Shown here: positions 1 to 64,000 of the stretch, one piece after another | Position numbering within the stretch: position 1 is the stretch's first letter | How the letters are laid out: each line of letters starts with the position of its first letter | Assembly: GCF_900091495.1 (NCBI RefSeq) | Contig: NZ_LT607413.1 | Coordinates: 7,331,001 to 7,395,000 of the forward strand | Length of the DNA stretch: 64,000 bases | Direction: 5' to 3' | DNA from: Micromonospora echinospora | Lineage (GTDB): Bacteria > Actinomycetota > Actinomycetes > Mycobacteriales > Micromonosporaceae | Notes under the pieces: generated by a model | Seen by the model: the letters and a program-made list of their open reading frames with translations, nothing else | What the model was told of the DNA's origin: nothing | Database searches by the model: none | Made by a program: the position numbers and the translations under genes

Positions 1-660
1 GCCGACCGCGAGGTCCACGGCGTCGTCGTCGACCCGCAGCGGAACCGCGCCCGCCGCGTGGCTCAGGTCCCACACGGCGACGCCACCGGCCCGCTGGATC
101 GCGGCGGTGAGCCCCGCGACGTCCCACAGCTCCCCGGTCCGGAAGTCGACGGCACCGCACAGCACCGCGCCGACCTCGCCCGCATGCCGGTCGAGGACCC
201 CGGGGAGATCGTCCATCGGGGTCTCGACCAGGTGCAGGTCCAGCAGCCGAGCCACCGAGGCGGCCAGGTAGCGGTCCGTCGGGAAGTTCCCGGCGTCGGC
301 GACCAGCACCCGGTGCTCCGGGACGAGTCGGGCCGCGGCCGTGACGGCGTTGAACAGTTGCACCGACGTCGACTCCCCCACGACCACCTGGCCGGGTCCT
401 GCCCCGATCAGTCGACCGATGCGGTCGCCGACCCGCTCCGGGGCGTCCCACCAGCCGTCGTCCCACCACCCGCGGATCAGATGCCCGCCCCATTGCCGCC
501 GCACCGCGTTCTCCAGCGCCACCGGTACGCCCGCAGCCGGCGGACCGAGCGAGTTCCCGTTCAGCGCGAGGGTCCCCTCCGGGATCAGGAATTCCTTGGC
601 GAATGTGGCGAGCGGATCGGCCGCGGCTTCCCGCTCGGCCCATTCACGCGTCAATTCCAC
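1..660 (-). CDS. kynU: Kynureninase, 3' end beyond window edge
   Basis: PLP enzyme expected to cleave kynurenine or 3-hydroxykynurenine to an anthranilate and alanine. The 220 codons seen begin at a GTG preceded by a GGGGGGAG ribosome-binding site. The kynureninase hallmark LNGNSLGPP is near residue 32, followed by a GWWDD stretch, the GESTSVQLFNA phosphate-site region near residue 95 and WDLSHAAGAVP near residue 202. The frame stays open to base 1, so roughly half the protein, including the PLP lysine, is missing. In pyrrolobenzodiazepine clusters a dedicated kynureninase feeds the anthranilate half of the molecule. The adjacent alkylproline genes make that role likely here, although a plain tryptophan-catabolic role cannot be excluded. 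Confidence 0.93.
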   Translation of the reverse strand, partial: MELTREWAEREAAADPLATFAKEFLIPEGTLALNGNSLGPPAAGVPVALENAVRRQWGGHLIRGWWDDGWWDAPERVGDRIGRLIGAGPGQVVVGESTSVQLFNAVTAAARLVPEHRVLVADAGNFPTDRYLAASVARLLDLHLVETPMDDLPGVLDRHAGEVGAVLCGAVDFRTGELWDVAGLTAAIQRAGGVAVWDLSHAAGAVPLRVDDDAVDLAVG

Positions 661-730
661 GAGGCAGCTCCCCCCTTGTGAATGCCCGGCACCACGGCCG
701 GACACAGTGGACGCTCACCGTAGCCAAACA

Positions 731-783
731 TATCTTCGCCGCAGTTCAGAGCGCAGCTCAGAGCACTGTGAAGGTCTTCAGAA
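731..783. promoter_or_regulatory. Bipartite promoter motif, copy 1
   Basis: TATCTTCGCCG at 731-741 and CTTCAGAA at 776-783, 45 bp start to start. The same two words with the same 45-bp offset occur at 4907-4959. This copy lies between the divergent kynureninase and the zinc-binding protein gene. It may be an operator or promoter element for a cluster regulator; the binding protein is unknown. Confidence 0.45.
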
Positions 784-852
784 AAGTTCAAAATGTTCCA
801 GGAAGAATGCAGGTACCAGCGTTGCGGCACCGCCGCCGCCCAGAATGGAGCA

Positions 853-1620
853 ATGACCGTCACCGAGTTGCTGACCCGGTGCGCCGGGCCGGAATGTCCG
901 GCCGGCGCCGCCACTGGTTCCCCGCTCTGCCCGACGTGCGCCACCCGGCTCGGGCAGGCCCTGCGTCGGCTGCCCGTGCTGTACCGGCAGTGCGGCGAAC
1001 GCCACCTGCCCAGCCGTGCGCCAGCGTGGCAGCGGCCGCCGCGCGCGGGCCGGCCGGGACCGACCGGCCCGCTGCACGCCGGGGCCACGGACGCGCGACA
1101 CGCCATCGAGACCGTGCTGGCGTCGTGGGCCGGGCTCACCGCCCAGGCGACCGGCGCGCCGCCACCGCGACGGGTCGTGGCGGACCTCAGCCGGTTCCTG
1201 CTCGACCGGCTCGACTTCCTGCTGCGGCACCCGGCGGCCGGCGACCTGGCGGCGGAGGTCGCCGCCCTGGTCACCGAGGCGGAGCGGGTGCTGCACCCGG
1301 AGCGCGGGCGGCACCTCGGCTCGTGCGTCGTGCCCGGTTGCGAGGGACGCCTCACCGGGGGTCGGCAGCAGGACCCGCTGCGCGTGACCTGCGACGCGGA
1401 CGCCACCCACGAGTGGAACGGACCCGAGGTGCTGTCGCTGCGGTCCGGGAAGCGGGCACCGCAGGAGCCGCCCTGGCTCAGCGCGGCCGGCATCACGGCG
1501 CTGTGGGGTGTGCCCCGGGGGAGCGTGTACCGCCTGGCGAGCGAGAACGGGTGGAGGCGTCAGCGGCGAGCGGGACGCACGTACTACGCCACCGAGGACG
1601 TACGGCGCACACTGACGTGA
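853..1620 (+). CDS. Putative zinc-binding protein with C-terminal DNA-binding-like region
   Basis: A 255-residue protein of uncertain function. The ATG at 853 follows GGAG by 5 bases, which favours it over the in-frame ATG at 793. Paired cysteines near the N-terminus (CAGPECPAG, then CPTC) resemble a zinc ribbon, and a second pair (CVVPGCEG, CDADATHEW) lies near residue 170. The C-terminal 45 residues (SAAGITALWGVPRGSVYRL, then a YYATEDVRRT tail) read like a winged-helix or MerR/excisionase-type DNA-reading unit. It diverges from kynureninase across a motif shared with another cluster promoter, so a regulatory role is plausible. Its C-terminus overlaps the 3' end of the convergent PhzF-like gene by 37 bp. 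Confidence 0.7.
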   Translation: MTVTELLTRCAGPECPAGAATGSPLCPTCATRLGQALRRLPVLYRQCGERHLPSRAPAWQRPPRAGRPGPTGPLHAGATDARHAIETVLASWAGLTAQATGAPPPRRVVADLSRFLLDRLDFLLRHPAAGDLAAEVAALVTEAERVLHPERGRHLGSCVVPGCEGRLTGGRQQDPLRVTCDADATHEWNGPEVLSLRSGKRAPQEPPWLSAAGITALWGVPRGSVYRLASENGWRRQRRAGRTYYATEDVRRTLT

Positions 1621-2477
1621 CCGGCGCTCGGGAGGGAGCTGGCCGTGATCTCCCCGGTTAGTTCCCTCGGCGCCCGCCCGCCGACCGTGACAACCGTCGC
1701 CGGGCCGTCGGCGGCGACCGTCCCCTCCAGCAGCGCCGGGCGCCCCAGCTCCGCGCCCTGTTCGATGCGGAAGAACCGCTGGGCGTGGGGACCGGACCGT
1801 TCGGCGAGCCACGCCCCCAGCGCCAGCCCCACCGACGCACACGCCGGATCCTCCGGAATGGCCCACCCCGGGGCGAACAGCCGGGCGACGGCGACGCCCT
1901 CCGCGTCGTCCCAGGTGAACAGGAACACCTCCGGCAGTTCGTGGCGGGCCATGGCGGCGACGTCGGGACGCGCCGTGGCGAGCGCCTCCGGACGGACCGG
2001 CACCAGCCGGAACAACGGCCCGAAGCCCGCCAGTACGGGCTGGCCGGCCAGATCGGCCGCGGTGAGCCCGACCGCGTCGAGCACCGGCTCCGCCGGCAGC
2101 GGCTCGACGGGCTGCGGACCGGTCGCGCTGATCGTGGCTCGGTCGGCGTCGGCCCGCAGGGTCAGCAGCCTGCCCCCGCACTCCTGCACCACCGTGCCGG
2201 CGGGGATGCGGCCGCGCCGGACCAGGGCCACCGCGGTCCCCACGGCCGAGTGCCCGCCGAACGGCGACTCCCCCCGGGCGGTGAAGACCCGGACCCGGTA
2301 CGACGCCCCGGGCACGCCCGGACGCAGGACGAAGACGGTCTCGTCCGCCCGCAGCCGGTCGGCGATCCACCGCATCTGCGCGGTGTCCAGCCCGTCGGCG
2401 TCGTGCACGACCGCCAGCGGGCTCCCGCCGCCGGGCTCCGTGCCGAAGACACCCACGAGCTCGAAGGAGACAGTCAT
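1584..2477 (-). CDS. PhzF-like isomerase of alkylproline pathway (LmbX/Apd5 type)
   Basis: A 297-residue protein of the PhzF/diaminopimelate-epimerase fold. The N-terminal VGVFGTEPGGGSPLAVV and ARGESPFGGHSAVGTAVA segments and the C-terminal EDPACASVGLALGAWL segment are the two half-barrel signatures. In lincomycin and pyrrolobenzodiazepine pathways the LmbX/Apd5 homologue isomerises the pyrroline intermediate before F420-dependent reduction. Its ATG at 2477 overlaps the stop of the upstream F420 enzyme (ATGA), so the two are translationally coupled. It is the last gene of a four-gene operon encoding consecutive alkylproline steps. Family assignment is firm; the pathway role rests on the operon context. 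Confidence 0.9.
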   Translation of the reverse strand: MTVSFELVGVFGTEPGGGSPLAVVHDADGLDTAQMRWIADRLRADETVFVLRPGVPGASYRVRVFTARGESPFGGHSAVGTAVALVRRGRIPAGTVVQECGGRLLTLRADADRATISATGPQPVEPLPAEPVLDAVGLTAADLAGQPVLAGFGPLFRLVPVRPEALATARPDVAAMARHELPEVFLFTWDDAEGVAVARLFAPGWAIPEDPACASVGLALGAWLAERSGPHAQRFFRIEQGAELGRPALLEGTVAADGPATVVTVGGRAPRELTGEITASSLPSAGHVSVRRTSSVA

Positions 2478-3361
2478 CGTTCCCCCTGAAGATGAGCGGT
2501 GGCGAAGTCGATGAGCACCCGTTCGTCGCCCTGGAACGGTGAGTCGGGGCGCGGCCAGTGCACGACCAGGTCGGTGAAGCCCAGCTCCGCGAAGAGCCCG
2601 GCCGCGTCGCGGTAGCTGCCGACGGACTCCAGCACCCCGCCGACCGCGCCGTCGGTGAGCAGCAGCCGGCGCAGGCTCGCCGGGTCCCGCCCGTGGGCGA
2701 CACAGGCCTCGTCCAGCGCCGCCGACTGCTGTTTGAGCAGCGGGGCCACGCGGTCGAAACGGTCCTGCTCGAAGACGTTGGGCGGGCCGCTGGTGACCCA
2801 GATGTCGGCGTACCGGGCGGCCAACGCCATCCCCCGCGGGCCGGCGGCGGCCACGGCCAGCGGCAGCCGGGGCGCGACCGGTGACTTCGGCAGGATGACG
2901 GCGTCGCGGGCCGAGTACCACCGCCCGGTGTACGTGGTCCGGGGCTCGCGCAGCAGCAGGTCGAGCAGGTGGACGAACTCGTCGAAACGGTCGGCCCGCT
3001 CGCGCGGCGTCAACGGCCGTCCACCCTGGATGACCTCGTCGAACCCGGGAGCGCCGGCACCGACGGCACAGACGATCCGGCCCTGCGCGACGTCGTCCAG
3101 CGAGACCAGCTCCTTGGCGAAGCTGACCGGGTGCCGGAAGTGCGGGCTGGCCACGAGCGTGCCGAGCCCGATCCGATCGGTCACCGCCGCGGCGGCGGCG
3201 AGCGTGGGCACCGCCGAGAACCACGGCTTCTCGGCGAACCAGCGCCACATGAGGTGGTCGTAGGTCCAGGCGTGCGCGTACCCGAGCTGCTCGGCGAGAG
3301 TCCACCGCTGCCGGGCCTGCGGCCACCGGTGCTCGGGCAGGATCAGTACCCCGTGCCGCAT
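2474..3361 (-). CDS. F420-dependent reductase, luciferase-like (LmbY/Apd6 type)
   Basis: A 295-residue luciferase-like TIM-barrel protein. Typical features are the N-terminal ILPEHRWPQARQRW and AWTYDHLMWR segments, the IGLGTLVASPHFRHP stretch, GRIVCAVGAG, and the LPLAVAAAGPRGMALAARYADIW segment. LmbY/Apd6 enzymes reduce the unsaturated 4-alkyl pyrroline carboxylate with F420H2 and set whether one or two double bonds remain. That choice separates lincomycin from pyrrolobenzodiazepine side chains. The gene starts with ATG at 3361, sharing one base with the stop of the upstream hydroxylase, and its own stop overlaps the PhzF-like start. The specificity, one or two reductions, cannot be read by eye. 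Confidence 0.9.
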   Translation of the reverse strand: MRHGVLILPEHRWPQARQRWTLAEQLGYAHAWTYDHLMWRWFAEKPWFSAVPTLAAAAAVTDRIGLGTLVASPHFRHPVSFAKELVSLDDVAQGRIVCAVGAGAPGFDEVIQGGRPLTPRERADRFDEFVHLLDLLLREPRTTYTGRWYSARDAVILPKSPVAPRLPLAVAAAGPRGMALAARYADIWVTSGPPNVFEQDRFDRVAPLLKQQSAALDEACVAHGRDPASLRRLLLTDGAVGGVLESVGSYRDAAGLFAELGFTDLVVHWPRPDSPFQGDERVLIDFATAHLQGER

Positions 3362-4314
3362 CAGCGTGCCTGCCAGGCGATTTCCGCGGCGTACCGGCCA
3401 GCGGCGGTCACCACCGCCCCGAGCCGACGCTCGCCACGGGCGACCATGGCACCCCACGGCTGCCTCTCGTCGACCGCCTCGTCGCGGCCGAGCGGGTACA
3501 GCCCGTTCGCGGCGAGGTCCAGGGCGACCGCGCGCAGCCGCCGCAGCAGTTGGACGGCGACGATCCCGTCGGCGACCGGTGCCCGCAACGTCATGAAGAA
3601 GTTGTCGTACAGCACCGAGGTGCGCTCGGACGGACGCACCGGCGTCTCGGCGATGCTGTTCTGCAGCAAGGACCGGCCGTTGGGCACCAGCCGCGCGGCC
3701 ACGTCGTCGTGGATCGCGCAGTGGGCCTCCACTGCGGCCCGGAGCCGCGCCGCGCCCTCCTCGCCCAGCCAGCCCCGCGACCGCCCCCGCAGCAGCGAGC
3801 GCACCTGGGCGAAGTCCGGCGCCCAGGTGCCGCTGAAACCCCGGTGCTGCAGGACCATCGCCGGGCGGATGAGCGTGGAGTACAGGTCGCGCGGGCACGA
3901 CCCGCTGTAGATCAGCATCGCGCCGTACGCGTGGGTGTAGGTCTCCAAGCGGTCCAGCACCTCCCGACCCGGCGGGGCGCCGTCGGCGGGGTGCTCGGCC
4001 AGGAGGGCGCCCATCAGCCGCCAGAGCGCGAACGTCACCTGGTGGCCGGTGATCCAGCGGAACCAGAAGAGCTGCTCGTACGTGGGCGCCGTCGGCAGGT
4101 CGAAGCGACCGGCGGCGCGTACGCCGCCGTCGAGCAGGCGCAACTCGACGGACACGCGGTCCACGTCGCACCGCGGTACGTCGGGACAGGCTGCGGCACC
4201 GAGCACCCGGGCCCTGCCGACCGGGGGCATGGTCAGCGGCTCCAGGCCGTACGGAAAGTCTCCGAAGTCCCAGGCCCCCACCCGCGCGTCGGGGGAGAGC
4301 GTGACGGCGGTCAT
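3361..4314 (-). CDS. L-tyrosine 3-hydroxylase-like enzyme (LmbB2/Apd1 type)
   Basis: A 317-residue protein with no common enzyme fold apparent by eye. Length, histidine-rich composition and position match the heme-dependent LmbB2/Orf13/SibU family that converts L-tyrosine to L-DOPA as the first alkylproline step. Notable segments are LFWFRWITGHQVTFALWRLMGAL near residue 95, YTHAYGAMLIYSGSCPRDLY near 135, and QHRGFSGTWAPDFAQVR near 175. The ATG at 4314 overlaps the stop of the upstream dioxygenase (ATGA), so hydroxylase and dioxygenase are coupled. The longer in-frame extension to 4467 only shadows the dioxygenase. The call depends strongly on its place between recognisable alkylproline genes. 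Confidence 0.82.
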   Translation of the reverse strand: MTAVTLSPDARVGAWDFGDFPYGLEPLTMPPVGRARVLGAAACPDVPRCDVDRVSVELRLLDGGVRAAGRFDLPTAPTYEQLFWFRWITGHQVTFALWRLMGALLAEHPADGAPPGREVLDRLETYTHAYGAMLIYSGSCPRDLYSTLIRPAMVLQHRGFSGTWAPDFAQVRSLLRGRSRGWLGEEGAARLRAAVEAHCAIHDDVAARLVPNGRSLLQNSIAETPVRPSERTSVLYDNFFMTLRAPVADGIVAVQLLRRLRAVALDLAANGLYPLGRDEAVDERQPWGAMVARGERRLGAVVTAAGRYAAEIAWQAR

Positions 4315-4781
4315 CGCGACCCTGCCGGCACGTGGGTGAACTCGTACTCCAGCCCGTTGGGGTCGAAGAGGTAGAGGCTGCTCACCCCGTCGGCGTCGAC
4401 GACGATGTCGGTGGGAGCGTCGGCGCGGGCGAAGGAGAAACGGCCCGACTCGTACAGCTCGATCCACCGGTCCCGCGCCGTCACCAGGTCCTTGACCCGG
4501 TCGACCTGCAGGCAGACGTGCTGGAACTGGTACGCCTGCTCAGGTGGCAGTTCCCGGCTGTGCCCGGCTCGGTCGAACAGGTGCACCCGCAGTCCGTCCA
4601 CGGCGACCTCGGCCAGCCTGCGGATGCCGGGGAGACGACTGAGCGTCAGGTCCGAGAAGCGGTCGAGTTCCCAGGCGACCCGGGCGCCGAAGAACTCGGT
4701 GTACCAGCGCACGCTGTTGTCCAGATCCGACGTCTGTACGCCCACGTGATGGACGCGGGGCTGCAATGCGACTGTCGGCAC
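4311..4781 (-). CDS. L-DOPA 2,3-extradiol dioxygenase (LmbB1/Apd2 type)
   Basis: A 156-residue single VOC-fold protein, the size of LmbB1. HHVGVQTSDLDNSVRWY at residues 11-27 and FQHVCLQVDRV at 86-96 carry the metal histidines. FDPNGLEYEF at 139-148 supplies the acidic ligand. The family opens L-DOPA at the 2,3 position, and the product cyclises to the pyrroline ring that becomes the alkylproline. The GTG start at 4781 follows AAGGAGG by 8 bases, the best ribosome-binding site in the operon, which fits a first gene. It heads the four-gene operon running to 1584, with every junction overlapping by 1-4 bases. Confidence 0.9.
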   Translation of the reverse strand: MPTVALQPRVHHVGVQTSDLDNSVRWYTEFFGARVAWELDRFSDLTLSRLPGIRRLAEVAVDGLRVHLFDRAGHSRELPPEQAYQFQHVCLQVDRVKDLVTARDRWIELYESGRFSFARADAPTDIVVDADGVSSLYLFDPNGLEYEFTHVPAGSR

Positions 4782-4906
4782 GATCCTGCCTCCTTGCTGA
4801 ATGCGACACGAGAGACCGCCCGAGAACGGAGACGGCCGCCTTCATGAAAGGCACTGCCGACCCGTCGATCACAATCGAACACGGCAATGGCGAGATTGCC
4901 ACAACG

Positions 4907-4959
4907 TATCTTCGCCGTTCGGCGACGGTCAACGCAGATGGTTTCCAGATGCTTCAGAA
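4907..4959. promoter_or_regulatory. Bipartite promoter motif, copy 2
   Basis: TATCTTCGCCG at 4907-4917 and CTTCAGAA at 4952-4959, with the same 45-bp offset as the copy at 731-783. It lies in the AT-richer divergent region between the DOPA dioxygenase operon and the NmrA-like gene. It is probably part of a common control element of the alkylproline locus. Confidence 0.45.
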
Positions 4960-5037
4960 TTCTTACAAACGGTATACAGAACTGCGCGATGGGCTTCCTG
5001 AGCACAACCCGGCGACGACCTTGTCGTTTTTCCCGGT

Positions 5038-5853
5038 ATGGATGATCTGGTCACTCTTGTCCTTGGTGCCACCGGCTCCGTCGGCGGCCGGGTCGCCGCC
5101 CGCCTACGCGACCTCGGCGAGCCGGTACGGGCGGCCTCGCGGCATACGGCTACCCGCTTCGACTGGGCGGACGACACCTCCTGGGAACCGGCGCTGGGCG
5201 GGGCCGGCAGGCTCTTCCTCATGGCGCCCGACGGCGTGGACGTCGACCCGGCGTTCGTTCGACTGGCCGCCGACATGAAGGTCGGACGCGTCGTGCTGCT
5301 CTCCAGCCGCGGCATCGAGGCCATGCGTGACGAGCGGCTCCTGGGCGCGGAACGGCTGGTCCGCGAGTCGGGCATGGACTGGACGATCGTGCGCTCGGAC
5401 TGGTTCGACCAGAACTTCGACGAAGGACCGTTCCGCGACGCCGTCCTGGCCGGCGAGCTGAGCGTTCCGCTGGTGGACTGTCGGCAGACCTTCGTGGACC
5501 TCGGGGACGTGGCGGAGGTCGTGGTGCGGGCGTTGCGCGACGCCGACCACACGGGTCACACGTACGAGGTGACCGGGCCACAGGCGCTGTCCTTCGACGA
5601 GGCCTGCGCGCTGATCGCGGCTGCCACCGGCCGACCGGTGACGTTCCACGGCAGCCCGGAGCACTACCGCCGGAGCCAGACGGCGCTGGGACGTCCCGCA
5701 GAGGAGGTCGACGTCGAGATCGAAGCCTTCGCCGCGCTGCGGGAACTCGGCGACTCCGAGCCCCGGGACACGGTGGCGCGGCTGACCGGCCGCCCCGCGC
5801 GCACGTTCGAGCAGTACGCCGCCGCCGCAGCCGCCGCAGGTCGCTGGCGTTGA
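5038..5853 (+). CDS. NmrA-like NAD(P)-binding protein
   Basis: A 271-residue atypical short-chain dehydrogenase. The dinucleotide-binding LGATGSVGGRVAARL is at residues 9-23. VVLLSSRGIEAM and the SGMDWTIVRSDWFDQNF segment are typical of the NmrA/azoreductase-like group that modifies or senses NAD(P). The start codon ATG at 5038 lacks a clear Shine-Dalgarno sequence and may be leaderless. It diverges from the DOPA dioxygenase operon over a shared motif, which ties it to the cluster. Substrate unknown; it could be a redox tailoring enzyme or a redox sensor. Confidence 0.8.
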   Translation: MDDLVTLVLGATGSVGGRVAARLRDLGEPVRAASRHTATRFDWADDTSWEPALGGAGRLFLMAPDGVDVDPAFVRLAADMKVGRVVLLSSRGIEAMRDERLLGAERLVRESGMDWTIVRSDWFDQNFDEGPFRDAVLAGELSVPLVDCRQTFVDLGDVAEVVVRALRDADHTGHTYEVTGPQALSFDEACALIAAATGRPVTFHGSPEHYRRSQTALGRPAEEVDVEIEAFAALRELGDSEPRDTVARLTGRPARTFEQYAAAAAAAGRWR

Positions 5854-6092
5854 TTCCCGCGCGGCGCCGCAACCGCTTCCCGACACCGCGGGAATTGCAT
5901 GTTCTCTCACGATGAATTGACGTAACCATGACGTCGCACGCATCCCGGATCGGTTAGGTTCGACGCATTGCACCGAAGGGCCGTCCCGGGCGGAATGGAT
6001 TCCACCGGTCCGGGATGCGTGCCGGCCACGGCCTCCGCACCGCGCGGGGAGGCCGCCAGCCGAACGGACAACCGTTTATCAGGGGAGGGCAA

Positions 6093-7574
6093 ATGATCAG
6101 CCGCCGCGGGTTCCTCGGCGCGGCCGCGTCCGCCGCTGCGGTCGTGGGCTTCGACCCGTTCGGGCACCGCTGGGTCACCGAGGCCGAGGCCGCGACACGG
6201 CCGTCGTTCTCCGACGTGCCCCCGCTCGACGGAGAACTCGCCGTCGACCCGGCCGCCCGGCAGGCCGTCGCCACCGACCTCGGCAACATCGTCCACCGCC
6301 AACCGCGCGCGGTGCTGCGCCCCGGCTCGGCCCGCGACATCGCCACGATGATCCGCTTCTGCTCCGCGCACGGCATCCCGGTCTCCACCCGCGGTCAGGC
6401 GCACACCACCTACGGCCAGGGCGTCTCCGGTGGTCTGGTGATCGAGATGCGCCACCTCCGGCGCATCCGCTCACTCGACGGCCGGTACGCCGAGGTCGAC
6501 GCCGGGATCCACTGGAAGGACCTGGCGACCGCCGCGTACGAACAGTCGCCGCGGCTGACACCGCCGGTGCTCACCGGCTACACGGGACTGACCGTGGGCG
6601 GCACGCTCTCGGTGGGCGGCATCGGCGGCATCGTCGGCGGCCTGCGCACCGGCTTGCAGGTCGACCACGTCCGCGAACTCGAGGTGGTGACCGGCACCGG
6701 CAGCATCAGACGCTGCTCCCGGCAGCAGCAGCCCGACCTGTTCGACGCGGTGCTCGGCGGTCTGGGCCAGTGTGGGGTGATCACCAAGGCGGTGATCGAA
6801 CTCGTCCCCGCCCCCGAGCGCGCCCGCAACTTCGTGCTCCAGTACTCCGAGAACGCCCCGTTCTTCCGGGACCTACGCCTGCTCATCGACCGGGCGGGGG
6901 TCGACCACGTCTACGCCGAGTTCACCGCGCCCGACCCCACGCCGGTCTACCGGATCCACGCGACGGCGTTCTACGATCCCCCCGCGACGCCGGACGACGC
7001 GGCCATCCTCGCCGGCCTGACCACCGAGCCCGTCGTCGAGGACACCCCGTACCTCGACTACGTGCTCACCATCGACCGGTTGATCGACATGCTCCGGGAG
7101 ACCGAGAACTGGGACCGGCTGGTCAAGCCCTGGTACGACGTGTGGCTCCCCGACTCCACCATCGAGGAGTACCTGGCCGAACTCCTGCCCACCCTCACCC
7201 CGCGCGACATCGGGACATACGGAGCGGGCCTGATCTACCCGCAGCGCCGCGACCTCGCGACCCGGCCCGCTCCCCGGCGCCCGGAACCGGACGGCTCGCC
7301 CTTCGTGTACGTGGTGGACATCAACACCGTCTCCAGCACCCCCGGGCCGGACCCGGAGTTCAGCGCCGAGATGCTCGAACGCAACAAGCGGCTCTACGCC
7401 CACGCCCGGCAGTCCTACGGCGCCGTGCTGTACCCGATCGGGTCGGTCCCGTTCACCGCCAGGGACTGGCACGACCACTACGGCGACGCCTGGCCGGCCT
7501 TCCACGCGGCGAAGCGCCGCTACGACCCCGCCGGCGTGCTCACGCCCGGCCCCGGGATCTTCCGCCAGGACTGA
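6093..7574 (+). CDS. Tat-exported FAD-linked oxidase, cytokinin-dehydrogenase/BBE-like
   Basis: A 493-residue flavoprotein with a twin-arginine signal, RRGFLGAAASAAAVV at residues 4-18, and likely cleavage after AEA near residue 33. The FAD_binding_4 domain follows, with RGQAHTTYGQG at 100-110; His104 sits where these enzymes attach FAD covalently. The C-terminal YDPAGVLTPGPGIF motif matches cytokinin dehydrogenase-type oxidases. The ATG at 6093 has GGGGAGGG upstream. Pyrrolobenzodiazepine clusters commonly carry an FAD oxidase of this broad class for late desaturation. Export would place such a step outside the cytoplasm, as in the secreted maturation oxidases of some other DNA-alkylating antibiotics. 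Substrate and timing are inference. Confidence 0.87.
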   Translation: MISRRGFLGAAASAAAVVGFDPFGHRWVTEAEAATRPSFSDVPPLDGELAVDPAARQAVATDLGNIVHRQPRAVLRPGSARDIATMIRFCSAHGIPVSTRGQAHTTYGQGVSGGLVIEMRHLRRIRSLDGRYAEVDAGIHWKDLATAAYEQSPRLTPPVLTGYTGLTVGGTLSVGGIGGIVGGLRTGLQVDHVRELEVVTGTGSIRRCSRQQQPDLFDAVLGGLGQCGVITKAVIELVPAPERARNFVLQYSENAPFFRDLRLLIDRAGVDHVYAEFTAPDPTPVYRIHATAFYDPPATPDDAAILAGLTTEPVVEDTPYLDYVLTIDRLIDMLRETENWDRLVKPWYDVWLPDSTIEEYLAELLPTLTPRDIGTYGAGLIYPQRRDLATRPAPRRPEPDGSPFVYVVDINTVSSTPGPDPEFSAEMLERNKRLYAHARQSYGAVLYPIGSVPFTARDWHDHYGDAWPAFHAAKRRYDPAGVLTPGPGIFRQD

Positions 7575-7706
7575 CCCGGCGGGGAGATCCCGCCCGGGTC
7601 GTACCGGGCCCCGGCGACACGGCGTACGAGCGACCGGTCGCCGGGGTCCGACCTTCGTGTGCAGTCAGTCCGTCCGTACCGTCCCACCAACCGAGGGTGA
7701 TGACCG

Positions 7707-8894
7707 TTGTCCGGCGACGACCAACGCCGCAAGCCCCTGCACACCGTCCTCGACCGCGTCCGCCGCGCGGTGCCGCGGCTCGCCGCTACCACGGTCGCCG
7801 TCGTACGCGGCCGGCCCGACGCACCCCCGTTGACGCCGGCCGCTACCGAGGCACTGCGGACGATCGTCAGCCGGGCCGCGCTCTGGGTGCTCAGCAGCGT
7901 CGACGACCGCGCCGACCCGGGGGACATCCGCAGGTCCGGCGTGCTGGAGCGCGTGGACGACGGCCTCACCGGCCCGCTGGTCAGCCAGGCCTGCAACGAC
8001 ATGTGCCAGCGCACCTGGCAGGCCCTGGTGGAGGAGGCCACGGACGCGGAGGGCGTCCTGCTGCTGGAACGGGCGGCGCGCTACCTGGCGGCCGGTGCCG
8101 TCCTCGTCGAACACGTGCTCACCGGCCTTCGCACCGGACCGGAGATCGAGGCGCGTCCCGGGACGTGCCGGCAGCAGGTGCTGACCCGGCTGCTCGACGG
8201 CGAACGGCCGCCCGCGTCGCTGTCCGCGGGGTTCCCGGTCGCCGCCACGTACGCGGTGCTGGTCGTCCCGGCCCGCCGACCGGCCGCCATGGCCGCCGTC
8301 GCCGCCCGGCACGGCTGGCTCGCCGCCGAACAGCCCGGATCCGTCACCGTGCTGGTGCCGGTCGACGGGCCCGATCGCCGCGCCGAGGGCCGGGCCCGCG
8401 CCCAGCGCGCCTTCCAGACCCTGCGTCCGGAGCACCCCGCCGGCCTCGCCCTGCCGAACACCGTCGAGGACATCCCCGCGGCGGTCGCCGAGGCCCGGGA
8501 GGCCGTCGCGACGCTCAACCGGCTCGGGCGGCACGAGCGGGGACTCTTCCAACTGGACGACGTCCTGCTGGAGGCGGTGCTCTGCCGATCACCCGAGCTG
8601 GCCGCCCGGCTGGCCGGGCGGCTGCGGCCGGTGGCGATGCGCAACCCGTACCTGCTCGACACGCTGGCGGCCTTCCTGGACAGCGACTGCGAGCGGAGGG
8701 AACTCGCACGGCAGATGTTCATCCACCCGAACACGTTGAACCACCGCCTGCGGCGCGTTTCCGAGCTCACCGGGCTGTCGCTGACCAGCGCCGGTGACCT
8801 CTGTCTCCTGAAGGCCTCGCTCATGGCCTGGCAGGTGACGAGCAGGGCCGACGGGGTTCCCGCCGGCCGCCGGCCCGTCTCCCGGGTGGCCTGA
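7707..8894 (+). CDS. PucR-type transcriptional regulator
   Basis: A 395-residue regulator. The last 60 residues (DTLAAFLDSDCERRELARQ, then MFIHPNTLNHRLRRVSELTGL) are the PucR/CdaR C-terminal helix-turn-helix, and a GGDEF-like central region precedes it. The TTG start at 7707 has GAGGGTGA upstream. It lies on the same strand as the FAD oxidase and ends 10 bp before the convergent C-C hydrolase gene. PucR-family activators often serve as pathway-specific regulators in actinomycete antibiotic clusters, and that role is likely here. Confidence 0.87.
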   Translation: MSGDDQRRKPLHTVLDRVRRAVPRLAATTVAVVRGRPDAPPLTPAATEALRTIVSRAALWVLSSVDDRADPGDIRRSGVLERVDDGLTGPLVSQACNDMCQRTWQALVEEATDAEGVLLLERAARYLAAGAVLVEHVLTGLRTGPEIEARPGTCRQQVLTRLLDGERPPASLSAGFPVAATYAVLVVPARRPAAMAAVAARHGWLAAEQPGSVTVLVPVDGPDRRAEGRARAQRAFQTLRPEHPAGLALPNTVEDIPAAVAEAREAVATLNRLGRHERGLFQLDDVLLEAVLCRSPELAARLAGRLRPVAMRNPYLLDTLAAFLDSDCERRELARQMFIHPNTLNHRLRRVSELTGLSLTSAGDLCLLKASLMAWQVTSRADGVPAGRRPVSRVA

Positions 8895-8904
8895 CGCACC
8901 GCGC

Positions 8905-10698
8905 TCAACGCACGATGGCGTACGCCTGCTCCCCCCGCGGGCTCGCCGCCGCGAACACCTGGCCGCCCTCGGAGTGCCCGGTGGCGCACACCTTGCCCAG
9001 CGAGTGGGCGGCCACCTGCCGAAGCTCGTGTCCCCGTCGGCGCAGTCCCTCGACCGTCTCGCTCGGAAGTCCCTCCTCGACCACGACGACCGGCGGGGGC
9101 GTCTGGCGGGGCGTGAACGACGAGGGCACGTGTCCGGTGTGGAACGTCATGGCCTCGACGGCCGCCTGGGGCGTCATGCCGAAGTCGACGTGGTTGACGA
9201 AGAAGTTGAGGGTCCACTGGTCCTGCTGGTCGCCGCCGGGCGTGCCGAAGGCCAGCAGCGGCTCGCCCGACCCGGCCCGCACGATGGTGGGGCTCAACGT
9301 CGTGCGGGGCCGCTTGCCGGGTGCGAGGGAGTTGGGGTGCCCCTCCGCCAGCCACGCCATCTGCCCACGCGTGCCGAGCGCGAAGCCGAGACCGGGAACG
9401 ATCGGGGAACTGCTGAACCATCCGCCGCTCTGCGTGGCCACCACCATGTTGCCGTCCCGGTCACTGGCGCTGACGCAGGTGGTGTCGCGGTTCTGCGACG
9501 TGCGCCCGACGACCGCCGGGATGCCGTGGGCGAGCTGGTTCAGCCAGGCCGGTTCCAGGGGCGACGGCTCGTCCGGCAGCGGTGGAAGCCACGGCGTCCG
9601 CCCGCCCGGGGAGCCCGGGCGCAGGCCGGCCGCGGCGTGGTCGCCGATCAGGGCCCGGCGCTCGCGGGTGTAGCCGGCGGACAGGAGGTCCGACAGCGGT
9701 ACGTCGACGTGGTCCGGGTCCCCGTACCAGGCCTCGCGGTCACCGAACGCCAGCTTGGCGGCCTCGACGACGGTGTGGATGTGTTCCGGGCCGAGGTGCC
9801 GCAGCGCGGCCAGGTCGAAGCCCTCCAGCAGGGCGAGCTGCTGCAGGAACACCGGTCCCTGCGTCCACGGGCCGGGCTTGTGGACGATGTGGCCCCGGTA
9901 GCCGGCGGTGACCGGCGCCTCGATGGTGGGACGCCACGCCGCCAGGTCGTCGCCACGGAGGAGACCCCGGTGCCGCTTCCCGGTCGCGTCGAGGGCCTCC
10001 GCCGAACTCGTGAACGCGTCGATCGCCTCGGCGACGAAGCCCTCGTAGAACGTGTCGACAGCGGCCTCGAACTGGGTCTCGCGCCCCCGGCCCGCCGCCG
10101 TCGCCTCCTGCACGATGCGGCTGAAGGTCGCGGCCAGATCCGGGTTGCGGACCAGCGCGCCGGCGCGGGGCGCGGCACCACGGTCGAGGTAGATCCTGCC
10201 GGTCTCCGTCCACTCCTCACGGAACAGCGGGGCGAGCACACCGATGATCTCGGCGGCCTTGGGCAGCAGCGGGAATCCGCGTTCCGCGTACCCGATGGCC
10301 GGCTCCAGCACCTCGGCGAGCCGCAGCCGGCCGTGGTGTTGCAGCATCGTCATCCAGGCGCCGAAGGCACCGGGGACACACGCCGCCAGCAGGCCCGACC
10401 CGGGGACGTAGCGCAGGCCGAGGCGCCGGAAGGCGTCGATGGTGGCTCGGCGCGGCATGGGCCCCTGACCGGCGTAGACGCTGACCTCGCCGGAGGAGGC
10501 GTCGTGGACCATGATCGGGGCCTCGGCGGCCGGTCCGTTGACGTGCGGCTCCACCACCTGGATCACGAAGGCGGCGGCTGCCGCCGCGTCGAAGGCGTTG
10601 CCGCCACGGTCGAACATCGCCGCGCCGGCCGCCGAGGCCAGCCAGTGGGTGGACGACACCGCTCCGTACGTGCCGTGCAAATCGGGACGCGAAAGCAT
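8905..10698 (-). CDS. Gamma-glutamyltransferase-like C-C hydrolase (LmbA/Apd4 type)
   Basis: A 597-residue Ntn-hydrolase-fold protein without a signal peptide, unlike secreted gamma-glutamyltransferases. RDTTCVSASDRDGNMVV around residues 404-420 contains the autoprocessing and nucleophilic Thr (Thr406) followed by the usual Thr. Family-typical segments also include AVSSTHWLASAAG near residue 13 and FGTPGGDQQDQW near residue 500. In alkylproline pathways LmbA/Apd4 removes a two-carbon oxalyl unit from the ring-opened DOPA product instead of transferring glutamyl groups. The ATG at 10698 has GGAGGGAA upstream. It diverges from the C-methyltransferase gene across a 10-bp inverted repeat. Cytoplasmic location and neighbours support the biosynthetic role. 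Confidence 0.92.
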   Translation of the reverse strand: MLSRPDLHGTYGAVSSTHWLASAAGAAMFDRGGNAFDAAAAAAFVIQVVEPHVNGPAAEAPIMVHDASSGEVSVYAGQGPMPRRATIDAFRRLGLRYVPGSGLLAACVPGAFGAWMTMLQHHGRLRLAEVLEPAIGYAERGFPLLPKAAEIIGVLAPLFREEWTETGRIYLDRGAAPRAGALVRNPDLAATFSRIVQEATAAGRGRETQFEAAVDTFYEGFVAEAIDAFTSSAEALDATGKRHRGLLRGDDLAAWRPTIEAPVTAGYRGHIVHKPGPWTQGPVFLQQLALLEGFDLAALRHLGPEHIHTVVEAAKLAFGDREAWYGDPDHVDVPLSDLLSAGYTRERRALIGDHAAAGLRPGSPGGRTPWLPPLPDEPSPLEPAWLNQLAHGIPAVVGRTSQNRDTTCVSASDRDGNMVVATQSGGWFSSSPIVPGLGFALGTRGQMAWLAEGHPNSLAPGKRPRTTLSPTIVRAGSGEPLLAFGTPGGDQQDQWTLNFFVNHVDFGMTPQAAVEAMTFHTGHVPSSFTPRQTPPPVVVVEEGLPSETVEGLRRRGHELRQVAAHSLGKVCATGHSEGGQVFAAASPRGEQAYAIVR

Positions 10699-10738
10699 GA
10701 TCTTCCCTCCGCCTGACGCCGGGCGTCCGCCGCCCGCG

Positions 10739-10760
10739 CGCTCGCTGCTCGCAGCGAGCG
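10739..10760. promoter_or_regulatory. Perfect inverted repeat, candidate operator
   Basis: CGCTCGCTGC, a 2-base centre TC, then GCAGCGAGCG. The dyad is 41 bp upstream of the hydrolase start and 148 bp upstream of the methyltransferase start. It fits a dimeric repressor or activator site, or an mRNA hairpin in the hydrolase leader. Confidence 0.45.
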
Positions 10761-10907
10761 TGGCACGGCCGCCGCGCACACCGGAGAGAATCGGTGCCCC
10801 GGCACAACGTCCTTGGTGCTGGCCACAGCGTCACCCTCCGGTCCCGGGCAGGGCGGAATGCGGTAGGCGAGGATCACCGGCAGGCCCAGTCCAAGGGAGG
10901 GATCGTC

Positions 10908-11978
10908 GTGCGGACCGATGCGGGTGACCAGCTCGTCGAGCTCAGGACCCAGCCCCAGTTGCGGGAATGGCAGGACTTCCAACTGTCGGGGATGCCCCAC
11001 CTCATCAGTGCGATGCACCTGTGCCAGGCGGTCCACGCGCTGGCCGAGACCGGTCTGCTGGCCGAGCTGCGGGGCGGCCTGCGCCGCGACGACATCACCT
11101 CGCTTCCCGGTTTCGACCCCGAACTGGTCCGCGGGCTGCTGCGCTACCTGGTGGTCAGAGGCGTGGTGGACGACCTGCCGGACGGCTACCGGCTCAGCCG
11201 CCGGGGCGAGCTGCTGACCACCGACGTGTCGCTCGCCCGGCTGGGGGTGTACGCCGGGGCGTACGGCGCCGTGACTGCGCGGATGGGCGACCTGCTCACC
11301 GGCAAGGCCCGCTACGGCGTGGACGTCGACCGCGACGGCGGGGCGCTCGGCCGGCACTGCGCCACGCTGTTCTCCGTCTTCCACAGCGACACGATCATGA
11401 CCGCAACGCGGGAGCGCGGCATCCGTACCATGCTGGACGCCGGGTGCGGCGGCGGCCAGTTGCTCGTCGACGCCTGCCTGCGCGACGAGCGGCTGACCGG
11501 GATCGGGCTCGACAACTCGCCGGAGGCGATCGCGGTCGCCGAGAAGTCGGCACGTGAGCACGGCGTCGCCGACCGCGTCCAGTTCTTCGTCGCTGACGCG
11601 TTCGAACCCGAGACGTGGCCGGAGGTCTGCCGCACAGCCGACGCGATGTGCATCGTCAGCGCCCTGCACGAGCACTTCCGCCACGGCGAGGACGCGGTGG
11701 CCGAGCTGCTGCGCCGCTACGCCCGCGGCCTCCCGGCGCTGAAGATGCTGCTGGTCGGCGAACCCGAGCTGCTGTACGAGGACCGCGAGAACCACGACGA
11801 CTTCCTGCTGGTCCATGTCCTGACCGGTCAGGGCCTGCCCCGCGACCGGCACGCCTGGCTGCCGGTGTTCGAGAAGGCCGGACTGCCCTGCCGGCACATC
11901 TACACCCGGCCGGGAGCCGGGCCACGGCTGTGCTTCTACGACCTCCGACCCGCGTCCGAGGTCCCGGTCGGGCGGTGA
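10908..11978 (+). CDS. SAM-dependent C-methyltransferase (LmbW/Apd3 type)
   Basis: A 356-residue class I methyltransferase with an N-terminal helical dimerisation domain (about residues 25-120). The SAM-binding motif LDAGCGGGQLLVDAC is at 176-190 and GIGLDNSPEAIAVAEK follows near 199. In lincomycin, anthramycin and sibiromycin pathways the LmbW-type enzyme adds a methyl to the side chain of the pyrroline intermediate, giving a three-carbon chain. Tomaymycin-type pathways lack it and keep two carbons. The GTG at 10908 follows AAGGGAGGG by 7 bases; the longer in-frame extension is untidy coding sequence. Presence of this gene is the best structural clue to the product. Confidence 0.88.
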   Translation: MRTDAGDQLVELRTQPQLREWQDFQLSGMPHLISAMHLCQAVHALAETGLLAELRGGLRRDDITSLPGFDPELVRGLLRYLVVRGVVDDLPDGYRLSRRGELLTTDVSLARLGVYAGAYGAVTARMGDLLTGKARYGVDVDRDGGALGRHCATLFSVFHSDTIMTATRERGIRTMLDAGCGGGQLLVDACLRDERLTGIGLDNSPEAIAVAEKSAREHGVADRVQFFVADAFEPETWPEVCRTADAMCIVSALHEHFRHGEDAVAELLRRYARGLPALKMLLVGEPELLYEDRENHDDFLLVHVLTGQGLPRDRHAWLPVFEKAGLPCRHIYTRPGAGPRLCFYDLRPASEVPVGR

Positions 11979-12069
11979 CGACCAGGCACGGGTGTGGACC
12001 CGGGCCGGTCGTGCCGCGGTCCGGAATCCGGGCCGGGGGCGGGTGCCGTCACAGGGGCGATGCCGTCGG

Positions 12070-12109
12070 GGGCGGGTCGTCGTCGAGGGCGGGTCGTCGT
12101 CGAGGGCGG
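12070..12109. repeat. 17-bp tandem repeat, 2.4 copies
   Basis: GGGCGGGTCGTCGTCGA at 12070-12086 and 12087-12103, with a third partial GGGCGG. It lies in the 261-bp gap between the convergent methyltransferase and alcohol dehydrogenase genes. No gene is visible in this gap. Confidence 0.8.
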
Positions 12110-12239
12110 TCGGTGGACGACGGCCACCGCACCGGATCCCACGGTCTCCGGCGAGGTAGCGACGAGGTCCACAGCCACCCGGTCGGCGAGGGGCAGCCGC
12201 GAGGCCGGTTTCTGCCGGAGCCGGTCAGCGCGGCTCCCC

Positions 12240-13262
12240 TCACGGGCGCAACAGGGTCTTGACGGCGCGGCGCTCGTCCATCGCCCGGTAGCCCTCGGCG
12301 GCCTGCTCCAACGGCAGTTCGAGGTCGAAGACCTTGCCCGGGTCGATCGTACGGTCGCCGATCAGCTCCATCAGGTGCGGCAGGAAACGGCGTACGGGGG
12401 CCGGACCGCCATGCAGGTGCACCAGCGAGAAGAACATCTCCATGCCCGGCAGGCTCACGTCGTGGGTGACGCCGACGAAACCGACGTGCCCACCGGCACG
12501 GGTGGAGTGGACCGCCTGCATCATCGACTCCTGCGTGCCGACGGCCTCCACCACCGAGTGCGCGCCCAGCCCGTTCGTGAGGTCCTTGATCCGGGCGACC
12601 CCCTCCTCGCCGCGCTCGGTGACGATGTCGGTCGCGCCGAACTCGCGGGCCAGCTTCTGCCGGGACTCGTGCCGGCTCATCGCGATGATCCGCTCCGCCC
12701 CGAGCTGCCGGGCCGCCAGCACCGCGAGCAGGCCGACCGCGCCGTCGCCGACGACCGCGACGGTCCGGCCCGGCCCGGCCTCGGCGGCCACCGCGGCGAA
12801 CCAGCCGGTGCCCAGCACGTCGGAGGCGGCCAGGTAGCTGGGGATCAGGTCGGCGGACGGCACCTCGGGCGTGGCGACGAGGGTGCCATCGGCGAGCGGC
12901 ACCCGCAGGTACTCGGCCTGCGAGCCCAGGTCGCCCATCGGCACCCGGTGCACGCAGGCGCTCTGGTAGCCGGCCCGGCAGAGCTCACAGGTGTTGTCGG
13001 AGGCCCAGAACGAGCCGACCACGAACTGGCCGGGCCGGACGCCGGTGACCTCGCTGCCGACCTCCTCGACGACGCCCACGTACTCGTGGCCCATCGCCGT
13101 CGGGCCCGCCAGCTTCTGGATCCCCCGGTACGGCCACAGGTCCGACCCGCAGACACACGTCGCCGAGAGGCGGATGATCGCGTCCGTCGGCTGTTCGATC
13201 CGGGGATCGTCGCGGTTCTCCACCCGGACGTCGCCGGGGGCGTGCAGGACGGCACCACGCAT
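12240..13262 (-). CDS. Zinc-dependent alcohol dehydrogenase, MDR family
   Basis: A 340-residue medium-chain dehydrogenase. CVCGSDLWPYRG and GHEYVGVVEEVGSEV carry catalytic zinc ligands, and NTCELCRAGYQSAC is the structural zinc lobe with its first cysteine replaced. The coenzyme site reads VAVVGDGAVGLLAVLAARQLGA near residue 170. ATG at 13262 follows GGGAGAA. Divergent pairing with a MmyB-type regulator is common in actinomycetes and suggests local control of general aldehyde or alcohol metabolism. It is probably not part of the alkylproline cluster, though oxidation of a side-chain alcohol is conceivable. Confidence 0.9.
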   Translation of the reverse strand: MRGAVLHAPGDVRVENRDDPRIEQPTDAIIRLSATCVCGSDLWPYRGIQKLAGPTAMGHEYVGVVEEVGSEVTGVRPGQFVVGSFWASDNTCELCRAGYQSACVHRVPMGDLGSQAEYLRVPLADGTLVATPEVPSADLIPSYLAASDVLGTGWFAAVAAEAGPGRTVAVVGDGAVGLLAVLAARQLGAERIIAMSRHESRQKLAREFGATDIVTERGEEGVARIKDLTNGLGAHSVVEAVGTQESMMQAVHSTRAGGHVGFVGVTHDVSLPGMEMFFSLVHLHGGPAPVRRFLPHLMELIGDRTIDPGKVFDLELPLEQAAEGYRAMDERRAVKTLLRP

Positions 13263-13402
13263 AGCTGTTCTCCCTAGACGCACTCACTTGCCCACGGCAG
13301 CGCGCGACAATGCCGATGCGATATTCCCGGCATGTCTGTTTCGCGCTGACCGGATCCCAGAGAACCACGCCAGCGGTCCCGGCGGGAGACTCTGATGAAA
13401 GG

Positions 13403-13417
13403 TGTACCGGCGGTACA
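13403..13417. promoter_or_regulatory. Inverted repeat operator candidate TGTACC-N3-GGTACA
   Basis: A perfect 6-bp dyad with a 3-bp spacer, 37 bp before the regulator start and 140 bp before the divergent dehydrogenase start. The position suits autoregulation by the helix-turn-helix protein and control of the dehydrogenase. Confidence 0.5.
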
Positions 13418-13453
13418 TCCCAGTTCGGCACGGAGCGTCGTACCGTCGAGCAG

Positions 13454-14365
13454 GTGGACAACCGAGTCGAAGTGCACGACTTCCTCACCTCGCGCCGGGC
13501 CAGGATCACACCGGAGCAGGCCGGGCTGCCGACCACCGGGCAGCGCCGGGTACCCGGGCTGCGCCGCGGTGAGGTCGCCGCGCTGGCGGGGATGAGCGTC
13601 GAGTACTACGCCAAGCTCGAACGCGGCTCACTGGCCGGGGTCTCCGCCGGCGTGCTCGACGCGATCGCCCGCGCCCTGCGGCTCGACGACGCCGAGCGGG
13701 CCCACCTGCTGCGCCTCGCGCAGGAGGCCAACGGCAGTTCCGCGCTGCTGCGGCCCAGCCGGCGCGCGAAGCAGCGGACCGTGCGCCCGAGCCTGCAGTG
13801 GTCGCTAGACGCCGTCACCACACCCGCGATCGTGGTCAACAACCGCGCCGACCTGCTCGCCGCCAACCTGCTCGGCCGGGCCATGCACAGCGACGTCTAC
13901 GCCGACCCCACCGGCGTGCCGAACTTCGCCCGGTTCACGTTCCTCGACAGCGCCGCCCGTCGCTTCTACCCGGACTGGGGTCTGTTCGCCGACATGACCG
14001 TGGCCAACCTGCGCACCGCAGCGGGCATAGACCCCCACGACAAGGGTCTGCACGACCTGGTGGGCGAGCTGTCCACCCGCAGCGACGAGTTCCGCCGCCG
14101 CTGGGGCGCACACAACGTGCGCATCCACGGCACCGGCGTCAAGCACTTCCACCACCACATCGTGGGCGACCTCGCCCTCGCGTACGAGAGCATGGAACTG
14201 CGCGCCGAGCCGGACCTGACCATGACCATCTACGCCGCCGAGCCCGACTCGCCGACCGCGCAGGCTCTCTCGCTCCTCGCCTCCTGGGCCGCCAGCGAGA
14301 ACCGCCTCTCGGCGTCGGACCGTCCGTCGAACGCGGCCAGCGGATCGCCCGGCAGCGGACAGTAG
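13454..14365 (+). CDS. Helix-turn-helix regulator with MmyB-like ligand domain
   Basis: A 303-residue XRE-type regulator. The N-terminal DFLTSRRARITPEQAGLP and VPGLRRGEVAALAGMSVEYY segments form the DNA-binding domain. The C-terminal two thirds (PAIVVNNRADLLAANLLGR onward) match the MmyB-like ligand-binding fold that binds fatty-acid-like ligands. The GTG at 13454 is chosen because the family starts at this point; its Shine-Dalgarno is weak, and an upstream ATG exists at 13310. It is divergent from the alcohol dehydrogenase, with a dyad symmetry between them. Confidence 0.85.
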   Translation: MDNRVEVHDFLTSRRARITPEQAGLPTTGQRRVPGLRRGEVAALAGMSVEYYAKLERGSLAGVSAGVLDAIARALRLDDAERAHLLRLAQEANGSSALLRPSRRAKQRTVRPSLQWSLDAVTTPAIVVNNRADLLAANLLGRAMHSDVYADPTGVPNFARFTFLDSAARRFYPDWGLFADMTVANLRTAAGIDPHDKGLHDLVGELSTRSDEFRRRWGAHNVRIHGTGVKHFHHHIVGDLALAYESMELRAEPDLTMTIYAAEPDSPTAQALSLLASWAASENRLSASDRPSNAASGSPGSGQ

Positions 14366-14606
14366 CGCCGCCCGGTCGCGCCGCTCGGGGGTCGGGACGG
14401 TCGGATCCTCGACCGGGCGCGGGGAAGGGCCGAATCGATACCCACCGTCGCCACAGCGACGTCGGGGAACGTCTCTTCGGGGCCTGTCGCGGACGTCGAC
14501 GGCGTGTTCTCATACCGGCACGACGATGGCGGTGATCCTCTCGGCGGCGGCACTCGGCCGTCCCGCTCTGCGAGCCCTCCGCCTCCCCACGCGCGAAAGG
14601 GCGACC

Positions 14607-15566
14607 ATGCGCAAGAAGTCCATGTTCCAACTGGCAGTTCTGGCCGCTACGGCTTCGACGTTCCTGGCCTCCGGCGGTGCCTCCGGAGCGGTGACGGCAG
14701 CGCCCGCGACCGCCTCCCCCGGTGTCGAGGCGTGTGAGCCGGGCGCCGAGCAGCACAGCGCGGCGCGGGTGCGCGAGGGCGCCACCGCGCACGAGCCGGA
14801 GCTGTACGCCAAGAACGAGGCGAACGCCTACGGCGTGATCAAGGACTCGCCTCGCCTGCCCGACGGCAGCGTCACCGTGCCCACGGTCTTCCACATGATC
14901 TCCGACCACCCGTTCGGCGCCGCCGAGACGGCCCGGTGGAAGACCCTGATCGCGGCGCAGATGACGGTGCTCAACGACTCGTTTGCCGGCCGCACGGCGG
15001 CGGACGCCTCCAACACGCCGTTCCGGTTCTCGCTGGTCGACACGACGTGGACGGTGAACAGCGACTGGTACACGGTCGTGCCGGGCAAGAACGAGCGGGA
15101 CATGAAGAAGGCGCTGTACACCGGCGACTCCCGCACCCTGAACGTGTACGCGGCCAACATCGGCGACGGACTCCTCGGCTGGGCGTACTTCCCGAAGGGT
15201 TACAACAACGGCCGGGACTTCATCGACGGCGTGGTGATGCTCGACGAGTCGATGCCGGGCGGAACGGCGGGCAAGTACGCCCTGGGCGACACGCTGACCC
15301 ACGAGGTCGGGCACTGGCTGATGCTGGAGCACACCTTCGCGCACGGGTGCTCCGCTTCCGGTGACTTCGTCGCCGACACGCCACGGGAGGCGGCGCCGCA
15401 GTTCAACTGCCCGGAGGGCGCGGACAGCTGCTCCGCGCCCGGTCTGGACCCGATCCACAACTTCATGGACTACACGCAGGACTCCTGCATGAACATGTTC
15501 ACCCCGGGCCAGGCGGACCGGATGAGCGACGCCTGGGTGGCCTTCCGGGCCGGCGGCAGCAAGTAG
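14607..15566 (+). CDS. Secreted zinc metalloprotease, M43 (pappalysin/cytophagalysin) type
   Basis: A 319-residue protein. It has a Sec signal peptide (MRKKSMFQLAVLAATAS, hydrophobic to about residue 30) and then a propeptide-like stretch. The zinc site HEVGHWLMLEH is at residues 232-242, the extended HExxHxxGxxH-like motif in its actinomycete M43 variant. A Met-turn region follows with NFMDYTQDSCMNMFTPGQ near 290. Cysteines around CSASGDFVADTP and FNCPEGADSC suggest disulfides in the mature enzyme. ATG at 14607 is preceded by GAAAGGG. Monocistronic; role probably extracellular protein degradation. Confidence 0.92.
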   Translation: MRKKSMFQLAVLAATASTFLASGGASGAVTAAPATASPGVEACEPGAEQHSAARVREGATAHEPELYAKNEANAYGVIKDSPRLPDGSVTVPTVFHMISDHPFGAAETARWKTLIAAQMTVLNDSFAGRTAADASNTPFRFSLVDTTWTVNSDWYTVVPGKNERDMKKALYTGDSRTLNVYAANIGDGLLGWAYFPKGYNNGRDFIDGVVMLDESMPGGTAGKYALGDTLTHEVGHWLMLEHTFAHGCSASGDFVADTPREAAPQFNCPEGADSCSAPGLDPIHNFMDYTQDSCMNMFTPGQADRMSDAWVAFRAGGSK

Positions 15567-15809
15567 GCACGTGTCGGGCTGGCGGGTCGCGCAGCGGCCC
15601 GCCAGCCCTTCGTTCCGGTCGCATCTCGGTGAGTCGACCTTATGCACCGTTTGGCCGGATTATGGTGGGAGACCGAAGGGGCCGCTGTCGCCGCACGGTG
15701 GCGCACAGCGCACGTCGCGACGCCGACCGGAAGCGTCACGTCGTCCGGCCGAGAGGTGGACCGTCGATGCGAGAGGACGTTGCCGTGAGCGACGTCGACG
15801 ACTGCTGAG

Positions 15810-16286
15810 ATGGACTGGGCCGGTTGGGCGTTGTTCGGGTTGGTCGCCACCGCCGTGCTCACCGCAGCGCTGATCGCCGCCCAACTGGCCGGTCTCACCC
15901 GCCTCGACCTGCCCCTGGTGCTCGGGACGCTCGTCACCGAGGACCCCGACCGGGCCCGGGTCATCGGATTCGTCATCCACCTCTGCGCCGGTCAGGGCTT
16001 CGCCCTCGGGTACGCCGCCGCGTTCGCGCTGCTGCACCGCGCGACCTGGTGGATCGGCGCGCTGTTCGGGATGCTGCACGTCGGGATAGCGCTGACGGTG
16101 CTCCTGCCGCTGCTTCCCGGTGTCCACTCGCGCATGGCCTCGGAGCGGGCGGGCCCGGCCAGCACGGCCGTGTTGGAGCCACCCGGCCTGTTCGGCCTCA
16201 ACTACGGCCTCCAGACTCCCGCGGTCACGGTCGTCGTCCACGTCATGTACGGGGTCGTCCTCGGCCTGCTCCTCGACCATGACTGA
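15810..16286 (+). CDS. Small integral membrane protein, four predicted TM helices
   Basis: A 158-residue hydrophobic protein with helices at roughly residues 4-26, 48-72, 80-100 and 133-155. No catalytic motif is visible. The last 8 bases overlap the start of the GH15 gene, so the two are translationally coupled and probably act together. I do not recognise the family beyond conserved actinobacterial membrane protein. Confidence 0.75.
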   Translation: MDWAGWALFGLVATAVLTAALIAAQLAGLTRLDLPLVLGTLVTEDPDRARVIGFVIHLCAGQGFALGYAAAFALLHRATWWIGALFGMLHVGIALTVLLPLLPGVHSRMASERAGPASTAVLEPPGLFGLNYGLQTPAVTVVVHVMYGVVLGLLLDHD

Positions 16287-18108
16287 CGGGTCGGACGTGA
16301 CAGGCCGTCGGCGTCCGGCGCCGATCAGCGACTACGGGCTGCTGGGGGACACCCGCACCGCTGCCCTCGTCGCCGGCGACGGCGGAATCGACTGGCTCTG
16401 CGTGCCCCGCTTCGACGGCGAGCCCCTGTTCGGCCGGCTGGTCGGCGGCCCGGACGCCGGAACGTACCGGGTGGGCCCGGCCCGGCCGGCAACGGTGGTC
16501 GAACGACGTTACCGGCAGCACACCGCCACACTGACGACGACGTGGGCGGTGGGCAGCGGTCGGCTCACCCTCACCGAGGGCATGGTGGCCGAGATCAGCG
16601 GACGCCTGCTGCCCACGACCCTGATCGTGCGGCGCCTGTCGGCCGCCGGCGCGGCGGTCGACGCCGTCGTCGAGTTCGACCCCCGCCTCGGCGCACGGCA
16701 CCGCCGTCCCCGGGTCGACCACCGTGGCCGGGCCCTGCTGTGCGAGTGGGGGGCGACCGCGGTCGCTCTGGGCAGCGCACCCCGACTCCCCATCGAACCC
16801 GGTCGGCCCACCCCGATCACGGTCCGGCCGGGCCACGCGGTCACCCTCGTCCTGGCGGTGGCCCACCGCGAACCGGTGATCCACGTCGAGCCGGCAGCCG
16901 CCTGGGAACTGCTGATCGAGGACGAGAGCCGATGGCGCACCTGGACCACCGGGATCGACAGTTCGCTGCCCTTCCGGGAGCACGTCGCACGAAGCCTGCT
17001 GACCCTGCGACTGATGACCTACTCGCCGTCGCAGGCGCCGGTGGCCGCACCCACGACCTCACTGCCGGAGGACCCCGGCGGGTCACGGAACTGGGACTAC
17101 CGCTATGTCTGGCCCCGGGACGCCAGCATCGGCGTCAGCGCCTTCCTGAGCGTCGGAAAACCCGACGAGGCCCACGGTTTCCTCGCCTGGCTGTTGCACG
17201 CCAGCCGGCTCCAGCGGCCGCGTCTGCCGGCGCTGTTCACCCTGCACGGCCGCCGCGTACCAGCGGAGCGGCCGGTGCCCGGCTGGCCCGGCTACCTCGG
17301 CAGCGCCCCGGTGCGGATCGGTAACGACGCCGCAGGCCAACACCAGCTCGACGGCTACGGCTGGGTGATCGACGCCACCTGGGCGTTCGCGCAGGCGGGG
17401 CAGCGCCTCTCCACCGAGACGTGGCGGGCGGTGCGCGGCTTCGCCGACCTGGTCGCCCGTCGCTGGCCGGAACCCGACGCCGGCATCTGGGAGATCCGCG
17501 CACCCGCCCAACACGTACATTCCAAGCTCATGGGCTGGCTCGCCCTGGACCGGGCCCTCCGCATCGCCGAGACCCATCCGCTCGCGGACCGCCAACGTCG
17601 ACGGTGGCGGCACGCACGGGACGCCGTCGCCGACGAGGTTCGCGCGCGCGGCTTCGACCCGGCGGCAGGCAGCTACGTCCGCAGCTACGACTCGGCCGAC
17701 CTGGACGCGGCCCTGCTCGTCCTGCCGCTGCTCGGCCTGGACGACATCGGATCGCCCCGGGTGCACGGCACCATCGACGCCATTCGGTCCCGGCTCTCCG
17801 CCGGCGGTCCCCTGCTCTACCGCTACCCGCCGGGGCGGGACGGGTTCCCCGGCACGGAGGGCGCGTTCCTGCCCTGCTCGTTCTGGCTCGTCCAGGCCCT
17901 CGCCCGCGTCGGACGCCGTCGCGAAGCGGTCGAGCTCTTCCAGGCGATGGTCGACCACGCCAGCCCACTCGGCCTCTACGCCGAAGAACTGGACCCGGCG
18001 ACCGGCGCCCACCTCGGCAACTACCCCCAGACGCTGACCCACGCGGCGCTCGTCCAGGCCGCGCTCGCCATTCGAGACGCCCCGACAACCGATCGCGGAT
18101 CCGCCTGA
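16279..18108 (+). CDS. GH15 family glucoamylase/trehalase-like enzyme
   Basis: A 609-residue cytoplasmic protein. The N-terminal ISDYGLLGDTRTAALVAGDG and IDWLCVPRFDGEPLFGRL are the signature of the bacterial two-domain GH15 enzymes, which include mycobacterial trehalase. The (alpha/alpha)6 barrel follows, with NWDYRYVWPRDASIGVSAF near residue 273 and DGYGWVIDATW near 357. EGAFLPCSFWLVQALARVGR lies near 530 and GNYPQTLTHAALVQAAL near 580. The start ATG at 16279 overlaps the membrane protein stop. Substrate could be trehalose or alpha-glucans; the sequence alone does not decide. Confidence 0.9.
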   Translation: MTDGSDVTGRRRPAPISDYGLLGDTRTAALVAGDGGIDWLCVPRFDGEPLFGRLVGGPDAGTYRVGPARPATVVERRYRQHTATLTTTWAVGSGRLTLTEGMVAEISGRLLPTTLIVRRLSAAGAAVDAVVEFDPRLGARHRRPRVDHRGRALLCEWGATAVALGSAPRLPIEPGRPTPITVRPGHAVTLVLAVAHREPVIHVEPAAAWELLIEDESRWRTWTTGIDSSLPFREHVARSLLTLRLMTYSPSQAPVAAPTTSLPEDPGGSRNWDYRYVWPRDASIGVSAFLSVGKPDEAHGFLAWLLHASRLQRPRLPALFTLHGRRVPAERPVPGWPGYLGSAPVRIGNDAAGQHQLDGYGWVIDATWAFAQAGQRLSTETWRAVRGFADLVARRWPEPDAGIWEIRAPAQHVHSKLMGWLALDRALRIAETHPLADRQRRRWRHARDAVADEVRARGFDPAAGSYVRSYDSADLDAALLVLPLLGLDDIGSPRVHGTIDAIRSRLSAGGPLLYRYPPGRDGFPGTEGAFLPCSFWLVQALARVGRRREAVELFQAMVDHASPLGLYAEELDPATGAHLGNYPQTLTHAALVQAALAIRDAPTTDRGSA

Positions 18109-18142
18109 GCGCATCGGCAGTCCGACTCCGGCTCGTCAAGAA

Positions 18143-18179
18143 CCGAGGCGGGGACGGGCCCGGCCCGTCCCCGCCTCGG
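18143..18179. terminator. Bidirectional transcription terminator
   Basis: A perfect 18-bp stem of CCGAGGCGGGGACGGGCC against its complement, centred on 18161. It lies between the convergent GH15 (ending 18108) and nuclease (ending 18197) genes. No U-run follows, as is usual in actinomycetes. Confidence 0.85.
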
Positions 18180-18196
18180 TGGCCCCGGTAAGGGAC

Positions 18197-19075
18197 CTAC
18201 GTCTGGATGGCGAACGTCGCCACGACGCCGTCGTGGTCGGACTTCGTGCCGCCGACGATGCTGTAGTCGGTCATCCACATGACCTGGTGCTCCGGCACGC
18301 GCTTCCAGAAGTAGACGTAGTCGATGTGCCGACCCGACGTGTGCGTTCCGGTGCCCTTCTCTCCGTAGAGGTTGTAGACGGAGCGCAGGTTCGGCAGGGA
18401 GTTGGCCTCGAAGACCTTCCACGGGAACTTCTCGTACCCGTACGCCCGGTCGGCGCTGAAGTCGATGTTGAAGTCGCCGCTGACGATGACCTGACCGTCG
18501 TCCTTCTTGCTGGCCGCCAGGTTCTTGATGTTCTGGATCTGCTCCTCGGCGCACCGGGTGCGCGGCAGGTCCTCCGGCCGGCCGTTGCTCTCGATGCTCG
18601 CGTTCAGGTGCGCGTTGACGTGGACGACGTTCCGGCCGCTCGCCTTGTGCCGGTAGCTGACCCAGTTGTTGTAGCGGGCGGGCGGCACCTCGCCCGGCCC
18701 GTTGGTGTCGCACACGAAGACGGACCCCTTGTCGACCACGTCGAACATGCTCTTCCTGGCCAACAGGGCTTCCTGCGCGGCGCTCGTCGGCTCCGGCGCG
18801 TAGTACCACCAGCCGTTCGCCGCGGCCCAGTCCTGCAGATAGTCCTTCCGCTCCCCCACCTCGTTGAGGCCGACCAGGTCCGCCTTCGAGGTGATCAGTT
18901 GCAGGTCGGCGACGAAGTCCGCCCGGCTGAGCCCGTGGTAGATGTTCAGCGTCGCCGCCTGGAAGACCGCGTTCGCCGCGGCAGCGGGTGGCGCCGGCAG
19001 CAGGCCGGTCACCAACGCGACCGCACTGACCAGCACGGCCGCGCCACGGGCCGACCATCGTCGTCCACTCTCCAT
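18197..19075 (-). CDS. Secreted endonuclease/exonuclease/phosphatase (EEP) family protein
   Basis: A 292-residue protein. The Sec signal is at about residues 1-35 (WSARGAAVLVSAVALVTGLLP, then PPAAAANA). EEP-fold motifs are in order: ATLNIYHG near 42, LVGLNEVGERK near 68, HVNAHLN near 155, VIVSGDFNIDF near 200, HIDYVYFW near 250, and the terminal SDHDGVVATF catalytic histidine. It resembles DNase I or sphingomyelinase-type exoenzymes. ATG at 19075 has GGAAGGGA upstream; a second in-frame ATG at 19096 has a poorer site. Substrate, DNA or phospholipid, is undecided. Confidence 0.9.
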   Translation of the reverse strand: MESGRRWSARGAAVLVSAVALVTGLLPAPPAAAANAVFQAATLNIYHGLSRADFVADLQLITSKADLVGLNEVGERKDYLQDWAAANGWWYYAPEPTSAAQEALLARKSMFDVVDKGSVFVCDTNGPGEVPPARYNNWVSYRHKASGRNVVHVNAHLNASIESNGRPEDLPRTRCAEEQIQNIKNLAASKKDDGQVIVSGDFNIDFSADRAYGYEKFPWKVFEANSLPNLRSVYNLYGEKGTGTHTSGRHIDYVYFWKRVPEHQVMWMTDYSIVGGTKSDHDGVVATFAIQT

Positions 19076-19162
19076 GGCAGTCCCTTCCAGTGACATGACG
19101 CCGACCTGAGCGCAGCCGGCGGAGAAAGTTGTCGCCGCGATGCTAGTCGATATCGAAGTTCG

Positions 19163-22066
19163 TCAGCGCAGGAAGATGGTTCCTCCCCATCCCGGACCAT
19201 GTGCTGCCGTCGTCGGGAACATCAATCCACTCGCGAAGCGGCCCGCGTTGATGTTCGTGAGGAGCCGCCCCTCGCCGTTGATCGAGACCAGGTCGGCACG
19301 GCCGTCCCCGCTCAGATCGGTCGGGTAGGGCAGCATGTTCGCGTGCCATCCCTGGCCCACCGACGTCCGGGGTCCCAAGCTGACCAGCCCGTTCGTCACA
19401 CCCTGGTTACGGAAGGCGGCGAGCGTCCCGTCCGCCAGCACGCCGAGCACGTCCGCAGGTCCGTCGCCGTCGAGGTCGACGACGTGCAGGGCCAGGTGAC
19501 CGGTCCAGCCCGCACCGACCCGTTGGCCGGCGGCGAACATTCCTCCGGTGAAGCTGCCGGTGTTCAGGTAGTGCCAGAGCGATCCATCGGACTTGACGGA
19601 CATCAGGTCGGCTCTTCCGTCACCGGTGAGATCGCCGACGAAGGGAAGCTCGGCGGCGCTCCACCCCTGCCCGACCTGGACGGCCGGACCCCAGGTGACC
19701 GCACCGTTGTGCATGCCGGTGTTGCGGAACGCCGTGAGCGTGCCGCCCGGGGACACCCCCAGCAGGTCGGCGCGCCCGTCGTCGTCGAGGTCGGCGAGGC
19801 GCACCGCCAACGTCCCCTGCCAGCCACTACCGACCTGGACGCCCGTAGCGAACATGCCACCCGTGAAGGACCCGGAGTTGCGGAACTGCACCAGGGCCCC
19901 GGCGCTGTTCACGGTGAGCAGGTCCGCGAGCCGGTCACCGTCGAGGTCACCGATGACGGGCAGCTGCGAGGTCGACCACCCCTGCCCGACCGTCTGGGTG
20001 GCGCCCAGCTCCGGCCAGTTCATCGTGGTACGCAGGTTCTCGTACGCGTTCAGCGTGCCGCTTCCCGTCACGGCCAGGACATCGGCGCGTCCGTCTCCGC
20101 TTAAGTCCACCCGGTCGACGCCCCGACGCAGCGCGAAGGTCACCAGGGGGTGGAGCACGCCGTGTGCCACCGACTCGGGGTGCGAGGCGATCGCGGGAAG
20201 CAGGTCACGAATTTCCCGGCGGAGACCGTTCGCCACGGTGGCCTGTCCGGCGCGCTCGGCGATCAGGAGGTCCACGGCGCGGGTGGCCGCGTCCACGAGG
20301 CGCACCGTCTGCTGGAGCCATGGTCGCGCCTGGGTCGTCAGGCTGGTCGGCATGGTCTGTAGGTCCGTGCTGGCCGTCTTGAGCGCGGAGAGCCTCTGTT
20401 TGAGCGCGGCGGCGGCGCTGTCCACCCCGTTTCCGGTGCGGAGGGCGTCGCGGAAGCTCCTGATGGCGTCGGCCAGCGCCACCGAGTCGGTGCGGTCGAT
20501 GACCGACGAGCGGTTGACCTCCGCGAAGGTTCGGAGCTGGCCGGCCTTCGCCCCACCGAGAGTCTCGATGGCGCGGGACCAGGAGTCCTCCGGCCGGTAC
20601 CGGGCCGGATTCCAGGCGAAGTCGGCGGCGGTGAGCAGGGGCAGCTGAGAGGGGCCCTGCTGGGTCATCTCGTTGAACAGGATTCCGGGCGCAGCCGAGA
20701 GCGCGGCCTCGCGCCCGACCAGCGGGCCCATCTGGAGCCGGTCCCAGACCTGGTCGTTGACCGGGAAGTTGTCCCAGATCGCGAGGCGGTGCCGGGGGAA
20801 GGCCAACTGCGCGTCGTCGAGGTTCTTCCTGGTGATGCTCGGCGACAGCACCTCGGGTCCGGTCCAGTAGACGCCCACCGCGGTGTCGAGCCGGTTGTCG
20901 AACTCGGTGCGGTAACTGCTGACCGCCGTCCCGGCGTACTCGCTGCTGACCGTGTACAGCTGGCCCATGCCGGTGCGGGCGCCGACGAACTGCGTCTGGA
21001 CGAAGTTCGTGACGTCGGCCTGCGCCCGGGCCCATGCCGTGACCCCGGTTCCGTACGTGTCACGGTCGGTCGCGCAGGAGAACGGCCGCGTCGGGAAGAC
21101 GTCGTCCCAGGCGATGACGAAGTGCCGGACTCCGATTCCGTACATCTGGTCGAGCCGGGAGAGCAGGGTGGCGCGCTCCGTGGCGGAGGAGTGGCAGATG
21201 CCGCTGGCCTGGTCCAGCGGCATCTCGGGGGAGATCCGGTACACGAACGCGACGTGCAGGCTGTGGGCCTTGGTGACGATCTCCCGCAGGTCGCCGAGTT
21301 CCGCCGCCGAGTAGGGGGTCCGCCAGTTGTTGCTTCCGCTGCCACCCGTGCGCGGGTCGGCTGCGGGGCCGTAGAAGAAGCGGTTCATCTTGTTGCGGGC
21401 GAGAACCTCCACCTGTTCCAGCCGGTCGGCTTTCGTCCAGAGGGCCACCCCTGGTGGTGGGGGGTTGGCCGAGTCCATACCGCCGCGGAACGAGAAGGCC
21501 GGCCAGTCCCTGATCGTGACCCGCGCGATCCGTGCGCCGGAGGAGTCCGGGGTCAGGAGCTGCCTCAGGGTCTGTGCGGCGTAGAAGGTGCCCGCCTTTC
21601 CGCCACCGGAGAGGACCACCCGCTGCCTGCCGCCGGAGTCCGTCCCGGTGGCCAGCAGATAACCCTGGCCCGGCAGGGCGCTCGGGGCGGGGACACCGAT
21701 CGCGGTCAGGGCCGCCGCGCTCGCGGGCGTCTCCTGCGCTCCCCCGACGTAGACGGTCGCCCCGCCGCCCGGATCGGCGCTGGTGAGGGTGACGCTCGTG
21801 TCGTGCGCGGTGAGAGCGGCCACCACGGCGTCGACAGCCGGCTGGTCCGCGGCCGTGCCGCGGACGATCGTCAGAGCGGCCGGCAGGTCGAGCGGAGTCC
21901 CGGTGACGGACAACTCCTGCGGCTGCGGATTGAGGGCCGGGGTGGCTGATGCGCCACCGGCCGTGGACGTCGAGCCCAGCAGCCCGACCGTGCCGACAAG
22001 CGAGGCGAGGACGCAGCCGGCCAGTGCACGTGGGAAGCGCCAACGTCTCCGAAGGCCGTTTCGCAT
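19163..22066 (-). CDS. Secreted GH84 beta-N-acetylglucosaminidase-like enzyme with FG-GAP repeats
   Basis: A 967-residue exported protein. Signal peptide is about residues 1-40. A GH20b-like domain starts at NPQPQELSV. The GH84 catalytic barrel spans about 185-480, with the paired catalytic acids in IAWDDVF (Asp321, Asp322). A helical domain covers about 480-640. At least five FG-GAP/VCBS-like repeats of the DLDGDGRADLL type fill 650-967 and resemble calcium-binding propeller blades. GH84 enzymes remove N-acetylglucosamine from glycans or act as hyaluronidases. The AGGAG Shine-Dalgarno lies 9 bases before the ATG. The propeller may anchor the enzyme to a polymer or the cell surface. Confidence 0.92.
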   Translation of the reverse strand: MRNGLRRRWRFPRALAGCVLASLVGTVGLLGSTSTAGGASATPALNPQPQELSVTGTPLDLPAALTIVRGTAADQPAVDAVVAALTAHDTSVTLTSADPGGGATVYVGGAQETPASAAALTAIGVPAPSALPGQGYLLATGTDSGGRQRVVLSGGGKAGTFYAAQTLRQLLTPDSSGARIARVTIRDWPAFSFRGGMDSANPPPPGVALWTKADRLEQVEVLARNKMNRFFYGPAADPRTGGSGSNNWRTPYSAAELGDLREIVTKAHSLHVAFVYRISPEMPLDQASGICHSSATERATLLSRLDQMYGIGVRHFVIAWDDVFPTRPFSCATDRDTYGTGVTAWARAQADVTNFVQTQFVGARTGMGQLYTVSSEYAGTAVSSYRTEFDNRLDTAVGVYWTGPEVLSPSITRKNLDDAQLAFPRHRLAIWDNFPVNDQVWDRLQMGPLVGREAALSAAPGILFNEMTQQGPSQLPLLTAADFAWNPARYRPEDSWSRAIETLGGAKAGQLRTFAEVNRSSVIDRTDSVALADAIRSFRDALRTGNGVDSAAAALKQRLSALKTASTDLQTMPTSLTTQARPWLQQTVRLVDAATRAVDLLIAERAGQATVANGLRREIRDLLPAIASHPESVAHGVLHPLVTFALRRGVDRVDLSGDGRADVLAVTGSGTLNAYENLRTTMNWPELGATQTVGQGWSTSQLPVIGDLDGDRLADLLTVNSAGALVQFRNSGSFTGGMFATGVQVGSGWQGTLAVRLADLDDDGRADLLGVSPGGTLTAFRNTGMHNGAVTWGPAVQVGQGWSAAELPFVGDLTGDGRADLMSVKSDGSLWHYLNTGSFTGGMFAAGQRVGAGWTGHLALHVVDLDGDGPADVLGVLADGTLAAFRNQGVTNGLVSLGPRTSVGQGWHANMLPYPTDLSGDGRADLVSINGEGRLLTNINAGRFASGLMFPTTAAHGPGWGGTIFLR

Positions 22067-22316
22067 GGACTCACTCCTAGAACGTGAGGATCATGACCGG
22101 AGCCGTGGCACGCGGTGGGCACACGACGGCTTTCGGAGATACTGGGCTAGACCACACAGCTTCGTCAATGGCCCCGACCGAGCCGGCAGTCATGATCTTG
22201 ATGGGGAGCGAGTGGGTGGCGTACGTACGGCCGCTTGCCGGTCCCGCTGCCACGGCACAGAGCCGGGCTCGTCCGCCCAGCCCTGGCCGCTTCCCCAGGT
22301 GCGTCATCATGTACCG

Positions 22317-25300
22317 ATGCCGCACCGCCTGTCCTATGCCGACGCCGTCCGGATCCTGGGTGGCTCCGGACCGCTCGCGAAGGCCGTCGACAACCTGCTC
22401 GGCGGCGCGCTCACCGTAGCGACCGCGGGCGGCAGCGATCTCGCGATCAGCCTCTTCGACGCCAAGACCGAGGTGGTCCGGCTCGGCGGCGTGGTCACGG
22501 CCAAGATCAGTGATTCCGTACGCGGACTGGGGCGCCACGACCGCAGCGAGCGACTCCAGGCCGCGCACGCCGTCCTGGTGGTCACCGCGTTCTTCGAGGA
22601 GCTCGACGTCTGCCTGACCACGGCAGGCTTCCGTGATCCCGGTTTCACCCGGGGGGACCAGCTCGCGTTCGCCGCTGACCGGGGTGAGGGGACGCTGGTC
22701 GACCGCTTCCTGCGCACGCCGGTCCCGCTACCGACGCCCGACCTCCCGTATGCGAGCCTCCTGACCGCCCTGGAGGCCTGGTACGCCAAAGAGTCGACCC
22801 GCATGAGCCACCATCTCACCGGGCTGGCCGTCTGGGACCGGGCCGACGAGCGCGCCCGTCGCAGGCTGGCCGACCTGCTCGACCGGCGGCTGCCCGGTGC
22901 GGCCGTCGCCCGCTACGACGAGATCCATCGCCGCCTCGCCGAGGAGATCCCCGAGTTCGCGTTCTGGGCCGACCGCCTCGAGGCGCGTGCCACCGCCCGG
23001 GGCCTGGAACGTCTCGAGGCGCTGCTGCTGCGGGCCGGCTCGGGGCGCGACCCGGGCCTCCACCGGGCCGCGCTGTCCCGCTCCTATCGCGCCGAACTCG
23101 ACCGTCCCGTTCTCGGCGGCGACACGCAGGGCCTGCTCCTGCCGACGCTCGGAGCCGCGTACCTCGATCCGCGCTTTCGGGTCCGGGCGGCCGATCCGGA
23201 CGCACGTCCCGCAGACGACCAGTGGTGGGCCGGCGCCGACGTGCGCGACGACTTCGCCGACTTCCTCGCCGCCCACCTGACCACGCCCCAGGCCACCGAG
23301 GCTCCGATGCTGCTGCTCGGCCAGCCGGGCGCCGGGAAGTCCTCGCTGACCCGGATCCTCGCCGCCCGCCTGCCCGCCGGCGATTTCTTCGTCTGCCGGG
23401 TCCCGCTGCGCGAGGTGCCCGCCGAAGCCGAGATCCAGGGCCAGGTCGAACGGGCCCTGCGCCTCGCGATCGGCGAGACGGTGTCCTGGGCAGAGCTTTC
23501 CCGCGACGCCAAGGGCGCCCTGCCGGTCATCCTCCTCGACGGCTTCGACGAACTCCTACAGGCCACCGGCCTGCACCAGTCCGACTACCTGCACCGGGTC
23601 GCCCGGTTCCAGCAGCGGGAGGCAGCGTTGGGCCGCCCGGTCGCGGTCATGGTCACCACCCGGACCGCCGTCGCGGACCGCGCCCGCCTGCCCGTCGGTG
23701 CCCTCGCCGTGCGCCTCGAGCCGTTCGACGAGGTCCAGATCGAACGCTGGCTGACCGTCTGGAACGAGACCGGTCAGCTCGCCAGACCCCTGACGCCGGA
23801 TGCGGTCCTCCGCTTCCGGCACCTCGCCGAACAGCCGTTACTGCTGCTCATGCTCGCCCTCTACGATGCCGCTGGCAACGCTCTCCAGGACGACGCCGCA
23901 GCCCTCGACGACGGTCAGCTCTACGAACGGCTGCTGGCCTCCTTCGCCGAGCGTGAGGTGCGCCGGGTACACCCGGGACAGCCCGAACCGGCCGTGCCGG
24001 GGCTGGTCGAGCAGGAGCTCCTGCGCCTGTCGGTGGTCGCCTTCGCGATGTTCCACCGCCTGCGCCTGTGGGTCACCGAGCGCGAGCTGGACGACGACCT
24101 CACCAGCCTCGGCATCGCCCCGACGCACCCGGGCCGCACCGAGGCCTTCCGCAGCCCGCTCACCGCCGGTCAGGAGATGGTCGGGCGCTTCTTCTTCATC
24201 CAGCGCGCCCAGGCCGTCCAGGACGACCAGACCCGGCAGACGTACGAGTTCCTGCACGCGACCTTCGGCGAATACCTCGTGTCCCGGCTCGTCGTACAGG
24301 CCGTTCGCGACACCGAGGCGCGCGAGTCGGCGAGCACGCTGGCCCTGCGCATGGGCCCGTCGAACGACGACGACCTGCTGCGGTCCCTGCTCGGCGTCAC
24401 GCCGCTGACCGCCCGCGCCACGGTCCTGCCGTTCATCGCCGGTCTGCTCGACGGCCCCGACCGCGAACGTATCCGGGCCTGGTTGACCGGTCGCACCGCC
24501 CAGGCCATGACCCGCCCGCAGTACGCCGAGAGCCGCTACCGCCCCGTCGACAAGCGCATCGACCACTGGATGGCCACCTACTCGTTCAACCTCTTCCTGC
24601 TGACCCTGGCCTGCGGCGGTGAACTGCGGGCGTCGGACCTGTTCACCCGCACCAACGATCCGGCGACCTGGCTGCGCAACTCGGCTCTGCAGTGGCAGGC
24701 CGCCGTGCCGGGTGGCATGTGGATGGACGCCATGGAGGTCCTCAAGGTCACCCGCACCTGGCACGACGGCCGCCGCGACATCGTCGTCGAACACGCGCGC
24801 GGCTGGACGGCCGACCTCCCGGATCCGACAGACGTGTACTGGATCAACGGGCTCAGACCCGGCGAGAGCCGCGACGCGGTCTTCAGGGCCGCCTTCGAGA
24901 TACCGCCCGCGCTCCGGTCCATGCACCTGAGCAGCCGCCTGAGCGACGACACGCTGCTGCACGCCCTGGAACCGTTGATCCGACGGATACCTGCGGCGCT
25001 GAACCGGTTCGCGCAGCGGGGAGATGGCAGCCACCTCTCGGTCGCGCACACCCTCGTCCGGATGTGGCTGGCGGTCTCGCTGCACGCCCCCGCCGAGGAA
25101 CTGGTCGCCGCCTGCGATGACGCCGCCTACGCCGTGGCGGACCTGGCCCTGTCGGGCGAAAGGACCACGTCGGCGATCAGGGACGCCACGGAGATGGTGC
25201 TGGGCACCATGCGCGCCGAAGCGCACCGCCTGCCGCCGGAGAGGGTCTGCGAGATCGTCCATCGGCAGCTCGACGAGGGATGGATGACTGTGCGCGCGGC

Positions 25301-25613
25301 CGCCAGCGCGATTCACTGCCTCGTGGCGTCAAGGGCCACCGAAGACTGGTACGGAGCCTTGCTCACCTCGGACCTCATCCGGGAACACGCACATGGCATC
25401 GACGTCCGCGCGCTCGTCACGGCGCTACGTGCGCTGGCCGGTAGCAGGGAACCCGAGGCTGAGAATCTCCTCCCCCGCTTGGCCACAGCCCTGACCGAGG
25501 CCGGACGCCAACCGGACCTCGAACGCGCGGCCCCGGACCTCGCCGAGGCCGTGTTCGCCCGGCCGCACCACACCACGTCAGATCAGGAATCCGCTACGGA
25601 GAACGGCGGATAG
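22317..25613 (+). CDS. NACHT (STAND) ATPase with N-terminal helical domain
   Basis: A 1098-residue signal-transduction ATPase. Residues 1-150 are helical (LSYADAVRILGGSG start) and match the NACHT N-terminal helical domains found in actinobacterial conflict proteins. The NACHT module has Walker A LLGQPGAGKSSLT at 333-345 and Walker B PVILLDGFDELL at 403-414. A winged-helix and long C-terminal helical array continue to the end. The start ATG at 22317 has no Shine-Dalgarno and may be leaderless; the frame is open upstream to 21783. One TTA codon at 23838 implies dependence on the rare leucyl-tRNA. Such proteins act in antiphage defence or as regulators. The membrane RCK protein 75 bp downstream could be its partner. 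Confidence 0.85.
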   Translation: MPHRLSYADAVRILGGSGPLAKAVDNLLGGALTVATAGGSDLAISLFDAKTEVVRLGGVVTAKISDSVRGLGRHDRSERLQAAHAVLVVTAFFEELDVCLTTAGFRDPGFTRGDQLAFAADRGEGTLVDRFLRTPVPLPTPDLPYASLLTALEAWYAKESTRMSHHLTGLAVWDRADERARRRLADLLDRRLPGAAVARYDEIHRRLAEEIPEFAFWADRLEARATARGLERLEALLLRAGSGRDPGLHRAALSRSYRAELDRPVLGGDTQGLLLPTLGAAYLDPRFRVRAADPDARPADDQWWAGADVRDDFADFLAAHLTTPQATEAPMLLLGQPGAGKSSLTRILAARLPAGDFFVCRVPLREVPAEAEIQGQVERALRLAIGETVSWAELSRDAKGALPVILLDGFDELLQATGLHQSDYLHRVARFQQREAALGRPVAVMVTTRTAVADRARLPVGALAVRLEPFDEVQIERWLTVWNETGQLARPLTPDAVLRFRHLAEQPLLLLMLALYDAAGNALQDDAAALDDGQLYERLLASFAEREVRRVHPGQPEPAVPGLVEQELLRLSVVAFAMFHRLRLWVTERELDDDLTSLGIAPTHPGRTEAFRSPLTAGQEMVGRFFFIQRAQAVQDDQTRQTYEFLHATFGEYLVSRLVVQAVRDTEARESASTLALRMGPSNDDDLLRSLLGVTPLTARATVLPFIAGLLDGPDRERIRAWLTGRTAQAMTRPQYAESRYRPVDKRIDHWMATYSFNLFLLTLACGGELRASDLFTRTNDPATWLRNSALQWQAAVPGGMWMDAMEVLKVTRTWHDGRRDIVVEHARGWTADLPDPTDVYWINGLRPGESRDAVFRAAFEIPPALRSMHLSSRLSDDTLLHALEPLIRRIPAALNRFAQRGDGSHLSVAHTLVRMWLAVSLHAPAEELVAACDDAAYAVADLALSGERTTSAIRDATEMVLGTMRAEAHRLPPERVCEIVHRQLDEGWMTVRAAASAIHCLVASRATEDWYGALLTSDLIREHAHGIDVRALVTALRALAGSREPEAENLLPRLATALTEAGRQPDLERAAPDLAEAVFARPHHTTSDQESATENGG

Positions 25614-25688
25614 AACTCCCCAACCCGATGTGTGCGGCGACCGACCGCCACCTCCGATCGTGTTGCCTCTGTCGCTTAGGGTGACTCC

Positions 25689-26936
25689 ATGTCCGGCGAC
25701 CAACGGGAACTCCACCATCTCGTGTGCGGCGACGATGCGCTCGCCGCCGCCGTGGCCCGACGCCTCCTGGCCGCACCCGACACAAGGGTGACGCTGGCCG
25801 TACCGGAGTACGCCGTGGAGCTGGTATCCGCCGGGCTTCCCGGTGCGGCGTCGGTGCTCGTCGCCGATCGGCTCGACGCCGAGGTCCTGGCCCGCTGCGG
25901 GCTCGTCGACACCGTGACGGTCCTGCGCCAGGACACCGCGCTGCGCGACGCTCTGCTGGCCCGCGCTCACCAACCGCGGGCGAGGTTGGTGATCCGGACC
26001 GAACTGCTCGCCGACGCGGCTCCGTACGATGCCCGGTGTTTCTCCCCGGCGTCCACAGTCGCCCGCGCATACCTGTCGGCAGTGGCCTCCACGGCGCCCC
26101 GCCGGCCTCGATCGTTACCGGCCCTCGGGGGTGCGCGACGCACCCCGTACCCACGGCGCATCGTGCGCAACCAGCTACGGGCCCGGGCGGCGCGGGTCGC
26201 CCTGGTCGCACTCATCCTCGCCCTGCTGAGCACCACGCTGCTCGCCGTGCTGGAGGATCTCAGTATCGGCCAGGCCCTCTACATCACACTGCTGCGCAGC
26301 GCAGCCGAACCGGACCTGGCCGGCAGCACCGCCGTGCAGCTCTACCAGGTCTGCTTCGCGCTGCTCACAGTGCTGGGCAGTGTCACCACCGGTGTCTACC
26401 TCGGTGACGCCCTCCAACAGGGCCGGACCCTCGCCGCCGCCGGTCTACCACCGGCGGGGATCCGCGGACATGTCGTGATCGCCGGACTCGGAGAACGCGG
26501 GACACACCTCGTGCGCGCCCTCCACGATGCCGGCGACGAGATCGTCGCCATCGACTCCCAACCGACTGCGCGGGGCGTACGCGCCGCCCGCCGACGCGAC
26601 ATCCCCGTCATCGTCGACGACGCACGCTGGCCCGACACGCTGCTCCACGCCGCCCTCGACCGAAGCCGGGCCCTGGTCGTCACCACCCCCGACGACGACA
26701 CCGGTCTCACCATCGTGACGGCCGCCCGGACGATCCGCCCCGAGCTACCCATCGTCTGGCTCCCCAGAGACGACGACCTCGTCGCCCTGGCCGGCCGGCT
26801 GCCCCACGTCGCCGTTCCGGACGCGACCCTCGACGACATCGCCGGACAGGTAGCCGACCTGCTGACCAACCACCAGCAGCCCCAACCCGTCAGCTCCGGT
26901 ACCGCAGCCGACCATTCCCCCGTCGGCGCAGGATGA
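25689..26936 (+). CDS. Membrane protein with C-terminal RCK/TrkA-N nucleotide-binding domain
   Basis: A 415-residue protein. It has an N-terminal Rossmann-like segment (HHLVCGDDALAAAVARRLL), two TM helices near 171-190 and 219-240, and then a classic TrkA-N/RCK domain. That domain begins GHVVIAGLGERGTHLVRAL and carries the acidic IVAIDSQP strand end. The layout, regulatory domain with two TM segments, recalls CASTOR/POLLUX or RCK-gated ion channels, but no potassium selectivity signature (TVGYG) is visible. ATG at 25689 follows GGGTGA. It lies 75 bp behind the NACHT ATPase on the same strand, so co-transcription is likely. Confidence 0.8.
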   Translation: MSGDQRELHHLVCGDDALAAAVARRLLAAPDTRVTLAVPEYAVELVSAGLPGAASVLVADRLDAEVLARCGLVDTVTVLRQDTALRDALLARAHQPRARLVIRTELLADAAPYDARCFSPASTVARAYLSAVASTAPRRPRSLPALGGARRTPYPRRIVRNQLRARAARVALVALILALLSTTLLAVLEDLSIGQALYITLLRSAAEPDLAGSTAVQLYQVCFALLTVLGSVTTGVYLGDALQQGRTLAAAGLPPAGIRGHVVIAGLGERGTHLVRALHDAGDEIVAIDSQPTARGVRAARRRDIPVIVDDARWPDTLLHAALDRSRALVVTTPDDDTGLTIVTAARTIRPELPIVWLPRDDDLVALAGRLPHVAVPDATLDDIAGQVADLLTNHQQPQPVSSGTAADHSPVGAG

Positions 26937-27025
26937 ACTAGAGGCCGTTGACCTGGGCTTATGCTCCGGTCAACGGCCGTTCTGCGTACTGTCGGGACAG
27001 CCGGATTCGAACCGACGCCCCGTGG
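26924..27025. repeat. Att-like repeat copy A: hairpin plus tRNA 3'-end remnant
   Basis: The unit starts with GGCGCAGGATGAACTAGAGG. A perfect 11-bp hairpin follows (GGCCGTTGACC at 26943-26953, complement at 26968-26978), then CCGGATTCGAACCGACG, which is the T-arm and acceptor side of a minus-strand tRNA. No complementary 5' half is present, so this is a remnant, not a gene. Related copies are at 28320 and 29748. The 322-bp gap from 26937 to 27258 holds only this repeat and unrecognised sequence. Confidence 0.7.
26943..26978. terminator. Hairpin terminator behind RCK gene
   Basis: An 11-bp perfect stem with a 14-base loop beginning 7 bp after the RCK stop codon. It was probably the terminator of the minus-strand tRNA whose 3' end remains beside it, and now can serve the plus-strand operon. 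Confidence 0.65.
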
Positions 27026-27258
27026 TTGGTGGCCCCGCGTCCGGGAACTCGACCGGAGCGTCACGACGCGGATTGCCCTGTGCGGGCACGCTTCCACAGT
27101 GCGACGACGCGTCTGAGCGCCCTGACGGCTGTCGGCGTGCTGGGTCAACTCGGCGAGATCGTCGAGGCCCGAGCCCCGCGCGTGGGCATCTGCCTGGTCG
27201 AACAGATCCGTCTGCACCACGGCGCAGGGATCCGGCCCTGACCGCCATGCGTGCTCGG

Positions 27259-28089
27259 TCAGCGCAGTCCGGCGAACAGGTCGTCCTCGGGCGTCGGCGC
27301 ATCGGTTTTGTCGCGGACCCGGACGAAGGTTTCCATGCCCATCAGCTCGGTGAAACGTTCCTGGCCAAGTTGCAGGAAGAAGATGTTCTCGGCCTGACTC
27401 GCGTGCGCAGCCAACGATTCGAACTTCTGCGCGCCGTAGCCGCTCGTGTCCACCCAGGTGGTGATCTCATCGTCGGGCAGGCCGAGCTGCGGCACCGTAT
27501 CCGAAGGCCCGTCCGGCTCGGGAAACTCGACGCCGATCTCCTTCATCACGCGGCCGAACTCCTGAAACGCACTACGCGGCACGGTGGTCCAGTACACCTT
27601 CGCCGGGATGTCCGTCCGCTCGACGGCGGACATCGTGATGCGGTGCGCCTGGATGTGGTCCGGATGGCCGTAGAAGCCGTTTTCGTCATAGGTGACGACG
27701 ACGTCGGGTCGATAGCGCCGGATCAACTCGCTCAGCCGGTCGGCCGCCTCCGCCACCGGCGTGTTCCAGAAGGCGTCAGGAGCGTCATTGGCCGCCCAAC
27801 CCATCATGCCGGAGTCGGCATAGCCGAGCGTCTCCAGATGCGTGACCTTCAACGCCTCGCAACTGGCCGCCAACTCGGCCCGACGCATCGCTACCACAGC
27901 CTCCGGGTCGTGCCCCGGGTCGCCCGGCTTCACTCCGCCGGGCCCGTCGCCGCACCGCCCGTCCGTGCAGGTCACGAGCACCGTCGTGATCCCTTCCGCC
28001 GCGTACCGGGCGAGAACGCCGCCAGTACTGGTCGCCTCGTCGTCCGGGTGCGCGTGCACCGCCATCAGCGTCAGAGATCGCTCAGCCAC
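27259..28089 (-). CDS. PIG-L/LmbE family deacetylase
   Basis: A 276-residue zinc N-deacetylase. AHPDDEATSTGGVLARYAAEG near residue 12 holds the metal ligands and catalytic Asp. YDENGFYGHPDHIQAH near residue 140 supplies the third ligand. The family includes MshB and mycothiol S-conjugate amidase (Mca) of actinomycetes and the antibiotic enzyme LmbE. The GTG start at 28089 has a GGTGGTGGG site upstream; an unstructured extension to 28314 is unlikely to be translated. It is bracketed by att-like repeat copies A and B, so it may have been carried by an integrated element. Confidence 0.88.
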   Translation of the reverse strand: MAERSLTLMAVHAHPDDEATSTGGVLARYAAEGITTVLVTCTDGRCGDGPGGVKPGDPGHDPEAVVAMRRAELAASCEALKVTHLETLGYADSGMMGWAANDAPDAFWNTPVAEAADRLSELIRRYRPDVVVTYDENGFYGHPDHIQAHRITMSAVERTDIPAKVYWTTVPRSAFQEFGRVMKEIGVEFPEPDGPSDTVPQLGLPDDEITTWVDTSGYGAQKFESLAAHASQAENIFFLQLGQERFTELMGMETFVRVRDKTDAPTPEDDLFAGLR

Positions 28090-28319
28090 CCCACCACCAT
28101 ACGAGGGACGTCCGACCCACCAGCATTGCCACGCTGCGCGGCGGCTGAAACGAGGCGAGATACGTTGGCTCCGGTTGCTGATCTGGACCGCGCGTAGCGT
28201 GAACTCCGATAAGACCTGCGAGTGACCACCTATCGGTGCCGGACGTCCCGCAGCGGTGCTTGCTGCCGCCCCGAATTGAGCTGAACCGCCTGTTACCCGG
28301 CAACTGCCAATCAATCCCG

Positions 28320-28370
28320 TGCCGGCGCAGAATGAATTAAAAGCCGCCTACCAGGGCATATGCTCCGGCC
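28320..28370. repeat. Att-like repeat copy B, truncated
   Basis: It shares GGCGCAGAATGAATTAAA and the following CCAGGGCATATGCTCCGG spacing with copies A and C. Homology stops where an IS1634-like transposase remnant begins, and no tRNA T-arm remains. Confidence 0.6.
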
Positions 28371-28640
28371 TGATGCTCCAGCCGGTGGTGTTCTCGATCC
28401 ATAGGGACACGGCCAGGGCGGCGAACACGATGGTCAGGTGCGCTTCGATCGATTCGCGGGTGTGATGGTGGATCGGTCGGGCGGCCAGGTCGGCCTTGGG
28501 CATCCGAAAGGACTCCTCGACCTGCAGTAGCCGGCTGTTGGCGCGCCTGCTCTGCGGGCGCATACCCCAACCGGGTGCCGATCTTCTTGGCGCCGGCCAG
28601 CCCGGAGATCGGCAAGCAGGAAGTCGGCGTCCATCGACCG
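28348..28640 (-). pseudogene. IS1634-like transposase, C-terminal remnant
   Basis: The reading frame ending at 28348 encodes VEESFRMPKADLAARP, then HTRESIEAHLTIVFAALAVS and TGWSIR. This is the conserved C-terminal block of IS4-superfamily (IS1634) DDE transposases around the catalytic glutamate. The usual C-terminal tail is replaced by repeat copy B. Upstream coding is frame-shifted, so no intact transposase exists. Confidence 0.8.
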
Positions 28641-28688
28641 CGCTCTTCGCGGTGTGCGACGTTGCCCGGACCGCGTAGTGTTGACGGC

Positions 28689-29315
28689 GTGGACTCAGAA
28701 GTCGTCGTCAACATAGCGGCAATCGCCATCTCGGCTACGTCGCTGGCTGTTTCTGGAGCTCTCGCCACCCGGCAGAATCGGACGGCGTCTGCCGGGTATT
28801 CTCTGCCGGTCGTTCTAGAGATCTTCAGCCAGTTTCGTACGGAGGAGTTCTACGAGGCTCGGCGATATGTCTATGATGACCTGAACAAGGATTTCGACCA
28901 GCCTGTCGCCTATTCCGAACTACCTTCCGACGTCTTGGCCAAAGTGCGGATCGTGGCTGGCCGGTACGATGATCTGGGCAAGCTCGTGGCTCACGGAGTC
29001 GTGGGCGAGGAACTGATCCTCGGAGCCAATGGACCTGGCATCCGCAAAGTCTGGAAATGCGTCGCTCCTTTTATCTACGAAGAACGCAGGAAGCGAGACG
29101 TCATGACCGGCGTCTACCTGGAAGATCTCGCGCACCGGGCCTCCCGAAATCCGCCACACAAGATCTACGCGAAACTCGGACTTCGTTACGCCAGGACGCA
29201 GGAAGGTCGAGACGCGCCTCGATCACCCGCGTCCCGACTTGGCTCATTTGGCGCGCGCCGTGGATCGAGTCCAGTGCTGTCCGTAGTTCAGCGGGTATGG
29301 GGGCGGCGGCGGTGA
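28689..29315 (+). CDS. Hypothetical protein with N-terminal TM segment
   Basis: A 208-residue protein from a GTG at 28689. Residues 4-25 (EVVVNIAAIAISATSLAVSG) form one TM helix, followed by a soluble helical domain with EIFSQFRTEEFYEARRYV and DDLGKLVAHGVVGEELI. This resembles the small DUF4760-like membrane proteins seen in mobile and defence islands. The C-terminal 40 residues are Arg/Ser-rich and may be out of the original frame. Lower GC than the surroundings suggests acquisition. Function unknown. Confidence 0.6.
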   Translation: MDSEVVVNIAAIAISATSLAVSGALATRQNRTASAGYSLPVVLEIFSQFRTEEFYEARRYVYDDLNKDFDQPVAYSELPSDVLAKVRIVAGRYDDLGKLVAHGVVGEELILGANGPGIRKVWKCVAPFIYEERRKRDVMTGVYLEDLAHRASRNPPHKIYAKLGLRYARTQEGRDAPRSPASRLGSFGARRGSSPVLSVVQRVWGRRR

Positions 29316-29542
29316 TGGTGTGGTCGCCAGCTTGGATCTGGATGGTGCGGTAGCGGCGCCCGCTCAGCCATCAGCGCCACCAGCTAAGCGAGCTTCGCCA
29401 CGGTCAAGTCGTCGTTCCCACTCAGTGACAGCCCTATCAAGACGTTCCGCGAGGTCGCGAGGTGTCTTTGTCCGCGCCGAGGTCAGCAACGATCTCACGC
29501 AGCGCGAGAACATGAGGCTTCGTAACTGGACGACGCCAACTC

Positions 29543-29731
29543 TTGCATTCCACCGCTGACGCCAGGGTGCCGGTGCACGTGCTCCGCAAGATTGCCGGGC
29601 ACGGTTCGCTGACCACGACGCAGCGGTACCTTCACCCCGACCGGCAGACCATCACCGATGCCGGAACGGCACTCAGCGCGCATTTGAAGGCCCGCCGGTC
29701 CCCAGATGGCCCCCAGCTACGCGCGGTCTAG
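29543..29731 (+). pseudogene. Tyrosine recombinase (integrase), C-terminal fragment
   Basis: About 60 codons remain, carrying VPVHVLRKIAGHGSLTTTQR, then YLHPD. This is the C-terminal box of phage-type integrases with the GH motif and the nucleophilic tyrosine in RYLHPD. All upstream catalytic residues are gone. It ends 17 bp before repeat copy C and about 90 bp before the tRNA 3'-end remnant, the usual int-att arrangement of actinomycete integrative elements. Confidence 0.85.
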
Positions 29732-29747
29732 ATCAGCAATACCCTAC

Positions 29748-29849
29748 CGGCGCAGAATGAATTAAAGGCCTTTGACCTGGGCCTAAGCTCCGGTCAACGG
29801 CCTTTCTGCGTGCTTCCGAGACGGTCGGATTCGAACCGACGACCCCTTG
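29748..29849. repeat. Att-like repeat copy C: hairpin plus tRNA 3'-end remnant
   Basis: Begins CCGGCGCAGAATGAATTAAA. The hairpin AAAGGCCTTTGACC pairs with GGTCAACGGCCTTT (one mismatch). A 30-bp tRNA 3'-end segment at 29820-29849 matches the one at 38316-38345 with a single difference and in the same orientation. The next integrase fragment is immediately upstream, so this is a likely attachment site. Confidence 0.75.
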
Positions 29850-30180
29850 TTACCAACCGTAGCCGCCCTATAGCTTGTCACCAGTCGCCGGAAGCAAGCA
29901 TTGACCTGCACAGACGAGCTCGGAGAGCGATCACTTCTTGCCACTGTTGGTCAGCGTCGGCCAGGGTTTTCGGGGGGTAAACGGGGGCGTCGTCAGCACG
30001 TTTCCCAACGCCACCCGCACCCGCGCCCCCGCCACAGGCGCCCCGTCAACGACATGACCAACTTGCTTGCACCGGGATGAGCCCAGGCCGTCATCCGGGG
30101 CCGACTGCTGCCGGGACCCTTCACCAACCCGACCTCGATCCGCCAGTCCTTCTGCTTGCACCAGGTCAGCCAAACCTGAC
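29850..30180. other. Gap between att-like repeat and RHS gene
   Basis: About 330 bp without a convincing gene. A minus-strand open frame continues for about 60 codons after the RHS stop in another frame (ending near 29993) but shows no recognisable domain. If an immunity gene ever followed the RHS toxin, it is not visible here. Confidence 0.5.
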
Positions 30181-30759
30181 TCAGCAAACCCAGGCGTTCG
30201 AGCACCCCTCGACCCGGCCGAACACCGGGACGACCAGGTCCGGGTTCGGCTTGGGATATCCGAGGTCGTGGGTGACCTCGTCGTAAGCCCATCTGACCGT
30301 TCCGCCGATGTTCCACGTCAGATCGTCGGTGAGGGTAGAGGTGGCGTGCAGGGCGAAGTGCCAGGCCCGGTGGAAGGGCCTGCTGCGGCCCTGGTTCTCC
30401 GGGAGGTTGGCCCACTCGTCCTGGTTGCGCCAGCCCTGGATCACGGCGGGAATCACGGCCAGCGGCGGGAACTTCTTGGCGACCCGTGGGGCGGCCTGTA
30501 TCGCGACCCAGCGGAGCAGTTCGCCACCGTACTCCAGGGACTTCCGGAATAGCGCCTCGCCGAAGCCGTCCTTGATTTCGTCGGACTGGTCCTTTTTGTC
30601 GCAGTTGTTGCCCGAGTTGGAATCCTTGCACTCAAGGCCGGTGGGGTCGACGTGGTTGATCGGATCGTTGGCGGCGTAGGCGTAGCGGTTGAGACCGACC
30701 GTGTCCTCACCGTCGGTGATGGGGTCCGGCGAGACGAACCGGCCAAGTTCCGGATCGTA
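30181..30759 (-). pseudogene. RHS C-terminal tip separated by a TAA codon
   Basis: In the same frame as the RHS gene and directly after its TAA stop, 192 codons continue with [14 protein letters not shown] and [18 protein letters not shown], the conserved end of an RHS core. About 130 residues of unrelated tip sequence follow ([50 protein letters not shown]). Such tips are usually toxin domains; I do not recognise this one. Without readthrough or reinitiation (an ATG-like start at 30456 exists) it would not be made as part of the RHS shell. Confidence 0.75.
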
Positions 30760-33700
30760 TTAGCGGGCCTTGAGGTACACCAGGCCGGCCGCGTCGTGAC
30801 GCTGCCCGGTGAACCCGCGTGGCTCGTACGACAACGTGCCGGCCGTCGAGAGAACCTCACCGTAGGGGCGGTACCTCTTGCGGTGCACCTCCACCCCGGA
30901 GGCGTTGGTCTGAGCCTGCACCGAGCCCTGGTGGTCGGTGTGCACCCAGTACCGGGTCGTGCCGTCCGCCCTGGCCACGAGCGTGTCCGCGACTGAGATG
31001 TACTTGGTGGCCAGGCCCGCGGTGACGTCCACCTCGTAGTCGTCGCCGAGGTAGTGCCGAACGGCCGAGCCCTGCGCCTGGAACAGCCGGGTGCCGTCGG
31101 CGTCGTAGCCGAACGTCGTCGTGCTGCCCGAGCGGGTGACTGAGGCGAGACGGTTGTCGCCGTCCCAGACCAGCGTGCGCCCGGCACCGGAGACCATCAG
31201 ACCGGCCGTGTCGTAGGTGTAGGTGTTCGGGCCGGCCGACGTCACCGCGTGTGGTCGCGAGCTGTCGTAGCCGTAGGTGCCGAGGCGGGAGTTGGCGGCG
31301 ACGTTGCCCGTCGCGTCGTAGCTCAGGGTCTGGTGGTGGGCCGGCGTCGAGGCGCTGGTCGCCACGGTCAGCTGGCCCACCTCGTCGTACTCGAAGGTCC
31401 AGCCCTCGTCCGGGAACGGACTGTCGATCTGCTTGATCTTGCCCGTGGCGTCCCTGGTGAAGGTGGAGTCCTGGATGGTCGTCGAGCCCGAGGTCGTGGT
31501 GATCCGGTCCAGCCAGCCGCGCCGCGTGTCGTGCGACCTTGTGGTCACCGTGCCGTTGGCGTTCTCGAGCCGGATCAGCTTGCCCTCGGCGTTGTAACGG
31601 GCCGCGTCGACGTAGCCGGGGATGGCCAGCAACCGGCCGGCACCGTCGTACCGCAACGGGTCCGCCGGGGTGCCCTGGGTGTCGCCGTCGGGGTAGGTGG
31701 TCCACAGCGCCCGGTTGCCGGCGTCGAACCCGTACCGGAAGGTGTAACTCGCGCCGTTGACCGTCCTGACCGTCTTGACCACGCGGCCGAGGGCGTCGTG
31801 GTCGAGCGTCTTGGCGCCGGCGCCGTCGGTGGTCGTGGTGACCTTGCCGATGTTGTGGTAGCCGGCACGAACCTGGTCGTAGGTCCACGTCACGGTGACC
31901 GCCGAGGGCGTGCCGGCCCTGGTGGTCTTGCCGGTCTTGCGCCCGAGGGGGTCGTAGGTGAACGTGGTGCGCTGGCCGCGTGCGTCGGTCTGCGCCACCA
32001 ACCGCCCGGCGTCGTCCCACTCGTAGCCGGTGGTACCCGAGTTCGGATCGACCAACCGCGTCCTGCGGCCGAGCGAGTCCAGGTCGTAGGTGATGACGCT
32101 GCCGCCGGGATCGGTCGACCGGACCAGCTCGTCGCGCAGGTCATGGACGTAGGTCGCGATCCGGGTCACCCCGCCGACGGTCTGCTCGCGAGCGACACGC
32201 TTGTGGTATGCGTTCATGCGATCGGTCGTCGCGTGGCCGCGCTCGTCGGTCTCGGTCACCGACCACACGCCGTAGCGCTTGGTGCGGGTGGCGCCACCGG
32301 GCAGGGTTTCCCGGACAAGTCGGTCGAGGGCGTCGTAGTCGCTGGTGGTCGGGTAGGTGGTCGGCTGGGGCTGGCCGGAGACCCAGTAGTACGCGGCGGT
32401 CTTGACGGCGACCTGGCCGCGTGCGTTGAAGCTGGTGTCCACGTAGATGTCGCCGGTGGCGGCATCCGGTCCCCGGTCGGCCTTGCGCCAGGTGCGCTGC
32501 AGGCCGTCGATGTACCGGCGCGCCCACTGCAAGCCGCTCGTCCCGGTCGCGGCTGGACGTTCGATGCGTTCGTGCTGGGTCGCGGGGTCACCGACGTCGA
32601 CCCAGGTGTGCCGCTCGAACCGGCCGCCGGGCTCGGTCTTCTCGGTCAGTCGACAGAACGTGTCATAGGCGAGGGTGGTGGCCTGGCCGTTGAGGTCGGT
32701 GACCCTGGTCGGCCGTCCGCACACGGTGTCCCAACCCGCGGTGACCTGCTGGGACAGCGCGTTCGTCTCCGAGGTCTGGTACAGGTGGAAGGTCGGGTCG
32801 TATCCGAGGGTGGTCCGGCCGCCCAACGCGTCGATCTCGGCGGTCAGATTGCCGCTGTCGTCGTACTCCTTGCCCGTCTCGACATAGGAGTCGTCGGTCG
32901 AGAGCCAGCGCGCCGACCTGGTCTCCAGCCCGGCCGAGGGCGCCTGGTTCCACGTGGCGGCACCGTCGTAGTGGTTGCGGGTCTCGCGGAGCTTCGTACC
33001 CTGGCCGCCGACGCCCTGGACCAGGGTCACGACGGCCGGCTTGTTCACGATGTAGACATCCGGGTTGGGCACGAACGTGGTGATGGTGGTGCGCTCGTCC
33101 CCGGCCACGGCGTAGTCGCCGTGCTCGACCTGCTGGGTGAGCTCGCCGTAGGCGTTGTACTGGCGGGTGGTGTACGTGCGCTTGCAGTCCTCGCCGGGGC
33201 ATGCGTTGCCGGTGCCGTTGTAGGTGTTGACCCAGGTGCCGGTCGGCAGGGCCGTGCGCGGCTGCGTGGCGCCGTTGGTGGTGTACTCGTGGAGCGTCAC
33301 CTCCAGCAGGGCGCCGCCGCCGGCGCGCCGCTCGATGCGTTCCGGGTGGTCCAGCGCGCCGAGGTCCTGCCGGTACCACGTCTCGGTGTAGGGGCACGCC
33401 GACTCGCCCGCGACGCAGGGCCTGCTCTCCCGTTGCTGGCGGAATCCCTGGAACCGACGCTCCCCCCAGTGGTACGAGCCGCCCGAGTAGGTGAACTTCG
33501 TGACCGCCGAGCCGCCTCGGCCGTCCCCGACGGTCACCGCGGAGGCGGTCGGCACGACCGGTGGGTTGTTGGTGTTCGGCCAGGACGAGGACGGGGTGTA
33601 GTTCACCGCCGTGGTGCCGCCCCACTCGTTGGTGAGCGAGGTCAGCACGTCGGGCACCGGGCTGTCCACGTCCCAGACGCGCCGCGCGGTGGCCAGGCCG

Positions 33701-35829
33701 GGGAACGGCGGGTACAGCTCCAGCACCTCGAACAACCCGTCACCGTCGACGTCGGCGTCGAGGAACTCGCTGGTGCACGCGCCCTCCTTGTCGCAGCTGT
33801 AGCCGGCCAGCCCGGTGTCGGTCGCGCCGAGGACGAAGCCGGCGCCGGTGGACAGCCAGATGCGCCGCTGCCCGCCCGTGCCGAGACAGCACGGGTAGAT
33901 CTCGACCAGGTCGGTCCGGTCGTCACCGTTGACGTCGACCGGCACGTGCCTGGCCGCGCCGCTGGCCGGCATCGACGTGTCGGTGGCCACCTGCGCGAAC
34001 CCGTACCCGGTGGAGAGCCACGTCTTGCGGGTGTAGCTGGTGAGGAACGGCTGGAGCTCCACCATGTCGGTTTTGCCGTCGCCGTTGACGTCCAGCATCA
34101 CGAAACGACTGCCGGTGCCGTCGGCCTTCGGCGCGCTCCAGGAGATGGTGTCGCTCGTGCCGGCGACGAAGCCCGTCCCGTTGGACATCCACAGACGTCG
34201 GCCACCGGCACCGAACAGCCCCGGGTACACCTCGAGCAGGTCCGACCGGCCGTCGCCGTTGACGTCGACCGGGTAGAACTGGCGGTTGACGTCGAACCCG
34301 ATCCCCGAGTCGTTGGTGGCCAGGGTGAACGCGCTGCCGTCGGACAACCAGGTGGCGCGGCAGTAGTGCACCGGCCACAGGCCGCAGGCGTACAGCTCGA
34401 CGACGTCGGTGCGGCCGTCGCCGTTGACGTCCATGGCCAGAAAACGGGAGTCGTCACGGCTGCTGGCGGTCTTGGAGGAGGCGGTGTTCGTCAGCGCGAA
34501 CCCGGTGCCGTTGGACAGCCACAGCCGTCGTCCCCACCCGAACCCGCTCGGGTACAGCTCGATGAGGTCGGACTTCCCGTCGCCGTTGACATCACCGTCC
34601 AGGAACCGGCTGTCGGCGTGGTAGGGCAGGTCGGTGTGGACCGAGGTTCGCGAGAATGTGGAGCCGTCCGAGATCCAGGTGCGCCGCTCGTAGGTGAGCC
34701 AGTTCGGCATCAGCTCAAGCAGATCCGTGCGCCCGTCGCCGTTGATGTCCATGGTCAGGTGCCGGGCATCGGTGTGGTTGCCCATCCCGGTGTCCTGGTT
34801 TCCGGCGACGAACGACGGTGTCCCGGTCTGGTACGCGATCCTCGTCGCCGGCAGCGCGGTGCCGCTGACGACGAAACCCGAACCGTCCACCACGGCGTCC
34901 CTGCCGAACTGCTGCACGCCGGCCAGCAGTGACCGGCCGGTCGCGGCGCTGGTGGTGTACGTCAGCTTGTAGGCCCGCAATCGGCTGCCGCCCACCGTCA
35001 GGTCGATGGTCTTCAGGCGCCCGTGGACGGTGGTGAACACGCCGTTGCCGATAGCGTTCCGCTCCCTGTCCGGTCGGGTCTCGTAGTGGAACCTGACGGT
35101 AGTGCCGTTGTAGGCCACCGAGTCCAGGGCTTCCCAGCAGCACTCGAACAGGTCACTGCGCCAGGTGTAGGTGACGGTGTTGCCCTTGGTGTCGACGACC
35201 TGGCTCAGGCCCCATCGGACGACCAGGCCGGTTCCCGCCTGCAGGACGGGGGCGTAGACCCGCCTCGTGCCGTCCTTGGCCACCACGGTCCACCGGCTGT
35301 CCGCCCCGGTGCCGGTCAGCGTGACCTTGAGATAGCTCTCGTTCCTGGTGGTGTGCGTGCCACCGGCCAGGCAACCGGGGCTGCCCGTACCCGGCGGGCA
35401 CACGATGATCTCCTCGCCGTCGACCACGTGCAGATCCGAGGCGTCGTACCGGGGAGCTCCGCGGCCCGGCGCCACCCGCTCGATGACGTTCACGCCCGCC
35501 AGGTCCCAGCCCACGCCGACCCAGCCGTTGCCGGCCGAAGACTTGTACCGCAGCGCAAGCTGCGGTGTGATCGTCCGGAAATTCGGGACCTCGATGCGGA
35601 TCACGTCAGTGAAGGCGCCGCCACCCTCAACCTGCCAGGACCGCTCCGGGACCTCCGGCTCGCGGGTCTTGGTGAGCTCGGCGAGTGGCGTCCGCTTCTC
35701 AGCCGACTCGCCCTTGTCGTCCGAGGACGCCGACGGCGGCGGCAACGCAACGGCGGTGCCCGGAAGCCCGACCACGAAGGCCACCAACAACAACCCGGTG
35801 CGGAGTACGTGGCTGATCCGAATCGACAC
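30760..35829 (-). CDS. Secreted RHS-repeat protein with SpvB-like and FG-GAP N-terminus
   Basis: A 1689-residue exported polymorphic-toxin shell. Signal peptide is about residues 1-30. An SpvB/TcaC-like N-terminal domain follows (GGAFTDVIRIEVPNF, GNGWVGVGWDLAG). FG-GAP/VCBS repeats of the DVNGDGRTDLLEL type span roughly 345-720. The TcB-like middle region and many YD repeats (YDALDRLVRE, WDDAGRLVAQTDARG) run to the end. It stops at VYLKAR-TAA, exactly where RHS cores read [11 protein letters not shown], and the frame is open beyond. GTG at 35829 has GGAGCG upstream. It lies between tRNA-derived direct repeats, suggesting cargo of an integrated element. Confidence 0.9.
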   Translation of the reverse strand: MSIRISHVLRTGLLLVAFVVGLPGTAVALPPPSASSDDKGESAEKRTPLAELTKTREPEVPERSWQVEGGGAFTDVIRIEVPNFRTITPQLALRYKSSAGNGWVGVGWDLAGVNVIERVAPGRGAPRYDASDLHVVDGEEIIVCPPGTGSPGCLAGGTHTTRNESYLKVTLTGTGADSRWTVVAKDGTRRVYAPVLQAGTGLVVRWGLSQVVDTKGNTVTYTWRSDLFECCWEALDSVAYNGTTVRFHYETRPDRERNAIGNGVFTTVHGRLKTIDLTVGGSRLRAYKLTYTTSAATGRSLLAGVQQFGRDAVVDGSGFVVSGTALPATRIAYQTGTPSFVAGNQDTGMGNHTDARHLTMDINGDGRTDLLELMPNWLTYERRTWISDGSTFSRTSVHTDLPYHADSRFLDGDVNGDGKSDLIELYPSGFGWGRRLWLSNGTGFALTNTASSKTASSRDDSRFLAMDVNGDGRTDVVELYACGLWPVHYCRATWLSDGSAFTLATNDSGIGFDVNRQFYPVDVNGDGRSDLLEVYPGLFGAGGRRLWMSNGTGFVAGTSDTISWSAPKADGTGSRFVMLDVNGDGKTDMVELQPFLTSYTRKTWLSTGYGFAQVATDTSMPASGAARHVPVDVNGDDRTDLVEIYPCCLGTGGQRRIWLSTGAGFVLGATDTGLAGYSCDKEGACTSEFLDADVDGDGLFEVLELYPPFPGLATARRVWDVDSPVPDVLTSLTNEWGGTTAVNYTPSSSWPNTNNPPVVPTASAVTVGDGRGGSAVTKFTYSGGSYHWGERRFQGFRQQRESRPCVAGESACPYTETWYRQDLGALDHPERIERRAGGGALLEVTLHEYTTNGATQPRTALPTGTWVNTYNGTGNACPGEDCKRTYTTRQYNAYGELTQQVEHGDYAVAGDERTTITTFVPNPDVYIVNKPAVVTLVQGVGGQGTKLRETRNHYDGAATWNQAPSAGLETRSARWLSTDDSYVETGKEYDDSGNLTAEIDALGGRTTLGYDPTFHLYQTSETNALSQQVTAGWDTVCGRPTRVTDLNGQATTLAYDTFCRLTEKTEPGGRFERHTWVDVGDPATQHERIERPAATGTSGLQWARRYIDGLQRTWRKADRGPDAATGDIYVDTSFNARGQVAVKTAAYYWVSGQPQPTTYPTTSDYDALDRLVRETLPGGATRTKRYGVWSVTETDERGHATTDRMNAYHKRVAREQTVGGVTRIATYVHDLRDELVRSTDPGGSVITYDLDSLGRRTRLVDPNSGTTGYEWDDAGRLVAQTDARGQRTTFTYDPLGRKTGKTTRAGTPSAVTVTWTYDQVRAGYHNIGKVTTTTDGAGAKTLDHDALGRVVKTVRTVNGASYTFRYGFDAGNRALWTTYPDGDTQGTPADPLRYDGAGRLLAIPGYVDAARYNAEGKLIRLENANGTVTTRSHDTRRGWLDRITTTSGSTTIQDSTFTRDATGKIKQIDSPFPDEGWTFEYDEVGQLTVATSASTPAHHQTLSYDATGNVAANSRLGTYGYDSSRPHAVTSAGPNTYTYDTAGLMVSGAGRTLVWDGDNRLASVTRSGSTTTFGYDADGTRLFQAQGSAVRHYLGDDYEVDVTAGLATKYISVADTLVARADGTTRYWVHTDHQGSVQAQTNASGVEVHRKRYRPYGEVLSTAGTLSYEPRGFTGQRHDAAGLVYLKAR

Positions 35830-36013
35830 AGACGCTCCAGAAAGGCGCAGTCCCGGCCCTAGCCGCGATCACGGAGCGTGGCGGCCCGGATGCAACCCTA
35901 CGGCTCCTACCCGGCGAAAGTAAAGTTGTGTACTTAGATGCTTCATGCCGCCACCTGTCGTGCGTCAAGGTTCTGCACAGGGGTTGTGTCGGCCCTGACC
36001 AGAAGAGCTGACC

Positions 36014-36125
36014 ATGAGCCGCCCGCCGCAGTTTCCGGTGGAACACAAGCGGCGCATCTCACTCGGCGTGACGCCGGAGAAATGGTCATTGTGGAGGCCG
36101 CGCGCCGCAACAAGGGAGGGAGGTA
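36014..36125 (+). pseudogene. IS transposase OrfA, N-terminal remnant
   Basis: MSRPPQFPVEHKRRISLGV followed, one frame over, by GEMVIVEAARRNKGG. This is the opening of IS3-type OrfA proteins, whose consensus runs from PQFP to EAARRNKVS. A single-base shift lies near 36080. The fragment abuts the convergent IS3 relic at about 36125. Confidence 0.65.
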
Positions 36126-36868
36126 GAGGAACCTTTCCCAGGTGCGCAGGTAGGAGATATCCGCGGCCCACAGCCGGTTCGGTGCGGTGGCGGTGAACTA
36201 CCGCTGGACCAGGTCCGGGGCGGTCGCGGTCGACGTGGCCTTGTGGCGGGGCTTACCGCGCCGCCGGCGGTGGGCGCCCTCGACACCGGCCAGACGCATC
36301 AGCCGGGCCACCGCCTTGCGGTTCCACCGGTGACCACGCTCGGGCAGCTCAGCGGTCAGCCGGCGAGCACCGTAGACGCCACGGTGCTCCCACCACGTCT
36401 GCCAGGTCGCCTCGATTCGAGCCTGGTCATGGCGTTCCCTGTCGGCGGCGCGCTGCCGGCCTGTCCGGAGCCACTGGTAGAAGGCGCTGTGGCCGACACC
36501 GAGAAGCCGGCAGAGCAGACGGACCGGGTAGGTGGTCTTCTCCGCGTCGATGAACCGGTACACGTCAGCCCAGATCGCCGCTCCGTCTCGCGTGCGAAGA
36601 AGACCTCGGCATTTTTCAGGATCTCCTTCTCCAACTCCAACTGAGCCACCTGACGCCGCAGCCGCAGCAGCTCAGCCCGCTCGTCAACAGCCAGATCACC
36701 GGGCCGGCCACCCTCGCGTTCCTGCCGCAACTATGCGACCCAGTTCCGCAGCATCTCGTGGTTGACGCCCAACTCCCGACCAACGTCACGGATCGTGCGA
36801 CCCGAGTCGAGCACCAACGCCGCAGCCTGGCGGCGGAACTCCTCGGGGTACTTGCTCTGTAGAGGCAT
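36126..36868 (-). pseudogene. IS3-family transposase OrfA-OrfB relic
   Basis: OrfA starts MPLQSKYPEEFRRQAAALV and reads to RNWVA, then TAG at 36731-36733. It resumes in frame with [20 protein letters not shown] and the leucine-zipper end [14 protein letters not shown]. OrfB begins in the other frame ([19 protein letters not shown]) with the HTH_21 domain. A second TAG at 36198-36200 interrupts LVQR-FTATAPNRLWAADISYL, and the rest of the DDE domain is missing. Two amber codons and truncation show it is dead. Confidence 0.85.
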
Positions 36869-36895
36869 CTGCTGCCCATCGCTACAGTGCGCCGT

Positions 36896-37216
36896 ATGGA
36901 TCTCCGCGACCTCCGGCTTGGGTTCCGAGACGATGCCCAACGGAGCCGGGCGCAGCGCGTCATTCACGACCGAATCGCCGATGACCGGTTGCAGGACGAG
37001 TGCCGCTACCTGATGAAGTTCTGGTGGCAGCTATCGATGTCGTACCAAGAGGTGACGATCGGCGAACTCCGAGAACACGTGGGCGCGGACAAGCTCCGAG
37101 CCGTTGAGACTCTGATCAAGGCAATCGGTCAATCACCCGTGGACATCGACGAGTGGATCATGTGGGCCGTCGAGGCCTTCCCGGTGATCCACGACCGGGG
37201 CAATCCGGAGAACTGA
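36896..37216 (+). CDS. Small hypothetical protein
   Basis: A 106-residue acidic protein (MDLRDLRLGFRDDAQRSRAQ start) with helical character and no motif I recognise; FPVIHDRGNPEN is the end. The start ATG at 36896 has no strong Shine-Dalgarno. It lies 28 bp from the divergent IS3 relic, whose terminal region overlaps its promoter. Possibly a resident gene of the integrated element. Confidence 0.55.
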   Translation: MDLRDLRLGFRDDAQRSRAQRVIHDRIADDRLQDECRYLMKFWWQLSMSYQEVTIGELREHVGADKLRAVETLIKAIGQSPVDIDEWIMWAVEAFPVIHDRGNPEN

Positions 37217-37417
37217 GACAGGCGCACCGTCAGTTTGGAAGATCGTTCTCGGCTGCCCTGATCGTCCGGAACGCCTGGCCGATCGCGGTGTCGTGCCGCC
37301 CGGTCGTGCCCGTTGATGGCCGCTGGCAGTATCGGCTTCTGGCCCGTGTGTGGCCCGCCAGGGCGGGCGCGACTAACTCCGTAGCGCCCTACCCACCACT
37401 CTCGACATCATGGGTCT

Positions 37418-37987
37418 ATGAGTCAGCTGCACGTGGTGAGGTATGGCCACGAGCCTCAAGACGACCCGCCGACCGACGTCGATGATGACGACACCGACGT
37501 GAAGACCACATTCGCGCATTTCGGGTTGGCCTTCTACCAGGCCTGCGTGCTGGAACATCAGGTGGTCAGCATGCTGGTCTTCTCAAAACTGCTTGAAGCC
37601 GAGGCGGAAGCAAGGAAACTCCTCAACGACCCCTGGGAGGAGCACTTTAAGGAGACCCTCGGCCGGTTGGTTCGGCGCTTCACGCAACAGGGCAAAGCCG
37701 ATCAGCAACTCGTCGAGGATCTGACCGAGGCAGTACGGCTGCGGAACCACCTCGGTCATGCCTTCTGGCGGGAACGCGCGGAGGACTTCTGCTCCGACGC
37801 CGGCCGGGCCGACATGATCGCCTTCCTGGCAGACGCTCGGGACCTCTTCATTAGGGTTGACGAACAACTCACTGAACTGAATACGGCGCAGATGAAACGC
37901 CACGCCGGTATCACGAAAGAAATGATCGATCAGCAATACCAAGAGATGCGTGCGCGCGCCGAAGCGAGAGACCAGCAGTTGTCGTAG
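37418..37987 (+). CDS. Hypothetical protein with HEPN-like RNxxxH motif
   Basis: A 189-residue, all-helical, acidic protein. LTEAVRLRNHLGHAFWRERA near residue 106 contains RNHLGH, the R-N-x3-H signature of HEPN RNase domains, set in a long helix as expected. A C-terminal coiled stretch ends with EMRARAEARDQQ. The ATG at 37418 may be leaderless. It lies 320 bp inside the tRNA-derived repeat D. HEPN proteins are toxins or defence RNases, but the single short motif is weak evidence and other roles are possible. Confidence 0.6.
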   Translation: MSQLHVVRYGHEPQDDPPTDVDDDDTDVKTTFAHFGLAFYQACVLEHQVVSMLVFSKLLEAEAEARKLLNDPWEEHFKETLGRLVRRFTQQGKADQQLVEDLTEAVRLRNHLGHAFWRERAEDFCSDAGRADMIAFLADARDLFIRVDEQLTELNTAQMKRHAGITKEMIDQQYQEMRARAEARDQQLS

Positions 37988-38270
37988 CCTTTGGCGCTGG
38001 TGCGGCGGATCTCTGAGGAGGGCCGGGGTTCGGGGCGGAGCCCCGAGTCTTCAAGGTCTTGTGCCCCGAAGCGTGGTCGGCCGGCCCGGCCGATGCCGCC
38101 CGGAGGTCGCCAGCAGGCCGGGGCCGGGCCGGCGCGGCCCGCTTGCGGGCCGCCTTGATACCCCGAGAGAACAAATCGGCAGGCAAGAAACCAGTTGTTG
38201 AAACTTGACCGACGGTCAAGCAGCGCCAGCCAGCGCCAACTTGACTGATCTTGGTCCCCCAGAACGCCGA
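37988..38270. other. Non-coding GC-rich gap
   Basis: Very GC-rich DNA with no plausible gene on either strand, then an AT-richer stretch around 38180-38230. Nothing recognisable was found apart from the hairpin that follows. Confidence 0.5.
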
Positions 38271-38303
38271 AAAGGGCCGATCCGATATCCGGATCAACCC
38301 TTT
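38271..38303. terminator. Hairpin behind tRNA remnant
   Basis: AAAGGG at 38271-38276 pairs with CCCTTT at 38298-38303, with a nested GATCCG/CGGATC stem inside. It sits just past the 3' end of the minus-strand tRNA fragment and is probably its original terminator. Confidence 0.6.
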
Positions 38304-38310
38304 GACCTGC

Positions 38311-38353
38311 GTCGGGACGGCCGGATTCGAACCGACGACCCCTTGACCCCCAG
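38311..38353 (-). repeat. Att-like copy D: tRNA-Pro (GGG) 3' half
   Basis: The minus strand reads CTGGGGGTCAAGGGGTCG and then the T-arm GGTTCGAATCC and an acceptor strand ending CGTCCCGA. This is tRNA-Pro from the anticodon loop to the 3' end. The expected 5' half (acceptor, D-arm and matching anticodon stem) is absent, so it is an attachment-site scar. The boundary at the anticodon loop is where tyrosine integrases typically cross over. Confidence 0.75.
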
Positions 38354-38589
38354 TAGTCCGGTGGCCCAGCGGCATGCTCACGCACGTTTGCCCAGGTCGC
38401 TTAAAGCATAAACCGGCCGAGTAAAGGAGTCGTAGCACCACTGCTTCAACAAACATGACCAGATCCTCTCGACAAGCTGCGCGCAGCGACTTGCCTCCCA
38501 CTGCTCGACCGCACTGTTGAAACCTGATGGCTGGCCGCGACTGGGCGGAACAGCATCGTAGCGATAATCTCAATCGAGCACCTGAGCCT

Positions 38590-38785
38590 CGACCACCACG
38601 GATGAGGGGTGGCCGTCTTGCGCACGTGTAGGCGCGATGGTGTGCGCCTGCGCAGTTCCGCGACGTGGCTGACAGTCCGACAGGGCGGCCACCGGAGCGC
38701 AAGGCGTCGAGTACCTGATCGAGTGCCTCTTGATCGAGACTGCCGAAGCCGTCGTCGACGAACAGGCTCGCGCCCGACCCGCACG
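38590..38785 (-). pseudogene. SbcC/SMC-type ATPase C-terminal fragment, frameshifted
   Basis: SLFVDDGFGSLDQEALDQVL, then DALRSGGRPVG, is the signature/Walker B/D-loop block of SbcC-like ATPases. The normal continuation VSHVAELRRRTPSRLHVRK follows in another frame, showing a frameshift near 38690. Only this end of the roughly 1000-residue gene survives. It runs head-to-head into the SUKH-like fragment. Confidence 0.75.
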
Positions 38786-39393
38786 GCCGGATGCAGCAGT
38801 TGGCGGCCTCGCCGGCGTGGTTCGTGGTCGGCGAGGACGGCGGCGGCAACCTGTACGTCGTCGACCTCGCCCCCGGGCCGCAGGGGACGTTCGTCCAGGT
38901 GCTGTTCGTGGACCACGAGATGTCGGCTGGCGCCCGCTGGCTGGCGCCCTCGCTGACCGAGCTGCTCACCGAGCGGCCCGCCACCCTGGCGAAGCTCGGT
39001 CCGGAAGGCGGGCTGCTGGTGCGGGTCGGATCGCGCAGCGGCAAGACGCTCGCCGATGTCCAGCCGACGACCGAGGTGCTGTACATCAGAGCCGGAGCCG
39101 TGCCCTCCGACCTGTCCGCGCTGGCCGGCCACCGGCTGCGCACCCTGGTCACCGAATCCGCCGTCGTCGCCAATCTTTCCGCCATCACCGAACTGCCCGC
39201 GCTGGAATACCTGCAGCTCGACGTCACGGGCTGGCAGCAGCTGCTGCGCGCCGGGCAGGTCCCGTCGACCCTGCTGGCCGCCGGCCTGAGTGGCCGTGCC
39301 GGCTGGACGGACACGGTCGAAGTGGTCAACGGTCTGCTGGCGGCCTGGAAACAGGAGCCGATCCAGGTGATCGACGTTCCGGTGCAGCTCTGA
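38770..39393 (+). pseudogene. SMI1/KNR4 (SUKH)-like protein, N-terminally truncated
   Basis: About 205 codons. SPAWFVVGEDGGGNLYVVDL and VDHEMSAGARWLAPSLTELL are the C-terminal strands of a SUKH fold, the main immunity-protein fold of polymorphic toxins. A leucine-rich tail follows (LSALAGHRLRTLVTES, LEYLQLDVTGWQQLL). The first half of the SUKH domain is missing at the junction with the SbcC-like fragment. An ATG at 38791 would permit expression of the rest. It could once have been immunity to an RHS-type toxin; this is speculation. Confidence 0.6.
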
Positions 39394-39414
39394 TCGCCGG
39401 TCCGAGTCAGGCGA

Positions 39415-40080
39415 CCACCAGGAGGTCGCGGTGCCACGTCCGGGGGATGGACGAGGTGCCGATATCCGACCCATTCCTGGGCGATCCGGCGTCCCTCGAC
39501 CAAGAGGCGGGTAGCTGCGTCATGGTGTTCCTCGGGTAGCCAGCCGACCAGCGCTCGGGCGCGGCCCTCGTCCACAGCGTTGTCACCGGCCCGCCAGCTT
39601 CGGCCTGTCGCGAAGAGTTCCGCGTAGAGCCGCACCGCGGGGCGCACCTGCAGCCCGCATGCGGCGGATCAGCCCTTGGTGGTAGCTCAGGCCGGCGTTG
39701 CGCACCGGGTCCCGTACCGGCAGCAACGGCGTCGTGGTCGGCGCCTGGCCCGGCCGCGCGGTGATCCGTCGCACCGCCCAGTCGCGGGCACCCGTGCCGC
39801 CCCCCACCAGGGCAGTCCCGTCCGGGGCTTGAACCAACGCGGTGTTGCCCAGTCCGTCTTGGGCAGGACCGTCGAGGAAGCGGCGCCGTCGGCCGTGGTG
39901 CTGACCACGGGAACGAAGTAGCCGACCGGTTGTCCATTCTCTGCGCGGTGACCAGACCGTCACCGACGACGACCGCACGTTCGACACTCTGGTAGCCGGG
40001 CAGCCTTCGAGGCTCCCGATTGGTGCCGTCGAGCAGGCCGCGGCGGGAGTGCAGGTGGTGGACGACAGCGCTCTTCACCA
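39415..40080 (-). pseudogene. Degenerate gene, possible beta-propeller protein
   Basis: Minus-strand coding character is spread over several frames: VVVGDGLVTAQRM, STTADGAASSTVLPKTDW, LVQAPDGTALVGGGTGARDW, RAGDNAVDEGRARALVGWLP. Joining them needs at least three frameshifts. The short repeated strands suggest a propeller-like protein. The family is not recognised. Confidence 0.5.
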
Positions 40081-40144
40081 CAGATTATCGATGGACGCCA
40101 GGTATGAGTTTGTCGAGGCGGAGAAGTAGACAATGAGATGCTTT

Positions 40145-40922
40145 TCATCCTGAATAGCGGTCGTTCTCGACGGCGTGTAGGACGAGGATGGCCTGGACGA
40201 TGGCGGTGGCGCGTCGTGGGCAGCAGCGCAGCTTGGTCAGGATCTTCCAGGTCTTGAGGGTGGCACGGCACGTTCGCCGACCGCCCGGATACGGGCGTGG
40301 CCTCGGTTGACGGCCTTCTGCCGCCGCGACAACCGGGGCCGGTGTCGGTGGCGCTTGAACGGGGTCCGGATCGTGCCGGCGGCACCTTGGTATCCCTTGT
40401 CCGCGAACGTCATCACGTTGCCGCTGGTCAAGGCGTCGATGAGGCCGACGGTTCGCGCGGCGGTCAGGTCGTGGACCGCGCCGGGCAGGGCGGGTGAGGC
40501 CCAGACCAGCCGTTCGGCGGGGTCGGCGACGACCTGCACGGTCACGCCATGTCGTTTGTGCTTTCCCGAGCAGTAGGGCTTCTGGTCGGCGACTCTGTCG
40601 ATGGGGATGAGGGTGCCGTCGAGGATGGCGTAGGCCAGTCGCGCTGCTCTTGTGGCGCAGGCGTTGAGGTCGTCGGCGAGGGTGGCGAGCAGGGTGATCG
40701 TCTCGCGGACGTACCTCCAGGCGGTGGTGGTGCCGATGGCGAACCCGGCAGCGAGGCGGGAGTAGGCGTCGCCGTTGCGCAGGTGCGCCAGGACCAGCAG
40801 CACCTGCCGTCCGGGTTCAGACGTCGCCATCTGCTTCCGCGTTGCGCGCGGTGACCGCGGATCAGATCCGACAGGTGGTTGAGGGTGCGGTTGGACAGGG
40901 GAATCGCGGCAGGGTAAGACAA
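40145..40922 (-). pseudogene. IS5-family (DDE_Tnp_4) transposase, frameshifted
   Basis: SYPAAIPLSNRTLNHLSDLI, then LLVLAHLRNGDAYSRLAAGF and the DDE pieces LDGTLIPIDRVADQKPYCSG and VMTFADKGYQGAAG, are intact. The end KTWKILTKLRCCPRRATAIV is in a different frame. One shift lies near 40835 (between LNP and GRQ) and one near 40250 (after GERA), so the enzyme is inactive unless frameshifting occurs. The stop at 40145 sits next to the terminal inverted repeat. Confidence 0.85.
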
Positions 40923-40989
40923 CGCGAGGCTTCCGGTTGGGGCATCGGGTTTTGGTCGACTGCTGTCTTACCGGGAGCCTCGCCCTACG

Positions 40990-41326
40990 TCGATCCCTGC
41001 CCCGACCCCACCGCCGTGACCAGCCCCGTCACGATGAAAAGGGCTGTGAAGGTTGCTCTTGGCTGGCCTGGGGCTGGCTGGCAGGGTCGGCGTCATGATC
41101 GCGGGCCTGGGTGTGGCTCATGAAAAGGGTGGCCCCCGCGGGGTGCTCTCAGTGAGATCTGCCCACCCGGCTCGAGGTCGGGGCGCCGGCCCTGCCCCTC
41201 TCGGTGGCTTGATCAGAAGCTTGCCCGACCCGTGGCCGCGGGTCGTGGCCCATCACAGTCCTGCCGCGAGAGCACATCCCGGGCCGGCGCCGCCACGACG
41301 TCTCCCCGGAAAGGCAGGACGCCGCC
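40990..41326 (+). ncRNA. Candidate IS110 bridge-RNA region (left non-coding end)
   Basis: A 337-bp segment upstream of the IS110 transposase without coding capacity of its own. It contains GGCTGGC-type repeats around 41060-41090 and several self-complementary GC runs around 41130-41270. IS110-group elements transcribe a bridge RNA from the left non-coding end that specifies target and donor. No structure was computed, so the exact RNA limits are unknown. Confidence 0.3.
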
Positions 41327-42388
41327 ATGGCCATCGTCGCAGACCACTACGACTTCGTCATCGGCGTGGACACCCACGCCGCTTCACATACCCTCGCACT
41401 CATCACCGCCGGCACCGGCGCAGTCCAGCAGCAGGCCCAGTTCCCTACCAGCCCGGCCGGGCTACGCCGCGCCACCGCCTGGATCCAGCGTCACACCCAG
41501 GACACGACAACGCTGATCGTCATCGACGGCGCCGGATCCTACGGCGCCACCTTCACCGAACAGCTCACCGCAGCCGGTTTGACCGTTGCCGAAGCACCCG
41601 ACGTCCCGGCCATCAGCAGGCGCCGCCACGGCAAGAGCGACGCCCTGGACGCCATCGCGATGGCCCAAGCAACCCGCAGCCTGAACATCAACGAGCTGCG
41701 CTGGCCCCGCGCGACCGGTGCCCGCACCGCCCTGCGGGTCCTGATCGTCGCTCGGGAACAGATGAGCGGCGAACGCACCCGAGCCGTCAACGCGTTGACC
41801 GCCCTGCTGCGCACCGTCAACCTCGGCATCGACGCCCGCCGCGCCTTGACCACCACGACCATCACCACCATCGCGGCCTGGCGCACCCGAGACGAGAATC
41901 CGGCCCTGGCCGTCTGTCGAGCCGAGGCCATCCGCCTGGCCCGGCGCATCCGGGCCCTCGACGCCGAACTCGCCGCCAACCACACCACCCTGCACGAAGC
42001 CGTCACCATGCAGGCGCCGCAACTGCTCGACCTGCCCGGCGTCGGCGCCGTCGTCGCCGCGACCGTCCTACTGGCCTGGTCACACCCCGGACGCATCCGC
42101 TCCGAGGCCGCGTTCGCCGCCCTGGCCGGCGCATCACCACTACCAGCCTCATCAGGCAACACCACCCGACACCGACTCAACCGCGGCGGCGACCGACGCC
42201 TCAACCGAGCCCTCTACACCGTCGCACTGGTCCGCATGGGCCACGACCCCCGCACCCGCGCCTACGTCACCCGCCGCACCGCCGAAGGCCGCACCAAACG
42301 CGAGGTCATGCGCAACCTCAAGCGCTACATCAGCAGGCAGCTCTTCCGGACCCTGACCGCCGCCCACACGGCAGGAACCACCCCTTGA
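41327..42388 (+). CDS. IS110-family transposase (DEDD)
   Basis: A 353-residue protein with an intact frame. The RuvC-like N-terminal domain has VIGVDTHAASHTLALI at residues 11-26 (first Asp), VIDGAGSYG near 67 and GKSDALDAIAMA near 104. The C-terminal Tnp_20 domain has LLDLPGVGAVVAATVLL near 230 and the serine-bearing ASPLPASSGNTTRH near 265. AGGAC upstream of the ATG at 41327 is the ribosome-binding site. It lies within the IS5 relic. All required motifs are visible, so the element may still be active. Confidence 0.93.
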   Translation: MAIVADHYDFVIGVDTHAASHTLALITAGTGAVQQQAQFPTSPAGLRRATAWIQRHTQDTTTLIVIDGAGSYGATFTEQLTAAGLTVAEAPDVPAISRRRHGKSDALDAIAMAQATRSLNINELRWPRATGARTALRVLIVAREQMSGERTRAVNALTALLRTVNLGIDARRALTTTTITTIAAWRTRDENPALAVCRAEAIRLARRIRALDAELAANHTTLHEAVTMQAPQLLDLPGVGAVVAATVLLAWSHPGRIRSEAAFAALAGASPLPASSGNTTRHRLNRGGDRRLNRALYTVALVRMGHDPRTRAYVTRRTAEGRTKREVMRNLKRYISRQLFRTLTAAHTAGTTP

Positions 42389-42441
42389 CAATTATAGAAG
42401 CATCTCAATGACGCCGGACGGGGAACTCGGATACCCGATCG

Positions 42442-43950
42442 TCAAGACTTGCCGCTGGCGGCCAGCTCGTGAAGCGCACTCCGGTCGAGTTTGCCGTTGG
42501 CGGTCCGTGGCAGTTCCGGCATCTGCACGTAGGTGGTGGGCACCATGTAGGCCGGGAGAGCCTGCAGGCACCACTGCAGGAGGTCGGAGTTGTTCTGCTG
42601 TTGGTTGGGCTCGGCCACGTAGTACGCGACGAGGCGGTGCTCTTCCGCGAGCCACGGCGTGACCACGACCGCCGCGTTGAGGACGGCCGGATGCATCGTC
42701 AGACGTTCCTCGACCTCGCCGAGTTCGATCCTGTTTCCGAGCACCTTCACCTGCTTGTCCTCTCGGCCGACATACTCTAGTTGGCCGTCGGGAAGCCGCC
42801 TGACGATATCGCCCGTGCGGTAGAAGCGGCGGTGCCCGTGTTCTGTCTCGCGCCACACGAACCGCTCTTCGGTGAGCGCCTTCTGCCCGAGATATCCCCG
42901 GGCCATTCCCGGAGTCGTGAAGAGAAGCTCGCCTGAATCGTCGCTGGCGAGATTGCCGGCGCCGTCCGTGATCAGCACCTCTGCATCGAAGATCGGACTT
43001 CCCATGGTGACTGTCGACACCGGACCGGTGATCAGGCTCGCCGTGATGTCCTGTACGGCTTCGGTCGGACCGTAGACGTTGAGGATCGGGACAGAACTCT
43101 GGGAGAACCAGTGCTCGACCAAGGAACGGGTCAGCGTCTCACCACCGCTGCGCAGTAGACGCAGCGGTGAGCCTAGTCTGGCAATGGATGCTTCCTCACG
43201 CTGCGTCATGTACTTGATCACGGAAGGCGTCAACCAGAGCACGGTCACACCGTTGTCCCTGATGTACGTGAACAGCGACGACGCGCTGGAGTGCCGGCGC
43301 CCACGCAGGAGGAGCCGTGCTCCAATCACCAGTGGTGCGTAGATCTGACCTATGGAGGCTACGAACGACATCGAGGCGAACTGCAGCAGCACGTCGTCGG
43401 CGGACAGTTTCAGCAGGCGTGCTGTCTTGAGGGCGACGTCGCCAAGTGCGCCCTGCTCGATCTCCACCCCCTTGGGACTTCCGCTGGAACCTGAGGTGTA
43501 GAGGATGTAGGCACGGTCGGACGCGGACGGCGTCGATGCCGGATCCGTCTGCGCCGCATCGGCCAGTTCGGCGGACGTCCAGTCCAGCACGACAGGGTTG
43601 ACGTCACAGCGGGCGAGCCGACTCTCGCCGTCGGCTTGGGTCAGCAGACACGCCGCATCCGCGTCGCGGAGCATAAGATCCAACCGCTCCGCGGGATAGT
43701 CGGGGTCCAGTGGCAGGCAAACGCCGCCCGCTTTCAACACCGCGAGCACCGAGACGATCGCATCGATCCCCCGGTCCAGGTACACCCCGACAACGACGTC
43801 GGGTCCGACACCGCGACTCGACAGCACGTGTGCCACACGATTGGCTCGCTCATTGAGTACCTGATAGGAAATTGACTCGGATTCGAAGGTGAGGGCGATG
43901 CGGTCGGGATAGCGGCGGGCTATGCGCTCAAACTGTTCCTTGACTGTCAC
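42442..43950 (-). CDS. Stand-alone NRPS adenylation domain
   Basis: A 502-residue amino-acid-adenylation enzyme without carrier or condensation domain. Core motifs are A3 YILYTSGSSGSPKGVE near 152, A5 NVYGPTEAVQD near 300, A7 RFYRTGDIVRRL near 388, A8 VKVLGNRIELGEVEERL near 412, and A10 ELPRTANGKLDRSAL near the end. The segment equivalent to FDASVW of GrsA reads FVASIG, so the aspartate that holds the alpha-amino group is replaced. GTG at 43950 follows AAGGAGCAGCAGCC. It is cut off from the other biosynthetic genes by IS debris and the kinase gene. Probable partner: the carrier-thioesterase protein at 60728. Confidence 0.9.
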   Translation of the reverse strand: MTVKEQFERIARRYPDRIALTFESESISYQVLNERANRVAHVLSSRGVGPDVVVGVYLDRGIDAIVSVLAVLKAGGVCLPLDPDYPAERLDLMLRDADAACLLTQADGESRLARCDVNPVVLDWTSAELADAAQTDPASTPSASDRAYILYTSGSSGSPKGVEIEQGALGDVALKTARLLKLSADDVLLQFASMSFVASIGQIYAPLVIGARLLLRGRRHSSASSLFTYIRDNGVTVLWLTPSVIKYMTQREEASIARLGSPLRLLRSGGETLTRSLVEHWFSQSSVPILNVYGPTEAVQDITASLITGPVSTVTMGSPIFDAEVLITDGAGNLASDDSGELLFTTPGMARGYLGQKALTEERFVWRETEHGHRRFYRTGDIVRRLPDGQLEYVGREDKQVKVLGNRIELGEVEERLTMHPAVLNAAVVVTPWLAEEHRLVAYYVAEPNQQQNNSDLLQWCLQALPAYMVPTTYVQMPELPRTANGKLDRSALHELAASGKS

Positions 43951-44189
43951 GGCTGCTGCTCCTTGGTCGTGGACTCTTCTCGTTATTGCTGGGGCTGATG
44001 CGCTTAACCGGCAAGGTGTGCCTGCTACGCCAGCCGGCAAGCTGATGAGCCCGCGCTCTCGGGCAGTTTTCAACTGGTGATCACGTTGCAATCTGCGGTT
44101 CACGTATTCGTTGTGGACTCTTTGTGGAGTCTTATGCCGAGTCCTGAGTGGAGCGTTTAGAATCGTAGCGGAGTTCGATGTGACGCGCA
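43951..44189. other. Leader and upstream region of adenylation gene
   Basis: No gene on either strand. AT content is higher than average, consistent with a promoter for the adenylation gene. No TACA-type SARP repeats are seen here, unlike the other two minus-strand promoters. Confidence 0.4.
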
Positions 44190-44320
44190 ATATCGTGAAC
44201 GGCCAGCCGGTCGGGTCGGACAGGCCGGTGATCTCGCAGACTTCGGCATGCTCGCGCAGGTCACCGCCGCTGTTCACGGCGGGAACCCAACCGGTCGCGG
44301 CCCGGATCGCCGCACGCACG
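44190..44320 (-). pseudogene. IS1380-like transposase fragment
   Basis: The minus strand encodes TGWVPAVNSGGDLREHAEVC, then EITGLSDPTGWP, resembling a conserved stretch of IS1380-family transposases. Flanking sequence has no continuation in frame. Family attribution from memory of the motif; moderate certainty. Confidence 0.5.
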
Positions 44321-44460
44321 CCCACGTGATCGCGGCACCGACGGAGAACCAGATGTCCAGTTACTGGTCGCGCAAGGACCGGATGTGGGCGGGGATCCCC
44401 TGGCTGGAACCCGCCGAATCGGCGCGGAGCAGGATCGAGGTGCCGTCGGCGCGGGATCCT

Positions 44461-44743
44461 CATGAAGTGGATCTGTGGAAGGACCACTTCGAGGGCGACC
44501 ACAAGCAGCTCGAACATCAGCTCAGACCGATGCCTGGGCCACGTTCCGACCGTTCCGTCCAGACAATCATCACCGGCCGTGCCTTCGTGCAGAACCTCCG
44601 CCGCGAACACTACGAACTCGCCACCGATGTCCCGCCCGCCCTGCGGGTGGCCGCCGCGTTCACCGAACTGGCACGAGCGATCTGAGAGTGCCCGCCGCCG
44701 GGGCTCGGCGCGTCCACCGCCCCGACAACCGACAGCGCCCTCG
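44461..44743 (+). pseudogene. DDE transposase C-terminal fragment, left copy of inverted repeat
   Basis: HKQLEHQLRPMPGPRSDRS and RAFVQNLRREHYELATDVPP, then LRVAAAFTELARAI, is the C-terminal end of a DDE transposase (IS6-like by pattern). From 44569 to 44743 the DNA is nearly identical, in inverse orientation, to 45918-46098. The two copies bracket the kinase gene. Confidence 0.7.
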
Positions 44744-44757
44744 CAACCTGCTTCGAT

Positions 44758-45714
44758 TCAGCCCGACGTGTTTATCAGGGCGGTGACATAGGCGTCCAGA
44801 CGCTCCTCCAGGGTACGCGTCGTCAGGTCTGTCCTGCCTGCCTCGCGCCATGGCTGCGCCATCGCCTGCACCTCTTCTGAGCAGGCCAGCGCGTCCCGCA
44901 CCTGCCAGTACAGCCGCTCGCTCGCGGCTGCGGCCAGCACCCCGCCTGCCTCCTCGTACGCCTGCGTGAACCGCAGACCCCACGCCGGGCCGTGCAAGAG
45001 CGCGAAATTGGTGCAGCAGTGCGCCACATCGAGATCCGCCGGCCCCCAGCAGGCTCCTGCCCAGTCGACGACGCCGGTGATCCGCACACCTGCCGACCCC
45101 GGTTCGTCGAACAGCACGTTGCCGGGTTGGAAGTCCCGGTGCAGGAATCGCCCTTCATAGCGCGGCGCGGGCTTGCGGATCACGTCGATCGCTGCGGCCC
45201 AAGCCCCCGCGTCGGCGCCCTTCGGAGTCACGGCGGTGTCGGCGGTCGACAACGTCGAGTACTTTCGGGGCCGCTTGGTGGGTCGTACCGCGTGGATCGC
45301 CACGAGCTGACGGGCCAGCAGGAGAACGCGCGCCTCCACGCCCTCATCGTGGATGATCGTCCGGCCTGCCAGATGTGTCATCAGCAGCGATGGAAACTCG
45401 CAATGCGTGGCGGTCGGATCGACCGCGACCAGTCCAGGAGCCGGCACGCTGGTCTGCGTGAGCAGAGAAAGGGCATCGGCCTCCCTGTTCAGCCAGTCCT
45501 CGGCGTGTCCCACATAGAACGGGTCGACGAAGCTCCGCAGCACCAGGACGCGGGTGTTGCCGTCCGGCCTGCCGATGGTCAGCCTTCGCATTTGCGCAGT
45601 GATGCCGCCGTGCAGCATCTCGGTCTCGACGATTCGCTCGCCGACCTCCAAGTGCTGGCTCACCCAAGCCAGTGTCAACGGTATGACAGCCGTCGCTTCA
45701 TCGTGGTTGGTCAC
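44758..45714 (-). CDS. Aminoglycoside phosphotransferase (APH)-family kinase
   Basis: A 318-residue small-molecule kinase. Brenner motif FLHRDFQPGNVLFDE near residue 195 contains the catalytic Asp and metal Asn. VVDWAGACWGPADLDVAH near 218 is the equivalent of the DFG-like metal site. The GTG start at 45714 lies 5' of TNHDEATAV. Kinases of this class confer self-resistance by phosphorylating antibiotics, or act as biosynthetic kinases. It sits between inverted transposase fragments, so it may be an acquired resistance cassette or a cluster gene around which IS copies landed. Substrate not inferable. Confidence 0.85.
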   Translation of the reverse strand: MTNHDEATAVIPLTLAWVSQHLEVGERIVETEMLHGGITAQMRRLTIGRPDGNTRVLVLRSFVDPFYVGHAEDWLNREADALSLLTQTSVPAPGLVAVDPTATHCEFPSLLMTHLAGRTIIHDEGVEARVLLLARQLVAIHAVRPTKRPRKYSTLSTADTAVTPKGADAGAWAAAIDVIRKPAPRYEGRFLHRDFQPGNVLFDEPGSAGVRITGVVDWAGACWGPADLDVAHCCTNFALLHGPAWGLRFTQAYEEAGGVLAAAASERLYWQVRDALACSEEVQAMAQPWREAGRTDLTTRTLEERLDAYVTALINTSG

Positions 45715-45917
45715 TGTGACATCTCATCATCCGGAGGGCGGCATGCGCACGTGATTTTAAACTCGTTGGCCGAGCCACCTGGCGCCTGGCCTGCCGGACC
45801 ACCGGTGTGAACAACGGTCCACCTGACTTGATAAAAATATCGTCGTCGCTGGATTGGCTGCGACGTGCGAAGTCATCCGCCGTTGCGCTGACGGGAAACT
45901 GCCAGTTGGTGGTGACG

Positions 45918-46098
45918 AGGGCGCTGTCGCGTCGTCGGATCGGTGGACGCGCCGAGCGAGCCGCGGCGGCGGGGCACTGGTCAAGATTGCTCGCGCCAGC
46001 TCGGTGAACGCGGCGGCCACCCGCAGGGCGGGCGGGACATCAGTGGCGAGTTCGTAGTGTTCGCGGCGGAGGTTCTGCACGAAGGCATGGCTGGTGAT
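45918..46098 (-). pseudogene. DDE transposase C-terminal fragment, right copy of inverted repeat
   Basis: The minus strand reads HAFVQNLRREHYELATDVPP, then ALRVAAAFTELARAI, differing from the copy at 44569-44743 by only scattered bases. Both copies point toward the kinase gene with their 3' ends. Sequence from 45715 to 45917 holds no gene. Confidence 0.7.
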
Positions 46099-46206
46099 GT
46101 CGGCGCTGGCCACCACCGCGGTGGCGCGGCGATTCTCCTGCGGGCGGCGCTCATCGACCCGCGACCGAGGGGGAGCCGCCGGGGACACGCCGGCGGCCAG
46201 CCAGCC

Positions 46207-47724
46207 TCAGGCGGCGATCGTGCGTAGCGCGGCCCGGGCCGCGCGGACCGCGGTGACGGTGCCGGTCAGCGTCGAGTTCCCGACGACGGCGGTCGGTACG
46301 ACGCCGTTCCCGGCGAGGTAGAGGTTGTCGAACGCCCAGACCTGGCCGTACGGATCGCACACGCTGGTGCCGTCATCGGCGGTTCCCATCCGTACGGTGC
46401 CAGTCAGGTGCAGTGATGACCCCGGTGGCAGCAGCGCTGACTCGGTGCCGGGGTCGAAGTCACCAAAGCGCTCGGCGATCGCGCGCAGCTCGCTGCGGCC
46501 GGCACCGATGAGATTCAAGTCGGCGTCGGTGTAGCCGAACTCGATCTCGAAGCTCGGCATCCCGGTGACGTCGGTCGTGTCCTCGGAGAAGCGGATGCCG
46601 TTCTCCGGCCGTGTCTCGACGGGGCTGAAGAGCGAGAGCCCGACGGCGTGGGCCAGCGGGAGGCCCTCCGGGTCCACATAGGTGGTGTTCATGATCTGCC
46701 CGTGGAAGGGCTGGGCCGGGCCGTTCTGCGGCAGCCACAGCGAGTCGGTGTTGCGCTCGTCGCCGGCCGCGCGAGGCAGGCCGGCCCGGTCGAGTCCGAA
46801 GCGGTCGAGATCGAGGAGGACGCGGCCGGTGAGGAAGGCGTGCTCGTTGAGGTAACGGCCCAGCGCCGGGGGACGGATGCCGGAGGCGAACAGGAGCTGA
46901 GGGGTGCGGAACGCGTCAGCACACACCACGGTGGCGGTGGCCTCGATGACACGCCGGTCGCCGGTTTCGACATCGAGGACCACGGCACCGCGTACGCGGC
47001 GCCCGTCGTGGTCGAGGGCGACCGCGAGCGTTCGGGGTAGCAGGGTGAAACGGCTGTCGCCACCGGACCCGAGCGGCGGGAAGATCCGGCTCGGTCCGGT
47101 GCGCAGCAGCCGGCCGCCCGGCTCTCGGGTGACGGCCATCGGCATGAGTTGCGGGGCGCGGTCGGCCGGCCCGACGCCGCGGTAGCGCCGCCGTAGTTCG
47201 GCGAGCACGACCTCGCCGGGCAGGGTCGGTCCGATGGCGGCGCTGGTGACACCGAGAGCGCGCCGCGCGGTGTTCAGGTCGCGCTGCCAGAGCCCGGGGT
47301 CACCGTGGTCGAACACCTCCGTGCCCGCGGGCCAAGGGGTCACCGCCGTCCAGTGGGCGCCCATCCCGCCGACGTTCCACGCCGCCGCGGCGGCCGGCAT
47401 CGCCGAGGTGTCGTTGCCCACCGCGGACAGGAGGTGCAGGCCGGCCTTCAGCCGGTACGCGTCGGGCGACTGGGACGGTGGTGGCTCCACCCCGGTGTAG
47501 AAGCTCTGGATCCCGCTGGCGAGGGGGGAGTTGTACTGCGCCCATATCTGTGGATCGGCCGTGTCGTGCACGTGCAGGCCGGGCATCGCACCGATCGGCG
47601 GTCCGCCGTCGACCATCACGATGCTCGTGGCGGTCGACGCCTCGCGGACGAGCCGGGCAACGACGCTGCCCATGATGCCGCTGCCGATGATTAGCAGGTC
47701 GGTGGTCGAGTCGGGTGCGGTCAC
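46207..47724 (-). CDS. GMC-type FAD oxidoreductase
   Basis: A 505-residue flavoenzyme. The FAD-binding motif LLIIGSGIMGSVVARLV is at residues 10-26. AAWNVGGMGAHWTAVTPWP near 114 is the second GMC signature. The C-terminal HLTGTVRMGTADDGTSVCDP and NLYLAGNGVVPTAVVGNST segments carry the catalytic His region. It is similar in outline to pyranose 2-oxidase-like and sugar or alcohol oxidases. GTG at 47724 with GAGGAG upstream lies 10 bp behind the methyltransferase stop, so the two are co-transcribed. It probably oxidises an alcohol or sugar carbon of the cluster-2 product. Confidence 0.87.
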   Translation of the reverse strand: MTAPDSTTDLLIIGSGIMGSVVARLVREASTATSIVMVDGGPPIGAMPGLHVHDTADPQIWAQYNSPLASGIQSFYTGVEPPPSQSPDAYRLKAGLHLLSAVGNDTSAMPAAAAAWNVGGMGAHWTAVTPWPAGTEVFDHGDPGLWQRDLNTARRALGVTSAAIGPTLPGEVVLAELRRRYRGVGPADRAPQLMPMAVTREPGGRLLRTGPSRIFPPLGSGGDSRFTLLPRTLAVALDHDGRRVRGAVVLDVETGDRRVIEATATVVCADAFRTPQLLFASGIRPPALGRYLNEHAFLTGRVLLDLDRFGLDRAGLPRAAGDERNTDSLWLPQNGPAQPFHGQIMNTTYVDPEGLPLAHAVGLSLFSPVETRPENGIRFSEDTTDVTGMPSFEIEFGYTDADLNLIGAGRSELRAIAERFGDFDPGTESALLPPGSSLHLTGTVRMGTADDGTSVCDPYGQVWAFDNLYLAGNGVVPTAVVGNSTLTGTVTAVRAARAALRTIAA

Positions 47725-47734
47725 CGCGGACTCC

Positions 47735-48847
47735 TCACTGCTGTGGTGGAAGGAGTTCAGGGAATGCCGGGCCCCGTAGCAGATAGCCCAGTTCGATACC
47801 GGTCGAGTCGACCGCAGGGTCGGTCGTCGTGGTGGCCGCGACGGTCAGCCCGGCCCGGTCGAACAGCGCCTCCCAGAACTCGCGTCGCTCCAGCCGCTGA
47901 TTGGTGAAGTAGTGGATGAGGAAGTACGGATTCCAGTAATTGCGAGCGGTGCCGTGGCGCATCAAGGTGGGGTTGCAAATCTCGTCCGCCACCTCGATGA
48001 CCACCACGTTGATGCGCGGGAACCGGCCGACGATGCCGGTCAGCAGCGACTGCACGGCACCCTCGCCGCCCTGCGCCAGGATCTCGTGCAGGACACAGCC
48101 GAGCACGATGACGTCCGGGTTGCAGTCCGGCGGCGGATCGTCGAGGAACTCGGCCGTACCGCTGTTGATAAGGTGGATCCGGTCGACCAGGCTGGCCTCT
48201 GCGACCAACTGACGGCCCTCCTGGTAGCCGAGAGGGTCAGGTTCCACCCCCCAGGCGATGCGAATCTGCGGCAGGTGGGTGCAGAAGTTGGCCAGGTGGA
48301 GGGCATTGCCGCAGTCCAGGTCCAGCATCTCGCGTGCCTCCACCCCGCCCTGCCGGAGCAGCTCGCGAGTCATCGGCAAGCCGTCGTACCGGCTGATCTC
48401 GCACTTGCCGATCCTCACCTCGCGGCCGTTTCGGCTGCAGTGCCCGCCACGTGCCTCCAGCGATCGGCCGATCTGCTGCAACGTGGTCGCGTAGCCGCCG
48501 ACGAACATCGTGTACCAGGCGCGAAACTCGGCGTACCGATAGGCCTTGTCGGTGAGCGCGACTGTGTTGCCGCTCCAGGTCACGATGCCCTCGTTGGCCA
48601 GGTAGCGGAGGAAACCGGTGAGCCGCAGTGGTTCGAGCAGGAGCGCGTCGACGAGGTTCGCGACCTCGGTAGCACCGTGCCGGACAAGCCGATCGTAGAT
48701 GCCGCTGGCGAAGAAATGGAACAGGGAGGCGGCGAGGAAGTGCTCGGCGATCGGTCGAATTCCGTCGATCATCCGTTGCTCGAAGGCGGAGTCGACGAGC
48801 GCGCCCTGCGCGGTGCCGATGCAGATCGGCGGGGTCGGGACGGTCAT
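47735..48847 (-). CDS. SAM-dependent methyltransferase, keto-acid C-methyltransferase-like
   Basis: A 370-residue class I methyltransferase with an N-terminal helical domain (MIDGIRPIAEHFLAASLFHF). SAM motif I is unusual: MLDLDCGNALHLANFCTHL near residue 178, with CG in place of GxGxG. The overall plan recalls enzymes that C-methylate alpha-keto acids, including those acting on 2-ketoarginine. In a cluster that also has an arginine-type hydroxylase and an amidinotransferase, that is an attractive but unproven role. ATG at 48847 follows GAGGAGA. Second gene of the operon 49761-46207. Confidence 0.78.
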   Translation of the reverse strand: MTVPTPPICIGTAQGALVDSAFEQRMIDGIRPIAEHFLAASLFHFFASGIYDRLVRHGATEVANLVDALLLEPLRLTGFLRYLANEGIVTWSGNTVALTDKAYRYAEFRAWYTMFVGGYATTLQQIGRSLEARGGHCSRNGREVRIGKCEISRYDGLPMTRELLRQGGVEAREMLDLDCGNALHLANFCTHLPQIRIAWGVEPDPLGYQEGRQLVAEASLVDRIHLINSGTAEFLDDPPPDCNPDVIVLGCVLHEILAQGGEGAVQSLLTGIVGRFPRINVVVIEVADEICNPTLMRHGTARNYWNPYFLIHYFTNQRLERREFWEALFDRAGLTVAATTTTDPAVDSTGIELGYLLRGPAFPELLPPQQ

Positions 48848-48891
48848 CCTGCGTTCTCCTCACTCTACGTCTCGCGCACGGCAGTGGCGGG

Positions 48892-49761
48892 TCAGACGGT
48901 CACCGGCCGCAGGTGACCGGCGCCGGATTCGTTCCCCAGCAGCCACTTCACCGCGGCGTCGAGCGGTGAGGCGGCCCGGGGCGGAAACGAGCCGAGCATG
49001 TTGTCGCACTGCCGTGCCACCAGGCCGGGGAAGCCGGAGCGGCGCACCATGCGGTGGTTGTCGAGAACGGTAAGGTCGCCGACTGCGGCGCCGACCGTCC
49101 GGCACGCGGCACCGGCCCTGTCCCGCAGATGCTCAGCCAGCTCGGCCGGCATCGGCCGCCCGTCGGCCAGGCGGAGGCTGCCCGGCTCAGACTCCAGCAC
49201 CGCCCGCAGCGCGACCTGGCCGATGGTGTCGGCGCCGGCGGGCGTGCGGCACACCATCGGCGTCACGAACGAGATGAACAGCGAGCCGTCAGCTCGGAAC
49301 TCGTACTGAATCCCCCGCAGCCGGGCGAGGCGCTGCTCGATCGCCGCCCGCCCGTGGCCGCGCAGTGCCCGGCGGCATTGCTCGGGCGACCGCAGCCGGT
49401 CGAAGCGGATGGCGTTGCCACGGGCGAAGGTCGCCCAGCGCCCCGTCAAGCCGGCGAGCAATTGCACGCCGTCGATCACTTGCTCAGGATCGGCGGTACG
49501 GCCAGGGGCGTGGCGCAGCGACCAGATCGCGTCCGGCTGATAGGGGTGGAACTGGTCGAGTTGTGCGTCGGGAAGATCGGCACAATGACCGAATTGCTCG
49601 ATGAACTCGCCGAACTCCGTCTCGCCGGGTGCGAATCCGCGAAATATGAGGTGGCCGTACCGGCGGAGCAGAGTGACCGTCTGGCGCGGGCCGCAATCGG
49701 CCAGCGTTTCGCCCTTCAGAGGTTCGACGTACGGCACACCTCTGCGGACGACTATCCTCAT
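48892..49761 (-). CDS. TauD/TfdA-like protein lacking the usual first iron ligands
   Basis: A 289-residue protein of the TauD superfamily outline. RRYGHLIFRGFAPGETEFGE near residue 33, IDGVQLLAGLTGRWATFARG near 96, and the distal VLDNHRMVRRSGFPG near 238 fit the fold. The segment where HxD/E should precede PDxIW reads DAQLDQFHPYQPDAIW, with no HxD or HxE. Iron binding is therefore doubtful or rearranged. It heads the operon with methyltransferase and GMC genes; ATG at 49761 has GGGGAGTG upstream. A SARP-like repeat array lies 48 bp before the start. Confidence 0.7.
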   Translation of the reverse strand: MRIVVRRGVPYVEPLKGETLADCGPRQTVTLLRRYGHLIFRGFAPGETEFGEFIEQFGHCADLPDAQLDQFHPYQPDAIWSLRHAPGRTADPEQVIDGVQLLAGLTGRWATFARGNAIRFDRLRSPEQCRRALRGHGRAAIEQRLARLRGIQYEFRADGSLFISFVTPMVCRTPAGADTIGQVALRAVLESEPGSLRLADGRPMPAELAEHLRDRAGAACRTVGAAVGDLTVLDNHRMVRRSGFPGLVARQCDNMLGSFPPRAASPLDAAVKWLLGNESGAGHLRPVTV

Positions 49762-49808
49762 CGGCCCACTCCCCTACGATCGGTTTAGTCCACTGTGCTC
49801 GTCGACGG

Positions 49809-49846
49809 TACAGTGCGGCTACACGTTCGATACATCGGACATACGT
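49809..49846 (-). promoter_or_regulatory. SARP-type operator: four TAC repeats at 11-bp period
   Basis: TACAG at 49809, TACAC at 49820, TACAT at 49831 and TACGT at 49842. The spacing is exactly 11 bp, one helical turn. The array lies 48-85 bp upstream of the TauD-like start inside a 382-bp gap (49762-50143) with no gene. The block GGACATAC is shared with the array at 57955. It is the expected arrangement for binding of an AfsR/DnrI-type activator such as the one at 58106. Confidence 0.7.
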
Positions 49847-50143
49847 GATGCGGTGTGACGCTGCGCGGGAAGCAACAATCGCGCTTTTTCGATGGTGATT
49901 CGACACAGGAGCGGGGAGGCGAGGACACGCATGCGTGCCCCAGTTGCCATTCCTACAGTGAAGTGATCTCGACAAGGATTCGATCCCGATCCGGGATGAC
50001 GTAGGAACCGCGCCCATGGCGGACGGTATGGAGACCGGACGTGGGGCCCCTCGGTAGACAGGATCCTGCGACGGAATCTGATCTACCCGGAAGGACCCCA
50101 CGTGATTGCCTGTCGTTGCGAAAGCGTTTCCGTCACCCTGAGG

Positions 50144-51658
50144 TCATGGCCGGGCGAGACGCTCGTCGCCGAGGTAGAGCACGTCCACCGGAGTCTCGGC
50201 GAGGAACTGCCGCGCATCTTCCGGCGTGTCGACCATGGGCCGCCCGGCCACGTTCATCGAGGTGTTGGCGAGTATCGGCATCTCGCCGCGTTCCTCCAAG
50301 GCGGTCAGGACGGCGTGGAGAAAGGGGTGCTCGTCGACGCCGACCGTCTGCACTCGGCTCGTCCCGTCCGCGTGGACGATGGCCGGGGCCCGATCGGCGA
50401 CTTCCGCCTTGGCGGCGTACGCGTACGTCATGTACGGAGATAAGCGGCTGCCGTCGAAGAAGCGCCCCAGATCCTCCGCACGGATCACCGGCGCGATCGG
50501 CCGGTACGATTCGCGACGTTTGATCTCCTCGCTCACCCGAACCCGCACTTCATCAGTACGGGGAACCGCCAGGATCGACCTGTTGCCCAGCGCCCTGGGG
50601 CCCGACTCCGAGGCGCCGGTGTAGAGGGCGACGACATGGCCCGCAGCCAGATCATCGACCATGGAGACGACCGAAGCCTTGGTCGCCTCGATCCCGTAGT
50701 CGCGTCCGAGGTAGGGGCTGGTTGTCACCGTTCCGGGATAGCGGTTCCACACGGCACCCAGCGATTGGCCGGTGTCGGACGGCATGGACGGGATGAAGAT
50801 GTCGTCGTAGATCCCGCTGTTCGCCAGACGGCCGTTCGCCACGACGTTCATTGCGCAGCCGCCGACCAGGGCCAGGCGGGGAGAGAACGGACGGAACCGG
50901 GCGGCGACGGCCAGCAGCTCCTCCTCCCACTCCGTCTGAACGGTCGCCGCCAGTTCTCGACGCCGATCATCGGGGTTCGAGGAGTAGACGTCGCTGATGC
51001 CGTAACTCCGCCGGAGATCGTCGGCGCCGTCCAGGTGTGGCCGGTTGAACACGGCGACGTCGGCCCGGATGCGCTTGGCAAGCTCAGCGTTGTGGCTCCC
51101 GTAGGCTGACAGCCCCAGCATCTTCCCCGAGTCGGAGGCGTTGGCCATCATGTAGTCGGGCTGGACGGTGAGCTGGGTGGCGGTGCCGTACACCCGTCCG
51201 GTCAGGAAGGTGTGCTCGAGAACGGCGATGCGGTCCAGTCGGCCGTGGTCGTAAAGGTACATCGACGTGGCCCCGTCCTCCGACCAGCCGTCGGCGCACA
51301 GCACCAGGCAACTGTCGAAGCCTGATGGCAGGGCAGTGCCGATGTGGTTGAGATGATGACCGGTGACCACCGGAGTGAACTGCCGGCGGCCCATGCCGAT
51401 CGGATGGGCCAGGTCGTACTTGGCACTCCACTTGCCGACGAGCAGCTCATCGACGGCGTCCTCGTCGGCGCCGACGTAGCTGAGGGCGGCCGAGACCACT
51501 TCGTCCATCTGCTCGGCGGTGGCGGCGACATGCTTGATCCCGAGTACGCGCTCGGCCTCGAGATGAAGCAGCAGCCGGTTACCGGAGGCGATGGTCACGT
51601 TCGAATCGTGATCGCCGAAGAACACGGAGACGACGAGCCGATCGGACTGATTCAGCAT
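50144..51658 (-). CDS. NodU/CmcH-family O-carbamoyltransferase
   Basis: A 504-residue enzyme that transfers carbamoyl from carbamoyl phosphate to a hydroxyl. The N-terminal Kae1-like domain has SVFFGDHDSNVTIASG near residue 10 and the metal motif TGHHLNHIGTAL near 122. The C-terminal YrdC-like part has GASESGPRALGNRSILA near 350 and MPILANTSMNVAGRPMVDTP near 460. Relatives include the cephamycin, novobiocin and saxitoxin carbamoyltransferases. ATG at 51658 follows AGGGA. It is the last gene of the 57717-50144 operon, 50 bp after the glycosyltransferase. It predicts a carbamoyl ester in the product. Confidence 0.9.
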   Translation of the reverse strand: MLNQSDRLVVSVFFGDHDSNVTIASGNRLLLHLEAERVLGIKHVAATAEQMDEVVSAALSYVGADEDAVDELLVGKWSAKYDLAHPIGMGRRQFTPVVTGHHLNHIGTALPSGFDSCLVLCADGWSEDGATSMYLYDHGRLDRIAVLEHTFLTGRVYGTATQLTVQPDYMMANASDSGKMLGLSAYGSHNAELAKRIRADVAVFNRPHLDGADDLRRSYGISDVYSSNPDDRRRELAATVQTEWEEELLAVAARFRPFSPRLALVGGCAMNVVANGRLANSGIYDDIFIPSMPSDTGQSLGAVWNRYPGTVTTSPYLGRDYGIEATKASVVSMVDDLAAGHVVALYTGASESGPRALGNRSILAVPRTDEVRVRVSEEIKRRESYRPIAPVIRAEDLGRFFDGSRLSPYMTYAYAAKAEVADRAPAIVHADGTSRVQTVGVDEHPFLHAVLTALEERGEMPILANTSMNVAGRPMVDTPEDARQFLAETPVDVLYLGDERLARP

Positions 51659-51708
51659 GAGAATCCCTAACGGTTGGTCCAACACGACCGGACAGGTACG
51701 GCAGCCGG

Positions 51709-53202
51709 CTACTCTTTCCGGACCGAGAATGCGTGCCCCTCGGCTACCAGACTCTGTACGACGTGTTCCGGGAGACGACACGTTTCCATGGAAGGGCACA
51801 TCGTGACTTTCAACGGGTCGGAGATCGTCGCGTCGAAACTGATGCTCCGCCGCCCGCGGTGCGGATCATCGATGTGCAGGACGTCATCGGAGCAGCTCGC
51901 CCACGGCACGAGAACGTAGGAGGAGCCCTCCTCGAAGGTGAGCGGCTCCTTCATGCCGTAGGCCTCGAAAAAGATCTGCGCAACGGGATCCTGGTAGTCC
52001 GCATAGATCTTGCGCGTACCACCGAAGAGATCCCTCCGTTCGTCGATGAGCTGCTGGGTCGGTGACTTCCGCAGCGGCACGGGGTCACGGCCGGGTCGGC
52101 GGAGCATCTCCACCGTGTGCGCAGCCACGGTCTTCTCCGAGAACTCCGCCCGCGCCGCATCGAGGGCGGCGTCCTCCACGACCACCGACGCCGCCCTGCC
52201 CACCCCCTCGAGGATGGCGTCGGCCAGCAGAGCGGGGTGCACGACCGGCCCCATGGTCGACCGGTGGACCGGAACCAATGTCAGCTGCCGGGAGAACCAC
52301 TCCTGGAACCCGAAATGACCGCCCCACGCCGTCGTCACCACCTGGTTACCGTTGACCAGGGACGCCAGCACGGAGGAGCCGAAGTTCTCATCGGAGTGCA
52401 AGGTCGGCGACACGAGCACATGAGGCTCCTGGTGCACGTCGTAGAACAGCCAGTCTCGTGGTTTGACCCCGTGCCACGTCACCGTGTCCGCCATGCCCAG
52501 CGATTCGGCGAGCCCCCGCAGGTACGTGCCGTAGTCCGCGGATTCGAGCCCCATGTTCGGGCTACCGAGATTGTCCTCGCCGCCGTACACGTCCAGGCCG
52601 ACTCTCGGCGCGTCGTCGTAGAAGGTGCGCAGGATCCACAGGGCGAACAACAGGGTGTGCAGATTCTTCTGCGCGGACACGCGCCCGATGTAGGCCAGCC
52701 GCGCAGGCCCGGGCCTCGCGTGCCTTTTTTCGCAGGCAACTTTGAACTGGTCCACCAGCGGAAACGGGATCACGCAGACCTGGGCGTTGGGGAAGGATCG
52801 GCGGGTCGCGACTGCCTCCGCATGACAGGCCGTGACGAACACGTCCTTCTCGGTCAGGACGTTCGCCAGCTCACCGAAGGCGTGGAAGCCTTCGGTGGCG
52901 TCCCCCTGAACGTAGATGGTCATCGGCGCGGCTGCCTTCATCCGCGTCCGGAGAAGGAGCGCGGTCCGTACCGTCCCCGGCGTCACGGAGGTGATGACGA
53001 TGCGCTTCAACCAGGGGGCGGAGGCCAGCAGATCCTGCTCGATGGCCGATGGCAGGGGTACGCAGAGAATCCGAACGGTCTCCTGCCGGGAGCGGCCGAT
53101 GGCGGTCCAGACGTTCTCGATGGCCGGGGTGATTTCCTGAAGGCTCCACCACCAGTCTTTCTCCCGCGTGGTCAGCACCAAGATGTCGTCCTCGCTCGAC
53201 AC
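51709..53202 (-). CDS. GT4-like family glycosyltransferase
   Basis: A 497-residue GT-B protein. RLAYIGRVSAQKNLHTLLFAL near residue 165 is the start of the nucleotide-sugar domain. VTWHGVKPRDWLFYDVH and the downstream HSDENFGSSVLASLVNGN (E-x7-E-like region) are GT4 hallmarks. A C-terminal extension of about 100 residues (after FGGTRKIYADYQDP) is unusual. The GTG at 53202 with AGGAAG 5 bases upstream is preferred over a GTG 4 codons earlier that lacks a site. It probably adds a sugar to the cluster-2 product; donor unknown. Confidence 0.82.
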   Translation of the reverse strand: MSSEDDILVLTTREKDWWWSLQEITPAIENVWTAIGRSRQETVRILCVPLPSAIEQDLLASAPWLKRIVITSVTPGTVRTALLLRTRMKAAAPMTIYVQGDATEGFHAFGELANVLTEKDVFVTACHAEAVATRRSFPNAQVCVIPFPLVDQFKVACEKRHARPGPARLAYIGRVSAQKNLHTLLFALWILRTFYDDAPRVGLDVYGGEDNLGSPNMGLESADYGTYLRGLAESLGMADTVTWHGVKPRDWLFYDVHQEPHVLVSPTLHSDENFGSSVLASLVNGNQVVTTAWGGHFGFQEWFSRQLTLVPVHRSTMGPVVHPALLADAILEGVGRAASVVVEDAALDAARAEFSEKTVAAHTVEMLRRPGRDPVPLRKSPTQQLIDERRDLFGGTRKIYADYQDPVAQIFFEAYGMKEPLTFEEGSSYVLVPWASCSDDVLHIDDPHRGRRSISFDATISDPLKVTMCPSMETCRLPEHVVQSLVAEGHAFSVRKE

Positions 53203-53252
53203 GTGCTTCCTCACAATCTGATGTCGGACCTGCCTGGCCGATTCGCCCAGCT

Positions 53253-54500
53253 TCAGGTGCGGCCGGCCAGCGCCGACTTCACGGACGCATCAAGGATCTC
53301 CAGTGCCCGATCGATGTCGCCGCCGGTGACGGAGAGCGGAGGCAGGAGCTTGACGACCTCGCCGTCACGTCCGCAGGTCTCCACCAGAAGACCGCGCTCG
53401 AACGCAGCCGCGCTGATCTGGTCGGCCGTGTCGCCGTCACCGGTTTGCAGGCCCCAGGCGAGGCCACGGCCCCGGATGGTGAGCCCCGTTTCGGGATAGG
53501 AGGCCCGGATCTGTTCGAGGCCGACGGCGACGCGTTCGCCCTTGGTCCTCGTGGACTTCACCAGCTCCTCGTCGCTCCAATAGGCCCGCAGCGCCTCGGC
53601 GCCGGTCACGAACGCCAGGCTGAACCCGCGGAAGGTGCCGTTGTGCTCGCCCGGCTTCCACACGTCCAACTCGGGCCGGATCAACGTGAGTGCCATCGGA
53701 AGCCCGTAGCCGCTGATGCTCTTCGACAGGCACACGATGTCCGGCTCGATCCCGGCGTCCTCGAAGCTGAAGAAAGGACCGACGCGACCGCAGCCCATCT
53801 GGATGTCATCGACGATGAGGACGATCCCATGCCGCCGGCAGACGGCCGAGAGCTCCCGCAGCCATGGGATGCGGGCGACGTTGATCCCGCCCTCGCCCTG
53901 CACCGTCTCCACGATGACGGCGGCCGTACCGGCGAGGCCGCCGGCAGAGTCGGCCAGCATGTCCTCAAACCCGTTGGTGCCGGTGAGTTGCTGCTCGTAG
54001 GGCAGCTCCAGGCAGTGTGCGAGCGAGGTACCGGCGCTGAGGCGGACCGCCGGATTGCCGTTCACCGACAGCGCGCCCAAGGTCATGCCGTGGAACGCGT
54101 TGCGGAAGTAGGCCACCCACTTCCGTCCGGTGGCCTTGCGCGCCAGCTTGAGGGCCGCTTCCACCGCGTTGGCACCGGCGGGCCCGGGGAAGACCACCTT
54201 GTAGTCCAGCCCTCGCGGAGCGAGGATCTTCTCCTCCAGCGTCTCCAGCAGGTTCGCCTTGGCCGCAGTGAACATGTCGAGGGCGTGCGTCACCCCGTCC
54301 TGCTCCAGATAGCTGATGAGCGCCCGCTTGAGAACGGGATCGTTGTGGCCGTAGTTGAGGGTGCCGGCCCCGGCGAAGAAATCCAGATACGGTGTTTCAT
54401 CCACTCCGTAGAGCCAACTGCCCGCTGCCCGCCCGAAAACCGCCGGCCACCTCCGGCTGTAGCTACGTACCTCTGACTCGCGCCGATCGAAGATGCTCAT
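53253..54500 (-). CDS. EctB-like diaminobutyrate-2-oxoglutarate aminotransferase
   Basis: A 415-residue class III PLP aminotransferase. FDRRESEVRSYSRRWPAVF and YLDFFAGAGTLNYGHNDP are highly typical of EctB. YKVVFPGPAGANAVEAALKL and AFHGMTLGALSVNGN follow. PLP Asp is in LIVDDIQMGCGR and the Schiff-base Lys in CLSKSISGYGLPM near 270. EctB makes L-2,4-diaminobutyrate from aspartate semialdehyde. No ectA or ectC is nearby, so diaminobutyrate is likely a building block. The ATG at 54500 lies 46 bp downstream of the carbamoyltransferase-like gene in the same operon. Confidence 0.9.
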   Translation of the reverse strand: MSIFDRRESEVRSYSRRWPAVFGRAAGSWLYGVDETPYLDFFAGAGTLNYGHNDPVLKRALISYLEQDGVTHALDMFTAAKANLLETLEEKILAPRGLDYKVVFPGPAGANAVEAALKLARKATGRKWVAYFRNAFHGMTLGALSVNGNPAVRLSAGTSLAHCLELPYEQQLTGTNGFEDMLADSAGGLAGTAAVIVETVQGEGGINVARIPWLRELSAVCRRHGIVLIVDDIQMGCGRVGPFFSFEDAGIEPDIVCLSKSISGYGLPMALTLIRPELDVWKPGEHNGTFRGFSLAFVTGAEALRAYWSDEELVKSTRTKGERVAVGLEQIRASYPETGLTIRGRGLAWGLQTGDGDTADQISAAAFERGLLVETCGRDGEVVKLLPPLSVTGGDIDRALEILDASVKSALAGRT

Positions 54501-54546
54501 GAAAAATCCGCCTGTCGCGCGTCGTGGTGTGGCTTTCGTGATCGCG

Positions 54547-55506
54547 TCACAATTTCCCCGTTGCCCACAGCAGTGCTGACGCGGCGGCGGACGCCTTGTG
54601 GTATGCCTGCCTCGGCACGAGCGACGTGGCGCTGGCCCCGTCCAGGACGTCGGAGGTCACCTCTTGGCCCCGGACCGCGGGCAGATCGTGCATGAACACT
54701 GCTTCGGTCGAGCCGGAGAAGCGCCTCATCGTGTCCTTGGTGACGGCGAACGGGGCGAATTGGGAAAGCCATTCCGGGTCCTGGCGTGCCTCGCTCATCG
54801 AATGCCACCGTGCGGTGTAGACAGCGTCCACCGGATCCGGCGCGTCCGGCAACGTGGCATGCTGGCGAACAACGTCTTCACCCCGTACGGCATTCAGTGA
54901 ATCGATTTCTCCCGCGGAAAATCCCAAGCCGTCCGGGCTGTACACGTCGAGGCTCTGGAACGGCATCTTGCAGGAGAGCAACGCCAGCGCCCGAGCCGTG
55001 TTGTTCACCTCACCCAGATATGCCAGGCGAAGATTCTCCACCTTGCCGAAATGCTCGCGCAGCGCACAGAGATCTGCGATCGCCTGAGTCGGATGCTCCT
55101 CGTAGGTAAGGGCATTGATCGTTGCCGGCACATGGACGGCCAGGTCAGCCAATTCGTGCTGCGGACCGTTGGTGCGGGCGACGACGACGTCCAGGTGGTT
55201 CGCCAGAATGGCACCGGTATCGATCCACGTCTCACCGGTCGAGATTTGGATGTCGTCCTTGCTCAGATGCAGCATGTCGCAGCCGAGGGTGAGCCCGGCG
55301 CCCCAGAACGACAATCTGGTCCGGGTCGACGGGGCGGTGAAGAGCAGGCCTAACCGCGTTCCGGCCAGCCTGCCCGCGAAATTCTGCGGCGTCTGTCCGT
55401 ATCGAAATGCGGTGTCGCTGATCTCCGAGACGTCTTCCGTGCTGAGGTCCGCCAAGCTCAACATTGCTCTGCGGTTCGGATGTCTAGCAATCACTGAAAC
55501 CACCAT
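54547..55506 (-). CDS. Ornithine-carbamoyltransferase-like enzyme
   Basis: A 319-residue aspartate/ornithine carbamoyltransferase-fold protein. FTAPSTRTRLSFWGAG near residue 57 is the carbamoyl-phosphate site. YEEHPTQAIADLCAL near 140 is the second signature. At the amino-acid site HCLP of true ornithine enzymes is replaced by MHDLPAVRGQEV, and the SMG loop reads ARWHSMSEARQ. The altered residues suggest an amine substrate other than ornithine, for example diaminobutyrate. The start is uncertain: TTG at 55527 overlaps the upstream stop, ATG at 55506 was chosen, ATG at 55467 is possible. It lies between amidinotransferase and EctB-like genes. Confidence 0.85.
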   Translation of the reverse strand: MVVSVIARHPNRRAMLSLADLSTEDVSEISDTAFRYGQTPQNFAGRLAGTRLGLLFTAPSTRTRLSFWGAGLTLGCDMLHLSKDDIQISTGETWIDTGAILANHLDVVVARTNGPQHELADLAVHVPATINALTYEEHPTQAIADLCALREHFGKVENLRLAYLGEVNNTARALALLSCKMPFQSLDVYSPDGLGFSAGEIDSLNAVRGEDVVRQHATLPDAPDPVDAVYTARWHSMSEARQDPEWLSQFAPFAVTKDTMRRFSGSTEAVFMHDLPAVRGQEVTSDVLDGASATSLVPRQAYHKASAAASALLWATGKL

Positions 55507-55523
55507 CTCAACTGTTCTTCGGG

Positions 55524-56660
55524 TCAATCCAGATAGTTCTCGGGCCCGCCGTCGCGTACCGTGTCCAACGTGACGCAGTGGAAGCCGCCGCCGAGCACCC
55601 GGGAATGACGCAAGCGGCGCGGCACGACCGTGATTCCCTTGGCTTCCAGAAGACGTATCAGGTTCGTCTGGTTACGATCGACAACGGCCATGTCCGGGCT
55701 GACCATCAGGAGGTTCATCCCCACCCACGGTGTGCTCAGCGTGCGAGGGAGCAGCGGTGCCACCGGCTCCTCGATCGGCGGGCACCAGATCACGTCCCAG
55801 CCGCGCAGCACCTCCGGAACGGTGTCCGGCCGGACGCGCGCGGGGTTGAGCAGAACAAGGCCCGGGCGCAGGAAGCAGATCGTGCTGTCGATGTGCGTCC
55901 CCTGGTAGAGGCCGCGCAACGGGTGCACGCGGATATCGCCGAGCAGTTGCAGGGCCGATTGCAGCCAGCGCAGGCCGATCTCGTTGCCGCTGCGCGACAC
56001 CTGGTAGAAGACGTCACGTCCGAGCCGGACGACATTGGCCGCCTCGAACGCCGGCTCGGCCTCGCCGAGCACCGGGGCGCCCTTCGCGTCCGTGAGGTAC
56101 AGCTCGTCACGCAACTGGGGCCGGGGGGCGCCCAGCCAATGCGCACCACGCAACAGGTAGTCCTGGAAGAGGGGCCGCAAGTTGGACAGCTCGTGGTAGC
56201 GGGACCGCGACGGGCTGGGCGCTTCGATGATGGTTGACCCGATGACCAGCGCGAGGTCGCGCGGGCAGTACGAATGACGCCCCGGGCTGCGCCAGCCCGG
56301 GCCGCCGACTTCCTCATCGGGGTCGGCCGCCGGCGGCTGGTGCACGACGATCCCCATGTCGCGGAGGGTCGTCACCAGGTCGGCGAGATCCTCATTGCTT
56401 TCCTCGATGACCTGGTCCGGGAAGCGCCCGCCCACCCGTTCCCGTTCGGCGGGCGAGAGCTCGGGATAGTCGTTGAGCCATGCCGAGACATCGGTCTGCG
56501 GCGGAACCCCCGCGTGAGTGGCGTCTCCGACGACGACCTCACGCAGCGTGGTGAACTCATCCCAGGAGTTCACCACAGGCAGCCGATGCTCCGGCGATCG
56601 CGATGCTGCTGGTTCGGCGATGCGGTCGGCTGTGGACTGCTCGCCTGACAAAATTGCCAT
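55524..56660 (-). CDS. Glycine/arginine-type amidinotransferase
   Basis: A 378-residue enzyme of the L-arginine:glycine/lysine/inosamine amidinotransferase family. PVVNSWDEFTTLREVVVGDA near residue 28 is the family opening, PRDLALVIGSTIIEAP near 132 and GTHIDSTICFLRPGLVLLNP near 256 (catalytic His and Asp region). HSRVLGGGFHCVTLDTVRD near the end contains the nucleophilic Cys. It moves an amidino group from arginine to an amine, giving a guanidine. ATG at 56660 with AGGAG 9 bases upstream. Second gene of the operon, followed with overlap by the carbamoyltransferase-like gene. Confidence 0.92.
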   Translation of the reverse strand: MAILSGEQSTADRIAEPAASRSPEHRLPVVNSWDEFTTLREVVVGDATHAGVPPQTDVSAWLNDYPELSPAERERVGGRFPDQVIEESNEDLADLVTTLRDMGIVVHQPPAADPDEEVGGPGWRSPGRHSYCPRDLALVIGSTIIEAPSPSRSRYHELSNLRPLFQDYLLRGAHWLGAPRPQLRDELYLTDAKGAPVLGEAEPAFEAANVVRLGRDVFYQVSRSGNEIGLRWLQSALQLLGDIRVHPLRGLYQGTHIDSTICFLRPGLVLLNPARVRPDTVPEVLRGWDVIWCPPIEEPVAPLLPRTLSTPWVGMNLLMVSPDMAVVDRNQTNLIRLLEAKGITVVPRRLRHSRVLGGGFHCVTLDTVRDGGPENYLD

Positions 56661-56739
56661 GTGGTGCGCTCCTGGTGTTCGTCGGTCCCGGGGCAGTGCG
56701 CAAACGGTCGTGCGACGGTCTACCGGCCAGCCGGGGTGG

Positions 56740-57717
56740 TCAGGCCGGTATCCGCTGACCCCAACGGCGGAAGGTCAAAGCGGATCCGCAGATCATGGTC
56801 CGCATCAGCCAGCGGTCCGTACCGTCGAAACGGGCGGTGAACGGCGTGCGGGCGTGAACGACCCGCTTGTTGTCGAACAGCAACAGGTCGCCCTGTTCCA
56901 TCACGTGCGAGATGGCGACCTCGTCCAGACCGATGCCCAGCTGGCGAAGCGCTTCTGCCGCGTCTTCGTCGGCCGCGTCGATTGGCTCGAGGTGATGCGT
57001 GTCGTAGGCGATCTCCGGTGCCGACTCCGACCCGGAGATGATGGCGAGAGGGCGCATCGGCGTGTCGCCGGGCAGCACGTGCGCGGGATCCGGGCGCACA
57101 TGAAAGCGCGGCTCCCGCAGCGTCGCCATCAGGTCCGGTGCAAGCTGGACGTCCTTCACCTGGGCGTACATGGACGCCCCGGAGGGATCGCCCCGGAGGC
57201 AGAGCAGGCCGGCGTAGTCGCATCGATCGTCACGGAAGCTGTCCTCGCAGTGCCAGTCGAGCATCCCGGTGCTGCTCTGGCTGGTCTGGGTGAACTCCAT
57301 CTTGCGCACCGGGACCATGTTCTGAACGATCCGGCCGTCGTAGAGGCTCGCGTAGTTGAACGGCTCCCCAAGCATGACCGTCACGCTGGTCAGCAGCAGA
57401 GCGGCACCTTGCGCCTCACCGACAGGCGGCATCCACGGGGCCGTCGCGGTGGCGGGGAGCGTCACCCCCTCAGGCAGAAGTCCGCGCAGGAGCACGACGT
57501 CGCCGTCCGGTGCGTAGCGCCGGTACTCGATGACCTGACGGCGCAGGCCGGACGGCAGGAGGGGGGTGACCTCCAGTGCCAGATCGACGAATTCGTCCGG
57601 CGTGAACGCGGCCAGGTCGCGGTTGTCGATCACTTTCTCGATCGAGTCCCAAAGGTCTTTCGCCTCGTGCGGCTGCATTCGGTAGCTCGGTGTCGGTGGT
57701 TTCGTAACCGAATCCAC
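56740..57717 (-). CDS. VioC-like Fe(II)/2-oxoglutarate amino-acid beta-hydroxylase
   Basis: A 325-residue clavaminate-synthase-like oxygenase. GMLDWHCEDSFRDDRCDYAG near residue 160 contains HxE. LLLFDNKRVVHARTPFTARF near 285 holds the distal His, and DRWLMRTM supplies the 2-oxoglutarate Arg. It matches arginine 3-hydroxylase VioC and relatives segment by segment, including YAGLLCLRGDPSGA. GTG at 57717 has GGAG 5 bases upstream and is preferred; the frame stays open to a GTG at 57795. First gene of the long operon and probably hydroxylates arginine, a guanidino amino acid or diaminobutyrate. Confidence 0.87.
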   Translation of the reverse strand: MDSVTKPPTPSYRMQPHEAKDLWDSIEKVIDNRDLAAFTPDEFVDLALEVTPLLPSGLRRQVIEYRRYAPDGDVVLLRGLLPEGVTLPATATAPWMPPVGEAQGAALLLTSVTVMLGEPFNYASLYDGRIVQNMVPVRKMEFTQTSQSSTGMLDWHCEDSFRDDRCDYAGLLCLRGDPSGASMYAQVKDVQLAPDLMATLREPRFHVRPDPAHVLPGDTPMRPLAIISGSESAPEIAYDTHHLEPIDAADEDAAEALRQLGIGLDEVAISHVMEQGDLLLFDNKRVVHARTPFTARFDGTDRWLMRTMICGSALTFRRWGQRIPA

Positions 57718-57954
57718 TCCTTCTCCATTCTCTCTCGCAACGTTCTGCTCCAGTTTCATGTCCGCGAACACATTCCGGTACTCGCCTGGATCCACCTTCC
57801 GAATTTCGCGGACGGTGTTACTTGAAGCCGTCGTCCGTTCGGTGGTCGGCGTCTGGCTCGCCGCGCTCGCAGTCCGCCGCCATCACGTCAATCCTCGGCG
57901 GCGGACGTCCCGGCTCACCGGCCAACGTCTCGGCTCGATCGTGGCAGCCGTGAG

Positions 57955-57981
57955 TACACCGAAGCTACATTGGACATACAC
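57955..57981 (-). promoter_or_regulatory. SARP-type operator: three TACA repeats at 11-bp period
   Basis: TACAC at 57955, TACAT at 57966 and TACAC at 57977. They lie in the 388-bp divergent region between the VioC-like operon and the SARP gene, which has no other gene. Aligned with 49820-49846, the pattern TACAC-N4-G-N-TACAT-Y-GGACATAC is common to both. It may drive the long operon and possibly autoregulate the activator. Confidence 0.7.
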
Positions 57982-58105
57982 CAACTCTGGTGAGGGCCAG
58001 ATCGATCCTTCCGAGTCTCAGGGCATGGTCTTTCTGTTTCCAGGCTGTTAGGTTTAGCTAAGGGTGTAATGACCAGTAGCGATATGGCTTTTCCGGGGGA
58101 GTGCC

Positions 58106-59974
58106 ATGCGGTTCGACATCCTGGGTCCGTTGCGGGCCGAGTCCACGGCTGGACCAGTGAAAATCTCTGGATCCCGCCGCACTGCGCTGCTCGGGGCACT
58201 GCTCATGCATCCCGGCAGGCTGTTACGCACAGGGGATCTGATCGACGCCGTCTGGTCGGAGCGCCCACCGGCCTCCGCGGTCGACAACATTCGGACGTAC
58301 GTCTCCGAGTTGCGCCACACCTTCCAGCGGCACGGCGGCGGCCGGATGATCATCGGAGTGTCCGGCGGCTACCGCTGTGAGGTGAACACCGACGATCTGG
58401 ACCTGACCGAGTTCCGGCGGCTCGACGAGGAGGGCCGTGAAGCCCTTGCCGTCGGCAACCACACTCAGGCCGGGGACCTCCTCGGCGAGGCGGCCGGATT
58501 GTGGCGCGGCGACCCGCTGGAGGGCATCGAGGTCGGCGCGTGGCTGCACGCGCGCATCGAGAGTCTGACCGAGTTGCGCTGGTCCAACATGCTCGCCTGG
58601 GCGGAGGCCCGTCTCGAGCTGGGCGACTACGAACAGCTGGTGCCGATGCTGACCGAGATGGTCGCCGAGCGCGCCCTCCACGAACGCGTCTGGGAACTGC
58701 TCATGCACAGCATGTACGGATGCGGCCGGACCGCCGACGCGCTGGCCACTTACGGGCGGGCACGGCAGACCTTCATCGATGAACTCGGCATCGAGCCCGG
58801 TCCGGGGCTCCAGAGCCTGCACGCACGCATGCTCGACGGCGACGCGGGCCTGGCGCCCCGGGCTCGTGCGCACTCGGTCGCCGTGCGCAGCGCCGGCCGA
58901 GCGGCGGTGGGTGGCCCCCGGTCCGGCGGGGTGCCGCATCTGCTGCCGCCGCGCCCCCAGCACCTCGTGGGGCGCGCCGACGTGTGGGACAGACTCACCG
59001 AGGTGGCCGCCGATGTCCACCGGCGTCTGGGTGACAGCGCGGAGGCGACGCCGGTCGTGACGATCTCCGGGGCTCCCGGCATCGGAAAGTCCGCGGTGGC
59101 GATCGACGCCGCCCACGAGATGCGACACTTCTTCCCCGACGGCGAGCTCTACGTGGATCTGCAGGCACACAGTGGCCGTCCGCGGTCCGGTTCGGAGGCG
59201 CTCGGCATCCTGCTGGCCGGCTTCGGCGCCTCGAGAGTGAGCGACAATGACGACGAACGGCTCGCGCTCTACCGGCAACTGCTGATCGACCGGCGTCTCC
59301 TCCTTCTCCTCGACAACGCCCTCGACGTCGACCACGTCCGCCCGCTGCTGCCGGTCGCGGGCGCCAGCCTGGTGGTCGTCACCAGCCGGCGCCGGTTGGT
59401 CGAGCTGGACAGCCACTGGCAAACCGACCTGCAGCCGCTCGACCGGCAGGCGGCGTGGCAGATGCTCGCCGACTCCGTCGGGACCGAGCGAATCAGTCAG
59501 GAACCGGAGGCGACGACGCGCATCATCGACGCGTGCGAGGGGGTGCCGCTCGCGTTGCGGGCGGCCGGCGCACGGCTCGCTGCCCATCCGTCGTACCCTA
59601 TCCGCGCTCTCGCCGACCGCCTGACTCACGGCGACGACCTGCTGGGCGAGTTGGCTTTCGGCAGTCTGGACGTGCGGGTCGCACTGCGTGACAGCTATCA
59701 AGCGCTGCCGAGTTCCACGCGCGTCGCCTTCCGCGCGATCGGAGCCCGGGCACCGGCCACCATCACCCCGCGCATCGTGGGCGAATTGCTGGACGTCTCG
59801 ATCCCCACGGCCGACCGGCTGCTCGAACGGCTGTTGCGGGACAACCTGCTTCAGCCGCAGCCGAGCAGTGACGGCGAACCCCGTTACGGGATGTTCGACC
59901 TGGTCCGAGCGTACGCGCGCGAGGAGCGCACCTTTAGCTGTTCGGGATCGGCGAAGCCGGACCTAATTCGATAG
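58106..59974 (+). CDS. AfsR/SARP-family regulator with NB-ARC domain
   Basis: A 622-residue pathway activator. The OmpR-like winged helix occupies residues 1-95 (LLRTGDLIDAVW, AVDNIRTYVSELR), and the BTAD helical domain about 100-245 (DLDLTEFRRLDEEG, IDELGIEPGPGL). An NB-ARC ATPase follows with Walker A ISGAPGIGKSAV at 320-331, LLLLDNALDVDHVRPLLP as Walker B, and GVPLALRAAGARLA as the GxP motif. It ends without TPR repeats. ATG at 58106 follows GGGGGAG. It is the obvious activator for the repeat arrays at 57955 and 49809. Confidence 0.92.
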   Translation: MRFDILGPLRAESTAGPVKISGSRRTALLGALLMHPGRLLRTGDLIDAVWSERPPASAVDNIRTYVSELRHTFQRHGGGRMIIGVSGGYRCEVNTDDLDLTEFRRLDEEGREALAVGNHTQAGDLLGEAAGLWRGDPLEGIEVGAWLHARIESLTELRWSNMLAWAEARLELGDYEQLVPMLTEMVAERALHERVWELLMHSMYGCGRTADALATYGRARQTFIDELGIEPGPGLQSLHARMLDGDAGLAPRARAHSVAVRSAGRAAVGGPRSGGVPHLLPPRPQHLVGRADVWDRLTEVAADVHRRLGDSAEATPVVTISGAPGIGKSAVAIDAAHEMRHFFPDGELYVDLQAHSGRPRSGSEALGILLAGFGASRVSDNDDERLALYRQLLIDRRLLLLLDNALDVDHVRPLLPVAGASLVVVTSRRRLVELDSHWQTDLQPLDRQAAWQMLADSVGTERISQEPEATTRIIDACEGVPLALRAAGARLAAHPSYPIRALADRLTHGDDLLGELAFGSLDVRVALRDSYQALPSSTRVAFRAIGARAPATITPRIVGELLDVSIPTADRLLERLLRDNLLQPQPSSDGEPRYGMFDLVRAYAREERTFSCSGSAKPDLIR

Positions 59975-60727
59975 ATCCGCGGGGCCGGGGGGAAATCATG
60001 CGGACACCGCGATCCAATTCCTTGAGGACGAGCGTGAAGATGGTTCATCGCATCGCTTCGGGCAGTCGCATCGCTTCGGGCAGTCCCCATAAAACTCCGA
60101 CCGACGCGGTACTTTCAATCTCGGGAAAGAGCGGTGTATCGCGAGTAAGGGCGGCCTCCGGTGTCACAGCCGCCCGTCACCGCACCGATCTGCTCCACTC
60201 CGGGATCCCCCGGCGAGACCGCCTTGGAGGAGGACGGCGTGCCTGAGGTCCGGTTCGAAGCAGCCCGGGTGAGCGCCCAGGAGGCCGTCGCCGCGGTCAA
60301 CAGCCAGTGCCTGGTGGCCGACCTGTCGACCATCGAGCCTGACCTTGACGAACGTGGTCCGGACGCTCGACGGCGATTGCGAGGAGGCCAGCGGGATGAC
60401 CACGGAGCTCGCCGTCCGGCACCGCGGGTCATGGCGCAACATGCCGCTGTTCGTCCGGCATTTCTGCATCCGCAGCCGTCAATCGCCAAAGTATCCTCCG
60501 GTGGATCCTGGCTAGGTCTCACGGCGTACGGATTAGCCAACACTGCCTTGACCGAGAAGGTGATGCCCGCCTACAGTGAGACACCCGGCAGCACGTTTCA
60601 CATGACCCAGGGGCCTCGTCAGTGATGTCATTCTCGTCGATGGCGCTTGCTGGGACGACAGGGTCGCGCTTGCCCGATCACTAGGCCTGACGGACGAGCT
60701 GGAACAGCACTAGGGAGCAGCATTCTG
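59975..60727. other. No intact gene; degraded sequence
   Basis: Coding character shifts between frames: EVRFEAARVSAQEAVAAVNS then, in another frame, TTELAVRHRGSWRNMPLFVR, then DVILVDGACWDDRVALARSL ending at a stop near 60711. An imperfect direct repeat GCATCGCTTCGGGCAGTC occurs near 60050-60085. These may be relics of a protein once encoded before the carrier-thioesterase gene. No family identified. Confidence 0.45.
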
Positions 60728-61777
60728 ATGGACTCAAGGCGTCCTCACCGACCACCGCGGGATAACGTGGAACTGGTTGTACGTCGCATCTGGTTGAACG
60801 TGCTCGACATACCTCAACTGTCCATTGACGAGGCATTCTTCGACGTTGGTGGTTCATCGTTTTCGGCCATCCTGGTCCTTGACGCTGTTCATCGTGAGTT
60901 CGGTGTAAGGCTGCCGTTCGAAGCGCTATTCAATGACGCGACGGTCGAGGACATGGCACGGGCTATCCGTGATGGCTACAACGGAACTCCCAAGTCGCTC
61001 ATGGACATACGACCTGGAAGCCGGCTGCCAGTTCTGGTCTGCGTCCACCCTCTGAGCGGGAACCTGGCATGGTACCGCGACTTGATCGACGCGGTCCCCA
61101 AGAGTGTGCCGTGCGTTGGACTCCAAGCCCTCGGACTCGACTCACGCTGTCAGCCGCATCGAGATATCCCAGCAATGGCGGCGCACTATCTTGACGAACT
61201 GACAAGCAAATACGATCCGAGCGAAATCGTTATTGCTGGATACTCTTTCGGGGGGCTGGTCGCGTTCGAGATGGCCTGTCAGATGGAGCAAAGAGCTGCG
61301 CCACTTAGAGGAATGACGATCCTGGATACAAGCGTTCCTGAGCAGTACCACCATCCGGAACCTCCCACTGCCAACTTGCGAGTGCTCGTCAGAATCGTGC
61401 TCGGACTCAAGCTCGACGTGGACGAACTCGCCGCACTACCGGCGGACACGCTACGCGCTACGCTGCTTCGCGCAGCGGAACAGGCTGGCACGTTACCAGC
61501 AGGCTTCGGGCCGGACCGGCTCCAGAGAATGATCGACGTTGTTTACAGCAATTGTGAGGCAACGGCACGTTACGTACTTCCAACCTATGGGCGGTTGGGG
61601 CATCTGGTGACTGTTGCCAGCGCGGAGGGAAGAAGTCATAACACCGACGCATGGCGATCTCATTGCAGCGCGGGACTGGAAGTCTACGACATCGGCACCA
61701 ACCACTCGGACGTGATTTCCGGCAAGCACGCCATCGAAGTGGCAGACGTGCTTTGGAGACTCTGGTGGGAGCAGTGA
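60728..61777 (+). CDS. Carrier protein-thioesterase didomain
   Basis: A 349-residue NRPS terminal piece. The peptidyl carrier domain is at about residues 10-85, with FFDVGGSSFSAIL carrying the phosphopantetheine Ser44. A type I thioesterase follows, with VCVHPLSGNLAWYRDL near 104, IVIAGYSFGGLVAFEM near 168 (nucleophile Ser173) and the catalytic His in GTNHSDVISG near the end. ATG at 60728 follows GGGAG at longer spacing. GC is visibly lower than its neighbours, and a TTA codon occurs at 61493. With the stand-alone adenylation domain it gives the minimal load-and-release machinery of the cluster. Confidence 0.9.
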   Translation: MDSRRPHRPPRDNVELVVRRIWLNVLDIPQLSIDEAFFDVGGSSFSAILVLDAVHREFGVRLPFEALFNDATVEDMARAIRDGYNGTPKSLMDIRPGSRLPVLVCVHPLSGNLAWYRDLIDAVPKSVPCVGLQALGLDSRCQPHRDIPAMAAHYLDELTSKYDPSEIVIAGYSFGGLVAFEMACQMEQRAAPLRGMTILDTSVPEQYHHPEPPTANLRVLVRIVLGLKLDVDELAALPADTLRATLLRAAEQAGTLPAGFGPDRLQRMIDVVYSNCEATARYVLPTYGRLGHLVTVASAEGRSHNTDAWRSHCSAGLEVYDIGTNHSDVISGKHAIEVADVLWRLWWEQ

Positions 61778-61789
61778 TGAGCTTCCCTC

Positions 61790-62130
61790 GGCTTCCCGGA
61801 AGGCCTCCGTTCGAGGTTCCCCGCGACATCTGGTGGATGTCGCGGATCAGCTCACCGAGCGCCTGATCGGCCATCTCACGTGGCGAGACCAGCGACGACC
61901 GGGTAGATCATTACGGAAAGACGTTCTCCCGCGCGAAATGGGCCGCGGCCCGGCGCAGGATCTCGTTCTCCACCTCCATGCGCCACATCTCCTTGCGCAC
62001 CGCCGCGAGCATCGTGCGCGCGTCGATGGTGCGGTTCGCTCCATCGGCCGTGCCAATTTCCACGGTGCGGCTACCGGACTCGGGGTGGACCGTGCTGGTG
62101 GTCGGACGAAAGGCGTGCTCAGTTCCAATG
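61790..62130 (-). pseudogene. IS3-family transposase relic
   Basis: The minus strand encodes MLAAVRKEMWRMEVENEILR, then RAAAHFAREN, the end of an OrfA with leucine-zipper character. FPMIYPVVAGLAT follows in the next frame as the start of an OrfB. A further frame gives ALGELIRDIHQMSRGTSNGG, an OrfB piece. The DDE domain is lost. It separates the carrier-thioesterase gene from the exporter. Confidence 0.7.
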
Positions 62131-62268
62131 ACTTGCCCGCTTTCGGTGCTCCCGGTGCGTCCCGGGCACACCGTGCTGCACCGTGGCCGCGCTCGCCGCA
62201 CTTTGCGTGCGCCTGTTTCGCTGGTCACCGGATTGCGCTTCCGGGCACCGGCCGGTTGACTGGAGTAC

Positions 62269-63570
62269 ATGGTGACTCTCGGAAGACTTGCGGCTATCGC
62301 TGCACAGGTTATTCCCCCAAAGGGCGTTACCCGGTCATTGACCGTACTGACGGTCATAAAATCCTGTGGTTTCGGCATTTTCATGGCTGGCAGTCCATTT
62401 TTCTTCACTCGGGTAGTCGGTCTGGAGCCGGTCGAGGTCGGGCTCGGCATATCCCTCAGCGCCGGCATCTCGCTGCTCACCTCGGTGCCGTTGGGTGTGC
62501 TGATGGACCGGCACGGGACACAACGGCTGTGGATCGGGAGTGCGGCGGTTGAAGCGCTGTTATTCGCGTTGTACCCGTTCGTCCCTGGGCTGGCTGGGTA
62601 CCTGGTCGTGATGGTGGGGCTGTCGGTGGTGAACTCGACCGGCAGGATAGCGATCCAGGTCTACAGCCTGTCAGCGCTCCCGCCAGCTGAGCGGGTGCGC
62701 GCACAGGCATTTCAGCGTTCAGCGTTGAATGTCGGCTTCACCTTGGGCGGCGCGGCGGCCGGGGTCGCGATGGCTTTCGACACCGTCGGGGCCTATCGGG
62801 CCATGGTCTGGAGCACCGCCGCGATGCTGGGCCTGTCTGCCATCTTCTTCGCCCGCCTGCCTGGGCTCGGCGCCACTGCCCGCCGCGCCGCTCCCGGCCA
62901 GGAGCGCGGGAGCACCTTCAGCGTGCTACGTGACCCGCCGGTGCTTTCGGTGAGTGCGCTGACCGGCATCCTGCACGCGAACGCGACGATCCTGATGCTG
63001 ATCCTGCCACTCTGGATAGCCAGCCGCACCGACGCCCCGAAGCCAGTGGTGGCCACCCTGTTCGTGCTGAACACCGTACTGGCGGTCATCTTCCAGGTGT
63101 GGGTTAGCCGGGGCGCGGACACCGCCAGCGGGGCCGCGCAGGCGCTACGGCGCAGTGCCCTGTCGACCGCGCTGGCCTGCCTGCTTTTCGTGGTCACCAT
63201 CTGGACCAAGGATGTGATGACCATACTGGTCCTGGTCGCCGGAACGCTCGTGCTGACCTACGGCGAGTTGACGCATGCGGCTGGATCCTGGGGGGTCGTC
63301 TCGGCGCTGTCAACGCCGGAGCGCCGCGGCGAGTACGTCGGCGCATTTCACCTGGGCGACCGGTTGCAGCGCATGGTCGCCCCGATCGGATTCACCGCGC
63401 TGGCCCTGGAGACCGGGGGCGGCTGGGGCTGGCTGGTGATCGCCGGGGCCTTCGTCCTGGCCGGGTCGCTTGTCGGCCCCGCCGTCGCCTGGGCCGAACG
63501 TCGTATGCCAGCGCCGCCATCGCCGCCACCGGAGCTGTCCGAGAGCGTGCGTGAGAAGCGTGAGAGATGA
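62269..63570 (+). CDS. MFS transporter, 12 TM
   Basis: A 433-residue major facilitator protein. The motif A-like GVLMDRHGTQRLW lies between TM2 and TM3 near residue 75. About twelve hydrophobic helices follow, with a basic central loop at residues 205-225 (ATARRAAPGQERGS). ATG at 62269 is preceded by GGAG. A TTA codon at 62560 suggests developmental control through the rare leucyl-tRNA. Position at the cluster end fits product export or self-resistance; substrate inferred only from context. Confidence 0.9.
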   Translation: MVTLGRLAAIAAQVIPPKGVTRSLTVLTVIKSCGFGIFMAGSPFFFTRVVGLEPVEVGLGISLSAGISLLTSVPLGVLMDRHGTQRLWIGSAAVEALLFALYPFVPGLAGYLVVMVGLSVVNSTGRIAIQVYSLSALPPAERVRAQAFQRSALNVGFTLGGAAAGVAMAFDTVGAYRAMVWSTAAMLGLSAIFFARLPGLGATARRAAPGQERGSTFSVLRDPPVLSVSALTGILHANATILMLILPLWIASRTDAPKPVVATLFVLNTVLAVIFQVWVSRGADTASGAAQALRRSALSTALACLLFVVTIWTKDVMTILVLVAGTLVLTYGELTHAAGSWGVVSALSTPERRGEYVGAFHLGDRLQRMVAPIGFTALALETGGGWGWLVIAGAFVLAGSLVGPAVAWAERRMPAPPSPPPELSESVREKRER

Positions 63571-64000
63571 TGCTGCGACGGTTGGCGCGACTGCTCTAGC
63601 GGCGCGCGGTGTGCCTTCCTCGGAGGATCTTCCGACCTGATCCGCCGATACCCTCGATCGTGCCGTTCAACATGCTGCACTTGCTCGGTGGAGATCTCGT
63701 TGGGGGTCAGGCCTGTGCGCTCGGCGGACTTCGATGAGCTCTGTCAGGTTGCTGTGATCCGCAGGTACCTCGGTGGCTTGGCGACTTTCGATCATGCTCT
63801 GGTAGAGCTGGAGGGAGTCGTCCGTGACAGCACCGAAGACGTATCCCGACGAGCCGCGTGAAGGTGCGGTGCGGTCGTATCGGTAGTCGGGTCCGAAGGC
63901 GGTGATCCGCCAGTTGGCACGCCAGCTTGCCCGCGGTGCCGCGTCCGACATCACGTCGTGGAGTGGGCGTCCCGGCAGGCGTCACCGTCATGGCCGCCTG
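63571..64000 (-). other. Right edge: uncertain minus-strand coding fragment
   Basis: About 95 codons ending at 63667 read plausibly (ITAFGPDYRYDRTAPSRG, VFGAVTDDSLQLYQSMIESR). The frame is stopped upstream within 50 bp of the window end, and another frame (MTVTPAGTPTPRRD) overlaps. It may be a frameshifted or truncated gene; no family recognised. Confidence 0.35.

Follow-up and report, generated by a model that had tools for sequence, protein, structure and literature searches.

The 64,000-nucleotide stretch of the Micromonospora echinospora genome analysed here (the window) carries a gene cluster at positions 42,442–63,570, whose genes were identified by Pfam, NCBIfam and PDB searches. Five reverse-strand genes encode an Fe(II)/2OG oxygenase of the VioC/AsnO/clavaminate synthase group with an intact HxE...H motif (56,740–57,795), an L-arginine:amine amidinotransferase of the StrB1/AGAT family (55,524–56,660), an OTC-like carbamoyltransferase with an altered acceptor site (54,547–55,527; the called TTG start is perhaps too early), EctB, the L-2,4-diaminobutyrate–2-oxoglutarate transaminase (53,253–54,500), and a GT-B glycosyltransferase from a rare family whose C-terminal extension is conserved (51,709–53,214). 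Also on the reverse strand are genes for an O-carbamoyltransferase of the TobZ/NodU family (50,144–51,799, likely start 51,658), a weakly TauD-like orphan protein (48,892–49,761), a C-methyltransferase resembling 2-ketoarginine methyltransferase (47,735–48,847), a GMC flavo-oxidase of the pyranose oxidase / 6'''-hydroxyparomomycin C oxidase group (46,207–47,724; Pfam, NCBIfam and PDB), an APH/kinase-family phosphotransferase (44,758–45,714; Pfam APH, 94.6 bits) and a stand-alone NRPS A domain (ORF 42,442–44,610). The forward strand encodes a SARP-type activator with BTAD and NB-ARC domains (58,106–59,974), a PCP-thioesterase didomain with DxGG and GxSxG motifs present (60,647–61,777, likely start 60,728) and an MFS exporter (62,269–63,570), the activator and exporter being recognized by profile search.

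Every enzyme named in a preliminary description of this DNA was found, and the kinase, the TauD-like protein, the SARP regulator and the exporter extend its list. The TauD-like protein scores 25.2 bits against a Pfam TauD cut-off of 27, matches three homologues other than the window's own entry, and yields a fold prediction too poor to suggest a function (mean pLDDT 40.5). The ORF at 45,757–46,188 has no Pfam match and is unlikely to be a gene. The right flank, with an amino-acid ABC transporter, a DegT aminotransferase, a sulfotransferase and a GFO oxidoreductase, was rejected as part of the cluster, as it lacks close counterparts at other loci that share the core genes described below; the best were 31% identity for DegT, in G261, another strain of this genus, and at most 41% for the ABC ATPase.

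The oxygenase, amidinotransferase, OTC-like carbamoyltransferase and glycosyltransferase are each encoded at all seven core loci, and EctB at five; it was not found in the sequence around loci L005 and L008. Core proteins are ~54–87% identical in the six other loci (54–67% for the glycosyltransferase), and the G261 amidinotransferase, split across two sequence pieces, is 68% and 90% identical. The amidinotransferase and OTC-like genes are adjacent in every core locus, and in the window their called reading frames share 4 bases. Around ten VioC-model hits, three of which exceed the VioC cut-off, ~20 kb of sequence lacked the amidinotransferase, OTC-like enzyme, EctB, glycosyltransferase and O-carbamoyltransferase in all ten cases (E ≤ 1e-6). 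The co-occurrence of the core in six other loci, and its absence around these hits, argues that the grouping is not due to chance. Besides Micromonospora, the core occurs in Streptomyces, Actinokineospora, Glycomyces and Pilimelia, and the OTC-like gene is rare within the window's own genus (3 of 160 genomes). The gene set appears rare and movable. Its conserved part comprises the oxygenase, amidinotransferase, OTC-like enzyme, glycosyltransferase and EctB, to which different loci add different genes; the O-carbamoyltransferase, methyltransferase, GMC oxidase and NRPS genes belong to this variable part.

The EctB identification holds, with a TIGR02407 score of 582 bits, above the equivalog cut-off of 552.2. 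This is the sole EctB-like protein of the genome at E ≤ 1e-40 and it lies in the conserved core, for which reasons an origin as a member of an ectoine operon was set aside. The cluster genes scanned gave no match to an EctA acetyltransferase; the EctC model PF06339 had no match in the genome, yet 14 control genomes were equally silent.

The oxygenase had been described as VioC-like. Its place in the VioC/AsnO group is upheld, but it is not VioC proper: it scores 155.5 bits against a cut-off of 418.6 for the VioC equivalog TIGR03946, and its best PDB match is an asparagine oxygenase. Given this score and the ten neighbourhoods of VioC-model hits, we reject the cluster as a viomycin relative. 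In the amidinotransferase the FHC cysteine (362) and THID histidine (256) are intact, and the best PDB match is 1bwd, the inosamine-phosphate amidinotransferase StrB1 (311.9 bits). Saxitoxin genes likewise combine an amidinotransferase with an O-carbamoyltransferase, and a relation to them was weighed; SxtG reaches 186 bits against 312 for StrB1.

Related oxygenases, used as search bait, define a sister cluster type at four further loci (L009–L012, with L010 left out of the oxygenase alignment). All four encode a PALP enzyme, three an amidinotransferase and two an OCD enzyme, and the PALP and OCD genes may be read as an SbnA/SbnB-type diaminopropionate supply. In the sister clusters, then, hydroxylases and amidinotransferases related to those of the window accompany genes of the diaminopropionate type. 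By analogy, the amidino acceptor is probably a diamino acid, which in the window cluster would be diaminobutyrate.

The NRPS parts are discrete. The A domain itself spans ~42,442–43,950, with Pfam AMP-binding starting at residue 227 (253 bits; TIGR01733, 363 bits), and the upstream part of its ORF is probably untranslated. It carries neither C nor PCP, the PCP-TE is encoded separately, and a Pfam scan of the cluster genes found no condensation domain. Alignment places Val at the position of Asp235, which we take to be the residue that binds the substrate's alpha-amino group, in both the window and G261; Asp is kept in both LgrA domains and in one aligned A domain of genome G466. At the amino-binding Asp, the domain therefore appears to depart from the canonical amino-acid-activating type. 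In G261, the A domain, MFS (66% identical) and PCP-TE (72% identical) genes directly adjoin the core.

From the gene identities, the conserved neighbourhood and the altered residues we infer substrates, an order of steps and a product. With about even confidence, we propose that the cluster makes a glycosylated guanidino amino acid on a streptothricin-like plan, with diaminobutyrate replacing arginine. Five conserved-core steps would build it. EctB would convert aspartate semialdehyde to L-2,4-diaminobutyrate (Dab), the amidinotransferase would move the amidino group of arginine to an amine of Dab, and the oxygenase would hydroxylate the amidinated Dab, probably at the beta carbon. The OTC-like enzyme, its ornithine role lost, would carbamoylate the Dab-derived unit, either on an amine or on a nitrogen of its guanidine, and the glycosyltransferase would add a sugar. 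In the window strain, the sugar would receive an O-carbamoyl group and the GMC oxidase would probably oxidise it, the keto-acid type methyltransferase would supply a methyl group, and the discrete A domain and PCP-TE would activate and transfer an acyl unit lacking a free alpha-amino group. Self-resistance may come from the kinase, and the MFS protein would export the product. A glycosylated, hydroxylated guanidino/carbamoyl diamino acid had been suggested before; the idea fits the core and the diaminopropionate-type sister clusters, and fits less well with the variable decorations and an A domain without the amino-binding Asp.

The genes for decoration allow another assignment of the same enzymes. 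Both a glycosyltransferase and a TobZ-family carbamoyltransferase are encoded in the cluster. The former scores 28.6 bits against a Pfam Glycos_transf_1 cut-off of 26.4, and its model (medium confidence, 63.8) matches GT-B folds, which gives the fold class only; the latter is 76–79% identical in L006 and L008. The kinase, 70–74% identical in L004 and L005, may by its sequence serve in self-resistance or as a sugar kinase. The methyltransferase matches TIGR04543 (2-ketoarginine methyltransferase, MrsA) nearly full length but below cut-off (392.2 versus 425 bits), and the PDB 2-ketoarginine methyltransferase at 304 bits. Scanning the cluster genes revealed no sugar-nucleotide gene; the DegT and GFO genes lie in the right flank. 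Since the GMC oxidase is similar to enzymes that oxidise sugars (pyranose oxidases and 6'''-hydroxyparomomycin C oxidase), and two other core loci encode a different FAD protein whose C-terminus weakly matches GMC, some cluster genes could act on a sugar. The product might then be aminoglycoside-like, with the GMC enzyme oxidising a hydroxyl on the sugar, the enzyme annotated as EctB, a class III aminotransferase, aminating it, the StrB1-like enzyme guanidinylating the amino sugar and the OTC-like enzyme making a ureido sugar. StrB1, the streptomycin enzyme, acts on an aminocyclitol, and the 312 bits of the amidinotransferase to this enzyme compare with 207 to glycine amidinotransferase; the presence of a kinase would also suit such a route. 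We nevertheless consider it unlikely, as EctB passes its specific model, the six other core loci (four with EctB) have no relative of the window GMC oxidase at E ≤ 1e-8, and the related oxygenases and amidinotransferases of the sister clusters are accompanied by genes of the diaminopropionate type.

The OTC-like enzyme raises the question of whether its carbamoyl group and the amidino group meet on one molecule. It scores 183.2 bits against an OTC equivalog cut-off of 280.85, and it has HDLP and YTARW in place of the HCLP and YTDVW acceptor motifs of ornithine enzymes. Across the best 120 of 1818 homologues, HDLP replaces HCLP in 114 and Y[T/A]xRW occupies the YTDVW position in 115. These changes across the subfamily argue that the enzyme is no normal OTC. 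In G466, a relative is encoded alongside an EctB-like transaminase, a ketoacid-type methyltransferase, an AurF-like oxygenase and NRPS genes, with no amidinotransferase in the 40 kb around it, so the carbamoyl and amidino groups may go to different molecules; a further relative (41%) lies in a plasmid NRPS cluster. The OTC-like enzyme would in that case carbamoylate Dab to a ureido amino acid, and the amidinotransferase and oxygenase would make a second guanidino acid, the two being joined by the A domain and PCP-TE. Such a two-part product seems improbable to us, given the adjacency of the amidinotransferase and OTC-like genes in all seven core loci and the lack of any condensation domain hit in the Pfam scan of the cluster genes. 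The amidinotransferase reaction would release ornithine, and gene adjacency would suit a recycling of that ornithine toward arginine, but such a role is very improbable for an enzyme so far below the OTC cut-off, with the ornithine motifs replaced throughout its subfamily, in a genome whose own ArgF, encoded elsewhere, retains HCLP.

The proposed Dab-derived glycoside has its closest parallel in the streptothricins. Excerpts of PMC11702664 and PMC10156733 describe their make-up as a guanidine in cyclic form, an aminosugar bearing a carbamoyl group and amino acid residues, and cite literature on a guanidino-N-glycosyltransferase and on a stand-alone A domain. As far as these excerpts go, a guanidine-bearing hydroxylated amino acid, a glycosyltransferase, a carbamoylated sugar and discrete NRPS parts with a stand-alone A domain are shared with the plan proposed here. 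The comparison is by description, and in the window the guanidine would derive from Dab through EctB and the amidinotransferase, not from the cyclisation of arginine. The window cluster also has an OTC-like carbamoyltransferase, and a kinase, not an acetyltransferase, lies alongside. The streptothricin class is further marked by streptolidine, formed from arginine by a hydroxylase and a PLP cyclase, by beta-lysine from a lysine aminomutase, and by a carbamoylated gulosamine on the guanidine. Among the cluster genes scanned, neither a VioD/OrfR-like PLP cyclase (EctB is the sole PLP enzyme) nor a lysine aminomutase or radical SAM match was found. The best reading is a streptothricin-like logic, yet no streptothricin.

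Other parallels are partial. Viomycin and capreomycin (tuberactinomycins) share a VioC-group oxygenase and, we presume, a phosphotransferase and the carbamoylation of a diamino acid, but the window oxygenase falls far below the VioC cut-off and its cluster has no multimodular NRPS. Streptomycin-type guanidino aminocyclitols share the amidinotransferase family, whereas in the window that enzyme is adjoined by an EctB-type transaminase and a VioC-group oxygenase, and the scan of the cluster genes turned up no cyclitol genes. Guadinomine and TAN-1057, compared here by structure, are natural products in which the guanidine of a diamino acid is carbamoylated, as in the proposed product, and they are not known to be glycosylated. 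The saskemycin cluster, in excerpts of PMC12637814, likewise combines glycosyl-, carbamoyl-, amino- and amidinotransferases; saskemycin, discovered via an arginine methyltransferase gene, was rejected as a match by description, since its polyagmatine tail and tetrasaccharide differ. A cluster with this gene set was not found in the literature searched, which included excerpts of PMC6963908, PMC9248904 and PMC7143880, and no matching product was found there either, in line with the preliminary description, which had matched no known antibiotic.

More tentatively, and with more doubt than belief, we suggest that the core specifies a new class of actinobacterial glycosides. The head group would be a Dab-derived hydroxylated N-carbamoyl-guanidine or an alpha-carbamoyl cyclic guanidine, made by a carbamoyltransferase that has exchanged ornithine for a guanidino amino acid as its acceptor, with strain-variable acyl, sugar and methyl decoration and antibiotic-like self-resistance. 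Its small, variable NRPS parts may lead standard cluster callers to undervalue such a cluster. If the proposal is true, it would offer a genome-mining rule for guanidino amino acids, in which EctB for Dab, or SbnA/SbnB-type enzymes for diaminopropionate, feed an amidinotransferase and a 2OG oxygenase. It would also add a carbamoyltransferase with a new acceptor, and would reveal an uncharacterised family of hydrophilic, cationic glycosides that occurs sporadically across actinobacteria.

The cluster contains a minus-strand run of 11 genes, read from window position 57,795 down to 42,442. It begins with a 2OG oxygenase of the VioC/AsnO/clavaminate group, an amidinotransferase and an OTC-like carbamoyltransferase whose called frame overlaps that of the amidinotransferase by 4 bases (the true start may be further in, so the overlap holds only as called). 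These are followed by EctB, a glycosyltransferase, an O-carbamoyltransferase of the TobZ/NodU family and an orphan protein with weak likeness to TauD (window 48892-49761). The last four genes of the run encode a near relative of 2-ketoarginine methyltransferase, a GMC oxidase that groups with pyranose oxidases, a kinase of the APH family and a stand-alone A domain. The plus strand carries genes for a SARP regulator, a PCP-thioesterase (PCP-TE) and an MFS exporter. The preliminary description named its enzymes correctly, but left out the kinase, TauD-like, SARP and MFS genes. Apart from its own entry, the TauD-like protein has three homologues, none of them named; its metal-site region appears altered by eye, so it may be an inactive oxygenase or one of a non-canonical kind.

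A pattern derived from 19 aligned oxygenases, one of them the window's, found 11 loci (L004-L014) in a collection of one genome per species (84,980 species). The set is not exhaustive: close oxygenase relatives also come from Lentzea, Nonomuraea, Rhodococcus and Micromonospora, with neighbourhoods outside the comparison. Five of the 11 loci, in Streptomyces tanashiensis, Actinokineospora diospyrosa, S. cahuitamycinicus, Glycomyces niveus and Pilimelia terevasa (L004-L008, in that order), have amidinotransferase, OTC-like and glycosyltransferase genes near an oxygenase that is 69-77% identical to that of the window; this core is absent from the remaining six (L009-L014). The same core occurs in G261, a genome of the window's genus, directly adjoining A domain, MFS and PCP-TE genes. 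Across the seven core loci (window, L004-L008 and G261), the oxygenase, amidinotransferase, OTC-like enzyme and glycosyltransferase are each present in all seven, and EctB in five (it was not found in the DNA examined around L005 and L008). Close O-carbamoyltransferases occur in three, with a 31% relative in L007, the kinase in three, and the A domain, PCP-TE and MFS genes in two. No relative of the GMC, ketoarginine-type methyltransferase, TauD-like or SARP gene of the window was found in the other six (tblastn, E ≤ 1e-8), which variously encode a KASIII-type enzyme (3 loci), a radical SAM protein (3), a sugar epimerase (2) and a different FAD/GMC-like protein (2). Adjoining the Pilimelia core is a 408-aa protein (L008:15463-16689) that is arginine methyltransferase-like by eye and has no Pfam or NCBIfam match.

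Within the genus, 3 of 160 genomes (the window's among them) carry the OTC-like gene at E ≤ 1e-80, as do 2 of 397 sampled from the order (the window's and G261). Of 394 genomes sampled from the class, only the window's own carries the glycosyltransferase gene; of 295 sampled from the genus of genome G765, one does. The window covers bases 7,331,001-7,395,000 of a genome that is a single 7.78 Mb contig, and G+C is 0.70-0.74 over the first 28 kb of the window and 0.64-0.69 over 28-64 kb. Transposase genes lie immediately left of the cluster (40,237-40,830 and 41,327-42,388). The drop in G+C, adjoining transposases and sporadic occurrence together suggest acquisition by transfer. A 1689-aa minus-strand ORF with strong coding bias (window 30760-35829) lies immediately to the left of the transposase-rich stretch. 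The right flank (L030:520-7717, window +63.5 kb) encodes an amino-acid-type ABC transporter, a solute-binding protein, a DegT aminotransferase, a sulfotransferase-family protein and a GFO/IDH oxidoreductase. These genes may be a neighbouring operon for a sugar or for uptake.

The HxE motif and distal His are intact in all nine cluster and sister oxygenases aligned. Among 119 of the 120 homologues listed, some of them fragments, HxE occurs in all, and 103 also fit the strict distal pattern DNxRxxH[AG]R. In the seven core members the conserved Asp is followed by THH (MHH in one), and this position reads otherwise in the six VioC-model matches aligned (10 were found at E ≤ 1e-90, 3 above the VioC cut-off). 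With metal ligands intact and these residues different, the enzyme looks active, with a pocket of its own, and is not VioC. A separate VioC-model match above cut-off (484.9 bits) is encoded elsewhere in the same genome (G000:C1:4799591-4800601; L034, L048), in a stretch that also has an A domain and a gene that looks P450-like by eye.

The preliminary description's modified ornithine-type carbamoyltransferase is borne out: its score of 183 bits falls short of the OTC cut-off (280.85), and alignment to an archaeal OTC shows HDLP in place of HCLP and Y[T/A]xRW at the YTDVW position, sites that contact ornithine in OTC. Both changes are present in all eight members aligned, G466 among them. In the best 120 of 1818 homologues, HDLP occurs in 114 and HELP in one (five escape the pattern), and Y[T/A]xRW in 115 (five escape); the genome's own ArgF keeps HCLP. 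Since the carbamoyl-phosphate motifs STRTR and HPTQ are retained, the enzyme should transfer carbamoyl to an acceptor other than ornithine. In G466, one of the three genomes of the genus with this gene, the OTC relative is accompanied by an EctB-like gene and by genes for a methyltransferase and an AurF-like oxygenase, and no amidinotransferase gene lies in the 40 kb examined; this combination favours an acceptor of the diaminobutyrate (Dab) type in that genome. The same 40 kb also has no related oxygenase or glycosyltransferase. The locus is an NRPS cluster (L025-L026, G466:C1:3066000-3105800) in which the altered OTC and EctB-like transaminase are joined by a ketoacid-type methyltransferase, the AurF-like N-oxygenase and an aminotransferase with a fused carrier domain. 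On the linear Streptomyces plasmid NZ_CP134610.1 (38420-63289; L051), methylaspartate mutase and NRPS genes adjoin a gene for a 41% relative of the altered OTC.

The window EctB passes the EctB equivalog cut-off and is the sole EctB-like protein of its genome at E ≤ 1e-40. In the sister cluster type (L009-L012), the oxygenase is 44-50% identical to the window's and is accompanied by a PALP enzyme (4/4 loci), a YqcI/YcgG protein (4/4), an OCD enzyme (2/4) and an amidinotransferase (3/4, 60-66% identical). SbnA/SbnB-type enzymes make 2,3-diaminopropionate (Dap), and the PALP and OCD enzymes can be read as such a supply. In PMC9248904, sbnA/B are given as a subcluster for Dap. The swap of EctB/Dab for SbnAB/Dap between cluster types argues that the amidinotransferase acceptor is a diamino acid. 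The sister loci also encode a class I/II aminotransferase and a lantibiotic-dehydratase-like protein (possibly a peptide aminoacyl-tRNA ligase), a gene set that together suggests peptide-templated guanidino-diaminopropionate chemistry.

Aligned to both LgrA domains, the A domains of the window and G261 have Val at the Asp235 position (gramicidin synthetase numbering), which is Asp in the aligned G466 domain. By general A-domain rules, loss of Asp235 marks an activated acid that lacks a free alpha-amino group at the standard position, so the predicted substrate is a keto, hydroxy, beta-amino or N-blocked acid. DxGG and GxSxG motifs are present in the PCP-TE. A sequence search of the PDB at E ≤ 0.001 finds no relative of the glycosyltransferase; its medium-confidence model (mean pLDDT 63.8) matches GT-B enzymes, including an LPS glycosyltransferase, trehalose-6-phosphate synthases, SenB and VldE, and points to a GT-B fold, with nothing specific to donor or acceptor.

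Our search of open-licence papers found no known match to this cluster, and its proposed substrates and product are predictions from genes. A streptothricin is made up of a cyclic guanidine amino acid, a carbamoylated aminosugar and amino acid residues; literature cited in PMC11702664 and PMC10156733 covers a guanidino-N-glycosyltransferase and a stand-alone A domain. Each kind of part also occurs in the window, but the streptothricin route cyclises arginine, whereas this cluster has Dab, an amidinotransferase and an altered OTC. We do not class it as a streptothricin cluster, because the cluster genes scanned gave neither a VioD/OrfR-like PLP cyclase, as the streptolidine route from arginine uses, nor an aminomutase of the kind that supplies beta-lysine. 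As far as its genes tell, the cluster would nonetheless work like the streptothricin pathway in outline.
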